Shown: piece after piece, positions 1 through 64,000 of the stretch | Numbering within the stretch: the first letter of the stretch is position 1 | Layout of the letters: each line of letters begins with the position of its first letter | Source: an uncultured Oscillospiraceae bacterium | Lineage (GTDB): Bacteria; Bacillota; Clostridia; Oscillospirales; Oscillospiraceae | Assembly: GCA_944385095.1 (NCBI GenBank) | Contig: CALWVS010000002.1 | Span: forward strand, 111,681 to 175,680 | Direction: 5' to 3' | Length of the DNA: 64,000 nucleotides | Notes under the pieces: model-generated | Told to the model about the DNA's origin: nothing | Databases searched by the model: none | What the model saw: only the letters and a program-made list of their open reading frames with translations | Position numbers and translations under genes: made by a program

Positions 1-531
1 CATCAATTTGTCAAAAGCAGGGTCAATATTGGACCAATCAAACCCCGCTTTTGCTGCTTTGCTTTGAATTTTCTCTGCACGAATGAGGGCAGGAAGGGCA
101 CGAGACACAGCGTTTAGTGAATCTGTGACGGTATTCTGTTTCTTTTCCTGTCGCTTTTGTGCCTCCCAAGTGTCCAATGCCTGAACAGTGTCTTTCGCCT
201 GTTGGGTTCCAAATACATGGGGATGACGAAACACCATCTTTTGTGCAATTCCATTGACTACATCATCAAAGGAGAAAAGTCCCTGTTCCTGTGCCATTTG
301 GGCATGAAAGATTACCTGTAACAGTACATCCCCCAGTTCTTCCTTCAGATGGTCTGGGTTCTTTTCATCAATGGCTTCTACAGCCTCATAGGCTTCCTCC
401 AACATATTACGGCGAATGCTCTCATGGGTCTGTTCCTGATCCCAGGGACAGCCGCCTGGAGAACGCAGCAGTGCCACAATTTGAACCAAATCATGTATGT
501 TGTAGCAATCCATACATTCAAAATCTACCAC
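1..531 (-). CDS. mazG: Nucleoside triphosphate pyrophosphohydrolase MazG (C-terminus cut by window edge)
   Basis: The 177 visible residues start at a GTG preceded by AGAGGAGA; the next in-frame ATG is at 513. The motif GGCPWD near residue 27, then EEAYE and EELGDVL, give the acidic helix pair that binds Mg2+ in MazG all-alpha NTP pyrophosphatases. The family hydrolyses NTPs, often non-canonical ones, to NMP and PPi as a house-cleaning step. The gene follows the spoVB-like gene by 37 bases in the same direction. This order resembles the yabM-yabN (mazG) block of Bacillus subtilis, so cotranscription is likely. The usual length is about 260 residues; the rest lies outside the window. Confidence 0.9.
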   Translation of the reverse strand, partial: MVDFECMDCYNIHDLVQIVALLRSPGGCPWDQEQTHESIRRNMLEEAYEAVEAIDEKNPDHLKEELGDVLLQVIFHAQMAQEQGLFSFDDVVNGIAQKMVFRHPHVFGTQQAKDTVQALDTWEAQKRQEKKQNTVTDSLNAVSRALPALIRAEKIQSKAAKAGFDWSNIDPAFDKLM

Positions 532-568
532 AGTATCTCCTCTTTCGCAAGTATTTTTTCCGTTTTGT

Positions 569-2434
569 TCAGGAAAGATGCAAAATACGGGCAATTTTTT
601 CGCCCTTTGGCATGAGCATCAAATCCTCTTTTGTAATGGCATGAAACAGAATGACAAGCACACCATAAATGATTGCACCAACCAAAATAGAACTCATAGT
701 GGCTAAAATCATGCCCAGATGAGAGGGGGATGCTCCAGTCGTGGAACAGAGAGCAGAGTATCCCTTACTAACAAGACCATAGACAGCCCATACAGCAAGA
801 CCCATGACAAGGGAGGCTGTCACTGGTTTCACAAACATGGAGAAATAGGCAGGGCGATGGGGAATCACACGGGCGATGACCAATAGACACAACACAAGAC
901 AGAGAGCAAAACAGACAATGTTGCCCATTGGTGCGCCATAGATACCCACAGAGGGCAAAATGACAACATTGTAGTTGATGATGATTTTTGCAATGCCGCC
1001 AATTAACATAATAAAGACAGGTAAATTGACAAAACCATAGGACTGTAGAATGGAGTTCGATACCAACATCATACAGACGAACAAAGTGGCAAGCCCCAGC
1101 GTGGAGAGGAGAGGACCAGCTAAGGAGGCGTTTAGGCTTGGGAAAATCATTGCCATAATGGGTTCTCCCAGCACAAAAAGCCCCACTGCCATAGGACATG
1201 CCAACAGGGCAGTAATACGCAGAGCAGAGCCAGCAATTTGAGAAGCTCCACGGTGGTCATGGCGGGCAATGGCACCAGAGACCGCCGGAATGACAGCAGC
1301 AGTGATGGCTGCCATCAAGGAGGTGGGCAAATTGTAGATGTTGAGTGCACCACTGTAGTTACCATAGAGGGAGCGGCTGATGGACTCCAGAACCTCATGC
1401 AAAGTGAGAGAAGTTTGCTCTAAAGTGGACAGAACTGCTCCAGAAGCCTGACTGGCTTCTGCTATGTTTACCTGTTGGGAAAGGAGAGAGACAGAGACAG
1501 AACTGCCGTTGGGGAGCGCAGCTTTCCACGCCTCCAGGGCTGTTTCCAACTTGGTAATGTCTACAAAGTTTGCATAGAGATTCCATGTGTCTGGCTGTTC
1601 CAGCAATGCTCTTTGCAGTTGCCCCTGCACAAGAGAGGTATCTACCACAGTGACAATTCCCACCATGGAGGAACTAATGGTAATGGGAATGGCAATTTTC
1701 AGCAAATGCCTCAAAATCCTACGGCTAGACTGTGGACGGTCAGTTAAAGGAACATTCCCTTGTTGTCCCTGAAACAAAAAGTTGAGAATCATGTAGGCAA
1801 GTGCCACAATGGTACCAACAGTCACACCAGTAATGGCACCAGCAGCGGCATGACTGGCATCCTGTCCTGCTTTGATGAGCCAGAAGGCAAGCCCCAGACC
1901 TACTGTGAGTTTACATAATGCCTCAATAATTTGGGATACAGCCGTGGGGGTCATTCTCCCATTGCCCTGTGCATATCCTCGAAACGCAGAGAGACAGCCT
2001 ACACAGATGACAGCAGGGGCAAGGGCACGAATACCAGGAGCAGCTTTGTCGTCATTCATCAGACCAGCAAGCTGGTCGGCACCAAAAAACATAACAAGAA
2101 AGGAGAGAACACCCAAAGTCAAAAAAACAGCCAAAGAGAGACGGAAAATTTTCCGTACCTGCTGATAGCGACCTAGAGCGTTGGCTTCACTGACCAACTT
2201 AGAGACAGCGACAGGCAGCCCAGCGGTGGAGACCGTAAGCAGGACTGCATAAATGTTGTAGGCATTATTGAAATCGGCAGCACCCTGGTCACCAATAATG
2301 TTGATGAGGGGAATTTTATAAAACATGCCGATGAGTTTCACAATCATAATACCGACAGCGAGCACAGCGGCTCCGCCAAAAAAGGTATTTTGTTTTTGTG
2401 CAGTGCGTCGAGGGGGCTGACTGCTTTGCGCCAT
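569..2434 (-). CDS. spoVB: SpoVB/MurJ-like polysaccharide or lipid II flippase (MATE-like superfamily)
   Basis: This is a polytopic membrane protein of 621 residues with about 14 hydrophobic segments. The first carries the GGAAVLAVGIMIVKLIGMFYKIP-type start typical of SpoVB/YtgP polysaccharide biosynthesis exporters. Family members move lipid-linked peptidoglycan or polysaccharide precursors across the membrane, and SpoVB acts in spore cortex synthesis. It is longer than the usual 500-550 residues because of an insertion of about 60 residues (around 280-345), rich in Gln, Ser and Leu, between membrane helices. The start has an AAAGGAGGT site. The 5' leader contains a long hairpin next to that site. 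It lies between mtaD and mazG on the same strand. MurJ-type lipid II flipping is an alternative role. Confidence 0.82.
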   Translation of the reverse strand: MAQSSQPPRRTAQKQNTFFGGAAVLAVGIMIVKLIGMFYKIPLINIIGDQGAADFNNAYNIYAVLLTVSTAGLPVAVSKLVSEANALGRYQQVRKIFRLSLAVFLTLGVLSFLVMFFGADQLAGLMNDDKAAPGIRALAPAVICVGCLSAFRGYAQGNGRMTPTAVSQIIEALCKLTVGLGLAFWLIKAGQDASHAAAGAITGVTVGTIVALAYMILNFLFQGQQGNVPLTDRPQSSRRILRHLLKIAIPITISSSMVGIVTVVDTSLVQGQLQRALLEQPDTWNLYANFVDITKLETALEAWKAALPNGSSVSVSLLSQQVNIAEASQASGAVLSTLEQTSLTLHEVLESISRSLYGNYSGALNIYNLPTSLMAAITAAVIPAVSGAIARHDHRGASQIAGSALRITALLACPMAVGLFVLGEPIMAMIFPSLNASLAGPLLSTLGLATLFVCMMLVSNSILQSYGFVNLPVFIMLIGGIAKIIINYNVVILPSVGIYGAPMGNIVCFALCLVLCLLVIARVIPHRPAYFSMFVKPVTASLVMGLAVWAVYGLVSKGYSALCSTTGASPSHLGMILATMSSILVGAIIYGVLVILFHAITKEDLMLMPKGEKIARILHLS

Positions 2435-2454
2435 TGCTTGACCTCCTTTAATGG

Positions 2455-2507
2455 AGGAATGTCAACAATACCATGTTCCGCCAAACAATTGGTATTGAGG
2501 CATTCCT
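2455..2507 (-). promoter_or_regulatory. Long imperfect hairpin between mtaD and spoVB, adjoining the spoVB ribosome site
   Basis: On the minus strand, AGGAATG pairs with CATTCCT, CAATACCA with TGGTATTG, and TGTT with AACA, around a TGGCGG loop. No T-run follows, so it is a poor intrinsic terminator. The bases just after the distal arm read CCTCC, six bases before the spoVB ribosome site GGAGG, so a competing short helix could cover that site. Function is inferred only. Confidence 0.45.
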
Positions 2508-2512
2508 AAAAA

Positions 2513-3814
2513 TCACTTCTGAAAAATACGGGGGAGTGCATAATCTGTCAATTCATGCCGGATTTGTTCTAAGTCAATGGTAAGGAACTGACCATTTTCG
2601 TATAAAATCTGACCCATTGCCATCGTCAGTTGTACATGGGAGCCGTTAGAGGAAAATACCAGATTTTCTTCTACATCATGACAGGGGGTCAATGCAGGTG
2701 CGGTAAAGTCAAGCAGAATCAAATCTGCCTGTTTCCCTTCTGCAATCATACCAGTGTTGCGCTTAAGAGCGGTAGCACCATTGACAGTTGCCATAGACAG
2801 GGCTTCATGGGCAGTTACTGCCATTGGGTCACAGGTCACACCTTTGTGCAGTGTAGCTGCCAGTTTGATTTCTTCAAACATGTCATGACTGTTGTTGGAT
2901 GCCACACCATCTGTACCAAGAGCAACATTGACACCATGTTGGAGCAGGGCAGGAACTCTGGCAATGCCAGATGCCAGCTTGAGATTGGATACAGGGTTGT
3001 GAACGGCAGTAATACCACGTTGAGCCATCCGTTCCATATCTTCCTCTGAGACATAGACACAGTGGGCAGCCACACCGCCAGTTTGCCAAAGCCCATACTG
3101 GTCAAACAGGGCAATGGGGGTTTTTCCATGGCGATGAATACAGTCCTCATGTTCGCTCTGTGTCTCTGAGATGTGTACCTGCATATTACAGTGGTGATTC
3201 ACAGCCCAGTCTCCCAACTTTTCCCACAGGGCAGGGCAGGCAAAGGAGGTATATTCCGCATGAACAGAGGTGTCTACTAAAATACGACCGTGGTCATATC
3301 CATTCCATTTTTCATAAAGTGCCTCCATCTCCTTCCATGACTCCATTTTTGTGGGGTCCTGTTCCTGGAAACATACCAAGGAGCGGCTGAGATTGGCACT
3401 GATACCAGCCGTATCCACACACTGGGCAATATCATCACAAAAATAGTACATATCAGCCACACAGGTGGTACCACTGGCAATCAGTTCTGCTAGAGCCAGC
3501 ATGGTACCAACCTTGACAGAGCGGCTGTCCAGCTTGTCTTCTGCGGGGAAGATGTAGTCATTGAGCCAGTGCTGTAAATCACAGCCGCCGCCATAGCCCC
3601 GCATTAAAGTCATAGGAAGGTGGGTATGGGCATTGACAAGACCGGGCATTAAAACTTTTCCAGCACCGGAAATGGTGCGGGTGAATGTGCCTTCAGGGGG
3701 CTGTGTTCCCACATAGGAAATGGAATTGCCCTCCACTGCTACATAGGCGTTGTGGAGAATGGGCTGGGAGGGGTCCATTGTAACAGCAGTGACTTGTTCA
3801 AATAAAATAGCCAT
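2513..3814 (-). CDS. mtaD: 5-methylthioadenosine / S-adenosylhomocysteine deaminase (amidohydrolase)
   Basis: The protein has 433 residues and belongs to the TRZ/ATZ amidohydrolase family. The HTHLPM motif near residue 63 supplies the first two metal ligands, a His in HISETQSE the third, and the Asp in LGTDGVASNN the fourth. Family enzymes deaminate MTA, SAH or adenosine to the inosyl compounds. It lies 20 bases downstream of purine nucleoside phosphorylase, which could cleave the product, so the pair fits a purine and methylthio salvage unit. The start follows a GAGGT site. Guanine-type deaminase or chlorohydrolase-like activity cannot be excluded from sequence alone. Confidence 0.85.
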   Translation of the reverse strand: MAILFEQVTAVTMDPSQPILHNAYVAVEGNSISYVGTQPPEGTFTRTISGAGKVLMPGLVNAHTHLPMTLMRGYGGGCDLQHWLNDYIFPAEDKLDSRSVKVGTMLALAELIASGTTCVADMYYFCDDIAQCVDTAGISANLSRSLVCFQEQDPTKMESWKEMEALYEKWNGYDHGRILVDTSVHAEYTSFACPALWEKLGDWAVNHHCNMQVHISETQSEHEDCIHRHGKTPIALFDQYGLWQTGGVAAHCVYVSEEDMERMAQRGITAVHNPVSNLKLASGIARVPALLQHGVNVALGTDGVASNNSHDMFEEIKLAATLHKGVTCDPMAVTAHEALSMATVNGATALKRNTGMIAEGKQADLILLDFTAPALTPCHDVEENLVFSSNGSHVQLTMAMGQILYENGQFLTIDLEQIRHELTDYALPRIFQK

Positions 3815-3834
3815 TGTCAGATTACCTCATTTCA

Positions 3835-4659
3835 TCAAAGCATTTGTAGACAGGTACGAATGAGGGAAGAAAAGGTCCCTTTGGCTGTTTCGGCGGCATC
3901 CAATACTTCCTGCTCACTGAGAGGCTGGTCTAAAATACCGGCAGCCATATTGGAAAGAAGGGTAATACCCAATACCTGCATACCACAGTGCCCTGCCACA
4001 ATTACTTCAGGAGCAGTGGACATACCAACCGCATCACCACCTAACAGACGGGCGGCACGAATTTCAGCAGGTGTCTCATACTGGGGACCATAACAGTAGA
4101 AATATACGCCCTCACGCAGAGAAATATTCAGCTTTTTGGCAGCGCTTCGAGCAAGGGTGCGCAGTTTAGGGGTGTATAGCTGGGAGGCATCAGGAAAACG
4201 GGTGCCAAACGCAGGAAGGTTTTCCCCACGCAGGGGAGATTCAGAAAACATTTTGATATGGTCAGTAATCAACATCAAGTCCCCAGCCTGCCATTGGGTA
4301 TTGATACAGCCTGCTGCATTGGTGACAATCAGGGTATCGCAGCCCAAAAGACGAAGTACACGAATGGCATAGGTGACTTCTTCATAGGAATAGCCCTCAT
4401 AGTGGTGCATTCTGCCCTGCATAACAGCCACATTTTGACCTTCCAAAAGACCAAAGACCAGGCGACCTCTGTGACCGGGGGCAGTGGAGGACTTGAAGTG
4501 GGGAATATTCTGGTAGTCTACATAAATGGGTTGCTCAACCTGATCCCCCAGATAGCCCAGACCTGAGCCAAGCACCATGGCAACTTTGGGGACAAATCCA
4601 CCCAGTTGTTCTCTCAAATAATTGGCACTTTGCTGATATTGTTCCATAGAGAAATTCAT
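3835..4659 (-). CDS. punA: Purine nucleoside phosphorylase
   Basis: The protein has 274 residues, normal for the trimeric PNP family. The phosphate-binding GSGLG is near residue 32, APGHRG near 64, GRMHHYEGY near 84, and the purine-site VTNAAG near 115. The enzyme splits inosine or guanosine with phosphate into base and ribose-1-phosphate. I chose the ATG at 4659 because GGAAGGAG lies seven bases upstream; the ATG at 4665 is too close to it. The open frame runs another 220 codons upstream with no ribosome site and unlikely composition. It is the first gene of a likely operon with mtaD, spoVB and mazG. Confidence 0.92.
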   Translation of the reverse strand: MNFSMEQYQQSANYLREQLGGFVPKVAMVLGSGLGYLGDQVEQPIYVDYQNIPHFKSSTAPGHRGRLVFGLLEGQNVAVMQGRMHHYEGYSYEEVTYAIRVLRLLGCDTLIVTNAAGCINTQWQAGDLMLITDHIKMFSESPLRGENLPAFGTRFPDASQLYTPKLRTLARSAAKKLNISLREGVYFYCYGPQYETPAEIRAARLLGGDAVGMSTAPEVIVAGHCGMQVLGITLLSNMAAGILDQPLSEQEVLDAAETAKGTFSSLIRTCLQML

Positions 4660-4694
4660 ATCCATGCTCCTTCCACTGTGAAGATTTTCCTCTA

Positions 4695-4723
4695 AGTGTA
4701 CACCAAAGTAAGAAAAAAAGCAA
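4695..4723 (-). promoter_or_regulatory. Candidate promoter of the pnp operon
   Basis: TTGCTT and TACACT are separated by 17 bases on the minus strand, 36 bases before the pnp start. Each box has two mismatches to consensus, so the call is moderate. Confidence 0.4.
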
Positions 4724-4827
4724 TTCCACACAGGAAAAATCACAAGATAACACAAAAAATCAATGACAAAACAGAAATAATTTGTTACCATACAGGAAAG
4801 AATCGGAATATTTGAGGTGAAGAAGTG

Positions 4828-5772
4828 ATGAAATTTGTCATGCTGGATGGATTTCTTCCAAATTTTGATGAAATTGGATTGGATTTGGGGGAACATGAAC
4901 AAATATGGTATGACCAAACAAAGCCAGAACAGGTTGTGGAACGGATTGGGGATGCAGATGGCATTGTGGTCAATCGGGTAATCATTTCCAAGGAAACTAT
5001 GCAACATTGCCCCAACTTGAAGTACATTGGAACATTTGGAACAGGGTATAATAATGTAGATGTTCAGGCAGCACAGGAACTGGGGATTGTGGTATGTAAT
5101 GCACCGGGGTATAGTACCATGGCAGTGGCACAGCACACCATTGCATTGTTGCTGGAAGTTGTGGGACGAGTGGGGCAATTTGATACCTTTGTGCACAGTG
5201 GAACATGGGGAAAAGAGGGGTATGCAAATATTGCTACTATGCCCACCTATGAACTGTGTGGAAAAACTTTGGGTATTTTGGGAGCGGGAGAGATTGGCAG
5301 ACAGGTGGCACATCTGGGGCAGGCATTTGGGATGCACATACTGGCATACCGCCGCACACCGCCAAAAGAGTCTGCCATCACCTATGTGGATTTGGATACC
5401 CTGCTGTCACAGTCAGATGTACTTAGTCTCCACTGTCCTTTGACACCAGAAACTCATCACATCATCAATGCCAATACTTTGCAGAAAATGAAACATGGAG
5501 CCATTTTACTCAACACGGCTAGGGGGGATTTGTTGGACGAACAGGTAGTGGCGCAGGCTTTGGACTGTGGAACTCTGCTGGGGCTTGGAGTGGATGTGCT
5601 GAGCAAAGAGCCACCAGAGGAGGGGCATCCATTTTATCGCCATCCCCATGCAGTTGTCACCCCACACATAGCATGGATTCCCCACGAGACCAGAAAAAGG
5701 TTGTTGCACATGGTTGAGGAGAACATTTTACAGTTCATTAAAGGAACCCCTCAGAATGTAGTGACAAAATAA
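4828..5772 (+). CDS. D-isomer-specific 2-hydroxyacid dehydrogenase (glycerate dehydrogenase-like)
   Basis: The protein has 314 residues. An N-terminal catalytic half contains TFGTGYNNVD. A Rossmann domain follows with LGILGAGEIGRQVA (near residue 150), the NAD-binding fingerprint, and then the conserved LLNTARGDLLDE with the substrate Arg, the Glu in the KEPPEEGHP segment and the catalytic His in VTPHIAW. This full set shows an active enzyme. The ATG at 4828 is eight bases after GAGGTG; a GTG three bases earlier is also possible. It reads away from pnp. Hydroxypyruvate/glycerate dehydrogenase is the best guess; D-lactate or phosphoglycerate substrates are possible. Confidence 0.85.
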   Translation: MKFVMLDGFLPNFDEIGLDLGEHEQIWYDQTKPEQVVERIGDADGIVVNRVIISKETMQHCPNLKYIGTFGTGYNNVDVQAAQELGIVVCNAPGYSTMAVAQHTIALLLEVVGRVGQFDTFVHSGTWGKEGYANIATMPTYELCGKTLGILGAGEIGRQVAHLGQAFGMHILAYRRTPPKESAITYVDLDTLLSQSDVLSLHCPLTPETHHIINANTLQKMKHGAILLNTARGDLLDEQVVAQALDCGTLLGLGVDVLSKEPPEEGHPFYRHPHAVVTPHIAWIPHETRKRLLHMVEENILQFIKGTPQNVVTK

Positions 5773-5773
5773 A

Positions 5774-5806
5774 AGCACTGTGCCCACAGAGACTGGGCAC
5801 AGTGCT
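5774..5806. terminator. Bidirectional terminator between dehydrogenase and chromate transporter genes
   Basis: A perfect 13-bp stem (AGCACTGTGCCCA and its complement) with a 7-base loop. The T-run TTTTATTTTGT follows it on the minus strand, so it mainly ends the chromate-transporter operon. Confidence 0.85.
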
Positions 5807-5825
5807 GAATATGGAAAATTTGATT

Positions 5826-6395
5826 TTAGAAAAGTCCCATGACAAGATAAATGACAGTACCCACCACACCAGAACCGAAGATAATGGCAATGGCATTGAC
5901 ATGATAGCGACGTAACAGGAACAGAGAGCCAAGAAAGAGAATGCCTTCTACCATATGAATACTGGAGAGACCTGCCACACCTGTGGGGAACAAAGCGAGA
6001 GTTAAAATTGACAATCCAGCGGAGGCAATCAATGCAACCACAGCGGGACGCAGGGCAGAGAGTACCGTCTGCACCCCTTGAAAATTGCGGTACTTATAAT
6101 AGAAGTGAGCCAAAAGCAGACAGATGAAAAAGGAGGGCAGAATACAGCCCAGCGTACACAGTAACACACCAGGGACACCAGCAAGACGCATTCCCACAAA
6201 GGTGGCAGAGTTGATGGAAATAGGACCAGGTGTCATTTCAGCAATGGTAATCAAATCTGTAAACTCAGCCAAGGTCATCAGACCATGTACATCTACAATT
6301 TGATTTTGAATCAGAGGAATGGCTGCATACCCTCCACCTACACTGAATAATCCCACCTGAATAAAGGAGAAAAATAATTGCATCAATGTATTCAT
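5826..6395 (-). CDS. Chromate transporter family protein, second subunit
   Basis: This is a 189-residue membrane protein with the CHR family signature: FSVGGGYAAIPL near residue 17 and EMTPGPISINSATFVG near residue 53. Short-chain CHR proteins have one such domain, and two of them form a heterodimeric transporter. Known members export chromate, but in gut anaerobes the physiological anion is often unknown. Its ATGA start overlaps the stop of the upstream partner by four bases, showing translational coupling. Confidence 0.88.
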   Translation of the reverse strand: MNTLMQLFFSFIQVGLFSVGGGYAAIPLIQNQIVDVHGLMTLAEFTDLITIAEMTPGPISINSATFVGMRLAGVPGVLLCTLGCILPSFFICLLLAHFYYKYRNFQGVQTVLSALRPAVVALIASAGLSILTLALFPTGVAGLSSIHMVEGILFLGSLFLLRRYHVNAIAIIFGSGVVGTVIYLVMGLF

Positions 6396-6991
6396 GCCTG
6401 TACCTCCGTTGCACGTTTCTTCTGACCTGCTTTTAAGTGAACCAGCAAATCACCAATACCAACTGCAAGACATACCAAAATGAGAACCATTGCTTCCACA
6501 CCAAAGAATACCTTTGCAACAAATGCACCTGCCATCAATCCAATGTAAAGCCAACGTTTTGTTTTAATGACGTTTTTTGCTAAATTGAGTACCACATCAA
6601 AAATGACTGCTGCCACACCAGCACGCATCACCTGTAAAGCAAGGGCAATGATGGCATTACTGCGAAATTGGGCGTAGAAAAAGGAAATGACGGAAATGAT
6701 AATCATTGGGGGGAGGGCTGTACCCAAAATTGCCACCAGTGTTCCAGCCAGCCCACACATCCGATAGCCCAAAATGACAGAGGCATTGATAGGAATGGGA
6801 CCTGGGGACGACTGTGCAATGGCTGTGACGTCCAACATCTCATTTTCTTCCAGCCAGCCTAATTCCTCTACAAATTTTTTCTTCATCAAAGACACAATGA
6901 CAAATCCGCCACCGAAGGTAGATGCACTGAGGAGGAACGTGGCCTTGAATAGCTGCCACAAAGTCTGGGCTTTGTTTCTTGGATGGTTCAT
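6392..6991 (-). CDS. Chromate transporter family protein, first subunit
   Basis: The protein has 199 residues and a single CHR domain. SASTFGGGFVIVSLM near residue 22 and AQSSPGPIPINASVILGYR near residue 57 match the paired motifs of its neighbour, with about five to six hydrophobic segments. AAAAAGGAG precedes the start. It is the first gene of a two-gene operon transcribed away from a LysR-family regulator, which is the likely controller. The substrate (chromate, sulfate or another anion) is not shown by sequence. Confidence 0.88.
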   Translation of the reverse strand: MNHPRNKAQTLWQLFKATFLLSASTFGGGFVIVSLMKKKFVEELGWLEENEMLDVTAIAQSSPGPIPINASVILGYRMCGLAGTLVAILGTALPPMIIISVISFFYAQFRSNAIIALALQVMRAGVAAVIFDVVLNLAKNVIKTKRWLYIGLMAGAFVAKVFFGVEAMVLILVCLAVGIGDLLVHLKAGQKKRATEVQA

Positions 6992-7096
6992 AAGAGCTAC
7001 ACTCCTTTTTCTTTCATCAAGTTTGACCTGTTGGGTTTGTGTCTCTACAATACCATAAAATTTTGATAAAGAAAAATTATTTATCTTTATTTACTT

Positions 7097-7111
7097 ATAA
7101 ATTTAATTTAT
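7097..7111. promoter_or_regulatory. Candidate LysR operator (ATAAA-N5-TTTAT dyad)
   Basis: A T-N11-A type inverted repeat sits in the AT-rich intergenic space between the divergent transporter operon and lysR gene, where LysR-type regulators usually bind. It is short and in an AT-rich region, so chance is possible. Confidence 0.35.
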
Positions 7112-7136
7112 GATAAGGGGAGTGAAAATTGACACC

Positions 7137-8024
7137 ATGTTGGATTTTCGATTGGAAAGCTTTTTGGCAGTATGCCGGCATATGAATTACACGAGGGCGG
7201 CAGAAGAATTAAACTTGACACAGCCAGCGGTTTCTCAACATATCCGATGGCTAGAGGAGCGGTATGGTACAACCCTGTTTCGATATACCAACAGGCGGCT
7301 CTCTCTGACCAAGGCGGGAGAGCTGTTGCGCAGTGCAGCCATTACCATACAACATGATGACAGGCACTTGATGGAGCAGATGCAGCAGGTTGCATTGAGT
7401 CCCCATGATTTGAAATTTGGTGTAACCCCCACCATTGGAATGTATCTGGTTCCAAAACCACTTTCCCAATATCATGCCATGTTTCCAGATGCTAACATTA
7501 CCATGCAGGTAGACAATACACAGGCACTGTGTCAGGCACTGGATGCAGGGAAGCTGGATTTTGCCATTGTAGAGGGGTATGTGCACAAAAGCGACTATGA
7601 TTCTATGCTTTATCAATCCCAACCCTATTTTGCGGTTTGTGCTGCCAGTTATCCATTTACAAAGGAACCAACCAAAATTGCGCACCTGTTAGGGGAGACC
7701 TTGTTGGTACGAGAACAGGGGTCTGGCAATCGTGAAATTGTACGCAGAAGTTTGAGCCGCAGTAATATCGCGCTCACTGATTTTCAAAGTCTGATGGAAA
7801 TTAGTGATATGAATGTATTAAAAGAAATGTTAAAATTGGGCTGCGGTGTGGCATTCTTATATGAGGCAGCAGTACAAGAGGACATCAAAGTTGGAAAAAT
7901 CAGAAAACTGTATCTGGAAGATGTACAAGAACAGCATGAAATGACCTTTATATGGCGTAAGGGCAGTCTGTTTGCCCAGCAATATCAACAGATTTATGAA
8001 CTGCTGAAACCGATAGAAAACTAG
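7137..8024 (+). CDS. LysR-family transcriptional regulator
   Basis: The protein has 295 residues. Residues 1-60 form the winged helix-turn-helix, with RAAEELNLTQPAVSQHIRWLE matching the family recognition helix; a periplasmic-binding-protein-like effector domain follows. I chose the ATG at 7137 by family alignment (the domain normally starts MLDFRLESFL). The ribosome site is weak, and in-frame starts at 7110 (ATG) and 7122 (GTG) exist. The last would place GGGGA directly against the start. It is divergent from the chromate-type transporter genes and probably regulates them in response to an anion; the effector is unknown. Confidence 0.88.
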   Translation: MLDFRLESFLAVCRHMNYTRAAEELNLTQPAVSQHIRWLEERYGTTLFRYTNRRLSLTKAGELLRSAAITIQHDDRHLMEQMQQVALSPHDLKFGVTPTIGMYLVPKPLSQYHAMFPDANITMQVDNTQALCQALDAGKLDFAIVEGYVHKSDYDSMLYQSQPYFAVCAASYPFTKEPTKIAHLLGETLLVREQGSGNREIVRRSLSRSNIALTDFQSLMEISDMNVLKEMLKLGCGVAFLYEAAVQEDIKVGKIRKLYLEDVQEQHEMTFIWRKGSLFAQQYQQIYELLKPIEN

Positions 8025-8114
8025 AAAATTATTCCATATATTTCAATCTGAATTTTAGAAACTTGCAGGATATTTTGACAAAATTCATGAATATTTGTGA
8101 TTTTTTTGTCGAAA

Positions 8115-8135
8115 CGCAAGAGAAGTTCTCTTGCG
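8115..8135. promoter_or_regulatory. Perfect 8-bp dyad overlapping the transketolase -35 region
   Basis: CGCAAGAG-AAGTT-CTCTTGCG. Its right arm overlaps the candidate -35 of the tkt promoter. It lacks a T-run, so an operator is as likely as a weak lysR terminator. Confidence 0.4.
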
Positions 8136-8159
8136 CTTTCATGTATCGTGTTTTATAAT
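8131..8159 (+). promoter_or_regulatory. Candidate promoter of the split transketolase operon
   Basis: TTGCGC, 17 bases, then a perfect TATAAT, about 78 bases before the start codon. The -35 is poor. Confidence 0.5.
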
Positions 8160-8237
8160 AAAAAGGAACACATATTGACAGGGGAAACCCGAAAAGATAA
8201 TACAACACAATATGGAACAATACGAAGGGAGTACACT

Positions 8238-9083
8238 ATGACAGCCAATGAAAAAAAGCAGTTGATGATTACTGCATGTAAGGTACGCATGGGAGTCATT
8301 GAGGGCACTCATGCAGCCAAGGCCGGTCATCCTGGTGGAAGTCTGTCTGCTGCTGACTTATTCACCTATCTCTATTTCAAGGAACTGAATGTTGATCCCC
8401 AAAATCCCAATATGGAAACAAGGGATCGCTTTGTTTTGTCCAAAGGACATACAGCACCTGGGCTTTATTCTGTTTTGGCACAGCGGGGATTTTTCCCAGA
8501 AAGCGACCTGTTAACCCTGCGTCACATTGGAAGCCACCTTCAGGGGCATCCCACTTTGGGCAAGACCCCAGGTATTGACATGTCCACAGGTTCTTTGGGT
8601 CAGGGCATTTCTGCTGCCGCTGGCATGGCACTGGCTGCCAAACATACTGGAAACCCCTGCCGGGTGTATACTCTGTTGGGAGATGGTGAGATTCAGGAGG
8701 GGCAGCCCTGGGAGGCAATGATGTTTGCCCACCACTACAAGCTGGACAACCTGTGTATCATCATTGACAACAATGGGTTACAGATTGATGGAAACATTGC
8801 AGACGTAATGAGCCCATACCCCATTGTGGATAAACTCCAGGCATTTGGATTTGAAGTAGCACAGATTGATGGGCACAGTTTTGAGGAAATGGAAGCTGCC
8901 TTTGCAAAAGCAAGAGAGACAAAGGGTGTTCCATTTGCCATTGTCATGAAAACAGTGAAGGGCAAGGGTGTCAGTTATATGGAGAACAATGCAGACTGGC
9001 ATGGTAAGGCACCCAACGATGCAGAATACGAACAGGCAATGGCAGAGCTGAAGGCACAGTTGGCAGAAGTGGAGGCGATGTAA
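8238..9083 (+). CDS. Transketolase, N-terminal (thiamine diphosphate/metal binding) subunit
   Basis: The 281-residue protein corresponds to the first third of a standard transketolase. GHPGGSLSAAD near residue 33, SKGH near 73, and the thiamine diphosphate motif GDGEIQEGQPWEA near 145 with its trailing NN are all present. Transketolase exchanges two-carbon units between sugar phosphates in the pentose phosphate pathway. The ATG at 8238 has GAAGGGA seven bases upstream; the longer open frame upstream has no ribosome site. One base separates the stop from the next gene, which encodes the other half. Split transketolases are common in clostridia and archaea. Confidence 0.93.
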   Translation: MTANEKKQLMITACKVRMGVIEGTHAAKAGHPGGSLSAADLFTYLYFKELNVDPQNPNMETRDRFVLSKGHTAPGLYSVLAQRGFFPESDLLTLRHIGSHLQGHPTLGKTPGIDMSTGSLGQGISAAAGMALAAKHTGNPCRVYTLLGDGEIQEGQPWEAMMFAHHYKLDNLCIIIDNNGLQIDGNIADVMSPYPIVDKLQAFGFEVAQIDGHSFEEMEAAFAKARETKGVPFAIVMKTVKGKGVSYMENNADWHGKAPNDAEYEQAMAELKAQLAEVEAM

Positions 9084-9084
9084 G

Positions 9085-10029
9085 ATGGCAGAAGTGAAGA
9101 AAATTGCAACCCGTGATGGCTATGGTGCTGCACTCAAAGAGCTGGGAGAACTCCATGACGATGTGATTGTGTTTGATGCTGACCTTGCAGGCTCTACCAA
9201 AACAGGTGTATTCCGCAAAGCATTTCCAAACCGCCACTTTAACTGTGGCATTGCAGAGGCGAACATGATGGCAGTGGCAGCTGGTGCAGCTACTATGGGT
9301 CTGGTTCCATTTGCATCCAGCTTTGCTATGTTTGCAGCTGGTCGCCCCTATGAGCAGATTCGCAATTCCATCGGTTATCCCCATCTCAATGTGAAAATTG
9401 GTGCCACACATGGCGGTATTTCTGTGGGAGAGGATGGAGCTTCTCACCAGTGCTGTGAGGACTTTGCACTGATGCGCTCCATTCCCGGTATGGTAGTCAT
9501 GTCTCCAGCCGACGATGTGGAGGCACGGGCTATGGTGAAAGCAGCCTATGAGCATCAGGGACCTGTGTATATGCGCTTTGGTCGCTCTGCCGTTCCTGTG
9601 TTCCATGATGAGGCGACCTATACCTTCCAGATTGGCAAGGGAGAGGTCATGCAAGAAGGTACAGATGTTGCCATTATTGCCAATGGACTACTGGTAGCAG
9701 AGGCAGTAGAAGCAGGTAAAGTTTTGAAAGAAGCTGGCATTTCTGCCCGTATTATCAACATGGCTACGATTAAGCCATTGGACGAAGAACTGATTTTAAA
9801 GGCAGCACAGGACTGTGGTAAGATTATCACTTGTGAGGAACACAGCATCATTGGTGGACTGGGTGAAGCTGTGTGCTCCCTGCTGTCCGAGAAGTATCCT
9901 GTACCTGTACGACGGATTGGTGTGGAGGATCAGTTTGGATTCTCCGGTCCTGCTGCGGCACTCTTGAAGGAATTTGGGCTGTGTGCAGAGCATATTGTAG
10001 AAGTAACAAAGGAATTCTGCCACAGATGA
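9085..10029 (+). CDS. Transketolase, C-terminal (pyrimidine-binding) subunit
   Basis: The 314-residue protein contains the pyrimidine-binding domain with GIAEANMM near residue 55 (the catalytic Glu that activates thiamine diphosphate), ATHGGISVGEDGASHQ, and a C-terminal transketolase-like Rossmann domain. It must pair with the product of the gene one base upstream to make an active enzyme. DXS-like proteins share these motifs, but DXS is a single longer chain. Two hairpins end the operon. Confidence 0.93.
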   Translation: MAEVKKIATRDGYGAALKELGELHDDVIVFDADLAGSTKTGVFRKAFPNRHFNCGIAEANMMAVAAGAATMGLVPFASSFAMFAAGRPYEQIRNSIGYPHLNVKIGATHGGISVGEDGASHQCCEDFALMRSIPGMVVMSPADDVEARAMVKAAYEHQGPVYMRFGRSAVPVFHDEATYTFQIGKGEVMQEGTDVAIIANGLLVAEAVEAGKVLKEAGISARIINMATIKPLDEELILKAAQDCGKIITCEEHSIIGGLGEAVCSLLSEKYPVPVRRIGVEDQFGFSGPAAALLKEFGLCAEHIVEVTKEFCHR

Positions 10030-10043
10030 CACATAGGCTTCCA

Positions 10044-10077
10044 AAAATGCCGAAAACCAGAGGGTTTTCGGCATTTT
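10044..10077 (+). terminator. Intrinsic terminator after split transketolase operon
   Basis: A perfect 15-bp stem (AAAATGCCGAAAACC with complement), loop AGAG, followed by TTTTGTGTCTTTGT. Confidence 0.85.
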
Positions 10078-10104
10078 GTGTCTTTGTAATTGCTGAGGAA
10101 AGAC

Positions 10105-10134
10105 AAACGCCTCAGTCTGCTGACTGAGGCGTTT
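10105..10134. terminator. Second hairpin after transketolase operon
   Basis: AAACGCCTCAGT and its complement with a 6-base loop. There is little T-run on either strand; it probably acts as back-up or in mRNA stabilisation. Confidence 0.6.
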
Positions 10135-10378
10135 ATCCTGTGTGTGTTGTAAAGGAGAGGGAGAAATGGGAGATATTTTGTATGATTATCGGGTACGCAA
10201 ATAGCATACCTGAGAAATAAGAAAAAAACATGAAGTTACTATGAACTTTCTGTAAACAGTATGCGAAAAATGATAATATTTTATAGACTAAAGTCTGATT
10301 TATAAGACAAATCAATAAATTCTTAAAACTTTTTTAAGAATTTAGAAAATGATAACTGTTGTGGGAGGTTAGACAGGT
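10135..10378. other. AT-rich non-coding leader before the cation efflux gene
   Basis: No credible gene is seen here. It holds a short dyad AGACT-AA-AGTCT at about 10286-10297 and a longer dyad at 10317-10343, and is otherwise AT-rich. It is the likely control region of the downstream metal exporter, though no clear consensus promoter is seen. Confidence 0.5.
10317..10343. promoter_or_regulatory. Inverted repeat upstream of CDF transporter
   Basis: AAATTCTTAAAA and TTTTAAGAATTT lie as near-continuous arms about 36 bases before the start codon. It could be an operator for a metal-responsive repressor. The AT-rich composition lowers confidence. Confidence 0.4.
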
Positions 10379-11566
10379 GTGATTCAGTATCTCATCAATC
10401 GATGGCTCAAAGGGACTGACCCAAAGGAGCCTGCGGTGCGCCAGAGGTGTGGAACAGGGGCAGGACTGGTAGGAATTGTTTTGAATACAGTTCTGTGCTT
10501 GGGGAAACTTTTGGCAGGGCTGGTATCAGGTTCTGTGGCAATGATTGCAGATGCCATCAACAATCTTTCAGATGCAGCATCGTCTGTTGTAACATTGGTT
10601 GGATTTCGGCTTGCTGGTCAGCAGGCAGACCAAGAACACCCATTTGGACATGGACGTATGGAATATCTGGCAGGACTGATTGTATCTATGGCAATTATTT
10701 TAATGGGGTTTGAATTGGGGAAATCCTCTGTAGAAAAGATTTTCCATCCAGAAACCTTAACTTTTTCTTGGGTTGCCATTGCTATTTTGATGTTGTCCAT
10801 TTTAGTAAAGTTGTGGATGTTTCGCTTTCAAAGAACATTGGGAGAGGCAATCCAGTCCGAAGCCATGTATGCCACAGCAGCAGATTCCCTTTCTGACTCC
10901 ATTGCCACCTCTGTGGTGCTGATTGCCACTATTTTGGGACACTTCTTTTCACTCCAAATTGATGGGTTTGCAGGATTGTTGGTGGCAGTTTTTATTTTAA
11001 AGACTGGTTGGGAATCTGCAAAGGATACATTGGACCCATTGCTGGGGCGACCAATGGATGGAGCACTTGCCAAAGATATTGACCAACTGGTGGTATCTCA
11101 TCCCTATATTTTAGGGATTCATGACTTAGTTTATCATGATTATGGACCAGGTAGAGCCATGATGTCATTTCATGCTGAGGTACCAGCAGATGGTGATTTA
11201 TTGGAAATCCATGATATGATTGACCACATTGAACGGGAACTAAAGGAAAAACACAATATAGAAACCGTGATTCATATGGACCCTGTGGTCAACGATGAAA
11301 GGACAACTGCCCTGCGCACACAAGTTACAGCCATTGTGAAAGATATAGATGATCGTCTAACATTGCATGACTTTCGTATGACAGCGGGACCGTGCCACAC
11401 CAACCTTCTGTTTGATGTCATGGTTCCCTATGATTTTCCTATGTCAGACACACAGGTCATTGCGGTGTTACAGGAAAAAATTCACTATTTATCCCCTGAC
11501 TATACAGCCATAATTGAAATAGACCATGCCTTTGTGGACCATACTATGGGGGAAAAGGGAGGCTAA
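10379..11566 (+). CDS. Cation diffusion facilitator (CDF) family metal efflux protein
   Basis: The 395-residue protein starts at a GTG with GGGAGG ten bases upstream. The membrane domain carries the two metal sites of the family: IADAINNLSDAASS near residue 58 and ATAADSLSDSIATS near 163, plus HPFGHGRMEYLAGL. A longer than usual cytoplasmic region with two ferredoxin-like halves occupies residues 210-390. CDF proteins export Zn2+, Fe2+, Mn2+ or Co2+ in exchange for protons. The AD..SD/ADS..D pattern fits the Fe/Zn or Mn clades and does not settle the metal. It appears to be transcribed alone. Confidence 0.9.
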   Translation: MIQYLINRWLKGTDPKEPAVRQRCGTGAGLVGIVLNTVLCLGKLLAGLVSGSVAMIADAINNLSDAASSVVTLVGFRLAGQQADQEHPFGHGRMEYLAGLIVSMAIILMGFELGKSSVEKIFHPETLTFSWVAIAILMLSILVKLWMFRFQRTLGEAIQSEAMYATAADSLSDSIATSVVLIATILGHFFSLQIDGFAGLLVAVFILKTGWESAKDTLDPLLGRPMDGALAKDIDQLVVSHPYILGIHDLVYHDYGPGRAMMSFHAEVPADGDLLEIHDMIDHIERELKEKHNIETVIHMDPVVNDERTTALRTQVTAIVKDIDDRLTLHDFRMTAGPCHTNLLFDVMVPYDFPMSDTQVIAVLQEKIHYLSPDYTAIIEIDHAFVDHTMGEKGG

Positions 11567-11655
11567 TTTACAAATTATTCACCCCGTTTTTCTGAAATTA
11601 AGGTATAATACAAACTAAAATGGATACGGACGAATTATGAATGGAGGGATTTCTT

Positions 11656-12345
11656 GTGCCAAAGAAGGTATTGATTGTAGAAGATGACAGCAATATTGCA
11701 GAGTTGTTGCACCTGTATTTGGAAAAAGAGGGGTTTGAAACAAAGGTTGCAAAGGATGGAGGGCGTGGAGTAGAGTATTTTCATGCATTCCAGCCTTCTC
11801 TGGTGCTTTTGGATATTATGCTCCCCATTATGGATGGGTGGTCTGTGTTAAAGAAAATTCGCGAGGAGAGCAGTGTGCCTGTGATTATGCTGACAGCCAA
11901 AGGCGAGACAGAGGACAAAGTCACAGGGCTTGAGTCAGGTGCAGATGACTACATTGTGAAACCATTTGAAATGAAGGAAGTTTTGGCCCGTATCCATGCA
12001 GTGTTACGCCGCACAGGGCAGGAGGAAGAAACCACAGCCAAAAAGCTGAGTTTTGATAAGTTGGTCATCAACTTGGACTCCTATGAACTTCTGGTGGATG
12101 GAAAAAGAGTGGATACACCTCCAAAGGAACTGGAGCTGCTGTTTCATCTTGCCTCGGCACCCAATCGTGTTTTTACCAGAAATCAGCTATTAGATGAAGT
12201 GTGGGGGTTTGACTACTTTGGAGATTCCCGTACTGTAGATGTGCATGTGAAACGGCTGCGTGAAAAACTGGAAGGGGTCAGCGACCAATGGAGGCTCAAG
12301 ACTGTTTGGGGTGTCGGCTATAAATTTGAAGTAGTTACCACATAG
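11656..12345 (+). CDS. OmpR-family DNA-binding response regulator
   Basis: The 229-residue protein has a receiver domain at 1-120, with acidic pair ED-D at 9-11, phospho-acceptor Asp53 in LLDIMLP, a Thr in MLTAK and a Lys in VKPF. A winged-helix domain ending TVWGVGYKFE follows. I chose GTG at 11656 because GGAGGG lies seven bases upstream; an ATG at 11641 precedes that site. It forms an operon with a sensor kinase and an HtrA protease. This set resembles CssRS/CiaRH circuits that sense envelope or protein-folding stress. Confidence 0.92.
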   Translation: MPKKVLIVEDDSNIAELLHLYLEKEGFETKVAKDGGRGVEYFHAFQPSLVLLDIMLPIMDGWSVLKKIREESSVPVIMLTAKGETEDKVTGLESGADDYIVKPFEMKEVLARIHAVLRRTGQEEETTAKKLSFDKLVINLDSYELLVDGKRVDTPPKELELLFHLASAPNRVFTRNQLLDEVWGFDYFGDSRTVDVHVKRLREKLEGVSDQWRLKTVWGVGYKFEVVTT

Positions 12346-12369
12346 CCCAAAGAAAAAGGGGGGATATCC

Positions 12370-13791
12370 TTGCGGAGCTTGTACAAACGACAACTGATTA
12401 TGATGGTTGGAATTGTTGCACTATCATTTACTTTGTTGTCTACTGCATTCATGCTGTTGTCTTACCGCTATATCCTGTCGGAGACCAGGGATAGACTGGA
12501 ACAGAATGCCAAATATATTGCAGACCTGACCTCTATATATTATCAGGCGTTTAGTGGGATTGGGGATGAGATGTATCGTTCCAATGTAGAGGTGATTGCA
12601 GCTGTGTCAGATGCTTCTGTCATTGTAGCAAACCCAGATGGGGAAATCTTGTATGCCTCAGATGAGCGATTACAACACAGACGTGTACCTGATTCTGTGG
12701 TTGATCAGGTGTTGACACGGGGTAGTTTTGCTGGGATTACCAGCTTGAATGGATTGTATGCTTCAGGACAGTACATTGCAGGGCTTCCCATCTCTACCAA
12801 GGTAGGTGATTTCACCATCTATCAAGGTTTGGTGCTGATGTCTGGTGATACCAATGGGCTTTCGGAGATGTGGCGTGCCACAGCGACGATTTTCTTTTTT
12901 GCAGCGGTTGTGGTACTGCTCATTGCAGTAGTTGCCAGTTCGATTACTTCCGCACATCAAACACGCCCACTGATTGAAATGGCAGAGGCAGCCCGTCGAT
13001 TTGGACGGGGTGAATTTGAAGTGCGTGTCTGTGGGTATAAAGACCGCTGTGATGAAATTGGAGAATTGGCAGAGGCATTTAATTCTATGGCAGCTTCCCT
13101 TGCTAAAGTGGAGAGCCAGAGGGCAGAGTTTATTGCCAATGTATCCCATGAATTAAAAACCCCTATGACTACTATTTCTGGTTTTGCAGAGGGAATTTTA
13201 GACGGTACCATTTCTCCAGAAAAGGAGCGGGACGCCCTAAATGTGATTGTGTCAGAGACAAGACGCCTTTCCCGTCTGGTACGGAGGATGCTGGATTTAT
13301 CACGGCTCAATGCCCTCTCTGAAACAGTGACAGCACAGGAACAGTTTGACATTGTGGAACTGATGTCCCGTGTGCTGATTAGTCTGGAGGGACGTATTAC
13401 AGAACGGGGATTGGATGTAGATGCACAGTTTCCAGAGGGACCAGTGATGGTCTGGGGTGAACCAGATTCCGTCACACAGGTCTGCTATAATCTGTTGGAT
13501 AATGCAGCAAAGTTTGCGGCACAGGGCACAGATATTACAGTTTCGATTGTAAAGAAAGATGGAAAAGCACTGGTTTCTATCCGTAATTTAGGGGCCACCA
13601 TTCCAGCAGATGAACTGCCCTTGCTGTTTGACCGATTCCATAAAGCAGATTATTCTCGCAGCATGGACCGAGAAGGCGTGGGATTAGGGCTTTATATTGT
13701 GAAAACTATTATAGGAAATCTGAAAGAAAAAATTACAGTAACCAGTGAGGATGGTGTAACTCAGTTTACCTTTACCCTGACATTGGCATAA
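12370..13791 (+). CDS. Membrane sensor histidine kinase
   Basis: The 473-residue protein starts at TTG with AAGGGGGG upstream. Membrane segments at about 8-32 and 172-194 enclose an extracellular sensing region of about 135 residues. A HAMP linker follows (about 195-250), then HisKA with the phosphorylated His260 in NVSHELKTP, and an ATPase domain with NLLDNAAKF, a G1 region and GVGLGLYIV. It should phosphorylate the response regulator encoded 24 bases upstream. The signal is unknown, but the htrA gene next door points to envelope stress. Confidence 0.93.
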   Translation: MRSLYKRQLIMMVGIVALSFTLLSTAFMLLSYRYILSETRDRLEQNAKYIADLTSIYYQAFSGIGDEMYRSNVEVIAAVSDASVIVANPDGEILYASDERLQHRRVPDSVVDQVLTRGSFAGITSLNGLYASGQYIAGLPISTKVGDFTIYQGLVLMSGDTNGLSEMWRATATIFFFAAVVVLLIAVVASSITSAHQTRPLIEMAEAARRFGRGEFEVRVCGYKDRCDEIGELAEAFNSMAASLAKVESQRAEFIANVSHELKTPMTTISGFAEGILDGTISPEKERDALNVIVSETRRLSRLVRRMLDLSRLNALSETVTAQEQFDIVELMSRVLISLEGRITERGLDVDAQFPEGPVMVWGEPDSVTQVCYNLLDNAAKFAAQGTDITVSIVKKDGKALVSIRNLGATIPADELPLLFDRFHKADYSRSMDREGVGLGLYIVKTIIGNLKEKITVTSEDGVTQFTFTLTLA

Positions 13792-13812
13792 TAGGCAGTT
13801 TGGAGTGTTATC

Positions 13813-15030
13813 ATGGCAAAGGAAGAACCAAAGCTTTGGACAGGAGGACAGTGGGAGCATCCGGAAACTCCTTTTGTGCTGCCTCCAAAAGTGACCATTC
13901 CAGTGGCGCATCCCCCTGTATTCCGAAAAAAAAGACGGATGACAGAGAGAAAAAAAGCATTGTTTTTATTTCTGGTCACAATCTTACTGGTATTGGGTAT
14001 CAGTGTAGGGAGTTTTATTACACAGTATCTGTTACCCAAGGAGGGAACAGGAGAACATGAGATATCCCTGCTCTATGAGGATGAGGATCCCTTTGGGCAG
14101 ATAGAGCAGGCGGACATTGGAACAGGTGTAACGCTGGCAATTTCCACAAATAATGAAAACAGTTTGAGCACATCAGAAATTTACAAAAAGTGTGTTCCCT
14201 CCATTGTGTCCATTCAATCAATGGGGACAGATGGGATTAGTACAGGAACAGGGATTTTGATGACCGAGGATGGATATTTAATTACCAATGCCCATGTGGT
14301 GTCAGGTGCCTTTGCTGTAGAAGTGATGTTGCAAAATGATAGAATTTACGATGCAAAACTAGTGGGTGCAGATGCAGATGAGGACTTGGCAGTATTAAAA
14401 ATTGAGGCAGACAATCTAGTACCAGCAGAGTTTGGAAATTCTAATTTGCTAGAGTGTGGAGATATGGTAGCAGCCATTGGGGACCCTTTAGGATACCGAA
14501 CCTCTATTACTGAGGGAATTGTATCTGCCCTTGACCGCACAGTAGATGTGGATGGAGTTTCCATGCGGCTGATTCAAACCAGTGCCCCCATCAATTTTGG
14601 AAACTCAGGTGGTGCTCTTATCAATGAGAAGGGGCAAATTGTAGGGGTCACAACAGTTAAAATTGTCTCAGAAGATGGCTCTATTGATGGATTAGGATTT
14701 GCAATCCCCATGAATAATGTGAAATCTGTGGTAGATTGGTTGATTGCAGGAAAACCTACATTGGGGATAACTGTAGAACAGAGAGGCAGCGAAAAACGAG
14801 GGCTTGTGGTCATTCAGGTAGAAAAGCAGGCAACCGCTTATCAGGCAGGCATCCGCACAGGGGATATTCTGTGTTCCTTTCAAGGGCAGGAAGTCACCAC
14901 CATTGACCAACTGAAGGCAGCCAGAGCCGGCGTGAGTGTGGGGGAAACTGTGACTGTGGAAGTGATACGAAACAACCAGAAGCAGGAGATTTCCTTTGTG
15001 ATGCAATCCCAAACAGAGATAGCGGCATAA
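13813..15030 (+). CDS. htrA: HtrA/DegP-like membrane-anchored serine protease
   Basis: The 405-residue protein has a cytoplasmic N-terminus rich in Pro and Lys, one membrane anchor at about 48-72, a trypsin-like domain with catalytic triad His161 (NAHVV), Asp191 (DEDLAVL) and Ser265 (GNSGGAL), and a single PDZ domain from about residue 310. HtrA proteases degrade or refold damaged exported proteins. It follows the sensor kinase by 21 bases with a GGAG site, so the two-component system probably controls it directly. Confidence 0.93.
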   Translation: MAKEEPKLWTGGQWEHPETPFVLPPKVTIPVAHPPVFRKKRRMTERKKALFLFLVTILLVLGISVGSFITQYLLPKEGTGEHEISLLYEDEDPFGQIEQADIGTGVTLAISTNNENSLSTSEIYKKCVPSIVSIQSMGTDGISTGTGILMTEDGYLITNAHVVSGAFAVEVMLQNDRIYDAKLVGADADEDLAVLKIEADNLVPAEFGNSNLLECGDMVAAIGDPLGYRTSITEGIVSALDRTVDVDGVSMRLIQTSAPINFGNSGGALINEKGQIVGVTTVKIVSEDGSIDGLGFAIPMNNVKSVVDWLIAGKPTLGITVEQRGSEKRGLVVIQVEKQATAYQAGIRTGDILCSFQGQEVTTIDQLKAARAGVSVGETVTVEVIRNNQKQEISFVMQSQTEIAA

Positions 15031-15063
15031 GATGACCAAAATATAATATAGAAATTTTAATAG

Positions 15064-15114
15064 AATCCCCCAGTAAAAGGAATGGAAATACCACTTTTTA
15101 CTGAGGGATTTTTT
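15064..15114 (+). terminator. Terminator after the two-component/htrA operon
   Basis: AATCCCCCAGTAAAA pairs with TTTTACTGAGGGATT with one mismatch and a long loop, followed by TTTTTT. Confidence 0.75.
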
Positions 15115-15140
15115 ATGGCGAAATAAGAACGATAAAAACA

Positions 15141-15166
15141 AAAACGCCTGCAAACGCAGACGTTTT
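15141..15166 (-). terminator. Terminator of tRNA-Thr
   Basis: On the minus strand AAAACG.CTGC pairs with GCAG.CGTTTT directly after the CCA end, followed by a TTTTTGTTTTT tract. Confidence 0.8.
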
Positions 15167-15241
15167 GGAGCTGGTGGCGTGACTTGAACACGTGACCTTC
15201 TCATTACGAGTGAGATGCTCTACCAACTGAGCTACACCAGC
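15166..15241 (-). tRNA. tRNA-Thr (anticodon CGT), CCA encoded
   Basis: The minus strand folds as a cloverleaf. The acceptor GCTGGTG pairs with CACCAGC, and a discriminator T and CCA follow. The D arm GCTC/GAGC, anticodon stem TCTCA/TGAGA and loop CTCGTAA give anticodon CGT, which reads ACG Thr. The T arm carries TTCAAGT with one A-C mismatch at its base. Its own promoter and terminator flank it. Confidence 0.95.
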
Positions 15242-15259
15242 AAATGAGTCACTCTATGT

Positions 15260-15288
15260 ATTCTATCGAACCCCTTAGAAAAAGTCAA
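15260..15288 (-). promoter_or_regulatory. Promoter of tRNA-Thr
   Basis: TTGACT, 17 bases, TAGAAT on the minus strand, 18 bases before the tRNA 5' end. Confidence 0.7.
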
Positions 15289-15303
15289 GAGTTTCATTCA
15301 AAA

Positions 15304-15338
15304 AAATCAGGGGACTGTATCATACAGTCCCCTGATTT
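15304..15338. terminator. Terminator of pyruvate kinase gene
   Basis: A perfect 17-bp inverted repeat (AAATCAGGGGACTGTAT and complement) with a single central base, just after the pyk stop on the minus strand and followed by a T-run there. Confidence 0.85.
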
Positions 15339-15347
15339 ATATTTTAA

Positions 15348-16781
15348 TTAAATATCATCTGTGATAATCTGAGCCTTAATCAGGTTGGTGGAACCGCTCT
15401 TACCAAGAGGAACACCAGCGGTGATGACCACAGTATCACCCTTTTCCACCAGACCCTCTTTCAGAGTTGTTTCAGCACAGACAGAGAAAATACGGTCAGT
15501 GGAGTTTACCTCGCCAGTGAGGTAGGGAGAAATACCCCAGCAGATTGCAAGCTGACGACGCACCTTTTCATGCATAGTCAGAGCTGCAATGGGGCAGGCA
15601 GGACGGAAACGGGCAACCATGCGGGCTGCACGACCAGTGCTGGTGGCAACTGCAATGGCCTTTGCGTTCAAATCCATAGCAGTAAGACAGCCAGTATGGG
15701 TTACAGCGTCATTGATGTTGGTAGCATGAGAGAACTGATACTCACGGAAACGCTTCCAGTAATTTACAGATGACTCTGCTTCCTCAACAATGCTGACCAT
15801 GGCTTTCAAAGCTTCCAGAGGATATTTACCACCAGCGGTCTCACCGGAGAGCATCACACAGCTTGTGCCATCAAATACTGCATTTGCAACGTCGGATACT
15901 TCTGCACGGGTGGGGCGAGGATTGCGAATCATGGAATCCAGCATCTGGGTGGCAGTAATGATGGGCTTACCAGCTTCCTTGCCCTTACGAATCATCTGCT
16001 TTTGCAGCACAGGCACACGGGCAGCGGGAATCTCAACACCCAAATCGCCACGGGCAACCATGACACCATCAGCAAGAGCCAGAATTTCGTCCAGATTGTC
16101 AACACCTTCCTGGTTTTCAATCTTGGCAATGATTTTGACCATCTGTCCACCAAAGCTGTCCAGAGTTTCACGGATGGAGCGAACATCATCTGCGCTGCGC
16201 ACAAAGGAAGCTGCCACATAGTCAAAGTCATTTTCAACGCCGAACTTCAGGTCGCCGATGTCCTTTTCAGTGAGAGCAGGAAGTTGAATGTGAACGCCAG
16301 GTACATTCAGGCTCTTGTTGGCAGACAGGGAGCCACCATTTTCGATGATACAGTGGATATCCTGTCCCTCAATTTTTTCTACACGCAGAGCAACCAGACC
16401 ATCATCAATCAGGATTTGAGTGCCCTTTTGTACTTCTTTGTGCAGATCTGCATAGGAGACAGCCACGATGCCTTCATTGCCCACAACATCCTCACGAGTG
16501 GTCAAAATGAAGTTCTTGCCCTCCTCCAGAGTTACACTTTTGGTTTCAAAGCTGCGGATACGAATTTCAGGTCCCTTGGTATCCAGAATAGTGGCAACTG
16601 GATGGCTCATAGAGTCACGCACTGCCTTTAACTTGTTCAGGCGTCCCAAGTGCTCTTCATGGCTGCCGTGAGAGAAATTGAAGCGGGCTGCATTCATGCC
16701 GATTTTAATCAGCTTGCGCATCATTTCCTCACTGTCTACTGCTGGACCCAGAGTACAAATAATCTTCGTCTTTCTTAACAT
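15348..16781 (-). CDS. pyk: Pyruvate kinase
   Basis: The 477-residue protein opens with KTKIICTLGPA and AARFNFSHG, then carries the active-site segment MVARGDLGVEIP near residue 245, TQMLDSM with the catalytic Thr/Lys region, and a C-terminal allosteric domain. It lacks the extra C-terminal PEP-utiliser-like domain found in Bacillus enzymes, so its length matches the short enterobacterial type. It converts PEP and ADP to pyruvate and ATP in the last step of glycolysis. GTAGGAGG precedes the start. It appears to be a single-gene unit with a strong terminator. Confidence 0.96.
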   Translation of the reverse strand: MLRKTKIICTLGPAVDSEEMMRKLIKIGMNAARFNFSHGSHEEHLGRLNKLKAVRDSMSHPVATILDTKGPEIRIRSFETKSVTLEEGKNFILTTREDVVGNEGIVAVSYADLHKEVQKGTQILIDDGLVALRVEKIEGQDIHCIIENGGSLSANKSLNVPGVHIQLPALTEKDIGDLKFGVENDFDYVAASFVRSADDVRSIRETLDSFGGQMVKIIAKIENQEGVDNLDEILALADGVMVARGDLGVEIPAARVPVLQKQMIRKGKEAGKPIITATQMLDSMIRNPRPTRAEVSDVANAVFDGTSCVMLSGETAGGKYPLEALKAMVSIVEEAESSVNYWKRFREYQFSHATNINDAVTHTGCLTAMDLNAKAIAVATSTGRAARMVARFRPACPIAALTMHEKVRRQLAICWGISPYLTGEVNSTDRIFSVCAETTLKEGLVEKGDTVVITAGVPLGKSGSTNLIKAQIITDDI

Positions 16782-16972
16782 CGTCGTTCCTCCTACGGGA
16801 CTATAGTTTATATACTAATTTACCATCTTTTTTACCCTTTTAATCATACTAAAATTCAGCGTTTTTTGATAGATGGGAAAAATGATGAAATTTTCGGCTA
16901 AACCCACAAAAAAATCGGTAAAGCAGTCGGTTACACCGCCTTACAGCCAACTACTTTGCTTTAAGTTCTCCC

Positions 16973-18160
16973 TTAACCCAATCCATAAGCCTTTGCCAAT
17001 GCCTTAAAGCGGGGCAAAGCGCGATGAATCATATCCGTCTGTACACAGTAGGCAAGTCTAAAGTGACCAGGTGCACCAAATCCACTGCCAGGCACCAGCA
17101 ATAAATCAAACTCTTTTGCCTTCTGACTGAATGCCATATCATCTGGTTCCAAACTGCGAGGAAACAGGTAGAATGCACCATTGGGTTCCACTACATGGTA
17201 TCCCATTTCCCTCAACGCAGGCACTAAAATTTTGCAATTTTCCTCATAGACACGTAAGTCTGCTGTCATGTCACAACATAGGGATGTAACCTGTTGGAAC
17301 AGACTTGGGGCATTGACATAACCCAGACTGCGACCGGCACCAGCCACAGCAGCATATACATCAGAGGCATCTTCCACTGTGTCAGGTACCAGAACATAAC
17401 CGAGACGCTCACCGGGCAATGACAGAGATTTACTAAAGGAGTAACACACCAGTGTATTTTCGTAAAGGTCGGGCAGCCACTCCACTTTGGTTTCACCAAA
17501 TACAATTTCACGGTATGGTTCATCGGAAATCAGATAAATTGGGTGCCCATATTCCTGTGACTTTTCCCTCAAAATACATGCCAGGCGTTCCAGTGTATCC
17601 TTAGAGTAAACTACACCAGAGGGATTGTTTGGGCTATTGATAACCACTCCTTTGGTATGGGGTGTAATACGCTCCTGAAATGCGGTAAAATCAATTTGGA
17701 AAGCTTCAATTTCAGGGGGAATCACCACCATGGTTGCACCTGCACTTTGAATAAAAACACCATATTCAGGGAAATATGGGGCAAACACAATAAATTCATC
17801 TTCTGGGCAGGTCAGAGCAGAAAAGCAGCAGCATAAAGCGGAGGCGGCACCAGTGGTAATATAAAACTGGTCAGGGGTATAGTGACTGTGAAATCTGCGA
17901 TTCAGGGAATCAGCAAACCGCTGTCTTGCACCCAAATCTCCCTGTGCACTGGTATAACAGTGAATGAGGTCTGGCTGTTCCTGTAAAATACGAATTGCCT
18001 GTTCATTCAGTGCCTGAGGGGCTGGAACACTGGGGTTTCCCAATGAAAAATCAAATACATTTTCTGCGCCTACCTGTGCTGCCCGTTGTTTCCCATATTC
18101 AAACAGTTCTCGGATGACGGAACGCGCGGTTCCCAGTTTTAACATACGCTGTGAAACCAT
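16973..18160 (-). CDS. Class I/II pyridoxal-phosphate aminotransferase
   Basis: The 395-residue fold-type I enzyme contains FSLGNPS near residue 43, NSPNNPSG near 176 (substrate and PLP Asn), the Asp/Tyr pair in ISDEPYRE, and the Schiff-base Lys in CYSFSKSLSLPGER. It resembles the aspartate/alanine aminotransferases common in clostridia; the amino acid used is not clear. GGAGG lies seven bases before the ATG. It has its own promoter, divergent from that of the enzyme I-like gene. Confidence 0.88.
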   Translation of the reverse strand: MVSQRMLKLGTARSVIRELFEYGKQRAAQVGAENVFDFSLGNPSVPAPQALNEQAIRILQEQPDLIHCYTSAQGDLGARQRFADSLNRRFHSHYTPDQFYITTGAASALCCCFSALTCPEDEFIVFAPYFPEYGVFIQSAGATMVVIPPEIEAFQIDFTAFQERITPHTKGVVINSPNNPSGVVYSKDTLERLACILREKSQEYGHPIYLISDEPYREIVFGETKVEWLPDLYENTLVCYSFSKSLSLPGERLGYVLVPDTVEDASDVYAAVAGAGRSLGYVNAPSLFQQVTSLCCDMTADLRVYEENCKILVPALREMGYHVVEPNGAFYLFPRSLEPDDMAFSQKAKEFDLLLVPGSGFGAPGHFRLAYCVQTDMIHRALPRFKALAKAYGLG

Positions 18161-18195
18161 AAAAATCCTCCTAACATCAATGATTGATGGATTTC

Positions 18196-18224
18196 ATTAT
18201 AACATGACCATTTTTTACTGTAAA
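18196..18224 (-). promoter_or_regulatory. Promoter of the aminotransferase gene
   Basis: TTTACA, 17 bases, TATAAT on the minus strand, 35 bases before the start codon. Confidence 0.75.
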
Positions 18225-18235
18225 GCATGTCTATA

Positions 18236-18264
18236 TTTACAAATGCACCACAAGACATTATAAT
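18236..18264 (+). promoter_or_regulatory. Promoter of the enzyme I N-domain gene
   Basis: TTTACA, 17 bases, TATAAT, 32 bases before the ATG at 18297. A well-formed promoter argues that the short gene is expressed. Confidence 0.75.
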
Positions 18265-18296
18265 GAGACAACAACAATCTACAAAGGAGCCAGTGT

Positions 18297-19034
18297 ATGG
18301 TACAGGATATAGAACAAGTGGCACCAACACAGACCATTTATGGTCCCATTTTTATACTCAATCGCCCACCCATTTTACCAATTAAATACACCTTACTTAC
18401 ATATAAAGAAGAACATAAGAGGCTGGTACAAGCACAGGAAATCTTAACTTCTCATCTAAACACACTGAGATGTTCTGTTGAAAAGAAACTGGGTTCTGAT
18501 TGTGCTTCTATTTTTGAAGCCCACATCACCCTGCTTCAGGAGTTGACATTGGAAACACAAGTGGTTTCCTTGCTCGAACAGGAACACGCCACTGCGGAGT
18601 ATGCCATTCAGGAAACGGCAGCTGCACTATCTCAACTATTTGCACAGTTGGATAGCCCATATATGCAGGCGCGTGGTGTAGATATTCAAGATATTTCCTA
18701 TCAGCTATGTCATACTCTTTTTTATGGAATTCCCTATGTGCCTACCTTGCAAAGTCCTGCACTACTTATCACAGAGGAACTGTATCCCAGTGAATTGATG
18801 GGATTACCACCTTCTAACCTTTTGGGTGTGGTTTGTCAACATGGCAGTACAGACAGCCACACAGCTCAGTTACTCCAGCATGAAAAGATTCCTTTTTGTA
18901 TGGGAGTTTTTTTTGATTTTCCAACAATTGCAACAACTGCACTTGTTGATATGGTCAACAATAGAATCTATTTTGACCCTGATTTGGAAATGCGCCAATC
19001 TTTGGGGTATGAAGAAAACCATGCAGGATTTTAA
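18297..19034 (+). CDS. Stand-alone enzyme I N-terminal domain (PtsI-like, lacks the PEP-binding barrel)
   Basis: The 245 residues align end to end with the first half of PTS enzyme I. The HPr-binding helical part has FEAHITLLQ near residue 73 and RGVDIQDI near 126. The swivelling phosphohistidine domain has GSTDSHTAQLL with His188, the position of the phosphorylated His189 in E. coli EI, and NNRIYFDP. The C-terminal PEP-binding TIM barrel (about 320 residues) is absent, and a terminator overlaps the stop, so nothing downstream restores it. It has a good promoter and an AAGGAG site. An isolated EI N-domain can exchange phosphate with HPr but not PEP, so a regulatory or relay role is possible. 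A decayed ptsI is the alternative. Confidence 0.8.
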   Translation: MVQDIEQVAPTQTIYGPIFILNRPPILPIKYTLLTYKEEHKRLVQAQEILTSHLNTLRCSVEKKLGSDCASIFEAHITLLQELTLETQVVSLLEQEHATAEYAIQETAAALSQLFAQLDSPYMQARGVDIQDISYQLCHTLFYGIPYVPTLQSPALLITEELYPSELMGLPPSNLLGVVCQHGSTDSHTAQLLQHEKIPFCMGVFFDFPTIATTALVDMVNNRIYFDPDLEMRQSLGYEENHAGF

Positions 19035-19051
19035 AAATCCAGCATGGTTTT
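19015..19051. terminator. Bidirectional terminator between enzyme I N-domain gene and trkH
   Basis: AAAACCATGC.GGATTT pairs with AAATCC.GCATGGTTTT with one A-A mismatch; T-rich bases follow on both strands. It overlaps the stop codon at 19032-19034. Confidence 0.8.
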
Positions 19052-19066
19052 CTGGTTTTCGTATGT

Positions 19067-20434
19067 CTATCCCACTGTAATTTTTTCCTGTGGAAGCTGT
19101 GCTAATGTGTGACCTGAATGGGACATGACAGCATAAATCAGGGTTAAACCACCCACTCGTCCAAAGTACATTAAAAAGATTAAAATCAGTTGGGATGGGA
19201 TACTTAATCCTGGAGTCAAACCAAGGGAGAGACCAACTGTTCCAATAGCAGAGGCGACCTCAAACAGTGCAGTAGAGAGTGGGATTTGTTCTATACAGCA
19301 AATAGAGAGTCCGCCCATACAGAATAGTACAAAATACAGAAAAAAGATGGATACTGCACTATGCAGTACATCTGGAGTCAACCTCCGTCCAAATGCCTGT
19401 ACACTGTCTCTTTTGCGATAAACTGCCACTGCGGATAAAATAAACACTGCCAATGTGGTGGTTTTAAATCCGCCTGCGGTGGAACCTGGGGAGCCACCAA
19501 TCAACATCAGAATACTTACCATCATTTGACTTGGTTCACTTAATTTTGTCAAATCCACAGAGTTAAAACCTGCTGTACGTGGCGTGACCGCCTGAAACAT
19601 AGAAGCGAGAATTCGTTCTTTTAACCCCATTCCTTCCCACTGGGGCAGAGAAAATTCATAGAAAAAGAGGAAAAGAAATGGAAGGAGCAGAAGCCCTGCG
19701 GTCATGGTTAAAATCAATTTACTTTGCAGGCGATAGGTGTGGAATTTCAGCTTGTGCTCCCAGATGTCACTCCATGTAATAAAGCCAATTCCACCCAGAA
19801 TAATCAAAAGCATCACCGTGAAATTGACAACCAGATTTCCTGTGTAAGGTGTCAGGGAAGAAAAAGCCCCATGTGCACCCATTAAATCGAATCCAGCATT
19901 ACAAAAGGCAGAAACAGAGTGAAAAATACCATACCAAATTCCTTTTAAAAGACCTAGTTCGGGGCAGAATTGGGTAGCCAGTAAAATGGCACCAACTCCC
20001 TCAATCAATAGTGCTGTTTTTAAAATGAAACTGGTCAATCGGACAATACCACCCACTTGGGGAGCAGAAATGGATTCTTGCATCACCCACCGCTGTTTCA
20101 ATCCAATTTTGCGACCAGCAAACAGAGTAATGGCAATGGCCATGGTTACTACACCCATGCCACCAATTTGAATCAGCAATAGAATCACCAACTGACCAAA
20201 TTCAGACCAATATTGCATGGTATCATGCAGCACCAGACCGGTGACGCAGGTGGCAGAGGTAGCAGTAAAGAGTGCATCCAGAAAGGGGGCACCACCCCAG
20301 TTTTTCGTAGAAAATGGTAACATTAACAGAACGGTTCCTAACAGAATAATACAAAGAAAGCCCAATAGAATAATTTGGGCTGGCGTGATACGCTTGCCTT
20401 TCCACACCAACACAATCCCACCTTTTTTCGCCAT
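19067..20434 (-). CDS. TrkH/KtrB-family potassium uptake channel subunit
   Basis: The 455-residue protein has four pore-like repeats, each with a filter Gly: SATCVTGL near residue 60, SAFCNAGFDL near 180, TPRTAGFNS near 293, and ASAIGTVGLSLG near 410. This is the K+ filter pattern of TrkH/KtrB transporters. The protein imports K+, usually gated by a cytoplasmic NAD/ATP-binding TrkA/KtrA ring. No such partner gene is in this window, so the regulator must lie elsewhere. The ribosome site is weak. Confidence 0.92.
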   Translation of the reverse strand: MAKKGGIVLVWKGKRITPAQIILLGFLCIILLGTVLLMLPFSTKNWGGAPFLDALFTATSATCVTGLVLHDTMQYWSEFGQLVILLLIQIGGMGVVTMAIAITLFAGRKIGLKQRWVMQESISAPQVGGIVRLTSFILKTALLIEGVGAILLATQFCPELGLLKGIWYGIFHSVSAFCNAGFDLMGAHGAFSSLTPYTGNLVVNFTVMLLIILGGIGFITWSDIWEHKLKFHTYRLQSKLILTMTAGLLLLPFLFLFFYEFSLPQWEGMGLKERILASMFQAVTPRTAGFNSVDLTKLSEPSQMMVSILMLIGGSPGSTAGGFKTTTLAVFILSAVAVYRKRDSVQAFGRRLTPDVLHSAVSIFFLYFVLFCMGGLSICCIEQIPLSTALFEVASAIGTVGLSLGLTPGLSIPSQLILIFLMYFGRVGGLTLIYAVMSHSGHTLAQLPQEKITVG

Positions 20435-20600
20435 AACTGTATTTCATACAAATTGTTTTTGTGTACTGTAAATCCTTTTTATTTTACCACATTTTTTGCG
20501 CTGATAAAATATTATTTTCTAGGTTAGAAAAGAGAATATAGAGCATTTTGTTTTCCGTTCCTACTAAAAATTTACCATATGTATTGTGTCATGATAAAAA

Positions 20601-20627
20601 ATCCCTGCCTGGGCAACAGGCAGGGAT
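20601..20627 (-). terminator. Terminator of rplM-rpsI copy 1
   Basis: ATCCCTGCCTG pairs with CAGGCAGGGAT, followed on the minus strand by TTTTTT. It lies 14 bases after the rpsI stop. Confidence 0.85.
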
Positions 20628-20640
20628 GGGGATTTGCACA

Positions 20641-21045
20641 TTATCTCTTGGAGAACTGAGGTGCACGACGGGCTGCCTTCAGACCGTACTTCTTGCGCTC
20701 CTTCATACGAGGGTCACGGGTCAGGAAGCCGGCAGCCTTCAGGGCAGGACGGTATTCCTCGTTGACCAGCAGCAGGGCACGGGCAATACCATGACGGATG
20801 GCACCAGCCTGTCCAGTCACACCGCCGCCAGTGACAGTTGCCACAATGTCAACCTTGCCAGTCAGACCGGTAGTCTCCAGAGGCTGACGTACAATCAGCT
20901 TCAGAGTGTCCAGTCCAAAGTAGTCATCAATATCACGACCGTTGATGGTAATGGCACCTGTGCCATTCTCAAATACGTGTACACGAGCCACGGAGGACTT
21001 CCGACGGCCAGTTCCATAGAAATAAGGCTTCTTGCTCTTATACAT
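20641..21045 (-). CDS. rpsI: Ribosomal protein S9 (copy 1)
   Basis: The 134-residue protein has the S9 motif [13 protein letters not shown] at the N-terminus, a central [19 protein letters not shown], and the C-terminal [11 protein letters not shown]...SKR tail that reaches the P-site tRNA. It is a structural part of the 30S subunit. It follows rplM by 18 bases with AGGAGG, as in most bacteria. The protein is identical to that encoded at 63585-63989. The nucleotide sequences match over the first half and diverge by silent changes in the last third. Confidence 0.97.
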
Positions 21046-21063
21046 TCTCGTCTACCTCCTCAA

Positions 21064-21492
21064 TTACTTTTCCCACAGCTCGGGCTTCTGGGCTGCATGC
21101 TCATGCTCACCGCCACGGTAAATTCTCAGACGGCTCAGGGAGTCCTTGGTGATGATGTTCTTGGGCATCATTCCCTTTACTGCAAGCTGCATTGCCAGCT
21201 CTGGACGCTCATTCATCAGGGTGCGGTACTGAATCTCCTTCAGACCACCAACCCAGCCGGAATGACGGCGATAATACTTCTGGTCCAGCTTCTTTCCGGT
21301 GAGAATTGCCTTATCTGCATTAATGATAATGACAAAATCACCACAATCTGCATGGGGAGTGTAGTCGGGCTTATGTTTGCCGCGCAGCAGAGTTGCTGCG
21401 GTTGCTGCGGTCTTTCCGAGGGGCTTATTGGCTGCGTCAAGTACGTACCACTTGCGCTCAATGGTCCCCTTGTTTGCCATAAATGTGGACAT
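21064..21492 (-). CDS. rplM: Ribosomal protein L13 (copy 1)
   Basis: The 142-residue protein carries the L13 landmarks [16 protein letters not shown] near residue 15, GDFVIIINA near 50, [10 protein letters not shown] near 77 and MMPKN near 108. It is an early-assembling 50S protein. ATG at 21492 has GGAGG eight bases upstream; the ATG five codons earlier lies on that site. It is cotranscribed with rpsI from a consensus promoter, behind a leader with a hairpin. The protein is identical to the second copy at 63138-63566. Confidence 0.97.
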
Positions 21493-21553
21493 AGGGCTAA
21501 CCTCCATTTTTTATTTGGTATCAAAAATAAACGGAATTGAAATAAAATCATGT

Positions 21554-21574
21554 GCTCCACTGTACAAGCGGAGC
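21554..21574 (-). promoter_or_regulatory. Leader hairpin of rplM copy 1
   Basis: GCTCCGCT-TGTAC-AGTGGAGC, an 8-bp stem with one G-T pair, lies at the start of the transcript. The same 8-5-8 hairpin with a swapped base pair lies in copy 2. By position it could be an autoregulatory L13 leader, as described for Firmicutes. Confidence 0.65.
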
Positions 21575-21581
21575 ATTTTGT

Positions 21582-21610
21582 ATTATAGTAGTTGCACTGA
21601 AAACTGTCAA
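21582..21610 (-). promoter_or_regulatory. Consensus promoter of rplM-rpsI copy 1
   Basis: TTGACA, 17 bases, TATAAT: perfect boxes on the minus strand, 90 bases before the rplM start, with AT-rich sequence upstream. Confidence 0.9.
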
Positions 21611-21725
21611 CCGCATTTTTCTATGATTTTCATTTACATAACACTATCTTTTATTTTTGAAGATATACTCTTATTTTCTCTTGTATTCTCTTTTTCTATT
21701 TTACTTTTACTTCAAGGAGGAAGTT

Positions 21726-22490
21726 ATGAATCGCATCCTATCCCGTGTCCGCCGCTGTGTAGAGGACTATGAGATGATTCAGGAAAATGACCGCATAGCG
21801 GTTGGTGTTTCTGGTGGTAAGGATTCTCTCTTGCTGCTTACTGCACTTGCAAAACTGCGTGATTTTTATCCCATTCCCTTTCAATTAGAGGCTATTACCT
21901 TAGATATGGGACATGCTGATGGGATGTCTGGTATGGATTTTTCTCAGGTTTCTGCCTACTGTCAGGAATTGAATGTGCCATACACTATTTTACCCAGCGA
22001 AATTCACCACATTATCTTTGATATACGCAAAGAAACAAATCCATGCTCCATGTGTGCAAAAATGCGTCGTGGGGCATTGCACAACGCCATGCAGGAGCGT
22101 GGAATCCACAAAATTGCATTGGGTCATCACTATGATGATGCCATAGAAACCTTCTTTATGTCGCTGATTTTTGAGGGACGGCTTTCCTGTTTCCAGCCGG
22201 TCACATGGTTGGACCGCACAGAAATTACTCAAATTCGTCCTCTGCTCTACTGTGGGGAGACATTGGTGCAACATACAGTACAAAAATTAAATCTTCCAGT
22301 GGTACACAACCCTTGCCCAGCTAACGGGAATACCAAACGGCAGGAAATCAAAGAACTGATTTATGAGTTGAATGGTCGTTACCCTCATCTGAAGGAACGG
22401 GCTTTTGGTGCCATGCAGCGGCTCCCTCTCCCTGCATGGGGTCCTATGGAACATCGTCGCCGTCCACTGCCTGAAGAACTTGAGGATTGA
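21726..22490 (+). CDS. TtcA-like PP-loop ATPase (probable tRNA 2-thiolation enzyme)
   Basis: The 254-residue protein has the ATP pyrophosphatase loop SGGKDSLLLL near residue 30 and CSMC near residue 118, plus a later Cys in HNPCPANG. This matches the TtcA family, which uses a 4Fe-4S cluster to put sulfur on C32 of tRNA. ATG at 21726 follows AAGGAGG by five bases; the open frame upstream is AT-rich leader. It diverges from rplM copy 1. Clostridia hold several TtcA-like paralogues, so the exact tRNA target is uncertain. Confidence 0.85.
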   Translation: MNRILSRVRRCVEDYEMIQENDRIAVGVSGGKDSLLLLTALAKLRDFYPIPFQLEAITLDMGHADGMSGMDFSQVSAYCQELNVPYTILPSEIHHIIFDIRKETNPCSMCAKMRRGALHNAMQERGIHKIALGHHYDDAIETFFMSLIFEGRLSCFQPVTWLDRTEITQIRPLLYCGETLVQHTVQKLNLPVVHNPCPANGNTKRQEIKELIYELNGRYPHLKERAFGAMQRLPLPAWGPMEHRRRPLPEELED

Positions 22491-22557
22491 GCATTTCCAT
22501 TATAAACTTGTATATTTTGGATATAACATAAACAAACAAGTGAGGAGTAGACCTGTT

Positions 22558-23271
22558 ATGAGTGAAGAAACCAAATTCAGTGCAAATCCCGGTAAACAGC
22601 TGATTCGTGAGGTAAATGGAGTTTCATATCAAAGAATCCCTATTAAAACACATCTGATTACCAATCAAGACAAGATGGAAGATGTGATTTCTACCTATGC
22701 CAAAGAACAGATGCAGCCGGGTGATATTCTTTTTATCTCTGAAAAAGCTGTGGCATGTACCCAAAACCGTGCCATTCCAATGGAGGATATTAGACCCCGT
22801 CCACTGGCAGTGAAATTGAGTAAGTATGTGACCAAAACCCCCGCTGGCATTGGGCTTGGTATTCCTGAAACCATGGAAATGGCACTTCAGGAGTGTGGCA
22901 CCCTGCGTATTTTGTTTGCTGCTTTTTGCAGTGTCATTGGAAAACTGTTGGGAAAACGGGGTTGGTTTTATATTGTGGCAGGTCCCAAAGCCAGAGGCAT
23001 TGACGGTCCCACAGAAGGTACCATTCCCCCCTATGACCACTATGTTGTACTGACACCAGCCCAGCCAATGGAAACCTCTAAAAAACTTGCCCGCTCCCTT
23101 GGGCATCCAGTTGCCATTGTGGATATCAACGACTTGGGAGCAAACATTTTAGGTTTCTCTGAGCCATCCCCATCTATGGACTTGATTGCACAAATTCTGG
23201 GGGACAATCCCCTTGGGCAGTCTGACGAGTGTACCCCTATGGGCATCATCCGCAAAGTTTCATCCACATAA
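22558..23271 (+). CDS. F420-0:gamma-glutamyl ligase-like protein (CofE-related)
   Basis: The 237-residue protein has an N-terminal ISEKAV motif near residue 60 with the AGPKARGIDGPTEG segment near 140 and AIVDINDLGANILG near 185. These match the CofE-related family seen in many Firmicutes. CofE adds glutamate to coenzyme F420, but no other F420 gene is visible here, and most clostridia do not make F420. The true substrate is therefore probably different. It follows the TtcA-like gene by 67 bases with a GAGGAG site and ends at a shared terminator. Confidence 0.75.
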   Translation: MSEETKFSANPGKQLIREVNGVSYQRIPIKTHLITNQDKMEDVISTYAKEQMQPGDILFISEKAVACTQNRAIPMEDIRPRPLAVKLSKYVTKTPAGIGLGIPETMEMALQECGTLRILFAAFCSVIGKLLGKRGWFYIVAGPKARGIDGPTEGTIPPYDHYVVLTPAQPMETSKKLARSLGHPVAIVDINDLGANILGFSEPSPSMDLIAQILGDNPLGQSDECTPMGIIRKVSST

Positions 23272-23288
23272 TACCGCAATTATGTGGA

Positions 23289-23327
23289 AAAATGCCTCAG
23301 ATACCAACTAGGTATCTGAGGCATTTT
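23289..23327. terminator. Bidirectional terminator between F420-ligase-like gene and EF-G-like gene
   Basis: A perfect 17-bp stem (AAAATGCCTCAGATACC and complement), loop AACTA. T-rich bases follow on both strands. Confidence 0.88.
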
Positions 23328-23330
23328 GTA

Positions 23331-25403
23331 TTATTCCTCTGCCATTGCCTTCGCAGCTTCGATTGCCTTTGCCTGTGCAGCAGGAGGACAATCTTCATAG
23401 CGGACAAAGTGGAAGGTAAAGGAACCACGGCTTTGGGTCATAGCACGCAGGTCGATGGCATAGGAAGTCATTTCTGCCATAGGAACTTCTGCCTCAATGA
23501 CCTGCTCCCCTGTTGGAGTTGGATTCATGCCCATGACACGACCACGGCGTTTATTCAAGTCTCCAATGACATCGCCCATATAGCTGTCAGGTACAGTTAC
23601 TTTCAGTTCACCCACAGGCTCCAACAGTACAGGGTTGCCCTCAGGCATGGCTGCCTTGTAAGCTAGTTGTGCTGCTGTCTTAAATGCAATTTCAGAGGAG
23701 TCAACAGGGTGATAGCTTCCATCATAGAGAACAGCCTTCAGGTTGACCACAGGATAGCCAGCCAATGGACCATGGACACATGCTTCACGCAGTCCCTTCT
23801 CCACAGCTGGGAAGTAGTTCTTGGGCACAGAACCACCGAACACTTCCTCTGCAAATACCATTTCTTCTTCGTCAAAGTTTGGCTCAAAGCGAATCCACAC
23901 ATCACCAAATTGACCAGAACCGCCCGTCTGCTTCTTGTGACGACCCTGCTTAGAAACGGTCTTACGGATTTTCTCACGATAGGGAACACGGGGAGTTTTT
24001 AGCTCTACATCCACATTGAAACGGTTTTTGAGCTTGGAAACCAGAACATCAACCTGAATATCACCAGCGGCATACAGCACCATCTGATGTGTCTCTGCAT
24101 TGTTGACCACTGTGAAGCTGGGGTCCTCCTCGTTCAAACGGTGCAGACCCTGAGCTACCTTGTCCTCCTGTCCTCTTGTCTTAGGTGCAATGGCTACGGA
24201 ATAGTTTGGCTCTGCAAATGGAATGGGTGCTAATGTAATGACCTTACGGGCATCACACAGAGTATCCCCTGTCTTTACCTTTTCCATCTTGCCGATAGCA
24301 CCAATGTCACCACAAGACAACTCTTTGACTTCCTCTGCCTTCTTGCCACGCATAATGTACAAACGACCCAGCTTTTCACTGCTGCCAGTGCGTGCGTCCA
24401 CCAATGTCATATCAGAAGTCACATTACCAGAGAGAACCTTGATGTAAGAATATTTTCCATACTGGTCAGAAACAGTTTTAAACACAAAGGCACAGGGTAC
24501 ACCACCGGGAGCCACAGCAAATTCCTCTTTGGTGCCATCGGGTGCAGTACCTTTCCGCATATTTCCTTCCGCAGGATTGGGCAGCAGCTCTGCAATGGAG
24601 TCCATCAGCATCAGAGAACCCATGGTACTCAGAGCAGAACCACACAACACTGGGAACAGGGACAGCTCACGGACACCCTGACGCAGTCCCTGAATCATCT
24701 CCACATAGGAGAAATCTTCACCGGCAAAGAATTTGTCCATAAACTCTTCACTGGTCTCTGCCACAGACTCCTTCAAAGCATCATTAAACTCTGTGACAAC
24801 CTCATTTTTCCCCTCTGGAATCTCAATTTCTACACGCTTGCCATCACGCATTTCATAGGCACGTTTATTCAAAACGTCAATGATGCCAATGACTTTTTTA
24901 TTGTCATCCCAAATGGGCACTACCAGAGGGGCAATCTTGTTGCCGAACCGCTCACGCAGTGCCTCAAAAGTGGCGTTATAGTCGGAGTGGTCCTCGTCAG
25001 TCTTAGAGATATAGACAAAACGGGGCATGTCACGCTCCTCACAATATTTCCATGCCTTCTCCAAACCAACACTGATGCCATCTTTGGCAGAACAGACAAT
25101 GATGGCTGCATCCGCAACAGTCAGGGCTTCCATGACTTCACCAGAAAAATCGAAGCCACCCGGAGTATCCAAAATGTTGATTTTACAACCCTTATATTCC
25201 ACTGGAGCCACAGAGGTGGAGATGGAAATTTGACGCTTAATCTCCTCTGGGTCATAGTCACAGACAGTATTTCCGTCCGCAGACTTTCCCATACGGTCGA
25301 TTGCACCAGTCATATAGAGCAAACTCTCTGCCAGTGCGGTCTTACCGCTACCACCGTGTCCCAACAGACAGACATTACGGATGTTTTGTACAGAATAGCT
25401 CAT
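23331..25403 (-). CDS. Elongation factor G-like translational GTPase (EF-G paralogue)
   Basis: The 690-residue protein has the five-domain layout of EF-G. The P-loop is GHGGSGKTA rather than the AHIDAGKTT of true EF-G, G3 is DTPGGFDF rather than DTPGHVDF, and G4 is SKTD rather than NKMD. It is therefore a divergent paralogue of the kind annotated EF-G-like in Firmicutes and not the main translocase. It lies alone rather than in the rpsL-rpsG-fusA operon. ATG at 25403 was chosen because AAGGAG sits 11 bases upstream; the GTG at 25415 overlaps that site. Its function is not established; roles in ribosome recycling or stress are guesses. Confidence 0.85.
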   Translation of the reverse strand: MSYSVQNIRNVCLLGHGGSGKTALAESLLYMTGAIDRMGKSADGNTVCDYDPEEIKRQISISTSVAPVEYKGCKINILDTPGGFDFSGEVMEALTVADAAIIVCSAKDGISVGLEKAWKYCEERDMPRFVYISKTDEDHSDYNATFEALRERFGNKIAPLVVPIWDDNKKVIGIIDVLNKRAYEMRDGKRVEIEIPEGKNEVVTEFNDALKESVAETSEEFMDKFFAGEDFSYVEMIQGLRQGVRELSLFPVLCGSALSTMGSLMLMDSIAELLPNPAEGNMRKGTAPDGTKEEFAVAPGGVPCAFVFKTVSDQYGKYSYIKVLSGNVTSDMTLVDARTGSSEKLGRLYIMRGKKAEEVKELSCGDIGAIGKMEKVKTGDTLCDARKVITLAPIPFAEPNYSVAIAPKTRGQEDKVAQGLHRLNEEDPSFTVVNNAETHQMVLYAAGDIQVDVLVSKLKNRFNVDVELKTPRVPYREKIRKTVSKQGRHKKQTGGSGQFGDVWIRFEPNFDEEEMVFAEEVFGGSVPKNYFPAVEKGLREACVHGPLAGYPVVNLKAVLYDGSYHPVDSSEIAFKTAAQLAYKAAMPEGNPVLLEPVGELKVTVPDSYMGDVIGDLNKRRGRVMGMNPTPTGEQVIEAEVPMAEMTSYAIDLRAMTQSRGSFTFHFVRYEDCPPAAQAKAIEAAKAMAEE

Positions 25404-25487
25404 TGTTGATTCCACTCCTTATATTTTGACATCTGTGACACATATGCACAGGTGAAGAAACTTGGCATACGGTTCAATCTATTGTTT

Positions 25488-25516
25488 ATTATAACGTATA
25501 ATATTCATTCTGGCAA
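25488..25516 (-). promoter_or_regulatory. Promoter of the EF-G-like gene
   Basis: TTGCCA, 17 bases, TATAAT on the minus strand. A transcript leader of about 80 bases follows. Confidence 0.65.
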
Positions 25517-25638
25517 CTGTTTTTTTGGTCGTATCTCCGTGTCCCCATCGGTATTTCACAGATTTTATCACATTTTTTTGTGTAAAGTGACCATTTTATA
25601 GATTCGTTTTGCTTTTAACAAACTTTACAAAAAAATTA

Positions 25639-25664
25639 GGATTCCAGAAAATTCTCTGGAATCC
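25639..25664 (-). terminator. Terminator of the ECF sigma/anti-sigma operon
   Basis: GGATTCCAGA pairs with TCTGGAATCC; on the minus strand TAATTTTTTT follows. Confidence 0.85.
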
Positions 25665-25675
25665 AACCAAACTGC

Positions 25676-26344
25676 TTATGTCGTTTGCCACATGACCATA
25701 CAAGATTCAGAATAGGGTGGCGTGGGGAGGTCTGCATCCGTCCCTTCACACTCCAAAATTTCACACAGCTGCGTCATCTGTTCTGATGTAATGGTGCATA
25801 TTGTCCATCCCTCAGCATCCTGTTCCCATTCTAACCCAGAAAGCATCTCCATACCAGCCTCTGGCATATGTGCAATGCGCAACACAGTCTGCTGTTCTGG
25901 GACAGCAAATGTGGCTACCCCTGCTCCAGATACATCGTCTGGTATTGCCTTTCTCTCCATACCAGATGCAACAGAATTTGTGACTGTGGTGCTGTCTCCC
26001 TCTGTTGTCTGCTCCATCTGTTGATACAATCCAAAACACAAAATCATACAAGCAGCAAGCCCTGCTCCAATATTTCGAATTTGGTGGTATGTCAGGGAGA
26101 TTTTTTTCTTTTTTTCCTGTCTAATCTGTGTCATAACAGACGTCTTTAGTTGTTCTGGGGCAGATATTTCTCCCAGTTCACGCAATTCTTTCTGTGTGTC
26201 CATCAATGCCTCATAAAGTACTCGACATTCATGGCAGTGGTTCAGGTGCTCCATCAATTCTTTCTCATCGTTTTCCGACAATGCACCATCTATCGCCAGA
26301 CAAATCTGTTCCTCCCTCTCTTGACAAGGTCTCATCCCAGTCAC
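25676..26344 (-). CDS. Zinc-finger anti-sigma factor, membrane-anchored
   Basis: The 222-residue protein has a cytoplasmic N-terminal zf-HC2 motif, HLNHCHECR near residue 33, typical of ZAS-type anti-sigma factors. A single membrane helix lies at about 90-108 (IGAGLAACMILCFGLY), and an outside domain of about 110 residues follows. Its ATGA start overlaps the sigma gene stop by four bases, so the two are made in step. It should hold the ECF sigma factor inactive until an envelope signal. The sensed signal is unknown. Confidence 0.88.
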   Translation of the reverse strand: MTGMRPCQEREEQICLAIDGALSENDEKELMEHLNHCHECRVLYEALMDTQKELRELGEISAPEQLKTSVMTQIRQEKKKKISLTYHQIRNIGAGLAACMILCFGLYQQMEQTTEGDSTTVTNSVASGMERKAIPDDVSGAGVATFAVPEQQTVLRIAHMPEAGMEMLSGLEWEQDAEGWTICTITSEQMTQLCEILECEGTDADLPTPPYSESCMVMWQTT

Positions 26345-26943
26345 CTCCCCTTGGAGTTCTTCTTCTTAGACGAAAATCCTTCAAAAAGGTTCCCTGTCAA
26401 ATTCTTTTGCATGGTCAGTCTGGCTCTTGCAATTCTTGATTTCACAGTCCCCAAATCAATTCCCAAAATATCACTAATTTCCTGGTAGGAAAACCCAGAC
26501 AATTCCCGCATCACCAACACCTGTCTATAATGTTCAGGCAGTGACTGTAATTCCTGTTCTACCGCTTTGCGCACCTCTTTTTGTTCTATCTGGTGATGTG
26601 GGTCAGCATCTGGAGCAACTGGTTCCTGTATAAACGTCTGGTCGTCATCGAAAGAAACGGAGGCTCCATGTTCCCTTTGTCTTTTTTGCTTGCGTAAAAA
26701 ATCAATACATATATTGTTTGCAAGGCGGTACATCCATGTAGAAAAACTGCTGTTTCCCTGAAATTGCTGCAAGGACCGCCACGCCTTTATGAACGCTTCC
26801 TGACTTAAATCCAAAGCGTCCTCTGGATTTCTTGTCATACGGAGCATCAAAGTATAAACTCGATTTTGCTGGCTCTCAAGCAACTGGGCAAATGCTTCCT
26901 CATCTCCTGCCTTTGCCCGCTCCACCAGCTCCTGTTCTGTCAT
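26341..26943 (-). CDS. ECF-type RNA polymerase sigma factor
   Basis: The 200-residue protein has region 2 with DALDLSQEAFIKAWRSL and FSTWMYRLANNICIDFLR at residues 42-85. A linker of about 40 residues follows, then region 4 with LPEHYRQVLVMRELSGFSYQEISDILGIDLGTVKSRIARAR, which binds the -35 element. It is the first gene of a two-gene operon with its anti-sigma factor. The target genes are not visible here. Confidence 0.93.
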   Translation of the reverse strand: MTEQELVERAKAGDEEAFAQLLESQQNRVYTLMLRMTRNPEDALDLSQEAFIKAWRSLQQFQGNSSFSTWMYRLANNICIDFLRKQKRQREHGASVSFDDDQTFIQEPVAPDADPHHQIEQKEVRKAVEQELQSLPEHYRQVLVMRELSGFSYQEISDILGIDLGTVKSRIARARLTMQKNLTGNLFEGFSSKKKNSKGR

Positions 26944-26966
26944 CTACATTCTCCCCCCTGTTTCTG

Positions 26967-27944
26967 TCACTGGTCACACAAATCCCGTTTAATTCCCTTC
27001 GTGACCTGATATACATCTTCTAAGGTGGTAATTTTGACAATTTGTTCTTTGTAGTATCCCGCATGAGGCACACCCTTCAAATACCATGCGTAGTGTCTGC
27101 GTGCCTCCAGACAGGCGATTTTTTCTCCCTTATTGGCAGCCGCCAGTTCAAACTGCCGTACTGCTGTATCACATCGCTGGGCAAGGGATGGCAGAGGTGG
27201 AATCTCCCTTCCCTCCAGCACCGCTTTACACTGGGCAAACAGCCATGGATTTCCAAAAATACCTCTACCAATCATAGCAATATCTGCACCAGTATAGTTT
27301 AAAATGCGCTGTGCATCGGTAGGTTTAAAAATATCTCCATTGGCAATAACCGGAATATGAACCGCCTTTTTCACTTCACGAATCCAATCCCAGTTGGCTG
27401 TTCCAGCATACATCTGTTTTCTGGTTCTTCCATGGACTGCCACTGCTGCCACTCCTGCTGCTTCCATTGCCTTTGCAAACTCTACACAGTTGATAGAGCC
27501 TTTATCCCATCCCAGACGAAATTTCACAGTAACTGGGCAGCCTGCACCACGGATGACCGCCTCTGCCACTTTTACCGCCTTCTCAGGGTCTCTCATCAAA
27601 CCGGAACCATCTCCCGAATTTGCTACCTTTGGCACCGGGCACCCCATATTGATGTCAATGAAATCAGCACCAGATATTTCATGGGCAATCGCAGCCGCCT
27701 CCTGCATACACACTGGGTCACTGCCAAAAATCTGTGCCGCTGCTGGGTGCTCTCCTTCTCCCAGTTGTAGAAGCGGTATGGATTTTTTATCTTGATAACA
27801 CAGTGCTTTTGCACTGACCATTTCTGTACAGGTCAATCCTGCCCCCTGTTCTCTGCAAATGGTGCGAAACGCTACATCTGTTACACCTGCCATTGGTCCC
27901 AATGCCAGTGGGTTTTTAATCTCAATTCCTCCAATGGATACCAT
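26967..27944 (-). CDS. dus: tRNA-dihydrouridine synthase (DusB family)
   Basis: The 325-residue FMN TIM-barrel protein has LGPMAGVTDVAFR near residue 15, the MGCPVPKV segment with the catalytic Cys near 100, VKFRLGWD near 140 and GRTRKQMYAG near 170. It reduces uridine to dihydrouridine in tRNA D-loops. I chose ATG at 27944, six bases after GGAGG; the open frame extends 19 codons further upstream without a ribosome site. It lies 23 bases upstream of the sigma gene and may share a transcript with it. Confidence 0.92.
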   Translation of the reverse strand: MVSIGGIEIKNPLALGPMAGVTDVAFRTICREQGAGLTCTEMVSAKALCYQDKKSIPLLQLGEGEHPAAAQIFGSDPVCMQEAAAIAHEISGADFIDINMGCPVPKVANSGDGSGLMRDPEKAVKVAEAVIRGAGCPVTVKFRLGWDKGSINCVEFAKAMEAAGVAAVAVHGRTRKQMYAGTANWDWIREVKKAVHIPVIANGDIFKPTDAQRILNYTGADIAMIGRGIFGNPWLFAQCKAVLEGREIPPLPSLAQRCDTAVRQFELAAANKGEKIACLEARRHYAWYLKGVPHAGYYKEQIVKITTLEDVYQVTKGIKRDLCDQ

Positions 27945-28075
27945 TGATGTCCTCCATAATTTGAAAATAGTCTCTTGATTTAGGTCACGACATTTTATCA
28001 TAGACCCAATCAGTTGACAAGGCGATAAGAAGTGATTACAATGACAAAAAACAGTTTTTGCGAGGGTATCAAACT

Positions 28076-29287
28076 ATGGAATTGTCTTTTTTAGAACTTT
28101 CTCTGCGCAGTATTTCCGCCTATCATCCCATTTTAGATACAAAAGAACTGACTTTAGTATGTCAACTATTGTCTGCCTGCAACCAAAAAGCTGGGATGAG
28201 GGCATTAGACAGCTATACCCAACTATTTTACCAGCTTTATTCCAATCACTATACCAGTCTTGGCAGTTGGCTTTGGGATTATCTGCGCTACACAGAGTCC
28301 CCTTATGGGCGTATGGTGGAACACAACGAAAAAAATACTACTTTAGAACAGGCAGCACACAGGGAACTGGAGTTACTCATTCAGCTGGCTTCCACACCTG
28401 CTGAAACCTATTTACTGACCATCCAATCCCTTCTTCCCCTTGAGCATTCCCTTTTGGTGGACACACTACCCAAATGGGAGCATACAGTTCCCTTTACCGT
28501 GTCTGATCTGATACAATTCTATGGAAAAAAGGGGTGCGGTCAATATGCTCAATACCGCACTTTCCTATGGGAAAATGGGATTCTTGTACCAGTGACTGAC
28601 CCAGACTGCCCAAAACCCATCGAGCTTTTGGGATATGACCATCAACGTCAACAGGTATTGGAAAACACCAAACTCCTGATAGCTGGTCACACCGCCAACA
28701 ATGTTTTGCTGTTTGGTGATGGCGGCACTGGAAAATCTGCTACTGTGAAATCCATGCTCTATCTCTCTGGTATGGAAGATTTACGCCTGATTGAAATTCA
28801 AAAAGAAAATTTAGTGGGCATGCCTCAGCTCATCCGTTCTCTGGCTGGAAAACGGCAGAAATTTATTCTGTTCATTGATGACCTGGCTTTTGATGAAGAC
28901 GATTTAACCTATTCCTCTCTCAAAACCATTTTGGAAGGTGGTCTGGAAAAACGCCCTGCCAATGTTGCCATCTATGCCACATCCAATCGCCGCCATCTGG
29001 TGCGCCAGAATTTCAGTGACCGTGGCACAGATGAAGTGGATGCCTTTGAGACTATTGCAGAAAAAACTGCATTGGCTGAACGGTTCGGACTGCGTATTCC
29101 CTATATGACCATGAATAAAAAAGAATACCTGTCTCTCATTGACCATTTAGCCAGTTTATTCCACATTGTCATGGAACCAGAATTACTCCACGCCAAAGCG
29201 ATGGAGTGGGAAATCCGCCATGCTGGTCGCACCCCCAGAGTGGCTCGTCAATTCATTGCCAGTCTGGTTTCAGATGCCATTCAATAA
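28076..29287 (+). CDS. DUF815-family AAA+ ATPase
   Basis: The 403-residue protein has a helical N-terminal half of about 190 residues with no motif I recognise. An ATPase domain follows with Walker A GDGGTGKSA near 214, Walker B ILFIDDL near 262, a sensor-like YATSNRRHL near 305, and a C-terminal R(V)ARQF helix. This is the DUF815 family, which is widespread in Firmicutes and of unknown role. ATG at 28076 has GAGGG nine bases upstream; a TTG 18 bases earlier is possible. It is divergent from dus and transcribed alone. Confidence 0.82.
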   Translation: MELSFLELSLRSISAYHPILDTKELTLVCQLLSACNQKAGMRALDSYTQLFYQLYSNHYTSLGSWLWDYLRYTESPYGRMVEHNEKNTTLEQAAHRELELLIQLASTPAETYLLTIQSLLPLEHSLLVDTLPKWEHTVPFTVSDLIQFYGKKGCGQYAQYRTFLWENGILVPVTDPDCPKPIELLGYDHQRQQVLENTKLLIAGHTANNVLLFGDGGTGKSATVKSMLYLSGMEDLRLIEIQKENLVGMPQLIRSLAGKRQKFILFIDDLAFDEDDLTYSSLKTILEGGLEKRPANVAIYATSNRRHLVRQNFSDRGTDEVDAFETIAEKTALAERFGLRIPYMTMNKKEYLSLIDHLASLFHIVMEPELLHAKAMEWEIRHAGRTPRVARQFIASLVSDAIQ

Positions 29288-29302
29288 ACTAACACAAAAG
29301 AA

Positions 29303-29338
29303 GGGGGAGAGTTCCAATTTTGGAACTCTCCCCTTTTT
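29303..29338 (+). terminator. Terminator after DUF815 ATPase gene
   Basis: GGGGAGAGTTCCA pairs with TGGAACTCTCCCC, followed by TTTTTG. Confidence 0.88.
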
Positions 29339-29363
29339 GTTAGAGTAGCTTACTGTTCCTTAA

Positions 29364-31325
29364 TTAAACAGTCGCTTTTTCTTTCTTTGCGGTCGTATAT
29401 TGCAGCACACAAATGCCACTCACAACCACAACACCAATCACATCGGAAATTGGTTCTGGATGCAGCATACACAGACCACCAGCAACCAACAAAATACGGA
29501 ACACTACATTTAAGTTGCGATACAGGAACCCGTTCAATGCAGCAGCAATGCCAAAAATACCAAACAGAGAGGTTACGCAAATCTGAATCACCTGTAGGGG
29601 ATTGCTCACACCCTCAAACAGCATGGCAGGGCTGAATGCAAAAATGTATGGAACAATAAATGCCGCAATGGCAAGACGGGTGGCATTGAACGCAGTTTTC
29701 ATAGGTGGTGCCTTTGCAATGGCAGAACCGGCATAAGCTGCCAGTGCAACAGGTGGGGTAATATCTGCCACAATACCAAAGTAGAATACAAAGAAATGGG
29801 CAGCTACCACAGGAATGCCAATTTCTGGGCTAATCAAAATGGGGGCACAGGTGGAAGCCATAATGCAGTAGTTGGCAGTGGTGGGAACACCCATACCAAG
29901 TACAATACAGCAAAGCATGGTTAAAAACAGTGCAACAATGGCTTGACCACCGGAAATGGCAACAATACCAGTAATCAGTTTAGAGGCAAGACCAGTGGAG
30001 GTGATACATCCAGCAACCAGACCAGCCATAGCACAGGCAACAGCAACCGTAATGGTACCCTTTGCACCTGCTTCCAGTGCATCAATGATTTTCTGAATGC
30101 TGATTCGGTCATCCTTGTTGACAATTCCGACTAAAATAGTAATACCAATGGCAATGGTAGCAGCAAACTGCATGGTATACATATTGGTAGAAACCATCAC
30201 CACCAGAATAATCAGAGGCAACAATAAGTAGACCTTGGGCAGCAATTCCCGCATTTTGGGCAGTTCTTCACGGGGAATTCCCTTTAAGCCCAGCTTTTGC
30301 GCCTCTAAATGAACCGCAATGTAAATACCTGTAAAATACAGAATTGCAGGCAAAATGGCTTTCAAAGCCACCTGAGAATAGGGAACACCCATATACTCTG
30401 CCATCAAAAAGGCAGCTGCACCCATAATAGGGGGCATAATCTGACCACCAGTGGAGGCAGATGCCTCAACTGCACCGGCAAACTCAGCCTTATAGCCTGT
30501 CTTTTTCATCATAGGAATGGTGACAGAACCGGTGGTAACTGTGTTACCTACGGAGGAACCAGACACCATACCACACAGTGCAGAGGAAATAACAGCAACC
30601 TTAGCAGGACCACCAGCAGAAGCACCTGCAAGAGAATTTGCCAGATTGATAAAGAAGGCAGAGATGCCTGTCCGCTCCAAAAATGCACCAAAGATGATGA
30701 AGACCACAATGTACTTTGCACATACGTTGATGGGGGTATTCATCAGACCTGTACTTGTATAGAACAGGTCATAAATTACCTTGCCAAAACGCACATTCAT
30801 AAATGTGTATACAAGCAAGGCTCCAACCACACACAGAATCGGAATACCTACACAGCGACGGCACAATTCCATCATGGACAGAATGGCAACCACTGCAATC
30901 ACAACCATAACAGGATTCTGAGTCACACGGGTGGCCAGTTTAATGATATCCTGTGCATTGGCTGCAAAATAGAAAAAGGGAACTGCACCTACTACCATAA
31001 GTACAATATCATACCAGGGCAGGGAATTTACTTTTACTTTGCCTTTTCTCATTGGGTAGTTCAAATAACCCAAAATAAGAATGGTCCCTAAAAACATGTT
31101 CAGACGTACTTCAGGCATTGCAGTACTGAACAGGGTCACATAAATACAATAGATGGAAAATGCAACACAAATCAGGCGGATAATCTGTTTTGGTGTACCT
31201 TCCCACACACGGGTATTGGACTCACGGTCATATTTTTTCATGACCTCCTCTACATCAGCCGCTGTGCCAACAGAGGTGTCCACTTCTGCCTGCATGGTGT
31301 TCTTATCCTTTTCATCGAAACCCAT
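29364..31325 (-). CDS. TRAP transporter permease, fused 4TM/12TM subunits
   Basis: The 653-residue polytopic membrane protein has about 16 hydrophobic segments. The first four, after a charged N-terminus of about 50 residues, match the small DctQ-type subunit; the rest match DctM, with GGQIMPPIMGAAAFLMAEYMG near residue 300 and MGVPTTANYCIMA near 475. Such fused permeases work with TAXI binding proteins, and one is encoded just upstream. The pair imports a small organic acid, often a dicarboxylate or glutamate-like compound, using a sodium gradient. The substrate cannot be read from sequence. Confidence 0.92.
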   Translation of the reverse strand: MGFDEKDKNTMQAEVDTSVGTAADVEEVMKKYDRESNTRVWEGTPKQIIRLICVAFSIYCIYVTLFSTAMPEVRLNMFLGTILILGYLNYPMRKGKVKVNSLPWYDIVLMVVGAVPFFYFAANAQDIIKLATRVTQNPVMVVIAVVAILSMMELCRRCVGIPILCVVGALLVYTFMNVRFGKVIYDLFYTSTGLMNTPINVCAKYIVVFIIFGAFLERTGISAFFINLANSLAGASAGGPAKVAVISSALCGMVSGSSVGNTVTTGSVTIPMMKKTGYKAEFAGAVEASASTGGQIMPPIMGAAAFLMAEYMGVPYSQVALKAILPAILYFTGIYIAVHLEAQKLGLKGIPREELPKMRELLPKVYLLLPLIILVVMVSTNMYTMQFAATIAIGITILVGIVNKDDRISIQKIIDALEAGAKGTITVAVACAMAGLVAGCITSTGLASKLITGIVAISGGQAIVALFLTMLCCIVLGMGVPTTANYCIMASTCAPILISPEIGIPVVAAHFFVFYFGIVADITPPVALAAYAGSAIAKAPPMKTAFNATRLAIAAFIVPYIFAFSPAMLFEGVSNPLQVIQICVTSLFGIFGIAAALNGFLYRNLNVVFRILLVAGGLCMLHPEPISDVIGVVVVSGICVLQYTTAKKEKATV

Positions 31326-31439
31326 ACCATACTCTCCTTTCTACATCCCTTGACACATTCTCTTGTACAGAACACACATCAGCAGTCTTGCCATTTATGC
31401 TCATGTCTCTGTTTCACAAGTGTGTCATACTTATTAGAA

Positions 31440-31465
31440 TGGGCTGCGGTATACGCCACAGCCCA
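31440..31465 (-). promoter_or_regulatory. Hairpin between TRAP binding protein and permease genes
   Basis: TGGGCTG.GG pairs with CC.CAGCCCA, in a 164-base gap inside the operon. Such hairpins often act as partial terminators or mRNA end protectors, so that the binding protein is made in excess. Confidence 0.55.
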
Positions 31466-31489
31466 CATTGTTTGACATAGCAAGAACGA

Positions 31490-32566
31490 TTACTTGGTAG
31501 GAACTTCAATTCCCTTCTCAGCATAGTACTCAGCAGCACCGGGATGATAGGGAACTGCACCATAGGAAGCAGCAAACTCCAGATCCAGTTCAGCACCCTT
31601 GGCATGTGCAGCAGTGATGCTGTCAATATTTTCAAATACGCCAAACATGAAGTTGTATACATCCTCGTTGGATACATCATCACGGGCAATGACAACAGCA
31701 CCCACAGCCACGGTGGTTACATCTTCAGGAGTACCATAGACATCCTTGGAAATGGTGTTGGCACTGTAGTAGGGGGACTCTGCCATCAGGGCATCAATAT
31801 GTTCCTGATCCAAGCTGACCAGATACACATCCTTTGTGGTAGCAAGAGAGGTAACAGCAGTGGTAGGAGCACCAGCTACCACGAAAGCGGCATCAATTTT
31901 GCCGTCCTGCAGGGACTCAACACTGTTGCCAAAGTCCTGATAGGTAGGGTTGATATCAGCTTCTACATCCAGACCATAGGCACCCAAAATATCAACTGCA
32001 TTGTAATACACACCGGAGCCGGCTGCACCAACAGAAACATTCTTTCCAGCCAGATCAGCAACGCTCTTGATGTTGGGGTCTAGTGTTACAATCTGAACCT
32101 GCTCCATGTACAAGTTTGCCACTGTGGAGTAGTTGTCAATGGCTCCATACTCCTCAAAGAGACGGGTTCCCTCATAACCATAGGCACCTACGTCGGTCTG
32201 CACAAAGCCGAGCTGAGCATCGCCCAAGTCCAGAGCCTCAATGTTTGCCTGAGAACCGCCAGAGGTGATAGCAGTAATCTTGGTGCTGGTTGCCTCGCCC
32301 ACTTTCTGAGCCAGAACACCACCAAAGCCATAGTAAGTGCCCTGATCACCGCCGGTGGTAAAGGTCAGGCTTGTGCCGCCTTCCTTACCGCCAGTGACCG
32401 TGCTGCCCTGAGCGGTGCTGGAAGATGTGGTGCCAGTGGAACTAGCATCTCCACTGGTTGTACTGCCAGTGCTGGAAGTTGTACCTGTTCCACTGGTACA
32501 TCCGGGGAGCACCAGACCAGCGGAAAGAGCCATTGCCATTACAAAAGCCAGTTTCTTTTTCATCAT
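31490..32566 (-). CDS. TAXI-family TRAP transporter solute-binding lipoprotein
   Basis: The 358-residue protein starts MMKKK. A signal peptide ends in the lipobox LPGC (Cys near residue 23), and a Ser/Thr/Gly linker of about 45 residues tethers the domain. The binding domain has the TAXI features FTTGGDQGTYYGFGG, ITSGGSQANIEAL and KNVSVGAAGSGV. It captures the substrate outside the membrane for the fused permease downstream. ATG at 32566 has GGAGG eight bases upstream. The promoter is overlapped by an inverted repeat. Confidence 0.92.
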   Translation of the reverse strand: MMKKKLAFVMAMALSAGLVLPGCTSGTGTTSSTGSTTSGDASSTGTTSSSTAQGSTVTGGKEGGTSLTFTTGGDQGTYYGFGGVLAQKVGEATSTKITAITSGGSQANIEALDLGDAQLGFVQTDVGAYGYEGTRLFEEYGAIDNYSTVANLYMEQVQIVTLDPNIKSVADLAGKNVSVGAAGSGVYYNAVDILGAYGLDVEADINPTYQDFGNSVESLQDGKIDAAFVVAGAPTTAVTSLATTKDVYLVSLDQEHIDALMAESPYYSANTISKDVYGTPEDVTTVAVGAVVIARDDVSNEDVYNFMFGVFENIDSITAAHAKGAELDLEFAASYGAVPYHPGAAEYYAEKGIEVPTK

Positions 32567-32620
32567 TTCAAATTCCTCCAGTTCTAAATGATATGCGTAG
32601 GGGAAATTTAGTATGAGTTG

Positions 32621-32649
32621 ATTATAGTTGATATTGCGCAAAAATGCAA
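32621..32649 (-). promoter_or_regulatory. Promoter of the TAXI-TRAP operon
   Basis: TTGCAT, 17 bases, TATAAT on the minus strand, 55 bases before the start codon. Confidence 0.7.
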
Positions 32650-32652
32650 TAT
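32631..32652. promoter_or_regulatory. Operator-like inverted repeat in the TRAP promoter
   Basis: ATATTGC-N8-GCAATAT is a perfect 7-bp dyad covering the spacer and -35 of the promoter, where a bound repressor would block RNA polymerase. Confidence 0.6.
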
Positions 32653-32762
32653 TATTTTTATTAAGATTGCAAAAAGATTTTTTAGACTGCGTTCTATTGG
32701 CAATTTGTGAACGAATTTTGAATTATTTGCAAGAAATAGGTTCTTTCAGTCTCATTTTGTGT

Positions 32763-33458
32763 TTAGGGTTTCCACTCTTTCATTGCATCAGACAGTTTTT
32801 CCAAAGCCCGTTTTTCAATTCTGGACACATAGGAGCGGCTGATTTGACACTGTTTAGCCACCTCCCTCTGGGTTTTGGGTTTTCCATGATTTAATCCATA
32901 TCTGAGGCAAATAATCATTTGTTCCCGCTCTGTCAAATTTGCTTTGATACATCTGCGCACCTGCTGACAGGCATCTTTCATATCCAGTTCTTCTAACATA
33001 TTGTCATCTACCGCCAGCGTATCAAGCAGAGAAAGGGAGTTTCCATCTCCCCCTGTCTCCAGTGTGTCTGTTAACGATACTTCCCCCTGCCTCTTTTTTT
33101 GCGCTCGAAAATACATCAAAATTTCGTTTTCAATACAGCGGGCCGCATAGGTGGCAAGTCGCACACTTTTATCTGGCTTAAATGTGGAGATTCCCTTAAT
33201 TAACCCAATGGTTCCAATGGAAATCAAATCCTCCTGATCCCCTGTCTGTGCATAATATTTCTTCGCAATATGGGCAACCAGCCGTAAATTATGTTCAATC
33301 AGCTTATTTCTTGCCTCTAAATCTCCCTGTGCTAATCGCTCCAAATAGTCCTGCTCCTCTTGTGCCTTCAGTGTTCGAGGAAAGGAACGACTGTCTCCAG
33401 AAAGTCGTAAGGTCAAGAACAACCCCTGCATCATCAGGTGTAAGATTGGTGAAACCAT
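32763..33458 (-). CDS. sigK: Sporulation sigma factor SigK (unsplit)
   Basis: The 231-residue protein carries regions closely like SigK: RNKLIEHNLRLVAHIAKKYY and EDLISIGTIGLIKGISTF at residues 50-90, LATYAARCIENEILM, and C-terminal TQREVAKQCQISRSYVSRIEKRAL. It directs late mother-cell transcription during sporulation. The N-terminal 20 or so residues are hydrophobic, like the pro-peptide that must be cleaved in Bacillus. The frame is complete, so there is no skin-type element. ATG at 33458 follows GGGAGG by nine bases. Confidence 0.92.
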   Translation of the reverse strand: MVSPILHLMMQGLFLTLRLSGDSRSFPRTLKAQEEQDYLERLAQGDLEARNKLIEHNLRLVAHIAKKYYAQTGDQEDLISIGTIGLIKGISTFKPDKSVRLATYAARCIENEILMYFRAQKKRQGEVSLTDTLETGGDGNSLSLLDTLAVDDNMLEELDMKDACQQVRRCIKANLTEREQMIICLRYGLNHGKPKTQREVAKQCQISRSYVSRIEKRALEKLSDAMKEWKP

Positions 33459-33583
33459 CCCATAACACCTCCCATTTTACTGTATTCTGGCTCTCTCCCC
33501 CTTATTCAAAAATGGTGACAACTTGTACATTTTAGAATCTCGTAGTAAAATAAGGTGACTCTATAAAAACTGGAAGTGATTCT

Positions 33584-34654
33584 ATGGACTCTAACCGTAT
33601 TCAACGTGTGTTATCTGAACTTTCCAAAGCTGGTATCACTCAGATGATTGTGTCATCTCCCTCTTCCATTCGCTATCTGACAGGGATAGATGTGCAGCCT
33701 ATGGAACGGCTTTATGCATTGATTCTGCGTACAGATGGGCAACATGCATTGATTTTAAATCATCTGTTTACTGTACCATCTACACAGCTCAATGAAGTGT
33801 GGCTCAATGACTGTGACGATGGAATTGCAGCCATTGCCCAACATCTTGACTCCACTCTCCCTATAGGTATTGACGATTGCTGGTCAGCCAGATTTCTGCT
33901 TCCCCTTATGAAACTTTGTCCCAACAGCCAATTTCAGCTGACCAGCCGCTGTGTCAACACAGTTAGAGGGTGTAAAGACCTGAAAGAACAGGTTCATATG
34001 ATTGAGGCATCTCATCTGAATGACACCTGTATGGCAGCGGTGGAGCAGTTTTTACATCAGGGTGTCACAGAACTGGAAACTGCCGATTTTATTCGCTCTG
34101 AGTTTTTGCGCCTTGGTGCATCTGGTACTTCATTTGACCCCATTGTTTCCTTTGGAGCCAACGCCTCCGACCCACATCACCAGCCAGATGGTACTGTGCT
34201 CCATCATGGCGATTGTGTGGTTATTGATATGGGATGTGTCTGGCAGGGCTATTGTTCCGACATGACACGCACCTTTTTTTGTGGCACTCCCTCCCCTACG
34301 CATATGTCAATTCACAACTTAGTGCGAGAAGCAAATGAACGTGCTGAAGCTGTGATTCGCCCTGGTGTCCGTTTTTGCGATGTGGACATGGCTGCACGGG
34401 AACACATTGCAAATGCTGGTTATGGTACCAACTTTACTCATCGTCTGGGGCATTTTATTGGTATGGAATGTCATGAAACAGGGGATGTGAGCGGCAACAA
34501 TACTGACCCAATCAAAGAAGGGCAAATTTTCTCCATAGAGCCTGGTGTATACCTTCCCAACGAAATGGGTGTACGCATTGAAGATTTGGTCTTAGTAACA
34601 AAAGATGGATGTAAAGTTTTGAACCAGTACCCAAAGCAGTGGAAACAGGTATAA
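33584..34654 (+). CDS. M24-family metallopeptidase (Xaa-Pro dipeptidase / aminopeptidase P-like)
   Basis: The 356-residue protein has a creatinase-like N-terminal domain (about 1-130) and a pita-bread catalytic domain. All five metal ligands can be seen: Asp in VVIDMG, Asp in SDMTRTFF, His in HRLGHFIGME, Glu in SIEPGVYL and Glu in GVRIEDLVLV. It removes or splits residues next to proline. A GGAAGTGA site precedes the ATG. It is transcribed alone between sigK and a shared terminator. Confidence 0.9.
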   Translation: MDSNRIQRVLSELSKAGITQMIVSSPSSIRYLTGIDVQPMERLYALILRTDGQHALILNHLFTVPSTQLNEVWLNDCDDGIAAIAQHLDSTLPIGIDDCWSARFLLPLMKLCPNSQFQLTSRCVNTVRGCKDLKEQVHMIEASHLNDTCMAAVEQFLHQGVTELETADFIRSEFLRLGASGTSFDPIVSFGANASDPHHQPDGTVLHHGDCVVIDMGCVWQGYCSDMTRTFFCGTPSPTHMSIHNLVREANERAEAVIRPGVRFCDVDMAAREHIANAGYGTNFTHRLGHFIGMECHETGDVSGNNTDPIKEGQIFSIEPGVYLPNEMGVRIEDLVLVTKDGCKVLNQYPKQWKQV

Positions 34655-34695
34655 AAAAACAGGAGTGTCCTTTCTCAAGAACACTCCTGTTTTTT
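34654..34695. terminator. Bidirectional terminator between peptidase and unknown gene
   Basis: AAAAAACAGGAGTGT pairs with ACACTCCTGTTTTTT around a 12-base loop; both strands end in T-runs. Confidence 0.88.
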
Positions 34696-34700
34696 GTCTT

Positions 34701-35741
34701 TTACACGGTTTCCTGTGCTTTCAGTACCCGCTCTGCTCCAGGCAGCTTTTTCACGCGTTTCATCTTAATTCCTAGTTTCTCTGCAAAGTCTGCAAAAATT
34801 TGATGGCTTCTGGCACGAGAAATATAGAGCACCTCCGGTTTTCCGTGCTTTTGAATCAATTCACACCATGCAGAAATGGCACAGTCCACCAACTCATCTG
34901 GGGCACAGGCATAGGTACAGAGGGCTTCTTCTGTATCTCGGTCTGTCAAGGTCACAACGGCATGGAAGCAAGGCACCTCTCGGATATTCCGCTGGGTTAC
35001 CACTGTCTCCCAGCCAAAGTCAAATTCCACCTTTTTGATGGTTTCACTGGAAGGCACCGTTTGCAATCTTTTGAAAATAGCTGAGTCCTCATGAATCTGC
35101 AACACATTCTTCTCTACATTGGGAAGTGAACGTGGTACTGCTGCATTGACCCATAAACCCTGTTTTGCATCAAAAAAGCGCAGCATCATTTTCCCCTGCT
35201 CAAAGCCAACGGTATCGTATTTGCTCTGAATCAGTTGAATTTCCATCATAAAATGCCCCAGACTGTGGATTAAGAACAGAATTTCATCCTCCTCCAGCAG
35301 TGCAATGGGATAGCCATATCTCTTTCGATACAGAACAGGCCACATCTTTTTAGGGTAGGAAACACCATGTTTTTTCATCTTTTCCCGCATTTCTTTGGAG
35401 AGCCGTTCCTTTTCTGTCAAAACAATGGTAATGCAGTCCCGTTCAATCTGCTGCCTTTTTACCTCTTTCTCTCCCTTAGATGCCCCAAGTTCTGTCCCAA
35501 ATGCGTACTCTGTAGGATAGATTTGCAACAAAATCTCATCTTCCTGTTGTTCACATTGAAAAAATACCGTGCGCATCTCCCCCTGTGGAATATATGCCAA
35601 TGTATCTGCTGGCTTCATATACTGCCAGGGCTGCAAGGAAATCATATCTTTTAGGGCTTTAAACAGGATGCTCCACTGCTCTTTGGACTGCTTGTCCTTT
35701 AACTTTTGGGCTGCCTGCTGAAAATCTATTTTATTATCCAT
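34701..35741 (-). CDS. Uncharacterised protein (possibly DUF7309/DUF6930 type)
   Basis: I do not recognise this 346-residue protein with certainty. It has no signal peptide or membrane helix. The N-terminal half (about 1-190) is rich in Lys, Glu and Gln with an FKALKDM-type helix and ILFLIHSLGHFMMEI. The C-terminal half contains a repeated alpha/beta pattern, EVPCFHAVVTLTDRDTEEALC and GKPEVLYISRARSHQIFADFAEKLGI, which recalls the DUF6930 region of other clostridial proteins. That recollection is tentative. CAGGAGATG precedes the start. It is a single gene between two terminated units. Confidence 0.75.
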   Translation of the reverse strand: MDNKIDFQQAAQKLKDKQSKEQWSILFKALKDMISLQPWQYMKPADTLAYIPQGEMRTVFFQCEQQEDEILLQIYPTEYAFGTELGASKGEKEVKRQQIERDCITIVLTEKERLSKEMREKMKKHGVSYPKKMWPVLYRKRYGYPIALLEEDEILFLIHSLGHFMMEIQLIQSKYDTVGFEQGKMMLRFFDAKQGLWVNAAVPRSLPNVEKNVLQIHEDSAIFKRLQTVPSSETIKKVEFDFGWETVVTQRNIREVPCFHAVVTLTDRDTEEALCTYACAPDELVDCAISAWCELIQKHGKPEVLYISRARSHQIFADFAEKLGIKMKRVKKLPGAERVLKAQETV

Positions 35742-35838
35742 ATTGATTCATCTCCTGACGGATTGCATACTTTGATATTGTATAGCATACCATTTTCATT
35801 GTAACCTTTCAAGGATGAATCTTACATCCCAGAAAAAT

Positions 35839-36606
35839 TTATTTTTTCTGATCGCTGGCAATGAGCAGCTTCAATGCCTCTACACCCACCTGAATGGCAG
35901 CAGAAGTGTCATGGGACTCCTTTTGGTCCAATCCAGCCAATTCTCTCTCCTGATTCCAGATGACATGAAAAACAGCTCCACAGCGAACCTGTCTTGCTGC
36001 GGCAACCGTAAAGAGGGCTGCCGATTCCATCTCACTTGCCAACACGCCCAGTTTTTTCCACGCCTCCCATTTTTGTTTTAACTCATAGGAAACCGGCATG
36101 CTGTCAGGAGAATGCTGCCCATAAAAGGAATCTTTGCTCTGCACCACTCCAGTGTGCCAAGTCTTTCTCAAGTTCTGCGCTGCCTGTGTCAGTGCACAGG
36201 TGACTGCAAAATCAGAAACAGCTGGAAATTCAATGGGAGCATACTCTCGACTGGTTCCTTCCATGCGCACTGCACCGGTTGCAATGACAATATCATCACT
36301 TTGTACCTCCAATTTAATGCCTCCACAGGTACCTACCCGTATAAAAGTGTGCGCTCCCAAATGACACAATTCTTCCATTGCAATGGCAGCCGATGGACCT
36401 CCAATTCCTGTGGAAACCACACTGACCTTTTCTCCACAAAGCTCCCCTGTATAGGTCACATATTCACGATTTGTTTGAATGTGAACAGGAGCATGAAAAT
36501 AGCTTGCAATGGCTTCACATCGTCCAGGGTCTCCCGGCAAAATACAATAGTGTCCCACTTCTCCCTGGGAACATTGAATATGAAATTGTACTGGATGTTC
36601 TTGCAT
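35839..36606 (-). CDS. udp: Uridine phosphorylase (nucleoside phosphorylase NP-I family)
   Basis: The 255-residue protein has PGDPGR near residue 24 (phosphate site), [16 protein letters not shown] near 65, RVGTCGG near 90, ASEMESAAL near 190 with the ribose-binding Glu, and the EFPAVSDF loop typical of uridine phosphorylases. It converts uridine and phosphate to uracil and ribose-1-phosphate. A related purine phosphorylase is more distant. It has its own promoter and lies downstream of an XRE regulator gene on the same strand. Confidence 0.87.
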
Positions 36607-36643
36607 CTTCTTGCCCTCCTATTCATTCCATTTATCACTTTCT

Positions 36644-36672
36644 ATTATAACCGTTCCCCCTATCCAGCACAA
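36644..36672 (-). promoter_or_regulatory. Candidate promoter of udp
   Basis: TTGTGC, 17 bases, TATAAT on the minus strand, 38 bases before the start. The -10 is perfect and the -35 partial. Confidence 0.55.
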
Positions 36673-36683
36673 TGAAATTTGAA

Positions 36684-37013
36684 TTAAAATTTCTGTTCCA
36701 TTAACCAAGTTAGAAAGCTTTTTGCAAGTGCTAACTGCTGTTTATCCAGCCCTTTTACTTGTTGGGCTACCTCCTGTCTCAAACCATCATCCCCTCTGGA
36801 AGCGGTTCCTAAGAGAAGCAGGTCTGGGGTTGTCTCCAGTGCAGCACAAATCCTCATAAACACTTCCAAACTGGGAATGGAAACCGCCCGTTCTATGTTG
36901 GACAGATAATTGCTGTTAATCCCACACCGCTCACACACTTCCACCTGTCGCAGTCCCAACTGCTTTCTTCGTATCGCCATTCTATGACCCACTTCCTGAT
37001 AGTCAATCGCCAT
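36684..37013 (-). CDS. XRE-family helix-turn-helix regulator
   Basis: The 109-residue protein has a Cro/CI-type HTH at residues 8-62 (RRKQLGLRQVEVCERCGI then NYLSNIERAVSIPS). A short C-terminal helical tail of about 40 residues has no recognised ligand domain. CAGGAGG precedes the ATG. It is divergent from the short gene and T-box of thrS. The target is unknown; the neighbouring genes are candidates. Confidence 0.88.
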   Translation of the reverse strand: MAIDYQEVGHRMAIRRKQLGLRQVEVCERCGINSNYLSNIERAVSIPSLEVFMRICAALETTPDLLLLGTASRGDDGLRQEVAQQVKGLDKQQLALAKSFLTWLMEQKF

Positions 37014-37101
37014 TTATCTTCGCCTCCTGTTCCATCACGCCTCTCTCTATTGTGAATTGGAATAAAGACGCAAGACATAATTCAAAAGTTTATTTCTACA
37101 C

Positions 37102-37129
37102 TTGACATAGGTTTTTTATGGTTTATAAT
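37102..37129 (+). promoter_or_regulatory. Strong promoter upstream of the short gene and thrS T-box
   Basis: TTGACA, 16 bases, TATAAT: perfect boxes. It is the only clear promoter seen before the thrS leader, so the short gene, T-box and thrS may be one transcript. Confidence 0.75.
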
Positions 37130-37169
37130 TGAAAATGTGACACAAAATTTGAAATGGACTGGTATTGTT

Positions 37170-37403
37170 ATGAACCATTTATTGGACGTCATTGCAGACA
37201 ATGCAAATCTGATCTATCTCTCTGACCTTCATGATGACAACTATCGCTCCTCTGTTGTATCTGCACTGCAATCCATCTCTCCCGAAAACTACCAATTACA
37301 GGATTGGCAGGAGGCGTATACCTACATTACAAAAACATCCCCTGCCCCCTTCTGCCAGCCAACCCAGTTAAGAGATGCCCTCATCCCCTCTCTTGCCCCT
37401 TGA
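37170..37403 (+). CDS. Small uncharacterised protein upstream of thrS T-box
   Basis: The frame codes 77 residues from an ATG at 37170; a GTG at 37137 would add 11 residues but lies almost at the predicted transcript start. The protein is acidic, with no membrane segment, and contains IYLSDLHDDNYRSSVVSAL and YQLQDWQEAYTYI. I recognise no family. The ribosome site is weak. It sits between a consensus promoter and the T-box, so it would be translated whether or not the T-box stops transcription. It could be a real small protein or a chance frame. Confidence 0.45.
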   Translation: MNHLLDVIADNANLIYLSDLHDDNYRSSVVSALQSISPENYQLQDWQEAYTYITKTSPAPFCQPTQLRDALIPSLAP

Positions 37404-37441
37404 CATTTCAGATAGGCAGTGATATAGTAGCCATGAACATG

Positions 37442-37682
37442 GCTGAGAAGGAGACGCAGCTATTAAAGTCGCCCAGAGAGGAACACATCTGCTGCAAGTG
37501 TTCTGCGTAACTTTGATGGTAGTACCACTCCTGAGCTGTCTGGGACATAACCAGAACGGGATTCGCCCGTTACAGCGGTCACAAGCGACAGTATATGTTG
37601 TACTGTAAGCAGGGTGGAACCGTGGAGCGCAATGACTGTTACGCCTCACCCCTGGTCCAAACCGGGGTGAGGCGTTTTGTTT
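37442..37682 (+). promoter_or_regulatory. Threonine T-box riboswitch controlling thrS
   Basis: Stem I is closed by GCT..AGGAG with CTCCT.AGC and contains AAAGT/ACTTT, an AGAGAGG bulge region and an AACAC/GTGTT tip. The specifier codon is ACC (Thr) at 37524-37526, just before the conserved ACTCCTGAGC. Two further hairpins follow (TCTGG/CCAGA and AACGGG/CCCGTT). The T-box sequence AGGGTGGAACCGTG is at 37611-37624, then the terminator. Uncharged tRNA-Thr with anticodon GGT should bind and favour read-through. Confidence 0.93.
37641..37680 (+). terminator. Regulated terminator of the thrS T-box
   Basis: ACGCCTCACCCC.GGT pairs with ACCGGGGTGAGGCGT, followed by TTTTGTTTT. Its 5' arm lies downstream of the T-box sequence, as needed for the antiterminator switch. 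Confidence 0.88.
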
Positions 37683-37725
37683 TACCCCAATTTTTACCTT
37701 AATCATGATATGGAGGAATATGACT

Positions 37726-39489
37726 ATGTCTGAAGAAATCAATCAGCAATTTAGCTTTGAAAATCCAGAATACCGCAAAACCTATTGGCACACCTGCTCC
37801 CATATTTTAGCACAGGCAGTCAAGCGTCTGTTCCCTGAAGTAAAGCTTGCCATTGGTCCCTCTATTGAGGAGGGGTTCTACTATGATATGGACTCCCCCT
37901 TCCCCTTTACCCCCGAAATTTTGGAGCAAATTGAGGCAGAAATGCGCAAAATCTGCAAAGAGAAACTGAAACTGGAACGGTTTGAGCTGCCAAGGGCAGA
38001 GGCCATTGCCTTTATGGAGGAAAAGGGAGAGCCCTACAAGGTAGAACTCATCAACGACCTGCCGGAGGATGCCCACATTTCTTTCTATAAGCAGGGAGAA
38101 TTTACAGACTTGTGTGCTGGTCCTCATCTGGACTCCACTGGTCGTGTCAAGGGCAATGCCCTAAAACTGACTGCCTGCAATGCCGCATACTGGCGTGGTG
38201 ACTCCAACCGTGAAACTTTACAGCGCATCTATGGCATTGCATTCCCCAAAAAAGAGGAACTGGATGCCTACTTGCAGCGCATTGAGGAAGCAAAGAAGCG
38301 TGACCACAGAAAGCTGGGCAAAGAACTTGGGCTCTTTACCATGATGGATGAAGGCCCCGGCTTCCCCTTCTTCCTTCCCAAAGGCATGGTTCTGCGCAAC
38401 ACATTGATTGACTACTGGCGTCAGGTGCACAAACGCTATGGTTATGTGGAAATTACCACTCCTATGATGCTCAACCGTGCTCTGTGGGAGCGTTCCGGTC
38501 ACTGGGACCACTACAAAAACAACATGTATACCACTGTCATTGATGGGGAAGACTTCGCCATTAAGCCCATGAACTGCCCCGGTGGAATGCTGGTCTATAA
38601 GAGTGAGCCTCATTCTTATCGTGATTTGCCTCTGCGTGTGGGTGAGCTGGGTCTGGTACACCGCCATGAGCTGTCCGGTGCTCTGCATGGTCTGTTCCGT
38701 GTACGCTGCTTCACACAGGATGACGCCCATATCTTCATGACCTGGGACCAGATGAAAGAAGAAATCAAAAATGTGGTCCGTCTCTTTGATGAGGTCTACT
38801 CTGTGTTTGGTCTCTCCTATCAGATTGAGGTGTCCACCATGCCTGAGGACCACATGGGTGAGATTAAGGACTGGGAATTTGCCACCGAGACTTTGAAGGC
38901 AGCTGTAGAAGAAATGGGCAAGGAATATATCATCAATGAGGGTGATGGTGCCTTCTATGGTCCAAAGCTGGACTTCCATCTTGCCGACTCTCTTGGACGT
39001 ACTTGGCAGTGCGGCACCATTCAGCTTGATATGCAGCTCCCTGAGCGTTTTGAACTGGAGTATGTAGGAGAGGATGGTCAAAAGCACCGCCCTGTAATGA
39101 TTCATCGTGTGGTACTTGGCTCTATTGAGCGGTTTATTGGTGTCATTACAGAACATTTTGCAGGTGCCTTCCCCGCATGGCTTGCCCCTGTACAGGTCAA
39201 AATTCTTCCTGTCACAGACCGTGCTGCTGACTATTGTAACAATGTTGCTGCGAAACTGGATGAAGCTGGTTTCCGTGTGGAAGTAGATCACCGCAACGAG
39301 AAAATTGGAAAGAAAATTCGTGAAGCACAACTGTCCAAAATTCCATATATGTTGGTGGTGGGAGACCGTGATATGGAAAACAACACCGTTTCCCTTCGTC
39401 TGCGCTCTGGTGAGGATATGGGTGCCATGTCCTATGAGGCATTTGAGCAACTGATTGCTGAGGATGTCAAAAGCAAAGTAATCAAATAA
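37726..39489 (+). CDS. thrS: Threonyl-tRNA synthetase lacking the N-terminal TGS domain
   Basis: The 587-residue class II enzyme begins directly at the editing domain, with HTCSHILAQA (HxxxH) near residue 28 and DLCAGPHLDSTG near 130. The catalytic domain has zinc ligand Cys in MNCPGGML, the His in LVHRHELSGALHG and the motif 3 region VMIHRVVLGSIERF. A C-terminal anticodon-binding domain follows. Typical ThrRS has about 640 residues; the first 60 or so (TGS/N1 domain) are missing. The T-box terminator immediately upstream shows that they are not encoded there. ATG at 37726 follows GGAGG by nine bases. Confidence 0.95.
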   Translation: MSEEINQQFSFENPEYRKTYWHTCSHILAQAVKRLFPEVKLAIGPSIEEGFYYDMDSPFPFTPEILEQIEAEMRKICKEKLKLERFELPRAEAIAFMEEKGEPYKVELINDLPEDAHISFYKQGEFTDLCAGPHLDSTGRVKGNALKLTACNAAYWRGDSNRETLQRIYGIAFPKKEELDAYLQRIEEAKKRDHRKLGKELGLFTMMDEGPGFPFFLPKGMVLRNTLIDYWRQVHKRYGYVEITTPMMLNRALWERSGHWDHYKNNMYTTVIDGEDFAIKPMNCPGGMLVYKSEPHSYRDLPLRVGELGLVHRHELSGALHGLFRVRCFTQDDAHIFMTWDQMKEEIKNVVRLFDEVYSVFGLSYQIEVSTMPEDHMGEIKDWEFATETLKAAVEEMGKEYIINEGDGAFYGPKLDFHLADSLGRTWQCGTIQLDMQLPERFELEYVGEDGQKHRPVMIHRVVLGSIERFIGVITEHFAGAFPAWLAPVQVKILPVTDRAADYCNNVAAKLDEAGFRVEVDHRNEKIGKKIREAQLSKIPYMLVVGDRDMENNTVSLRLRSGEDMGAMSYEAFEQLIAEDVKSKVIK

Positions 39490-39501
39490 TCATGTTAACA
39501 A

Positions 39502-39537
39502 AGAACGCCCGTACCGCCTGTGCAGTGCGGGCGTTCT
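39502..39537 (+). terminator. Terminator of thrS
   Basis: AGAACGCCCG pairs with CGGGCGTTCT around a structured loop. The T-run is short. Confidence 0.7.
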
Positions 39538-39566
39538 GTCTATTCAACCTATAAGGAGGTATTTTT

Positions 39567-40529
39567 TTGCAACAAATTTCATCCACTCTCATTCAGCTCA
39601 TGCTCTATCTGGGTGTTGTAGCTTTGGGAGCAGTTTTAGGAGGTCGCTGCCCTTCTCTGCCGTATCTACCCAAATTACAAACCATTGCTCTGTTGATTTT
39701 GATTACAACCTTGGGCGCAGAACTTGGTTCCAACCAAGAAATTGTCTCCTCTCTAAGTACCATAGGGGTACAGGCTATTGCCATTACGCTGGCTTCTATG
39801 GTAGGCAGTCTTTTGGCAGTCTCACTCCTGCGCAGGGGGATTTTAAAACTGAATGCGCAAGGAGAAACCACTTCAACAAGCAACACCTCTGAATCTGACA
39901 AAGAAAAAGCAGTCCATTTAGACCACAGTCTGACCTTGTACATTCTGTGTTCCGTTGTAATTGGGATGTTTTTTGGTTATTTTGTGCTTCCAGATGCCGC
40001 AGTTCCATACTGCAAAGCCATCATTCAATTTGGGCTGTATCTGCTTCTCTTTTTAGTGGGTGTAGATATGGGACAGCAAGGTGGATTGTATCAACAAATC
40101 TGTGGTGCCGGGTTTCGTGTCCTGATTGTTCCTGTGGCTGCTATGGTTGGTACATTTGCTATGACTGCTGTGGTCGGGTTGTTTCTCCCTCTTTCCATCA
40201 AAGATTGTGTGGCTGCCTCTGCTGGCTTTGGCTGGTATACACTGGCTCCCACACTGCTGGTCCCCTACTCCCTCACGGTATCCGCAACTGCATTTCTGTC
40301 CAATATTTTACATGAACTGTTCTCCATTGTAGCAGTGCCATTTGTAGCTAAACGATTTGGTTATTTAGAGGCAGTTGCACTGCCTGGTGCCACTGCAATG
40401 GATACAGTGTTGCCTGTTGTAGTCAACGCCACCAGTGAACGGATGGCGGTTTACTCTTTTGCCTCTGGTGCTATTCTATCTCTTGCAGTGCCCATTCTGG
40501 TTCCTATCATTGTTTCTCTCCCATTTTAA
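39567..40529 (+). CDS. LysO-family amino acid exporter
   Basis: The 320-residue membrane protein has about eight to nine hydrophobic segments. It carries the LysO (DUF340) features: ITTLGAELGSN near residue 50, FLVGVDMGQQG near 168, and AASAGFGWYTLAPTLL near 213. LysO exports lysine or its toxic analogues in E. coli; the substrate here is unproven. TTG start at 39567 follows AAGGAGG by seven bases. A charged cytoplasmic loop of about 30 residues (95-120) has Ser, Thr and Glu. It follows thrS, but a terminator separates the two. Confidence 0.85.
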   Translation: MQQISSTLIQLMLYLGVVALGAVLGGRCPSLPYLPKLQTIALLILITTLGAELGSNQEIVSSLSTIGVQAIAITLASMVGSLLAVSLLRRGILKLNAQGETTSTSNTSESDKEKAVHLDHSLTLYILCSVVIGMFFGYFVLPDAAVPYCKAIIQFGLYLLLFLVGVDMGQQGGLYQQICGAGFRVLIVPVAAMVGTFAMTAVVGLFLPLSIKDCVAASAGFGWYTLAPTLLVPYSLTVSATAFLSNILHELFSIVAVPFVAKRFGYLEAVALPGATAMDTVLPVVVNATSERMAVYSFASGAILSLAVPILVPIIVSLPF

Positions 40530-40560
40530 AAAACGCTGGCGAAGCAATCGCCAGCGTTTT
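40530..40560. terminator. Bidirectional terminator between lysO-like gene and CoA-transferase gene
   Basis: A perfect 13-bp stem AAAACGCTGGCGA with complement, loop AGCAA; T-rich on both sides. Confidence 0.88.
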
Positions 40561-40561
40561 C

Positions 40562-41887
40562 TTATTGTAATCCATGTTCTTTGGCGTACTGTGTCAATTC
40601 CTCTCTAAACATGGGGTGGGCAATGGAAATCATGGCTTCTGCCCGCTCCTGTAGAGAGAGTCCCGACAACTTGACCACTCCATACTCCGTTGCCACATAC
40701 TGCACCAGACCTCTGGGGGCAGACACTGTACTTCCTCCAGGAATGTAAGGTACAATATTGGATTTTAAACTGCCATCTTTTGTGGTTCTTGCGGAATTGA
40801 TACATATAAACCCTTTTCCGCCTGGAGAACGGAATGCACCTTCCAGAAAATCCAGTTGTCCCCCTGTGCCTGAGAGCTGCCGGCTGCCCGCAGACTCTGC
40901 ATTCTCCTGCCCCATCAAATCAAGCTGTACCCCTCCATTGATGCTGATAAAACGGCTCATCTGTGCCATCCTCTCTGGAGAATGGACATAATCCACATCC
41001 GCAGGTTTAAACATCTGGGGTTCTGCCTGAATCCAGTCATACAGTGCCTGTGAGCCCATAGCCAGATTCCATGTTGCATACCCTGTATCTACTTCTTTTC
41101 TCTGGTTGGTCAACTTGCCAGCCTGGTAGAGGGACAGGAATGCATCACTGATGGTTCCTGTGTGACAGCCCAAATCTTTCACATCGGACTCTGACAACAG
41201 TTTGGCAATGGTAAATGGAACACCACCCACGCCCAGCGACAGAACTGCCCCATCTGGTACTTCTGCCGCTACCAGTTTGGCAATTTTCAAATCCACCTCT
41301 GTGGGTTCCTTATAGGTGCGAATGGGCAGGGGGCTATGCTCCCCCTCCACAATGTAATCTGCCTCTGAGAGGTGAACCCGATGGGAGCCATCCACACCCT
41401 GTAAAGTGGGAAGTTGTTCATTGATTTCAAAAATCACGGTTCTGGCTGCCTCAAAAATCGTGCGCCATGCATAATTGGAAATCCCTAACCCACAGTAACC
41501 CTGTTCATCCGGTTTGGACACAGGCACGAATGCCACATCCACTCGAATATGGTCACGGTAGAGATAGGGCAGTTGCCGCAAAATCATAGGCATAAACTGG
41601 CACAAGCCTCTGCTCTGTAATTTTCGTTCATAGTCTCCAATATGCCAGCTGTAGTAGTGGAATGTAGTCTGTTCTGGGTCCTGCTCCACTACCTCAATTC
41701 GTTTTTGAAGTACAAGTCCCCCTCGTATTTTAATGTCCGTCAATTCTCCCTTTTTGCTTGCCAACGCCTGGTCCAACAGTTCTGGAAAACCGCCACCAAA
41801 GCCATAGTCCACCCAGTCCCCACTTTGGACCGCCCGGCTGACAGCCTCCTCCGCTGTCATACATTTCTCTTTATATTGTAAGTACAT
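40562..41887 (-). CDS. Butyryl-CoA/4-hydroxybutyrate CoA-transferase homologue with Gly in place of the catalytic Glu
   Basis: The 441-residue protein matches the acetyl-CoA hydrolase/transferase family and especially clostridial butyryl-CoA:acetate CoA-transferase: SGDWVDYGF near residue 22, LSLGVGGVP near 217, FISING and NAESAG, GGQLDF and SIAHP near the end. In the family the loop reads HTE or HSE, and that Glu forms the covalent CoA thioester. Here it reads CHTGTISDAF, so residue 244 is Gly (codon GGA). Unless the role is taken by another residue, normal ping-pong transfer should fail. ATG at 41887 has GAGGAGG upstream; GTG at 41902 overlaps it. It is transcribed alone. Confidence 0.85.
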   Translation of the reverse strand: MYLQYKEKCMTAEEAVSRAVQSGDWVDYGFGGGFPELLDQALASKKGELTDIKIRGGLVLQKRIEVVEQDPEQTTFHYYSWHIGDYERKLQSRGLCQFMPMILRQLPYLYRDHIRVDVAFVPVSKPDEQGYCGLGISNYAWRTIFEAARTVIFEINEQLPTLQGVDGSHRVHLSEADYIVEGEHSPLPIRTYKEPTEVDLKIAKLVAAEVPDGAVLSLGVGGVPFTIAKLLSESDVKDLGCHTGTISDAFLSLYQAGKLTNQRKEVDTGYATWNLAMGSQALYDWIQAEPQMFKPADVDYVHSPERMAQMSRFISINGGVQLDLMGQENAESAGSRQLSGTGGQLDFLEGAFRSPGGKGFICINSARTTKDGSLKSNIVPYIPGGSTVSAPRGLVQYVATEYGVVKLSGLSLQERAEAMISIAHPMFREELTQYAKEHGLQ

Positions 41888-42042
41888 AAACTGCCTCCTC
41901 ACTGTAACTCCTTTTCTATCTTAAAATGTTTTCTCAAAAAGTGCAAGTGGGAAACCTTCCTCTACTCCCTTCCCTTTCCATAGACGAATCCTTCTTCTCT
42001 ATGCTATAATGAGACAAAATAATCCTTAGGAGTTGGTTTTTC

Positions 42043-43197
42043 TTGCGTGGTCGTATTCTCTTTGTCGCTTCCACTCATTCTCATATTTTGAATTTTCATC
42101 GACCATATCTGGCAGAATTTCGTCGTTTGGGCTATGGAGTAGATGCAGCCTGTGGCGGTCGGGAGATGGAAATTGCTGAGGCTGATGCAGTCTATCCCAT
42201 CTCCTTTGAAAAAAGTATCACTTCTCCACGCAATATTGTTGCGCTAAGGGAACTGCGCCAACTGCTGCTCGACAACCACTATGACCTCATCAGTTGTCAT
42301 ACATCCCTTGCTTCTTTTTTTGTCCGTCTGGCTGCAAGCGGTCTCAAAAAACGACCGAAAATTGCCTGTATTTCTCATGGATACTTATTTGACCAGCAGT
42401 CTTCTGTTCCAAAACGGCTTCTGCTGTCCAGTGCTGAAAAAATGACTGCTCCTGTGACAGATTTACTTATGGTCATGAACCATTGGGATGAAATCTATGC
42501 ACAAACACACAAACTGGGAAAACAAGTGGTGTGGATTCCTGGTATGGGTGTGAATTTTCATCGGTTTACCCCTCTGCCCATACAACAGGGACAGACATTA
42601 AGGGAGAAATTAGGATTTGACAGCCACCATTTTCTCTTTATCTATGCGGCTGAATTTTCCAAACGAAAAAGCCAAGCACACTTAATTGAAGCACTAGCCA
42701 AAACGCCCGAGCACATCGTTCTGTTGCTCCCTGGAGAGGGTGTTTTAAAACAGTCCTGTATGGAGTTAGCCCAACAACTTGGCGTTTCTCATCGTGTTGT
42801 TTTTCCGGGGCATGTGGATATGCCTGTCTGGTATGCTGCGTCTAATGCTGCCATTTCATCCAGCCGCAGTGAAGGGCTCCCCTTTAATATTATGGAAGCT
42901 ATGTACTGTGGTCTGCCTGTTATCGCTTCACAGGTAAAAGGGCATGAAGATTTGATTACCCATCAAAAAACTGGTCTGTTGTTTCCCTATGGAGATTACA
43001 ACCGATGTGCTGCCCTTATGTGTGAATTGGAACAAGATGCAACCTTATGCCAATTTTTAGGAGGGAATGCCCATCAGGTGTCAGAATCTCTCTCTCTTGA
43101 GGTGGTGTTTCCACAGGTTATGGCACAGTATGGGACTTTGGTCCCTCTTGGAGAACCCAGTCAAATTTCTGCCGAATTTGACAAATCCATGGTATGA
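42043..43197 (+). CDS. Glycosyltransferase, GT4-like (capsule/exopolysaccharide type)
   Basis: The 384-residue GT-B fold enzyme has an N-terminal domain beginning ILFVASTHSHILNFHRPYL and a C-terminal nucleotide-sugar domain with EFSKRKSQ near 205, SSSRSEGLPFNIMEAMYCGLPVIAS near 275 (the E-x7-E region) and GLLFPYGD. It resembles EpsD/CapM-type enzymes that add a sugar to a lipid-linked oligosaccharide. The start is TTG at 42043 behind TTAGGAG. It is 44 bases upstream of a sugar-phosphate transferase, with which it probably forms a small polysaccharide operon. Confidence 0.87.
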   Translation: MRGRILFVASTHSHILNFHRPYLAEFRRLGYGVDAACGGREMEIAEADAVYPISFEKSITSPRNIVALRELRQLLLDNHYDLISCHTSLASFFVRLAASGLKKRPKIACISHGYLFDQQSSVPKRLLLSSAEKMTAPVTDLLMVMNHWDEIYAQTHKLGKQVVWIPGMGVNFHRFTPLPIQQGQTLREKLGFDSHHFLFIYAAEFSKRKSQAHLIEALAKTPEHIVLLLPGEGVLKQSCMELAQQLGVSHRVVFPGHVDMPVWYAASNAAISSSRSEGLPFNIMEAMYCGLPVIASQVKGHEDLITHQKTGLLFPYGDYNRCAALMCELEQDATLCQFLGGNAHQVSESLSLEVVFPQVMAQYGTLVPLGEPSQISAEFDKSMV

Positions 43198-43241
43198 TGA
43201 TAGAATGACTTATTACAATTTCACAACAGCGAGGTCATATC

Positions 43242-44624
43242 ATGATTCGTGAAAACCAGGATTTACTCAACCGTATCAACATTTTTTTAGATGGATGTTT
43301 GGTCTTTTTATCCTTTATGATAGGCTTTGTCGTCCGCTTCTATATTTTACCTGGCGGTACCATGACAATGCCCGCTTCATCCTATCTAATGGTAGCACTG
43401 GCACTTGTACCTATCCATCTGTTTACGTACAGTATTATTGGTCTCTATCAATCTCAACGCAGTGTCAGACTTCATCGCCAACTGGGGAAACTATTTTGGG
43501 CAAATACCTTTGACTTTATTCTATTACAGATGTTCTTCTTTCTGTTCAAAGATGTTCACTTCTCCCGACTGGCTCTTTTGATTTTCTTTGCCTGTGTCAA
43601 TGGCTCATTGGGTGTCAAGCGGATTATCGAGCGCAAGTCTCTCCACCGTCTGCGCCAGCTTGGGCACAACAAAAAATTCGTGATTTTGATTGGTTGTGGG
43701 CAGGCTGCCCGTGATTATTTACGAGAAATTGAATGTAGTCCAGAACTTGGCTTTGAAGTTGTGGGTTACATTGCAGACAGACCTGATATCAGCCGTATTC
43801 CCCATCTAGGTTCTTTTGATGACCTGACAGACATTCTAAACTCTCATAAACCCGATGAAGCGGTAGCAGGGCTTGATATTGATGAATATATTCAAATGCC
43901 CACTATTATCAAAGGTTGTGAAAGTAGTGGCACCAAACTGAGTCTTATTCCTTTTTATGCCCAATATATGCCCTCTAATCCCCAGTTTGATTCTCTCAAT
44001 GGGCTTCCCATGATTAACTTACGGCGTATTCCTCTGGATAACTTGGGCAATGCCTTTATGAAACGTGCTATGGATATCATTGGTTCTCTTATTTTAATTA
44101 TCTGTAGTTCTCCTATTATGTTAATTACCGCCATTGGTGTGAAGCTCAGTTCCCCGGGTCCTATTATTTTCAAGCAACAGCGGGTTGGACTGGACAAAAA
44201 GCTGTTTTATATGTACAAGTTCCGTTCTATGCGAGTGAATAGTGGTTCTGACACCAGTTGGAGCACCAATCATGACAACCGAAAAACAAAATTTGGTGCC
44301 ATCATTCGTAAATGTTCCCTAGATGAATTTCCCCAGTTTTTCAATGTATTAAAAGGGGATATGAGTTTGGTTGGTCCACGCCCTGAGCTTCCCCACTTTG
44401 TAGAACAATTCAAGGAAGAAATTCCTCTGTATATGGTGAAGCATCAGGTCCGTCCTGGGATTACAGGCTGGGCACAGGTTAACGGATTTCGTGGAGATAC
44501 CTCCATTGAAGAACGTATTCGCCATGATATTTACTATATTGAAAACTGGTCATTGACTTTAGACATCAAAATTCTCATTATGACACTTTGGCGTGGTGTG
44601 TTCAATCAGGAACAGCTACAATAA
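43242..44624 (+). CDS. Undecaprenyl-phosphate sugar phosphotransferase (initiating transferase)
   Basis: The 460-residue protein has four to five N-terminal membrane helices (about 12-130), a CoA-binding-like Rossmann domain (about 145-250, with LIGCGQAARDYLREIE) and a C-terminal bacterial sugar transferase domain: one membrane helix, then YKFRSMRVNSG, SLDEFPQFFNVLKGDMSLVGPRPELP and the GITGWAQVNGFRG motif. It starts repeat-unit synthesis by joining a hexose-1-phosphate to undecaprenyl phosphate. No polymerase or flippase is nearby, so these two genes may serve a short glycolipid or work with genes elsewhere. Confidence 0.92.
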   Translation: MIRENQDLLNRINIFLDGCLVFLSFMIGFVVRFYILPGGTMTMPASSYLMVALALVPIHLFTYSIIGLYQSQRSVRLHRQLGKLFWANTFDFILLQMFFFLFKDVHFSRLALLIFFACVNGSLGVKRIIERKSLHRLRQLGHNKKFVILIGCGQAARDYLREIECSPELGFEVVGYIADRPDISRIPHLGSFDDLTDILNSHKPDEAVAGLDIDEYIQMPTIIKGCESSGTKLSLIPFYAQYMPSNPQFDSLNGLPMINLRRIPLDNLGNAFMKRAMDIIGSLILIICSSPIMLITAIGVKLSSPGPIIFKQQRVGLDKKLFYMYKFRSMRVNSGSDTSWSTNHDNRKTKFGAIIRKCSLDEFPQFFNVLKGDMSLVGPRPELPHFVEQFKEEIPLYMVKHQVRPGITGWAQVNGFRGDTSIEERIRHDIYYIENWSLTLDIKILIMTLWRGVFNQEQLQ

Positions 44625-44631
44625 GCAGAAA

Positions 44632-44665
44632 AGAAACTCCACACATTTGGTGGAGTTTCTTTTTA
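44632..44665 (+). terminator. Terminator of the polysaccharide gene pair
   Basis: AGAAACTCCAC pairs with GTGGAGTTTCT, followed by TTTTT. Confidence 0.88.
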
Positions 44666-44727
44666 TATTATCTTTAAAACTTTATTATTCTTGAATTGTA
44701 TGAAAACAATCTCTCAAGTACATCAAA

Positions 44728-44767
44728 ACAGAGAACAGGAGCTGGACTATCCGCTCCTGTTCTCTGT
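44728..44767 (-). terminator. Terminator of the iron alcohol dehydrogenase gene
   Basis: A perfect 15-bp stem ACAGAGAACAGGAGC with complement, 10-base loop, 18 bases after the stop. The T-run is weak. Confidence 0.7.
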
Positions 44768-44785
44768 GATATTTAAGTAGAAATT

Positions 44786-45961
44786 TTAGAAGTCAACTTC
44801 CTCATCATAGAAGCAAGCTTTCAGCAGCTTTGCCATCTGCTCTGGGTTAATCTGTCTGGGGTTGGAACCTGTGCAGGCATCGCCCACAGCCAGCTCAGCC
44901 ACCTGAGGCAGCTTATCCATAAATTCCTTTTCATCAATGATACCACCCTCATAGTCTTTGATACAAGAGGGGATATCCAAAGCCTTGTTCATCTCATTGA
45001 TGTGTGCAATCAGTGCCTTACTGGTTGGCTCCAGACCCAGAGAGGCAGCAATTTCTCCGTACCGCTTCTCAGCCTCTGGTTCCTTGGCATTGAATGCAAT
45101 CACCTTTGGCAGATACATGGCATTGGCACAGCCATGTACAATATGCCCACCTGTATAGGCAGCACCCGTTTTATGGGCCATAGAGTGAACAATACCCAGC
45201 AGTGCATTGGTAAATGCCATACCAGCCAGACACTGTGCATTGTGCATCCGGTCACGGGCTTCCATGTCTCCATTGTAACTCTTGACCAGTTCCTCAGAAA
45301 TCATCTTAATGGCATGCAAAGCCAGAGGATCAGTGTAGTCACAATGCAAAGTAGAAATATATGCCTCAATGGCATGGGTCATAGCATCCATACCTGTATG
45401 GGCAGTCAGTTTCTTGGGCATCGTCTCTGCCAGTGCAGGGTCCACAATGGCCACATCTGGTGTGATGTTAAAGTCAGCGAGAGGATACTTAATCCCCTTG
45501 GCATAGTCAGTAATGACAGAGAATGCTGTCACCTCAGTGGCTGTACCAGAAGTGGAAGGAATGGCACAAAAACGGGCTTTGGTACGCAGCTTGGGGAAAC
45601 TGAATGGAGTAATCAACTGCTCAAATGTCACATCTGGATACTCATAGAATGCCCACATGGCCTTTGCAGCATCAATGGGGGAACCGCCACCAATAGAGAC
45701 AATCCAGTCAGGCTGGAACTTTCGCATCACCTCAGCTCCCCTCATTACCGTTTCAACAGAGGGGTCAGGCTCTACGCCTTCAAATAGCTCAACCTCCATA
45801 CCAGCTTCTTTCAGATAGGCTGTAACCTGATCCAGAAAGCCGAAACGCTTCATGCTGCCGCCACCTACGACAACAATGGCACGCTTACCATCCAAGGTTT
45901 TCAGTGCTTCCAAAGCACCCTTACCATGATACAAATCTCTGGGAAGTGTAAAGCGATTCAT
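44786..45961 (-). CDS. Iron-containing alcohol dehydrogenase
   Basis: The 391-residue protein has the group III ADH layout. The NAD(P) domain has VSIGGGSPIDAAKAM near residue 90 and STSGTATEVTAFSV near 135. The metal site has DAMTHAIEAY near 195, with further His ligands in HSMAHKTGAAY near 262 and GGHIVHGCANA near 274. It interconverts aldehydes or ketones and alcohols, for example in butanol or ethanol formation. An Asp at the end of the GGGS(P)ID segment does not settle NAD or NADP use. It is a single gene with a strong promoter. Confidence 0.92.
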   Translation of the reverse strand: MNRFTLPRDLYHGKGALEALKTLDGKRAIVVVGGGSMKRFGFLDQVTAYLKEAGMEVELFEGVEPDPSVETVMRGAEVMRKFQPDWIVSIGGGSPIDAAKAMWAFYEYPDVTFEQLITPFSFPKLRTKARFCAIPSTSGTATEVTAFSVITDYAKGIKYPLADFNITPDVAIVDPALAETMPKKLTAHTGMDAMTHAIEAYISTLHCDYTDPLALHAIKMISEELVKSYNGDMEARDRMHNAQCLAGMAFTNALLGIVHSMAHKTGAAYTGGHIVHGCANAMYLPKVIAFNAKEPEAEKRYGEIAASLGLEPTSKALIAHINEMNKALDIPSCIKDYEGGIIDEKEFMDKLPQVAELAVGDACTGSNPRQINPEQMAKLLKACFYDEEVDF

Positions 45962-46025
45962 ATATATGTTCCTCCTTGGTCTAGGTGTCCATCAGGACGT
46001 CCCCATTGTTTAAAGTACCAAAACT

Positions 46026-46054
46026 ACTATACTCCAGTCTAATTTTTTTGTCAA
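46026..46054 (-). promoter_or_regulatory. Promoter of the iron alcohol dehydrogenase gene
   Basis: TTGACA, 17 bases, TATAGT on the minus strand, 64 bases before the start codon. Confidence 0.78.
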
Positions 46055-46072
46055 GTATTTAACAAAGTCCAA

Positions 46073-47206
46073 TCAGTCTGCTAAGAGATTTTTCTCAGTA
46101 GATGGATCAAAGAGGTGTATCAACTGACTGGGGAATGTGAAGTCCATCTTTGTACCATATGGCACACCAGAGCGGTACTGTGCAGGCAGGTCTGTGGTCT
46201 GGATACGCATGACAACTTCCTGTGCATCGGCACCCTCTCCCACTGTAGCATGGAGGTAGAACTCACTGCCCATCAGCTCGGAAACTTCCACTGTGGAGCG
46301 AATGGCATTGCTCTGCTCGGTATGAATGCTGATATGCTCAGGACGCACACCCAAAATAATCTCCATGCTGCCCTGATTTTTGGCTGCCAGCTTGCTTGCC
46401 ATTTCACTTGTAACTGGAATCACAGCACCCATACAATGAATCTCATAAGTATTGTCCTTCTTCTCCAGGCGTGCCTTAAAGAAGTTCATCTGAGGTGTGC
46501 CAATGAATCCTGCCACAAACAGGTTGCATGGCATATCAAACACCTGCTGAGGAGTGCCAATCTGCTGCACAAAGCCATCCTTCATAATGACAATGCGGTC
46601 GCCCAATGTCATGGCCTCAGTCTGGTCATGGGTCACGTAGATAAAGGTAGTCTGGATTCTCTGACGCAGTTTGATAATCTCTGCACGCATCTGGTTACGC
46701 AGCTTTGCATCCAAGTTGGAAAGAGGCTCGTCCATCAACAGCACTTTAGGCTCACGCACAATGGCTCGACCAATGGCAACACGCTGACGCTGACCACCAG
46801 ACAGTGCCTTTGGCTTACGGTCAAGATATTGGGTAATGCCCAGAATCTCTGCTGCCTGATTGACACGGCGGTCAATCTCTGCCTTGTCCACTTTTCTCAG
46901 CTTCAGGGGGAACTCCATATTCTCCCGCACTGTCATATGGGGATAAAGGGCATAGCTCTGGAACACCATAGCAATATCACGGTCTTTTGGCTCCACATCA
47001 TTGACCAGACGATTGTCAATATGCAGTTCACCTTTAGAAATTTCCTCCAGACCTGCTACCATGCGCAGGGTTGTGGACTTACCACAGCCAGAGGGACCAA
47101 CCAGCACGATGAACTCTTGATCTCCAATTTCCAGATTGAAATCGCTGACCGCTGTCACATTGCCATCATAGATCTTGTAGATGTGCTTTAAACTAACTGT
47201 TGACAT
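46073..47206 (-). CDS. Sugar ABC transporter ATP-binding protein (MsmK/UgpC type)
   Basis: The 377-residue protein has Walker A GPSGCGKST near residue 37, a Q-loop, LSGGQRQR signature near 135, Walker B VLLMDEPLSNLDAKLR near 153 and H-loop VTHDQTEAM. A C-terminal OB-fold regulatory domain follows (about 240-370), with VRPEHI. MsmK/UgpC-type ATPases power class I carbohydrate importers and may serve several of them. It is the last gene of the sialic-acid-type cluster but is set off by a 183-base gap with a hairpin. Confidence 0.93.
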   Translation of the reverse strand: MSTVSLKHIYKIYDGNVTAVSDFNLEIGDQEFIVLVGPSGCGKSTTLRMVAGLEEISKGELHIDNRLVNDVEPKDRDIAMVFQSYALYPHMTVRENMEFPLKLRKVDKAEIDRRVNQAAEILGITQYLDRKPKALSGGQRQRVAIGRAIVREPKVLLMDEPLSNLDAKLRNQMRAEIIKLRQRIQTTFIYVTHDQTEAMTLGDRIVIMKDGFVQQIGTPQQVFDMPCNLFVAGFIGTPQMNFFKARLEKKDNTYEIHCMGAVIPVTSEMASKLAAKNQGSMEIILGVRPEHISIHTEQSNAIRSTVEVSELMGSEFYLHATVGEGADAQEVVMRIQTTDLPAQYRSGVPYGTKMDFTFPSQLIHLFDPSTEKNLLAD

Positions 47207-47246
47207 AGTCTCGGTCGTGGCATACTTGCCTCCGCAGATATACCTT

Positions 47247-47268
47247 ACAAAAAGAGTCTTCTTTTTGT
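47247..47268 (-). promoter_or_regulatory. Hairpin in the leader of the ATP-binding protein gene
   Basis: ACAAAAAGA-AGAC-TCTTTTTGT on the minus strand, a perfect 9-bp stem between nanA and the ATPase gene. It may be a weak attenuator or processing site that sets a separate level for the ATPase. Confidence 0.45.
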
Positions 47269-47389
47269 GTTACAACAGGTCTCCACACTGCTGCACCGCC
47301 GACCAGCGGATTTTTTCCTCCTTTTTTCAGTAGAGAGAACTATAGAAATGGAGTAGCCCTCTCCCCGTCAATTTTATTCACACTAAAGG

Positions 47390-48295
47390 TTAGCAATACT
47401 TTGCCACCGCAGTGTCAATCATATTTGCTGCCTCATCTACAACAGCCATATCGCTGTCAATCAGAGCAGGCAGAGGTTTGCGGACAGAACCGCAGTCAAC
47501 ACCCTTCTTTGCTAAAATCGCTTTCATCACAGCATACAGATTGCCCTTTGCACTGCACATCTTATAAATGATGCGACATGCCTCATTTTGAATCTCACGG
47601 GCAGTGACCAAATCACCAGCCTGAGTCAGGGCATAAATTTTCAGGAACAGCTCTGGCATCACTGCATAGGTGCCACCAATTCCGCCGATGGCTCCCATTG
47701 CAAGACCAGAAATAAACTGCTCATCTGGTCCATTGAATACAATGCACCCCTCATCTTTCCACATCTGAATATCCTGTGTAGGCATAGAGGAGTTCTTCAC
47801 ACCAATCACACGAGGATTTTTCAGCATCTCTTTCAAAAGGTCGGTGGAGAGAGCCACACCAGCCAGTTGAGGAATATTATAGATAATAAAATCGGTATTG
47901 GGTGCTGCCGCAGAAATGTCATTCCAATACTGGGCAATACCATAAGGGGGCAGTTTAAAGTAGATGGGGGGGATGGCTGCAATGGCATCCACACCCAAAC
48001 TCTCTGCATGGGCTGCCAGTTCCTGGCTGTCAATTGTGTTGTTGCATGCTACATGGGCAATAATGGTGACTTTCCCCTTTGCCTCTGCCATCACATTTTC
48101 CAACACCAGCTTACGCTCTGCAACGCTCTGATAGATGCACTCACCAGAAGAACCGCCTACATACAGACCATTGACACCCTTTTCAATAAGGTAACGGGTC
48201 AAAGCCCTTACACCATCTGCATTGATGTGACCTTCTTTGTCATAACAGGCATAGAAAGCAGGAATGACTCCCTGATATTTTTTCATGTCACCCAT
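47390..48295 (-). CDS. nanA: N-acetylneuraminate lyase (DapA-superfamily aldolase)
   Basis: The 301-residue TIM-barrel aldolase has GGSSGE at 47-52, Tyr139 in IIYNIPQLAG and Schiff-base Lys167 in VIGVKNSS. These positions match Tyr137 and Lys165 of E. coli NanA. It splits sialic acid to N-acetylmannosamine and pyruvate. Its place inside an ABC importer operon supports sialic acid use. No nanE or nanK is in the window. A dihydrodipicolinate synthase is a less likely reading because of the IPQLAG segment and this context. ATG at 48295 follows GGAG by nine bases. Confidence 0.85.
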   Translation of the reverse strand: MGDMKKYQGVIPAFYACYDKEGHINADGVRALTRYLIEKGVNGLYVGGSSGECIYQSVAERKLVLENVMAEAKGKVTIIAHVACNNTIDSQELAAHAESLGVDAIAAIPPIYFKLPPYGIAQYWNDISAAAPNTDFIIYNIPQLAGVALSTDLLKEMLKNPRVIGVKNSSMPTQDIQMWKDEGCIVFNGPDEQFISGLAMGAIGGIGGTYAVMPELFLKIYALTQAGDLVTAREIQNEACRIIYKMCSAKGNLYAVMKAILAKKGVDCGSVRKPLPALIDSDMAVVDEAANMIDTAVAKYC

Positions 48296-48339
48296 GTTGA
48301 TTCACTCCATTTTTAGAATTTAAAATCTATGTTACTATA

Positions 48340-49182
48340 TTAGCCCTTTACTGCGCCCATTGCAATACCCTGTGTAAAGTATTTTTGGAATGCAAGGAAT
48401 ACTGCCACAATGGGCAGTGCAGCAAGACATGCACCAGCCATAATCAATCCGAAATCGCTGGACATTTCACCTTGCAGTTTGGCAATACCAAGAGGCAGGG
48501 TGAAATTTTTTTCACTGGTCAACATCACCAGTTGTAGGAAGTAGTCATTCCATGTGTTTACAAAGGTGAAAATTGCCAGTGCACCAATACCAGGCTTAAT
48601 CATGGGAAATACTACAGTAAAGAAGGTGCGTACTTCACCAGCTCCATCCACTCTGGCAGCCTCCAAAATTTCCGTTGGAATGGTCTCTGAAAATTGCTTC
48701 ATCAAAAATACACCAAATGGCCAGCCTACGGTGGGTAAAATGACTGCCAACAGATTGTCAGACAAATGCAGGAAATTCATTTCCTGTAGGAGAGGAAGCA
48801 CAATTACCTGCTTAGGCAGTGCCATAGCACAAATGATAATAGTAAACAGAATATTGCGACCAATAAACCGCTTTTTTGCCAGTGCATAGCCTGCCAGAGA
48901 GGCAGTCAGACAGGTGAGAGCCATTGCAGACACAGCAATGATAATAATGTTTGCCAGCCAACGAAATGCAGGTTTACTAAACAGGCGAATGTAGTTATCC
49001 AGAATGGGTGCCACAGGGAACCACTGTGGATCACGGGCATTGATGGCAATGGCATCTTTAAAAGAACCTGTTACAATCCAATAGAGAGGAAAGATGAAGA
49101 AAACAGCCAGTGCAACCAAAATAACAATGGAAAAAATTCTGTAACCAGTAGAGGTACCAGATAAATCAGCCTTTTTATTCAT
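48340..49182 (-). CDS. Carbohydrate ABC transporter permease (MalG type)
   Basis: The 280-residue protein has six membrane helices. The EAA loop EAARVDGAGEVRTFFTVVFPMIKPG near residue 185 contacts the ATPase. It is the second permease of a class I sugar importer with the permease gene 15 bases upstream. The likely substrate is sialic acid or a related amino sugar, from the adjacent nanA. Confidence 0.92.
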   Translation of the reverse strand: MNKKADLSGTSTGYRIFSIVILVALAVFFIFPLYWIVTGSFKDAIAINARDPQWFPVAPILDNYIRLFSKPAFRWLANIIIIAVSAMALTCLTASLAGYALAKKRFIGRNILFTIIICAMALPKQVIVLPLLQEMNFLHLSDNLLAVILPTVGWPFGVFLMKQFSETIPTEILEAARVDGAGEVRTFFTVVFPMIKPGIGALAIFTFVNTWNDYFLQLVMLTSEKNFTLPLGIAKLQGEMSSDFGLIMAGACLAALPIVAVFLAFQKYFTQGIAMGAVKG

Positions 49183-49197
49183 AATCTCCCCTCCTTC

Positions 49198-50127
49198 TTA
49201 CTCTGTCTTTGCCAGTTTAAACTGGATTGCGGAGAAAATAGCAATGATAATAGCCAGTACAACGCCCATTGCGTTGGCGTAACCGAAGTCATTGTACTTG
49301 TACACAGTATCAAAAATCTGATACATAATGGTGGTGGTGCTGAAGAATGGACCACCAGAAGTCAGCAACTGGATGAGTGCAAAGCACTGGAAGCTGTTAA
49401 TTGTAGTAATCACCAGTATGTACAGAGTAGTAGGCATAATGGCAGGCCACTTAATCTTCCAGAATACCTGCAATTTTGTGGCACCATCCACCTGAGCTGC
49501 CTCAATGATGGAGTTATCCACATTACCCAAGGCGGCCACATAGAGCACAATAGGCTGACCAATGGATGTGGTGAACAGAATCATAATGATACACCAAATG
49601 GCAGTGTTGGGATTTCCCAGCCAATCAAAGCCCACATTACCAGTTAACTGATTCAAAAGACCGTTATAGGGGTTAAACATCCACTTCCATACCACAGTGA
49701 CTGCCACAGTACCTGTAACCACTGGCAGATAGAAAACACAGCGGAAAAAGGAGCGTGTAAACGCACTCATTTGATAGATAGCAGAACTGACCCAGAGAGA
49801 AAATGCGGTGACAGTGGGCACTGCCACTACAACAATCAGTACTGTATTGATAAATCCTTTGTGGAACGTTTTGTCACTCAGCATGCGCAAATAGTTATCC
49901 AGACCAGCAAACCCTTCCACACCAGCCATTCCATAGTCCAGAAAACTGTACACAACGCAAATTCCCATTGGAACTACAACGAATCCAATGAAGAAAATCA
50001 GGCTTGGCAGTAAAAACAGATATCCAGAAATGGTCTCTCGCCGCACCAAAGCCCGACCCATTCCAGAAGTCTCTTTTGGCTTGTTTCCTCCTGGCTTTCG
50101 TGTCACAGTGGCTGTTGCCTGTGCCAT
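49198..50127 (-). CDS. Carbohydrate ABC transporter permease (MalF type)
   Basis: The 309-residue protein has a charged N-terminus of about 30 residues, six membrane helices, and the EAA loop EAAQVDGATKLQVFWKIKWPAIMP near residue 215. ATG at 50127 was chosen because GGGGGAG lies six bases upstream; the frame extends 17 codons further. It pairs with the downstream permease and the upstream binding lipoprotein. Confidence 0.92.
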   Translation of the reverse strand: MAQATATVTRKPGGNKPKETSGMGRALVRRETISGYLFLLPSLIFFIGFVVVPMGICVVYSFLDYGMAGVEGFAGLDNYLRMLSDKTFHKGFINTVLIVVVAVPTVTAFSLWVSSAIYQMSAFTRSFFRCVFYLPVVTGTVAVTVVWKWMFNPYNGLLNQLTGNVGFDWLGNPNTAIWCIIMILFTTSIGQPIVLYVAALGNVDNSIIEAAQVDGATKLQVFWKIKWPAIMPTTLYILVITTINSFQCFALIQLLTSGGPFFSTTTIMYQIFDTVYKYNDFGYANAMGVVLAIIIAIFSAIQFKLAKTE

Positions 50128-50235
50128 AGAAGTCTCCCCCTTTTTTGAAAAAAATGGTAATTTGTTAAAAAACTGCACCCGCCCCCTCTCATACAGGGAG
50201 CGGGTACAGCAAACCTACATCAGACTACACTGCTT

Positions 50236-51582
50236 TTAGGCAATATTCGCATTTACCTGCTCAACATAGCTGTCTGCGGCAGTCTGAGGATCAGCTCCAC
50301 CAACCAGAATCTCAGCCAGCATGTTCCACCAGAGTGCACGCTGCTCAGTCCAGCCACCAGTCAGGTTGTAGTAGCGACCCAGATAGTTGCTCATCATTGC
50401 AAAGGGAGCACGTACATCGGCATCCTCAGCATCTGCGTAGATATCGCCCCAGTCAGAGTGAACAGGGAAGAAACCAGTGTACTTCACAGCCTCAGTGCCA
50501 GCAGTGACATCATCACACACAAACTTGACAAACTTCTTAGCGGCTTCAATCTTGGCGTCATCACCATTGTCAAAGATACCAAAGCCGTAAGGACCTGCCA
50601 TCTCCAGTTCAGGCTGACCATCATCAGAAGGGAATGCTACGGCATAAGGAGTAAACTGGGTCTGAGCTGCATACTGGGTATAGTTGGAATAGTTCCAGCA
50701 GAAGGTCACTGCACAAGTGCCATTTGCAAATGCCTGCAACTCCTCAGCGGCAGCAAAGCCAGCATTTGCAGACAGAGAGCCATTGCCCACCATCTCATCC
50801 AACAAAGTCAATGCCTTCACATTGTTGGCACTGTTGGCATTGTAGGAAGTACCATCATCGTTGACAAAATAATCAGAATACAGGTTGTTCACCAGTGCAC
50901 GGGTACCCTGGTCACCGCCCTGTGCGCCACAGTATACAATACCTGGAGTAGCCACCAGACCGGAATCACGAACTGCTTCCATTGCCTTTACAAAGTTGTC
51001 TGTGGTCCATGTGCGGGTTTCCTGATCAATATACTGCAATGCACCAGCCTGCTCAAACACCTCATAGTTAATTGCCATGCAGTGAGCAGCCACGCTCAGA
51101 GGATACATATAGTACTTACCATCCAACTGGGATACAGACTTAATGCCTTCTGCAATGTCAGCACCGCCCTCTGCCCACAGGTCAGACAGGTCAACCATCA
51201 GACCAGCACGTCCATAGTTACCAACCAGACGCTCAGGACCTTCAAACAGAATGTCAGGACCAGAACCGGCAGGAATTGCAGAGCTCAAAGAAGTGTCACC
51301 ATCGGCATAAGTAATGATTTCCACTTCCACTTTAATGTCTGGGTTTGTCTCATTGAACTTTGCAATCAGAGAATCCCAGTTTGCCTTCTCATTCAGTGTA
51401 CCAACATTGAAGCTCCACAGCTTCAGTGTAGTTCCAGTACCAGATGTGCTGGAAGTGCTGGAAGAAGTGGCACTGCTGGAAGTGGTGCTACCAGAAGTGC
51501 TGCTGCCTGTATTCCCTCCTGTGCAGGCAGCCAAGGACAGTGCCATACTGGCAGATAGGGTTAGAGCAAGAAACTTTTTCAT
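50236..51582 (-). CDS. Sugar ABC transporter substrate-binding lipoprotein
   Basis: The 448-residue family 1 extracellular binding protein has a signal peptide ending in lipobox LAAC (Cys near residue 20). A Ser/Thr/Gly linker of about 30 residues follows, then a two-lobed binding domain with LKLWSFN and FNETNPDIKVEVE near its start. It captures the sugar outside and delivers it to the two permeases. ATG at 51582 lies 11 bases after GAGGAGG. It is the first gene of the operon SBP-permease-permease-nanA-ATPase, with a good promoter about 125 bases upstream. Confidence 0.92.
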   Translation of the reverse strand: MKKFLALTLSASMALSLAACTGGNTGSSTSGSTTSSSATSSSTSSTSGTGTTLKLWSFNVGTLNEKANWDSLIAKFNETNPDIKVEVEIITYADGDTSLSSAIPAGSGPDILFEGPERLVGNYGRAGLMVDLSDLWAEGGADIAEGIKSVSQLDGKYYMYPLSVAAHCMAINYEVFEQAGALQYIDQETRTWTTDNFVKAMEAVRDSGLVATPGIVYCGAQGGDQGTRALVNNLYSDYFVNDDGTSYNANSANNVKALTLLDEMVGNGSLSANAGFAAAEELQAFANGTCAVTFCWNYSNYTQYAAQTQFTPYAVAFPSDDGQPELEMAGPYGFGIFDNGDDAKIEAAKKFVKFVCDDVTAGTEAVKYTGFFPVHSDWGDIYADAEDADVRAPFAMMSNYLGRYYNLTGGWTEQRALWWNMLAEILVGGADPQTAADSYVEQVNANIA

Positions 51583-51705
51583 TTTCAATTCTACCTCCTC
51601 GTTGGTGTCCAAAGGTTTCAGTTAAGGTTTTCTCATCTCACGAAATACAAACAGAAAGACACATTTGCAAATTTTCTTGAAAATCTGCCTTTCTCATCTG
51701 TATAG

Positions 51706-51734
51706 ATTGTACAAGGGAATATACCATAAGTCAA
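51706..51734 (-). promoter_or_regulatory. Promoter of the sialic-acid-type ABC operon
   Basis: TTGACT, 17 bases, TACAAT on the minus strand. It leaves a leader of about 115 bases. No clear operator dyad is seen. Confidence 0.7.
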
Positions 51735-51880
51735 TCTTATTTTGAAAATAATTTTAAATTCGTGAAAACAACGAAAATAATTTGATAAATTTAAGCACAT
51801 TGACAAGGGTGCTGTCTCTCGTTCCCTTTCTTTCCATAGAAGGCAGACCTTTTCAGCAAAAGGAGCTAAAATAAACGCAT

Positions 51881-52507
51881 TCACTCCTCATGATTGTGTA
51901 CATGATAGCCCACCATTTTCTCAAATGGAAAAGACCCCCACAGAACTGCAAGGGTAGGTAGAAAGAAGATAGGCCACAGGAAATTGAAGCACAAAACCAC
52001 TGCCAGATAGAGCAAAATTCCGTACAAAACAGCCAGTGGCAGATGACACAGCAGCAACATCAGGGCAGTTTGAAACAGTTTTCCAATGGGAAAGGTAAAC
52101 CGCCCTAAAAGGGCACATAGAATTCCTGCATAAGTCAACACAAAAAAAATTAGGATTTGCCATGTGTAAAATAGAACCCCTGCTACCCGGTCTCCCTGAC
52201 TGCCCATAGATTGAAGCACTGGCAGCCCATAATAAAACAGACACACCACAGGCAGGAAACAGAGGGTAACGAGAATGCCCTGTTTGAAATTTTTTTTCAG
52301 AGACTGAAAAAAATGGGCATAGGTATAACCTTCTTCTTGGCGAACACAGCGAAGCGTTGCCACATATAATGCGGCTGTACTGGCTCCAATGGTGACAAGG
52401 GGAATGGAACAAACCATCCATAGCAAACTCAATCCTACCAGGTCTACCATTCGACTGATGGTCTTAAAAAATTCATTTTCCGGGTGAAAAATTTGATTTA
52501 GTTTCAT
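51881..52507 (-). CDS. YesL-like DUF624 membrane protein
   Basis: The 208-residue protein has about five hydrophobic segments. The N-terminal FHPENEFFKTISRMVDLVGLSLLWMVCSIPLVTIGAS pattern is typical of DUF624/YesL proteins. These are usually encoded next to sugar ABC transporters, as here (298 bases upstream of the ABC operon). Yet it lies 18 bases after the yhaN-like gene and so is probably cotranscribed with DNA repair genes. Its function is unknown. Confidence 0.85.
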   Translation of the reverse strand: MKLNQIFHPENEFFKTISRMVDLVGLSLLWMVCSIPLVTIGASTAALYVATLRCVRQEEGYTYAHFFQSLKKNFKQGILVTLCFLPVVCLFYYGLPVLQSMGSQGDRVAGVLFYTWQILIFFVLTYAGILCALLGRFTFPIGKLFQTALMLLLCHLPLAVLYGILLYLAVVLCFNFLWPIFFLPTLAVLWGSFPFEKMVGYHVHNHEE

Positions 52508-52525
52508 ATAAGGCTGCCTCTCTTT

Positions 52526-54796
52526 TTATAACCAAGTACAATGAACCGCCCCAGCCTGTTTCTCCAGATAGTCATATTCTCTCTTTTGACAGGTAAACAA
52601 CAAAATTTGACCCTGCTTTGCCCGCTCCAGTAACAAATCCAATGCGCGCCCCATTCTTTCATCATCAAACGCTGTCAACGCATCGTCTAAAACCATTGGA
52701 ATTCGATTTTCCCCCACACACAAATCATAGAGAGCCAAGCGAACTGCCAGATAGAGTTGGTCAATGGTTCCTTTGGACAACTGTAACGCCCGATGGGGCA
52801 ACACATCCCCTGCTTTGGCTGCCATTGCTTCCATTTCTCGGTCGAGAGAAATATCCCGATAGGCTCCATTGGTCAAAAATGCCAAAATCTGCCCAGCCCT
52901 CTGGTTGAGTGCAGGGGAAAACTGAGCCTGTAACTGTGCATTTGCCTCTTTTAACGCCTCCATTGCCTTGGTAATGGCATAGTATTCCTGTTTGCGCTGA
53001 TTCAACTCCCGTTCTACTTGTTCCTGACGCGCTGCCAATTCTGTGGGGTCTCCTGCACTGCTTTGTTTTCCAATGGCTGTATGCAGTTCTCGCTCCACCT
53101 GTTCCAGTTGGCTCTGCACCATACCAAGTCTGGCAGCTGTTTCCTCTGGCTGTCGCTGTGGTGGTGCTATATACTCCAATGTCTGTACATCCTGTCCCCC
53201 CTGCGCTTTTAGTGCCTCAAACAGTTCCTTTGTACTCTCATATTTGGTGCGTACCACCAGTTCCCGTTCTCCTAGATTGAGGGCACGGGAAACAGCCGCA
53301 GAACAGCCGAACAAATCTTTTACCTCTGGAGCAAAGGAGTGGACAAAGGCAAATAGTTTCTCCTGACAGGTATCTCTGCGGTATCTTTTTTCCTCAACTC
53401 CAGCATAGATATACTGCATGTGCTGTCTTGCCCGTTCTACTGCCTCCATTTTTTCATAGTAATCCTTTGCCAATGCAGTAATTTCTTCTGGTGTTTTTGC
53501 ATTGTACTGCATTAATATCTGTTCCGCAGATTTTTTCAGTTTGTTGGTCCGAATGCCACTCACTACTCCTGCAATTAACAGTACAGCAGTACCTGCTGCC
53601 ATTCCAATCCAAAGGGGAGACTGAATTCCCATTGGTACAAGTTGTGGTGCATATAGTAATATACCACCTGTTGCCACTCCTGCCACAATGCCCAGTCCCA
53701 CCATCAGTCGTGTCAGTACTTGTGTTTTTTTCTCCCTTTGCTTGCTCTGCTGCCACAGTGCCACCTGTTCTGTTGCCTGACGGATTGCCTCTTCTCCGGT
53801 AAGTTGAGGAAAATAAGGCGTTTTGGCTTCATTTTGTGCCAATTCCAAAGCACTTTGCGCCTGTGCAAGTGCCTCCTCCCCCTGCCTGATTTCAGGTTTA
53901 ATGGCCTTGAGAAATGCCATTTCACTCTGTGCTGTTTTGAGAGAGCCTTTATCTGGAATAGAACCAAAGCGTGCCTGTTCTCGGTGTAAGGTGTCTAGCT
54001 GCTCCTGTGCCTGTACCAGTTCCCCTTTTGCCTTTGCAAACTTTTCATTGAGCTTTTGTTGTTGATATTGCTTGTGCAATCTTATCTCCTGCTCTAACGC
54101 TTTCTTTTGTGTCAGTAATGCAGACTGCTCTACTGTGGTTTGATTGATGGTTTCATTGATTCGCTCTGCTTCTATGTAACTCCTTTGTAATGTGGTTAAT
54201 TCCTCCTCTAATTTTGGAATCAACCCCACGCTTTTATTTACCTTTCTGCGGTTCAGCCAGTCTTTCAACTGTCGTTCCACTTGGCTGTAGGATACTTCCT
54301 CCTGTCCAGAGGACACAATAGAAGCAATTCTGCGCTCCAACTCTGGTGCAGAAGTAATAGTAAGGGTACCACCCTGACCAATCAATGCTGCCCTCTCATA
54401 GACCTCACGCCCTACACCTAAAATCAATTCACCACAATTATCTCCTGTCAGTCCTGGCACTTCCTCCTGTGTATCTGTATAGACCGCAGAAAAGGCACCA
54501 AATGGTACAGTTCCTTTTTGCCCTCTCCGAATGGTAATGTCTTTTCCCTGCCATTCTAGGGTCATACTGCCCTCCATAAGGGCACCAGACCAAGGTTGGT
54601 AGCGGTTTTTTTCTCCAATATGTCCCTTCTTATCTCTGTCTTTGGTGTCAATTCCATAAAACATGGCTCTTATGAAGGCAGCCCATGTGGACTTTCCCCC
54701 TTCATTTGATGCATGTATCACCTGAAATCCCTCTCCCAATGTGAGGGTTGCACCCTGTAAAGTACCAAAGGTGGCTGTCATGCTCTTAATCCTCAT
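52526..54796 (-). CDS. YhaN/SbcC-like AAA ATPase with central membrane pair
   Basis: The 756-residue protein has an N-terminal Walker A ASNEGGKST near residue 30. Long coiled coils occupy about 170-340 and 420-650, broken by two close membrane helices at about 350-405 (LMVGLGIVAGVATGGILL and GMAAGTAVLLIAGVVSG). The C-terminus has a signature QLSKGTIDQLYLAVRLAL and Walker B PMVLDDALTAFD. This is the Rad50/SbcC plan with the YhaN-type membrane hinge. It overlaps the nuclease gene by four bases (ATGA), so the two products likely form an SbcCD-like complex at the membrane that processes DNA ends. Confidence 0.88.
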   Translation of the reverse strand: MRIKSMTATFGTLQGATLTLGEGFQVIHASNEGGKSTWAAFIRAMFYGIDTKDRDKKGHIGEKNRYQPWSGALMEGSMTLEWQGKDITIRRGQKGTVPFGAFSAVYTDTQEEVPGLTGDNCGELILGVGREVYERAALIGQGGTLTITSAPELERRIASIVSSGQEEVSYSQVERQLKDWLNRRKVNKSVGLIPKLEEELTTLQRSYIEAERINETINQTTVEQSALLTQKKALEQEIRLHKQYQQQKLNEKFAKAKGELVQAQEQLDTLHREQARFGSIPDKGSLKTAQSEMAFLKAIKPEIRQGEEALAQAQSALELAQNEAKTPYFPQLTGEEAIRQATEQVALWQQSKQREKKTQVLTRLMVGLGIVAGVATGGILLYAPQLVPMGIQSPLWIGMAAGTAVLLIAGVVSGIRTNKLKKSAEQILMQYNAKTPEEITALAKDYYEKMEAVERARQHMQYIYAGVEEKRYRRDTCQEKLFAFVHSFAPEVKDLFGCSAAVSRALNLGERELVVRTKYESTKELFEALKAQGGQDVQTLEYIAPPQRQPEETAARLGMVQSQLEQVERELHTAIGKQSSAGDPTELAARQEQVERELNQRKQEYYAITKAMEALKEANAQLQAQFSPALNQRAGQILAFLTNGAYRDISLDREMEAMAAKAGDVLPHRALQLSKGTIDQLYLAVRLALYDLCVGENRIPMVLDDALTAFDDERMGRALDLLLERAKQGQILLFTCQKREYDYLEKQAGAVHCTWL

Positions 54797-55884
54797 GGTG
54801 CCACATCCTCTCCATGTTCCAGAGCAGCCAGCCCAAACCGTACTGCCTGTTGTAATGTTTCATCCTCTGGGGATGCCTGTATCATAATTGCCATCTGACG
54901 CAAAAAACGACCAGTTAAAGTATCCTCCTCTATGCGGCTCCATACCATCTGTTCTGTCTTTGTCTGGTCATAAAGCACCACAGAATAAACAAGGGGTTCC
55001 AACTCATGGTGCAGGTGGTTTAAATTCAAACTGTTCTCTCTGGTACCTGTCAAATAGATGCGATAAATATCCTGCTTCGGTTCTCCATCCAATGCCATCC
55101 AAATGGCAGCCGCTGGATCATCTGCATGGCTGATATCAATAGTCTGTACATGATATCTCCGTTTGGCAAGGGGAATTTGTTCCACCTGACAGCCATCCTG
55201 TTCATCCAATGTCACGAGTAAAACGCCTTTTTCCCCTGTCTCATCAAATCCTCTGCCCTCTGGACAGCCAGCATAAGCCCAATGGGTTTTCCCTTCCCGT
55301 TGTAACCCATCATAAAGATGTACATGCCCAAGGGCCAGATAGTCCAGTCCACTTTCCGCAATTTGCTCTCTTGTAATGGGTGCATAGTTCCCTTTTCCAT
55401 CCACTTGAGCATGCAATGCCATAATGTGCATCCGTCCATCCTGAGCAACAGAAAAACCTTGCAGTGGGGACTGTGTTTCCTGTTGTGCCTGAAATGCCCT
55501 GCCATAGACTACACAGTTCTGTGCATCCAATGCCACCTGTTCTATTTTGCTGCTTTTAAAAATATGTACATTTTCCGACCAGAAGTTCCCTGCATACAGA
55601 GATGTTCTGTGATAGTAGTCATGGTTTCCGGGAGAGATAAACACAGGGCATGTGAGTTTTCCCAATTCCTCTGCCAATGCCAAGGCTGTTTCCCGGTAGG
55701 TGGTCTGTCCATCCAGCAGATCTCCAGATAACAACACAAACTGCACCTGTTTTTCCTGTGCCACCTGTACCAGCTTTTCCAGTAACTCTCTCTGCTCTTT
55801 TCTCCGTTGGATGGCTTGTTGTGGGTCTAATCCTGAAAATGGGCTGTCCAAATGAAAATCTGCTCCATGAATAAACTTTAACAT
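54793..55884 (-). CDS. YhaO/SbcD-like metallophosphoesterase (DNA repair nuclease)
   Basis: The 363-residue protein has the calcineurin-type metal motifs GADFHLDSPF (7-16), LLSGDLLDG near 52, SPGNHDYY near 87, ALHAQVDG near 155 and ALGHVHLYD near 185. The C-terminal part binds the ATPase partner. It is probably a Mn2+-dependent exonuclease working with the YhaN-like protein downstream. AGAGGA precedes the ATG, which lies 27 bases after ymdB. Confidence 0.88.
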   Translation of the reverse strand: MLKFIHGADFHLDSPFSGLDPQQAIQRRKEQRELLEKLVQVAQEKQVQFVLLSGDLLDGQTTYRETALALAEELGKLTCPVFISPGNHDYYHRTSLYAGNFWSENVHIFKSSKIEQVALDAQNCVVYGRAFQAQQETQSPLQGFSVAQDGRMHIMALHAQVDGKGNYAPITREQIAESGLDYLALGHVHLYDGLQREGKTHWAYAGCPEGRGFDETGEKGVLLVTLDEQDGCQVEQIPLAKRRYHVQTIDISHADDPAAAIWMALDGEPKQDIYRIYLTGTRENSLNLNHLHHELEPLVYSVVLYDQTKTEQMVWSRIEEDTLTGRFLRQMAIMIQASPEDETLQQAVRFGLAALEHGEDVAP

Positions 55885-55911
55885 AACAGAATTCCTCTCT
55901 GTACTTTTTTC

Positions 55912-56700
55912 TTATTCCAACAAATCCACCCGCTTGACCTGTACACATTGTTTTGTCTGGGTATCAATAGAGAAACAACACGCGTTAATTTTACACACTC
56001 CCTCTGCCTCCTCAAATCGACGGGGCAGCCCACCCATAAAGATGTTAATGGAGTTTTCCGGGCGCATTCCCAAAATAGACTTCTGTGCTCCAGTCATACC
56101 CAAATCCGTGACAAACCCTGTTCCATTTGGTAAAATCTGTGTGTCTGCGGTGGGTACATGGGTATGTGTGCCCCAAACTGCCTGCACTTTTCCATCCAGA
56201 TACCACCCCATGGCTCCCTTTTCACTGGTTGCCTCGGCATGAAAATCCACCACGACCACGTCACACTGCTGACACTCTGCACTTTTCAAAATATTGTTTG
56301 CCATCTTAAATGGGCTATCCAGATTGGGATTCAGCTCTAACCGCCCCATCAAGTTCATAACCCCAATTTTCAATCCTTTGGGACCATCAAATACACCAAA
56401 TCCTCGTCCAGGAACTTTGCCAGCGTAATTGGCTGGACGCAAAATATTGGGTTCTCTATCCAAAAATTCTGTAATTTGCATACGGTTCCAAGTATGGTTT
56501 CCCAAGGTAATCACATCCGCCCCTGCATCAAATAGTCCTTTTGCCTGCTTTGGGGTAATACCCACTCCAGAGGCGTTTTCTCCATTGACAACGGTAAAAT
56601 GAATATCATGTGTTTGTTTCATCTCACGCAGACGACGGGATAAAATATCCTGTCCACCCTCACCCACAATATCTCCAACTGCTAAAATATGAAGCAGCAT
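55912..56700 (-). CDS. ymdB: YmdB-family metallophosphoesterase (TIGR00282)
   Basis: The 262-residue protein is the usual YmdB length. Motifs: AVGDIVGEGG at 7-16, VVNGENASGVGIT near 39, LGNHTWNR near 66, DFHAEATSEK near 150 and GTHTHVPTADTQIL near 175. In Bacillus YmdB is a cyclic-nucleotide phosphodiesterase that affects biofilm and RNA levels. ATG at 56700 follows GGAGG by nine bases. It heads a probable operon with yhaO, yhaN and the DUF624 gene; the usual rny neighbour is not in the window. Confidence 0.9.
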   Translation of the reverse strand: MLLHILAVGDIVGEGGQDILSRRLREMKQTHDIHFTVVNGENASGVGITPKQAKGLFDAGADVITLGNHTWNRMQITEFLDREPNILRPANYAGKVPGRGFGVFDGPKGLKIGVMNLMGRLELNPNLDSPFKMANNILKSAECQQCDVVVVDFHAEATSEKGAMGWYLDGKVQAVWGTHTHVPTADTQILPNGTGFVTDLGMTGAQKSILGMRPENSINIFMGGLPRRFEEAEGVCKINACCFSIDTQTKQCVQVKRVDLLE

Positions 56701-56859
56701 AGCATCGTTCCTCCTTTGGGTTTTCATTTTCTTCATTATAGAGGATTTTCCAGAAAATCGCAAAGACTTTTTCTATCAAATGTTCTTGTTTCTCCGTGGA
56801 GTTCGTGTTACAATCGTAAAAATTCGAGAAATCAACTAAAAAAAGAGGAATATATTGTC

Positions 56860-57375
56860 ATGAATCTAATTTTAAGCGACAAGCCACTCCACTTTCTCAC
56901 ATCTCTGCCATCCGACACGGTTGTCTATGATTTATCCCAGCAGACCATCCGTCCCTGTGTTGGCTGTTTTGGCTGCTGGACAAAAACCCCTGGCAAATGT
57001 GTGATTCGAGATGATGCCCCCAGTATCTATCCAAAAATTGCAGCATCAGAGCGCATTCTGTATATCAGCCATATCTGGTGTGGGGGTTTTGATACCCCTA
57101 TGAAAACACTGATGGAGCGTTCGATTCCAGTCCAGCAGGCTTTTATTCGTATTTATCAGGGGGAAACCCACCATGTACAGCGTGCAGTGGTTCCCAAAGA
57201 AGCTGTTATCTTGGCATATGGTGCAGAGACACAGGAAGAACAAACTCTTTTTAAACGTCTTGTGGAGAGAAATGCCAAAAATATGTCCTTCTTCTCCTGG
57301 AAGATTCGTTTTCTCTCCCCAGAAACATTACAGGAAGCCATTCTTGAGGAGGTTGCTCAATGGAATCACTCTTAA
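56860..57375 (+). CDS. Flavodoxin-like NAD(P)H-dependent oxidoreductase with Cys motif
   Basis: The 171-residue protein has the segment CVGCFGCWTKTPGKCVIRDD near residue 35. This Cys-rich loop is typical of the flavodoxin-like reductases that bind FMN and, in some relatives, iron-sulfur clusters. The usual N-terminal phosphate loop (GS.R..S) is not seen here; the next gene has one. It overlaps that gene by 16 bases, so both may form one complex. Substrate unknown. Confidence 0.75.
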   Translation: MNLILSDKPLHFLTSLPSDTVVYDLSQQTIRPCVGCFGCWTKTPGKCVIRDDAPSIYPKIAASERILYISHIWCGGFDTPMKTLMERSIPVQQAFIRIYQGETHHVQRAVVPKEAVILAYGAETQEEQTLFKRLVERNAKNMSFFSWKIRFLSPETLQEAILEEVAQWNHS

Positions 57376-57962
57376 TCATCAATGGAAGCCCCCGCGCTCC
57401 ACGTTCCAACTCTAAACGATATATTGAATTGTTTACTCAATCTTTTACTGGCTCTTATGACCAATTACAGGCATTAAACTATTCTGAATCTACTGTGAAT
57501 GTGGATGGTTATTCTGATATTCTATTGGTTTTTCCACTCTATGCAGATAGTATTCCCACTCCATTGATGACATTTTTAAAAATCATGTCTCAATCCCCTA
57601 AAACACATCGCCCCACCATTCATATCCTGATTAACTGTGGTTTTTTAGAGCCAGAACAAAATATCATTGCGGTAGAAATGCTCCGGTTTTATGCCAAACA
57701 GTTCGGTTTTTCCTTTGGTTCTGTGTTGATGATTGGCAGTGGAGAAGCGATTTTGAATACTCCATTTTCCTTTTTGGTCAAAAGACGTATCCATAAACTG
57801 GCTGCCTCGATTCAAACACACAATCCCCTGTGTCAATCTGTCACCATGCCCCTGCTAAAGTCTATTTTCTTATCCGCATCCACAAAATACTGGCTTACCA
57901 TGGGTGCAAAACATGGGCAAACCAAAGAAACCATGTCTACTATGTCCATTGAAAAGGAATAA
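57360..57962 (+). CDS. Flavodoxin-like NAD(P)H-dependent oxidoreductase
   Basis: The 200-residue protein opens with LLIINGSPRAPRSNSKRYIE, the FMN phosphate loop of the NADPH-dependent FMN reductase fold. LLVFPLYADSIPTPLMTFLK near residue 55 is the second flavin loop. The C-terminal 60 residues lack known motifs. Translation is coupled to the preceding Cys-motif reductase by a 16-base overlap. The pair resembles a flavodoxin protein broken into complementary parts, but no frameshift is needed to explain it. Confidence 0.75.
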   Translation: MESLLIINGSPRAPRSNSKRYIELFTQSFTGSYDQLQALNYSESTVNVDGYSDILLVFPLYADSIPTPLMTFLKIMSQSPKTHRPTIHILINCGFLEPEQNIIAVEMLRFYAKQFGFSFGSVLMIGSGEAILNTPFSFLVKRRIHKLAASIQTHNPLCQSVTMPLLKSIFLSASTKYWLTMGAKHGQTKETMSTMSIEKE

Positions 57963-58016
57963 CTCATGTCCGTATTGCATACAATACTCCATCCAAAACA
58001 GGAAGGAGTCTCTCCC

Positions 58017-59051
58017 ATGCCAAGACAAACAAAGCCGTCCTCTTACTCCCTTAGACATCTACTTGGTGTCAGTCTTGCACTTTCTTTATTTGTCTTTTTG
58101 CTCCCTGTTTTGACTGTCAGGGGAGAGGCGGTTTTAACACCAAAGTGGGACACAACACCCCCCACTTCCCCCAATGAGTCCTCAGCCATTCCCACCTCTG
58201 CCAGAGATAGAGGACGTGTGGTAAAACTTCTCCTCCCAGATGGCACTATTTCTGAACTCTCCATGGAGGAGTATCTGTTGGGGGTGGTATCAGCTGAAAT
58301 GCCAGCTTCTTTTGAATTGGAAGCACTTAAGGCACAGGCATGTGCTGCCCGTACATACACAGTAAGAAAACAGACCTATGAAACTGCAAAGCATCCTGAT
58401 GCTGATGTATGTACTGATATCAGTTGTTGTCAGGCATATCTGTCCCCTTCCGATGCTGCCCAACGCTGGGGAAGTTCTGCCGAAAGTTACACCCAAAAGA
58501 TACAACAGGCAGTTGCTGAAACCGATGGTTTGGGTGTCCTCTACAATGGTTCCCCCATTCAGGCTGTTTTCTTTTCCTCCGCTCCCGGTTATACTGTGGA
58601 TGCTGTGGAGGTATGGGGCAATCAGGTGGACTATCTGCAAAGTGTGGAGAGCCCAGAAGGAGATGAAGTCCCCAATTTTCGCAGTACTGTCACATTGTCT
58701 GCTGATGAGGTAAAAAGTCTCATTCTCAACACCTATGCCAATGCAAATCTCACAGGGGACCCTTCCACCTGGTTTGGTTCTCCTGTCACCAATCAAGGTG
58801 GCACTGTCTCCAGCATTTTGGTGGGTGGGGTTACATTGACAGGAAACCAAATCCGTTCTCTGTTTCAGCTTCGTTCCGCCTGTTTTCTTGTTTCATGGGA
58901 TGGCACTTCTTTCACATTTTCCGTCACCGGCTATGGGCACGGGGTGGGGATGAGCCAATATGGAGCCAATACCATGGCACAGTCTGGCAGTACCTATGAT
59001 GAAATTCTTACATGGTACTATACCAATACACAGGTTGACTTTTTGTGGTAA
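58017..59051 (+). CDS. spoIID: Stage II sporulation protein D (SpoIID/LytB lytic transglycosylase)
   Basis: The 344-residue protein has a membrane anchor at about 18-36 and then a SpoIID domain: SMEEYLLGVVSAEMPASFELEALKAQACAARTY near residue 85 includes the catalytic Glu, HPDADVCTDISCCQAY has His and Cys residues in the positions that bind zinc in clostridial SpoIID, and GYGHGVGMSQYGA closes the domain. It cuts glycan strands during forespore engulfment. ATG at 58017 follows GGAAGGAG by eight bases; an ATG at 57966 with AAAGGA is a second possibility. Confidence 0.9.
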   Translation: MPRQTKPSSYSLRHLLGVSLALSLFVFLLPVLTVRGEAVLTPKWDTTPPTSPNESSAIPTSARDRGRVVKLLLPDGTISELSMEEYLLGVVSAEMPASFELEALKAQACAARTYTVRKQTYETAKHPDADVCTDISCCQAYLSPSDAAQRWGSSAESYTQKIQQAVAETDGLGVLYNGSPIQAVFFSSAPGYTVDAVEVWGNQVDYLQSVESPEGDEVPNFRSTVTLSADEVKSLILNTYANANLTGDPSTWFGSPVTNQGGTVSSILVGGVTLTGNQIRSLFQLRSACFLVSWDGTSFTFSVTGYGHGVGMSQYGANTMAQSGSTYDEILTWYYTNTQVDFLW

Positions 59052-59062
59052 AATAAACTGGA

Positions 59063-59102
59063 AAACCCCAGAAGAATGTGTTTCCACCTTCTTCTGGGGT
59101 TT
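59063..59102. terminator. Bidirectional terminator between spoIID and mnmE
   Basis: AAACCCCAGAAGAA pairs with TTCTTCTGGGGTTT around a 12-base loop. Confidence 0.8.
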
Positions 59103-59116
59103 CTTATTGCTTTTCC

Positions 59117-60496
59117 CTATTTTCCTACACAAAAGCGTGCAAAAATACGGGCTGTTACATCTTCCCGGACTGACTGCCCTGTCAGCTCTCCCAATGCCTC
59201 CAACGCCTGTTCCACATCGGTCAGGAGGGCATCTGGTGTCATACCTGCCAACAGGGCTTCTCGGCTGCGTTTCACACCTTCCAACGCCTGTTGTGCTGCC
59301 TGTGCCTGTCTAACATTGGTCAAAACTGCTCCATAGCTGGCTCCCGTCTGTTTGGGGAATTGAGCAGCCACTGCCTTTCCAAGCTGTTCCATCCCATCCC
59401 CGGTTTTGGAGCTTAACTCCACAACAGAAACAGATGCCCCATCTGGCAAAGCAGGCGGAGACACATGTGATAAATCTTTTTTTGTCCACACCAAAATGGT
59501 GGGGGCACGCTGCACTGCCTCGTTCAGCAGTGCTTTGTCCTCCTCTTGCACCTGTGTCGTAGAGTCCCACAGCACCAGAATCAGCTCTGCCCGCTCCATA
59601 GCTTCACGGCTGCGCTCCACCCCCATCTGCTCAATGGGGTCATGACTGTCACGCAGACCGGCTGTATCAATGATTCGCAGTGGAATGCCACCCAGTTCAA
59701 TCTGTTCCTCAATGGTGTCTCTGGTGGTACCGGGAATATCTGTGACAATAGCACGCTCATACCCTACCAGCGCATTCAAAAGAGAAGATTTTCCTGCATT
59801 GGGTCGACCTACCAGAACGCACTGTATTCCCTGATTCATCTGTCTGCCCCTCTGATAGGTTGCCAGTAACTTTGTCAACTCCAACTCCTGATGAGAAAGC
59901 TGCTGTTCCAATTCTGTCATGGTGAATGGGGCAATATCCTCCTCTGGGTAATCCAGCACTGCATGGAAATGTGCCATAATATCCACCAATCCGCTGTAAA
60001 TCTGCTCAATTCTGCGGCTCAATGCACCACATAGCTGCCCTGCTGCCTGTCTGGCTCCCTCACGGCTTCTGGCTTCCAGCAAGTCTGCCACCGCTTCTGC
60101 CTGCGCCAAATCCAGTCGACCGTTTAAAAATGCCCTCTGGGTAAATTCCCCTGCTTTAGCCGGTCTTGCCCCCTGTGCATACAGTGCTTCCAGACCCAGT
60201 GTCAACACCGCAGGGGAACCATGACAGTGAATTTCGGCAGTATCTTCCCCTGTATAGGTTGAGGGAGCTCTGGTGTAGGTACACAGAACCCGGTCAATCA
60301 CCTCTCCCTCCTGGTCTAACAGGTCTCCATAGACAAGGGTGCGCTCCTGTCGCTCCAAAAGAGGTACACGCCCCAGTGGTCGGAAACAGGCAGATGCAAT
60401 TTCAACTGCGCTCTCTCCTGACAAACGTAATATACCTATCGCACCCGCTCCAACTGGTGTGGCGATTGCTGCAATGGTATCGGCTTTATGGCTCAC
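59117..60496 (-). CDS. mnmE: tRNA modification GTPase MnmE
   Basis: The 459-residue protein has an N-terminal formyl-THF-binding domain, a helical domain, an inserted G domain with GRPNAGKSSLLNAL near residue 225, DIPGTTRDT, DTAGLRDS and WTKKDL, and the C-terminal FCVGK with the catalytic Cys. With MnmG it makes the wobble U34 modification (carboxymethylaminomethyl) in tRNA. GTG at 60496 follows AAGGGA by nine bases. mnmG, normally next to it, is not in the window. The upstream gap holds DnaA boxes. Confidence 0.96.
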   Translation of the reverse strand: MSHKADTIAAIATPVGAGAIGILRLSGESAVEIASACFRPLGRVPLLERQERTLVYGDLLDQEGEVIDRVLCTYTRAPSTYTGEDTAEIHCHGSPAVLTLGLEALYAQGARPAKAGEFTQRAFLNGRLDLAQAEAVADLLEARSREGARQAAGQLCGALSRRIEQIYSGLVDIMAHFHAVLDYPEEDIAPFTMTELEQQLSHQELELTKLLATYQRGRQMNQGIQCVLVGRPNAGKSSLLNALVGYERAIVTDIPGTTRDTIEEQIELGGIPLRIIDTAGLRDSHDPIEQMGVERSREAMERAELILVLWDSTTQVQEEDKALLNEAVQRAPTILVWTKKDLSHVSPPALPDGASVSVVELSSKTGDGMEQLGKAVAAQFPKQTGASYGAVLTNVRQAQAAQQALEGVKRSREALLAGMTPDALLTDVEQALEALGELTGQSVREDVTARIFARFCVGK

Positions 60497-60826
60497 AATT
60501 CTCTATCCCTTCTGTGGCTGTGGAAAACTCAAAAATCCGACGGATGACACGCTTCCACTTGCAAAATTATTTTTGTGCAATTTGTCTCTTTTTTGGTGAG
60601 ATATACCCTGTTCTATCCTCCATTTCTTTCCCCATACTTTCCTTTAGAACTTGTGGAAAACTATGTGGAGAATGTGGATAAGCTTACTGAACTCTCTCAA
60701 ACTTCATCTTCCGTGTTTTATCATATCTGACAAAAATCGACGCCATTTTACACCATTCGACAAAGTTCGTCAACGACAGCCCCTGAAAATTTGCAGGAAT
60801 TCCACCACTTTTATCTGGGGTTATCC
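60497..60826. other. Non-coding gap with a cluster of DnaA boxes (origin-like)
   Basis: No gene is seen here. One perfect DnaA 9-mer, TGTGGATAA, lies at 60673-60681. One-mismatch boxes TGTGGAGAA (60664-60672) and TGTGGAAAA (60652-60660 and 60519-60527) share its direction, and TTATCCTCA lies at 60821-60829 in the other direction. Three boxes lie within 30 bases. AT-rich sequence lies between. mnmE is often close to the replication origin in Firmicutes, but no dnaA, dnaN or rpmH is in the window. Confidence 0.6.
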
Positions 60827-62224
60827 TCAGGCACTTTCCACACGCTTTAACACTGCTCTTGCAGCCTGCACACCAGCCGCCCCAGCCTGTGCCAGTCCTC
60901 TGGTGACGCCTGCTCCATCTCCTGCTGCAAACAGACCGGGAATGGCAGTCTCCATATCCTGTGAGAGCTGAAGGCGTGCAGAATAAAATTTCACTTCTGC
61001 ACCATATAGCAGTGTATCATGGTTGGCTGTACCTGGGGCAATTTTATCTAACACATAAATCATTTCAATGATATCATCCAGTTGACGTTTCGGCAGAGCC
61101 AGGGACAAATCACCGGGCACAGCCGCTGTCAAAGTCGGTCTTGTAAACGACTTATTCATCCGATGTTCATTGGAACGTGTCCCTCTAACTAAATCTCCAA
61201 AACGCTGCACCAGAACACCACCTGCTAACATATTGCTCAGAGATGCGATGTGCTTTCCATATCGATATGGCTCATTAAATGGCTGTGTAAACCGATTGGA
61301 AACCAGTAGGGCAAAGTTGGTATTTTCACTGCGCAGAGCTGGGTCGGCGTAGGAGTGCCCATTGACTGTATTGATTCCCTCCACATTTTCTGCCACCACA
61401 TGCCCATATGGGTTCATACAGAAGGTACGCACCTGGTCGCCATACTGTTTGGTGCGATACACCAGTTTTGACTCATACACCACATCTGTAATATGTTCAA
61501 ATACAGCTGCTGGCAGTTCCACACGGACACCTATATCCACCTGATTGTTGAGCAGTTCCAGCCCCAGTTCCTTACATTGGTTGGAAAACCACTCTGCACC
61601 AGACCGTCCAGGGGCTGCAATCAGCCGTTTACAGCAAATATCTTCTCCTTTTGCCAATGCAAGGCGGAATCCTTCTTCCTCATGTATGATCTGCTTTACC
61701 TCTGTCTGGAAGCAAAATTCCACTTTATCTTTCAAGCCTTCATAGATATTTTGCAGAATCCGCAGGTTATTTTCTGTGCCCAAATGCTTACATCTGGCCT
61801 GCAACAGGTGTAAATCATAACCCAAAGCCTTTTTTGCCAGTTGCTTTGCCTCTGGTGTCTCAGTAGAAAAGACATGTTCTGTGGCTCCATGTGCAACATT
61901 GATACTGTCCACATAGTCAATTAGCTCCATCACATGCCCAGCATCCATAAAATCAGTCAGCCATCCACCAAACTGAGTGGTAAAATTGAACTTTCCATCC
62001 GAAAATGCACCTGCTCCACCAAATCCACACATGGTATCACATACAGAACAGTGGATGCACTCCCGTACCTTCCCTGCTACAATAGGACAGCTACGGTGAT
62101 AAATATCCCGTCCCTGGTCTAACGCCAACACCTTCAAATCAGGGCGGTGTTTGGCTAATTCATAGGCTGCAAAAATACCAGCTTCGCCACAGCCCAAAAT
62201 GACTACATCATAAGTTTTACTCAT
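60827..62224 (-). CDS. FAD-dependent oxidoreductase, COG2509-type
   Basis: The 465-residue protein has an N-terminal FAD-binding fingerprint, VVILGCGEAGIFAAYELAK, at 7-25. A Cys-rich segment CIHCSVCDTMCGFGGAGAFSDGK follows near residue 57, and a C-terminal FAD motif GLFAAGDGAGVTRGLAQAGAAGVQAA near 430. It belongs to the large group annotated as NAD(FAD)-utilising dehydrogenases; the Cys cluster may hold iron-sulfur or a redox disulfide. The substrate is unknown. ATG follows GGAGG by nine bases. It lies 138 bases downstream of the rpiB stop, behind the rpiB terminator. Confidence 0.85.
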   Translation of the reverse strand: MSKTYDVVILGCGEAGIFAAYELAKHRPDLKVLALDQGRDIYHRSCPIVAGKVRECIHCSVCDTMCGFGGAGAFSDGKFNFTTQFGGWLTDFMDAGHVMELIDYVDSINVAHGATEHVFSTETPEAKQLAKKALGYDLHLLQARCKHLGTENNLRILQNIYEGLKDKVEFCFQTEVKQIIHEEEGFRLALAKGEDICCKRLIAAPGRSGAEWFSNQCKELGLELLNNQVDIGVRVELPAAVFEHITDVVYESKLVYRTKQYGDQVRTFCMNPYGHVVAENVEGINTVNGHSYADPALRSENTNFALLVSNRFTQPFNEPYRYGKHIASLSNMLAGGVLVQRFGDLVRGTRSNEHRMNKSFTRPTLTAAVPGDLSLALPKRQLDDIIEMIYVLDKIAPGTANHDTLLYGAEVKFYSARLQLSQDMETAIPGLFAAGDGAGVTRGLAQAGAAGVQAARAVLKRVESA

Positions 62225-62334
62225 AAAACAATTCCTCCATGAGTTGTGTCAAAAGTATGGTTCACACATAGTTACAGCATACCACAGAATCAAAAGAAAA
62301 GGAATGGGAGTTGCTGGTTTTTTGTGTAAAAAAG

Positions 62335-62363
62335 AACCTGTGCTGTTGTGTTCAGCACAGGTT
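62335..62363 (-). terminator. Terminator of rpiB
   Basis: AACCTGTGCTG pairs with CAGCACAGGTT; on the minus strand TTCTTTTTT follows. Confidence 0.85.
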
Positions 62364-62367
62364 TCCC

Positions 62368-62802
62368 TTATTTTTCAATCTCCATCATCAAATTAACTCG
62401 ACGTTCATGGCGACCGCCTTCAAACTCAGTGGATAAGAACACATCCACCATACGTTCTGCCAAATTGGTTCCCACAATGCCCGCTCCCATTGCCAACATA
62501 TTGGCGTCATTGTGGCGGCGTGTCATTTCAGCAGAAAAGGAATCTGCACACAGGGCACAGCGAATGCCCTTTACTTTATTAGCAGAAATGGAAATACCAA
62601 TTCCTGTGGTGCAAATGACAATTCCCTTTTCACAGGTGCCATTTGCAACTGCCTCTGCTGCTGCCTTGCCATATACAGGATAGTCGCAGCTATCCAAACT
62701 GTCACAGCCGCAGTCCAGCACCTCTATGCCCTTGGCAGTCAAATAGGCTTTGATATGCTCCTTTAAGCGGTATCCACCATGATCAGATCCAATTGAGATC
62801 AT
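62368..62802 (-). CDS. rpiB: Ribose-5-phosphate isomerase B
   Basis: The 144-residue protein has the RpiB active-site parts GSDHGGYRLKE at 5-15, the catalytic Cys in CTTGIGISISANK near 65, and RRHNDANMLAMG near 98. It interconverts ribose-5-phosphate and ribulose-5-phosphate. With the split transketolase at 8-10 kb it supports a non-oxidative pentose phosphate pathway. ATG at 62802 follows AAGGAGG by nine bases; a GTG directly before it has six-base spacing and is equally possible. The gene diverges from rplM copy 2. Confidence 0.93.
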   Translation of the reverse strand: MISIGSDHGGYRLKEHIKAYLTAKGIEVLDCGCDSLDSCDYPVYGKAAAEAVANGTCEKGIVICTTGIGISISANKVKGIRCALCADSFSAEMTRRHNDANMLAMGAGIVGTNLAERMVDVFLSTEFEGGRHERRVNLMMEIEK

Positions 62803-62805
62803 CAC

Positions 62806-63021
62806 AAACTTCCTCCTTCAAAAGAAACCTCGTCTTTACTTCTCGTTTTCCATAGACGGTTCTTATCATTCTATTTCAAATATCGCTGTTTTTCAAGGGT
62901 TTCTTTTCTATTTTCTCTTTTTTAATTTTAAAATTAAAATTTAGATTTTGAAAGAAAATAAGAGAATACATGAGAATACAATAGTTTTCTAATTTTAATG
63001 AAAAAAATATAGAAAATACCG
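62806..63021. other. AT-rich gap between rpiB and rplM copy 2
   Basis: No gene is seen. The stretch 62880-63020 is very AT-rich, with repeats of the type AAAATAAGAGAATACA. Similar A-rich words occur upstream of rplM copy 1 (on its own strand, about 21650-21710), so the duplication may extend into this upstream region, where such tracts could serve as UP elements. Confidence 0.5.
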
Positions 63022-63050
63022 TTGACTTTCTGCCATTTCGCTTCTATAAT
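63022..63050 (+). promoter_or_regulatory. Promoter of rplM-rpsI copy 2
   Basis: TTGACT, 17 bases, TATAAT, 88 bases before the start codon; same geometry as copy 1. Confidence 0.88.
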
Positions 63051-63057
63051 ACAAAAC

Positions 63058-63078
63058 GCTCCACAGGTGTTGTGGAGC
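63058..63078 (+). promoter_or_regulatory. Leader hairpin of rplM copy 2
   Basis: GCTCCACA-GGTGT-TGTGGAGC, an 8-bp perfect stem in the same place as in copy 1. Against copy 1 one pair is swapped (T-A to A-T) and one changed from G-T to A-T, so pairing is kept. Confidence 0.68.
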
Positions 63079-63137
63079 TGCTATTTTGAGCTATAACAAT
63101 CATGTTTTGATACCAAATAAAAATGGAGGTTAGCCCT

Positions 63138-63566
63138 ATGTCCACATTTATGGCAAACAAGGGGACCATTGAGCGCAAGTGGTATGTACTTGACGCAGCC
63201 AACAAGCCCCTCGGAAAGACCGCAGCAACCGCAGCAACCCTGCTGCGTGGCAAGCATAAGCCCGACTACACTCCCCATGCAGACTGTGGAGATTTTGTCA
63301 TTATCATCAATGCAGATAAGGCAATTCTCACCGGAAAGAAGCTGGATCAGAAGTATTATCGCCGTCACTCCGGCTGGGTAGGTGGTCTGAAGGAGATTCA
63401 GTACCGCACCCTGATGAATGAGCGTCCAGAGCTGGCAATGCAGCTTGCAGTAAAGGGAATGATGCCCAAGAACATCATCACCAAGGACTCCCTGAGCCGT
63501 CTGAGAATTTACCGTGGCGGTGAGCATGAGCATGCAGCCCAGAAGCCCGAGCTGTGGGAAAAGTAA
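63138..63566 (+). CDS. rplM: Ribosomal protein L13 (copy 2)
   Basis: The 142-residue protein is identical to that of the copy at 21064-21492. The first 240 bases differ from copy 1 at about a dozen or fewer silent positions; the rest is identical. The ribosome site GGAGG, spacing and leader end are also the same. A second intact L13 gene is unusual, since rplM is normally single-copy. Codon usage shows no sign of decay. Confidence 0.97.
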
Positions 63567-63584
63567 TTGAGGAGGTAGACGAGA

Positions 63585-63989
63585 ATGTATAAGAGCAAGA
63601 AGCCTTATTTCTATGGAACTGGCCGTCGGAAGTCCTCCGTGGCTCGTGTACACGTATTTGAGAATGGCACAGGTGCCATTACCATCAACGGTCGTGATAT
63701 TGATGACTACTTTGGACTGGACACTCTGAAGCTGATTGTACGTCAGCCTCTGGAGACTACCGGTCTGACTGGCAAGGTTGACATTGTGGCAACTGTCACT
63801 GGCGGTGGTGTGACTGGACAGGCTGGTGCCATCCGTCATGGTATTGCCCGTGCTCTGCTGCTGGTCAATGAGGAATACCGTCCTGCTCTGAAGGCAGCCG
63901 GCTTCCTGACCCGTGACCCTCGTATGAAGGAGCGCAAGAAGTACGGCCTCAAGGCTGCCCGTCGCGCTCCGCAGTTCAGCAAGCGCTAA
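63585..63989 (+). CDS. rpsI: Ribosomal protein S9 (copy 2)
   Basis: The 134-residue protein is identical to that of the copy at 20641-21045. Bases up to 63805 match copy 1 exactly. After that silent changes rise, and the last 12 codons hold most of them, including AGC for TCC (Ser) and CGC for AGA (Arg), which need several changes. Selection on the protein is therefore clear. The terminator lies beyond the window. Confidence 0.97.
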
Positions 63990-64000
63990 ACTTTATCAAA

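Follow-up and report, generated by a model that had tools for sequence, protein, structure and literature searches.

Two inverted rplM-rpsI operons in an Oscillospiraceae genome: a probable old duplication with apparent gene conversion and the putative end of an integrative element

We found two complete rplM-rpsI operons, copy A and copy B, lying in inverted orientation in the genome studied here. Most likely they go back to a real and fairly old duplication of the operon; gene conversion would have kept the copies alike, and an integrative element would have left its mark at one end. In the history that we propose, rplM-rpsI would have been duplicated on the chromosome together with its promoter and leader, before the split from the sister species G064, and the duplication would have placed copy B beside rpiB. 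Gene conversion would then keep the coding parts alike, with the upstream parts drifting by locus. A tyrosine-integrase element (ICE or IME) would land at the 3' end of rpsI, and the end of such an element would have replaced the last codons of rpsI B.

The window (the whole analysed stretch of 64,000 nucleotides) comprises bases 111681-175680 of contig C2 (175,680 bases). The contig stops at window base 64000, 11 nt past the stop codon of rpsI B. The genes of the two operons were located as follows.

20641..21045, minus strand, rpsI (S9), copy A (Pfam Ribosomal_S9)
21064..21507, minus strand, rplM (L13), copy A (Pfam Ribosomal_L13)
63123..63566, plus strand, rplM (L13), copy B (full-length match, protein identical to A)
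63585..63989, plus strand, rpsI (S9), copy B (full-length match, protein identical to A)

In the 2.43-Mb, 59-contig assembly L13 and S9 each gave two full-length matches and none further. Copy A with its flanks, used as a DNA query against the whole assembly, matched at copies A and B alone. The inverted arms (20641-21511 and 63119-63989) were 871 nt long, 97% complementary and 41,607 nt apart, and with such length and identity a chance likeness is ruled out. The initial annotation had described two complete inverted operons approximately 42 kb apart, which encode identical L13 and S9 and differ in their coding parts by silent changes only. We could confirm this description: the genes were intact, both proteins were identical between the copies and all 26 coding differences (11 in rplM, 15 in rpsI) were silent. 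These differences were spread unevenly: a core of 425 nt had none, and 10 were crowded into the 52 nt that close rpsI B. Second genes for r-proteins are described in bacteria, for instance forms of L31 or S4 that have or lack zinc sites (PMC7363858, PMC3087516). The operons studied here are similar in providing a second gene, but the A and B proteins are identical, therefore no alternative protein form is made.

The 3' end of rpsI B contained the following feature.

63938..64000, plus strand, 63-nt block, read as attL (identical in five other genomes; reaches the contig end)

The block takes in the final 52 nt of rpsI B and the 11 nt downstream. It was identical in five other distinct genomes, namely L013 (G048, from another family), L041 (the same genome as G065), L068 (Flavonifractor sp. 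An82), L070 (isolate SUG933) and L231 (G080). Elsewhere in the operon the five carriers were 71-78% identical to copy B, and the exact match continued just 2 to 5 nt further upstream of the block. Three of the five block-carrying contigs ended 8 to 12 nt past it, and in L068 ParA, ParB and a DUF6017 protein are encoded behind it. L072 has a similar element, with a tail that is not identical and with a MobC/NikA protein as well. In L083 a 9.4-kb stretch separated rpsI from a second rpsI tail, with a tyrosine integrase beside the tail, and in L216, L222 and L223 integrases were located directly ahead of such a tail. On contig C1 of G064 the 68 nt before the rpsI tail resemble, by eye, the right ends of L216 and L222, so that in G064 an element seems to be on the copy A side. 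The 63-nt block thus had the appearance of an element end fused to the rpsI tail and common to unrelated hosts. We read it as attL, the putative left end of an rpsI-targeting integrative element. We infer that the remainder of the element would be located behind copy B; the block is cut off by the contig end, so that an assembly gap may hide the element. Neither a third rpsI tail (second attachment site) nor a match to the left end of the element was found in this assembly, and the search for the integrase of the element in this genome gave distant ones alone (best 27% identity). A near-match search of the left end against plasmids gave no match. Extra rpsI-tail matches in relatives were considered as relics of copy B and rejected, being mostly right ends of elements or short tandem tails.

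Integration at the 3' end of rpsI is described for streptococcal ICEs and IMEs (excerpts of PMC4701971 and PMC5357655), and IMESag-rpsI is an element of this rpsI-integrated kind (PMC5090054). The common features are tyrosine integrases, the target at the rpsI 3' end, direct repeats of the rpsI tail and tandem elements. In contrast to the streptococcal elements, the hosts here are Oscillospiraceae-type gut bacteria, the target is one of two operon copies and the left block alone was found in this genome.

Since copy B stands at the very end of a contig, we considered whether the contig end could be a strain variant of a single operon, misjoined to rpiB by assembly or binning. The tail of copy B is a block common to unrelated genomes, and contigs often break there: in 15 of the 79 loci with rpsI the contig ended between -116 and +200 nt from the rpsI stop codon, while 1 of 80 loci had a contig end 200 nt or less from the start of rplM. 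The genome of G064, another species, which over 20 kb shares 92.6% identity with the window, speaks against such an artefact. Its contig C9 (43,436 nt) covers the stretch that separates copy A from copy B and ends at window positions 21513 and 63117, which are the starts of the two repeats. The stretch from rpiB to promoter B is present in G064, with 88.5% identity, and the contig stops at the same repeat start; its other end stops at repeat A. Because the sister segment is one contig that stops exactly at both repeat starts, an artefact is unlikely. A further contig, C99 (3,061 nt), begins with 873 nt of the repeat, carrying rplM-rpsI that is 97.9% identical to copy A and 96.9% to copy B, and runs on past rpsI into a methyltransferase gene. 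The trkH side of copy A is found on contig C1, which runs 68 nt past a second rpsI tail before it stops. G064 has two distinct sequences downstream of rpsI, which also argues against an artefact, as does the fact that copy B has a promoter and a hairpin of its own. We consider the misjoined strain variant improbable, and two real operon copies in this genome are supported by these comparisons. The evidence that G064 also carries two copies is strong but indirect: the second copy is deduced from a collapsed contig, since both ends of C9 stop at the same repeat, as a collapsed two-copy repeat would give. We also considered whether there could be just one operon, next to a 42-kb segment that flips; this was rejected because copy B differs from copy A and because of the two downstream sequences in G064. 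Inverted copies could nevertheless recombine and flip the segment between them.

Further, we assessed how rare the doubled operon is. The initial annotation had stated that rplM-rpsI is normally single-copy and had proposed to count the genes in this genome and its relatives. The count was two here and usually one in the relatives, which agrees with that statement. L13 was matched in 51 of 60 genomes (this genome counted), and two matches were present in this genome and in G023, where both were partial pieces. Among 400 genomes of the family L13 was matched in 330 (this genome counted). By table reading four had two matches: this genome, G172, G243 and G396. The second match of G396 was a piece of 29 residues. 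G172 and G243 were rejected as further duplications of this kind, as their pairs were about 75% and 73% identical, unlike the pair of this genome; these pairs may be due to a paralogue or to contamination. G064 scored one L13 match despite the two copies deduced above, hence collapsed pairs escape such counts. A thin literature search found no doubled rplM-rpsI operon in the titles or abstract openings of the papers listed.

The neighbouring genes were compared in order to see which copy occupies the usual place.

19067..20434, minus strand, TrkH-type transporter gene, downstream of copy A (Pfam TrkH; also on G064 contig C1)
21657..22490, plus strand, PP-loop ATPase gene, divergent neighbour of rplM A (Pfam ATP_bind_3)
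62368..62796, minus strand, rpiB, neighbour of copy B (Pfam LacAB_rpiB)

The survey included 119 rplM loci, with certain genomes represented twice, and 109 of them had at least 1.2 kb of sequence upstream of rplM. The PP-loop ATPase gene was located ahead of rplM in 94 of these 109 loci, and a match to rpiB was found in none of the 119. Copy A is therefore in the usual rplM setting, with the divergent PP-loop ATPase gene. When 20 rpiB loci were compared, G064 alone had rpiB beside the neighbours that it has in the window. In G027 rpiB was located near counterparts of window genes 10379-15030. In CCNA10 (L202) a carbohydrate phosphorylase gene lies ahead of rpiB, and similar sequence was seen by eye in some other relatives. 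On the right-hand side of copy B no join could be demonstrated through the methyltransferase gene of G064 C99, as its counterpart here is on contig C25, behind different genes.

We compared the upstream and coding parts of the copies within and between the two species. The upstream regions of A and B were 68% identical over 176 nt, while between the species identity was 95.7% over 211 nt for A with A and 88.5% over 312 nt for B with B. The upstream tree grouped the sequences by locus across species (B with B 100/100, A with A 99/100), but 12 of the 17 inner branches stayed open and the bootstrap had not converged. Grouping by locus in both species indicates that the duplication is older than the species split. 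The separate long branch of the B pair in this tree would also fit a different origin, in which copy B is a xenologue acquired by horizontal transfer and its coding part was later overwritten by copy A. The upstream region of B is about as far from that of A as from rplM upstream regions of other species (71-75%, over shorter stretches). Among the compared loci, however, none had an upstream region close enough to mark it as a donor, and the upstream signal is too weak for placing B; we regard a foreign origin as improbable.

The coding parts gave a different picture, and the identical core was located as follows.

20825..21249, minus strand, 425-nt core of copy A, identical to B (A/B comparison)
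63381..63805, plus strand, 425-nt core of copy B, identical to A (A/B comparison)

There were no differences between A and B in the core, although it contains 129 of the 249 variable columns. None of 200,000 random draws produced so long a gap without differences; with the 3' block left out, 10 of 200,000 did. G064 differed from both A and B at 10 sites of the core. The coding tree united A and B of this genome weakly (81/53). Outside the core and the block G064 matched A at 9 sites and B at 7, which gives no clear locus signal there. Gene conversion probably homogenised the 425-nt core, and we have moderate confidence that conversion acted across the entire coding part. Gene conversion is known to bring about concerted evolution of gene duplicates (for an example see PMC10503786). 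The marks of such evolution were found here, that is flanks that group by locus, likeness of the coding parts within the genome and an over-long tract of identity, the coding tree being the weak part. The similarity to known cases lies in the identical core, the divergent flanks and a core common within the genome but not between species; the differences are that the object here is an r-protein operon and that two species were compared. The initial annotation had concluded from the silent differences that both copies are under selection. This reasoning is unsafe, since the core was probably homogenised and 10 of the 26 differences are a single imported block.

Better signs that copy B is kept are its open frames, its promoter and its leader hairpin. 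The regulatory features were predicted at the following positions.

21582..21610, minus strand, promoter-like site of copy A, TTGACA-17-TATAAT (consensus match only, 12/12)
21553..21575, minus strand, leader hairpin of copy A, GTACAG in loop (predicted fold)
63022..63050, plus strand, promoter-like site of copy B, TTGACT-17-TATAAT (consensus match only, 11/12)
63058..63078, plus strand, leader hairpin of copy B, two paired changes relative to G064 (predicted fold)

Both leaders folded into a hairpin right after the -10 element, so the consensus promoter and leader hairpin noted earlier for each copy were found again. In the stem of copy B two pairs were altered on both sides between this species and G064. 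Such paired changes point to a maintained structure and suggest that copy B is maintained. We infer that both operons would be expressed, and a dosage or condition-dependent role of the second copy, as first suggested, is possible.

L13 of E. coli acts through the leader of rplM-rpsI to repress this operon (excerpt of PMC10931766). Copy B might owe its retention to a changed leader that evades the L13 feedback acting on A, and it would then be a further source of L13 and S9 in other conditions. Consistent with this, the loop of A has GTACAG, which was present in 25 of the 103 distinct leaders that were compared from other genomes (GTNNAG in 59), while the GTNNAG strings of copy B fall in the stem and no such loop was seen in either species; the paired changes of the B stem fit as well. 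On the other hand, 44 of the 103 leaders also have no motif, and the fold of G064 B, the weakest of the four, was equalled by 7 of 200 shuffles. The structured leader ahead of rplM-rpsI resembles that of E. coli, but here it is a short predicted hairpin that matches no known leader family: no Rfam leader family scored above the gathering score for these leaders, and at E up to 5 the matches were far weaker and unrelated. L13 feedback in this family would be an analogy, and we consider the escape from it unlikely, while giving it more weight than the other alternatives.

A broader role of mobile elements was also considered. Elements could have doubled the operon, and B could be kept as a spare landing site and a feedback-free source, with conversion repairing the landings. 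The likeness between copy A and G064 C99 ceases at the rpsI stop codon, which would then be the attachment site, and the leader of B without the loop motif of A would provide the feedback-free source of L13 and S9. An element end on the copy A side in G064 and at copy B here is what a two-site system would predict. Taken jointly, we judge this reading to have a low probability.

An old chromosomal duplication, with gene conversion and an element end at rpsI B, is as one explanation the likely one in our estimation. Counted against it were the position of copy B at a contig end, the indirect nature of the second copy in G064, the weak coding tree, the open branches and bootstrap of the upstream tree, the unclear locus signal outside the core and the block and the remainder of the element, which was not found here.

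In summary, these results describe an r-protein operon, usually single, which is present in two copies in this species and probably also in G064, and may be a natural test of tolerance to r-protein gene dosage. Conversion, together with a mobile element rewriting the last codons, would mean that r-protein genes used as markers can receive silent differences from elsewhere. Since short-read genomes collapse such pairs, doubled operons may be under-counted.

We observed that the two near-identical copies of the rplM-rpsI operon bound, as inverted arms, a segment of 41.6 kb (window 21512-63118). This segment could be flipped by homologous recombination between the arms. We also detected an RNA element in the window:

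47201-47371, minus strand, malK-I RNA (Rfam RF03069; 123 bits, cut-off 60.3)

In two other genomes of the family, L13 matched over its full length at two loci that lie on different contigs; the two matches are approximately 75% identical in G172 (L246 and L250) and approximately 73% identical in G243 (L247 and L251). These pairs may be divergent second copies or else contamination.

In the sister species G064, sugar-modification genes lie behind rpsI (L225, G064:C99). Because their counterpart in the source genome (L243, G000:C25, 1-12098) stands behind different genes, we regard it as a rearranged locus.

The rpsI 3' end is an integration hotspot in the Oscillospiraceae family (loci L083, L216, L222 and L223). 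Locus comparison gave the following example in L083:

10851-20275, stretch between rpsI and a second rpsI tail (repeated 3' end)

In L216, L222 and L223 the rpsI tail is preceded by a tandem pair of integrase genes. In L030, L038, L049 and L058 an extra short tail was found approximately 200-480 nt behind rpsI, and these short second tails are probably scars of deleted elements.
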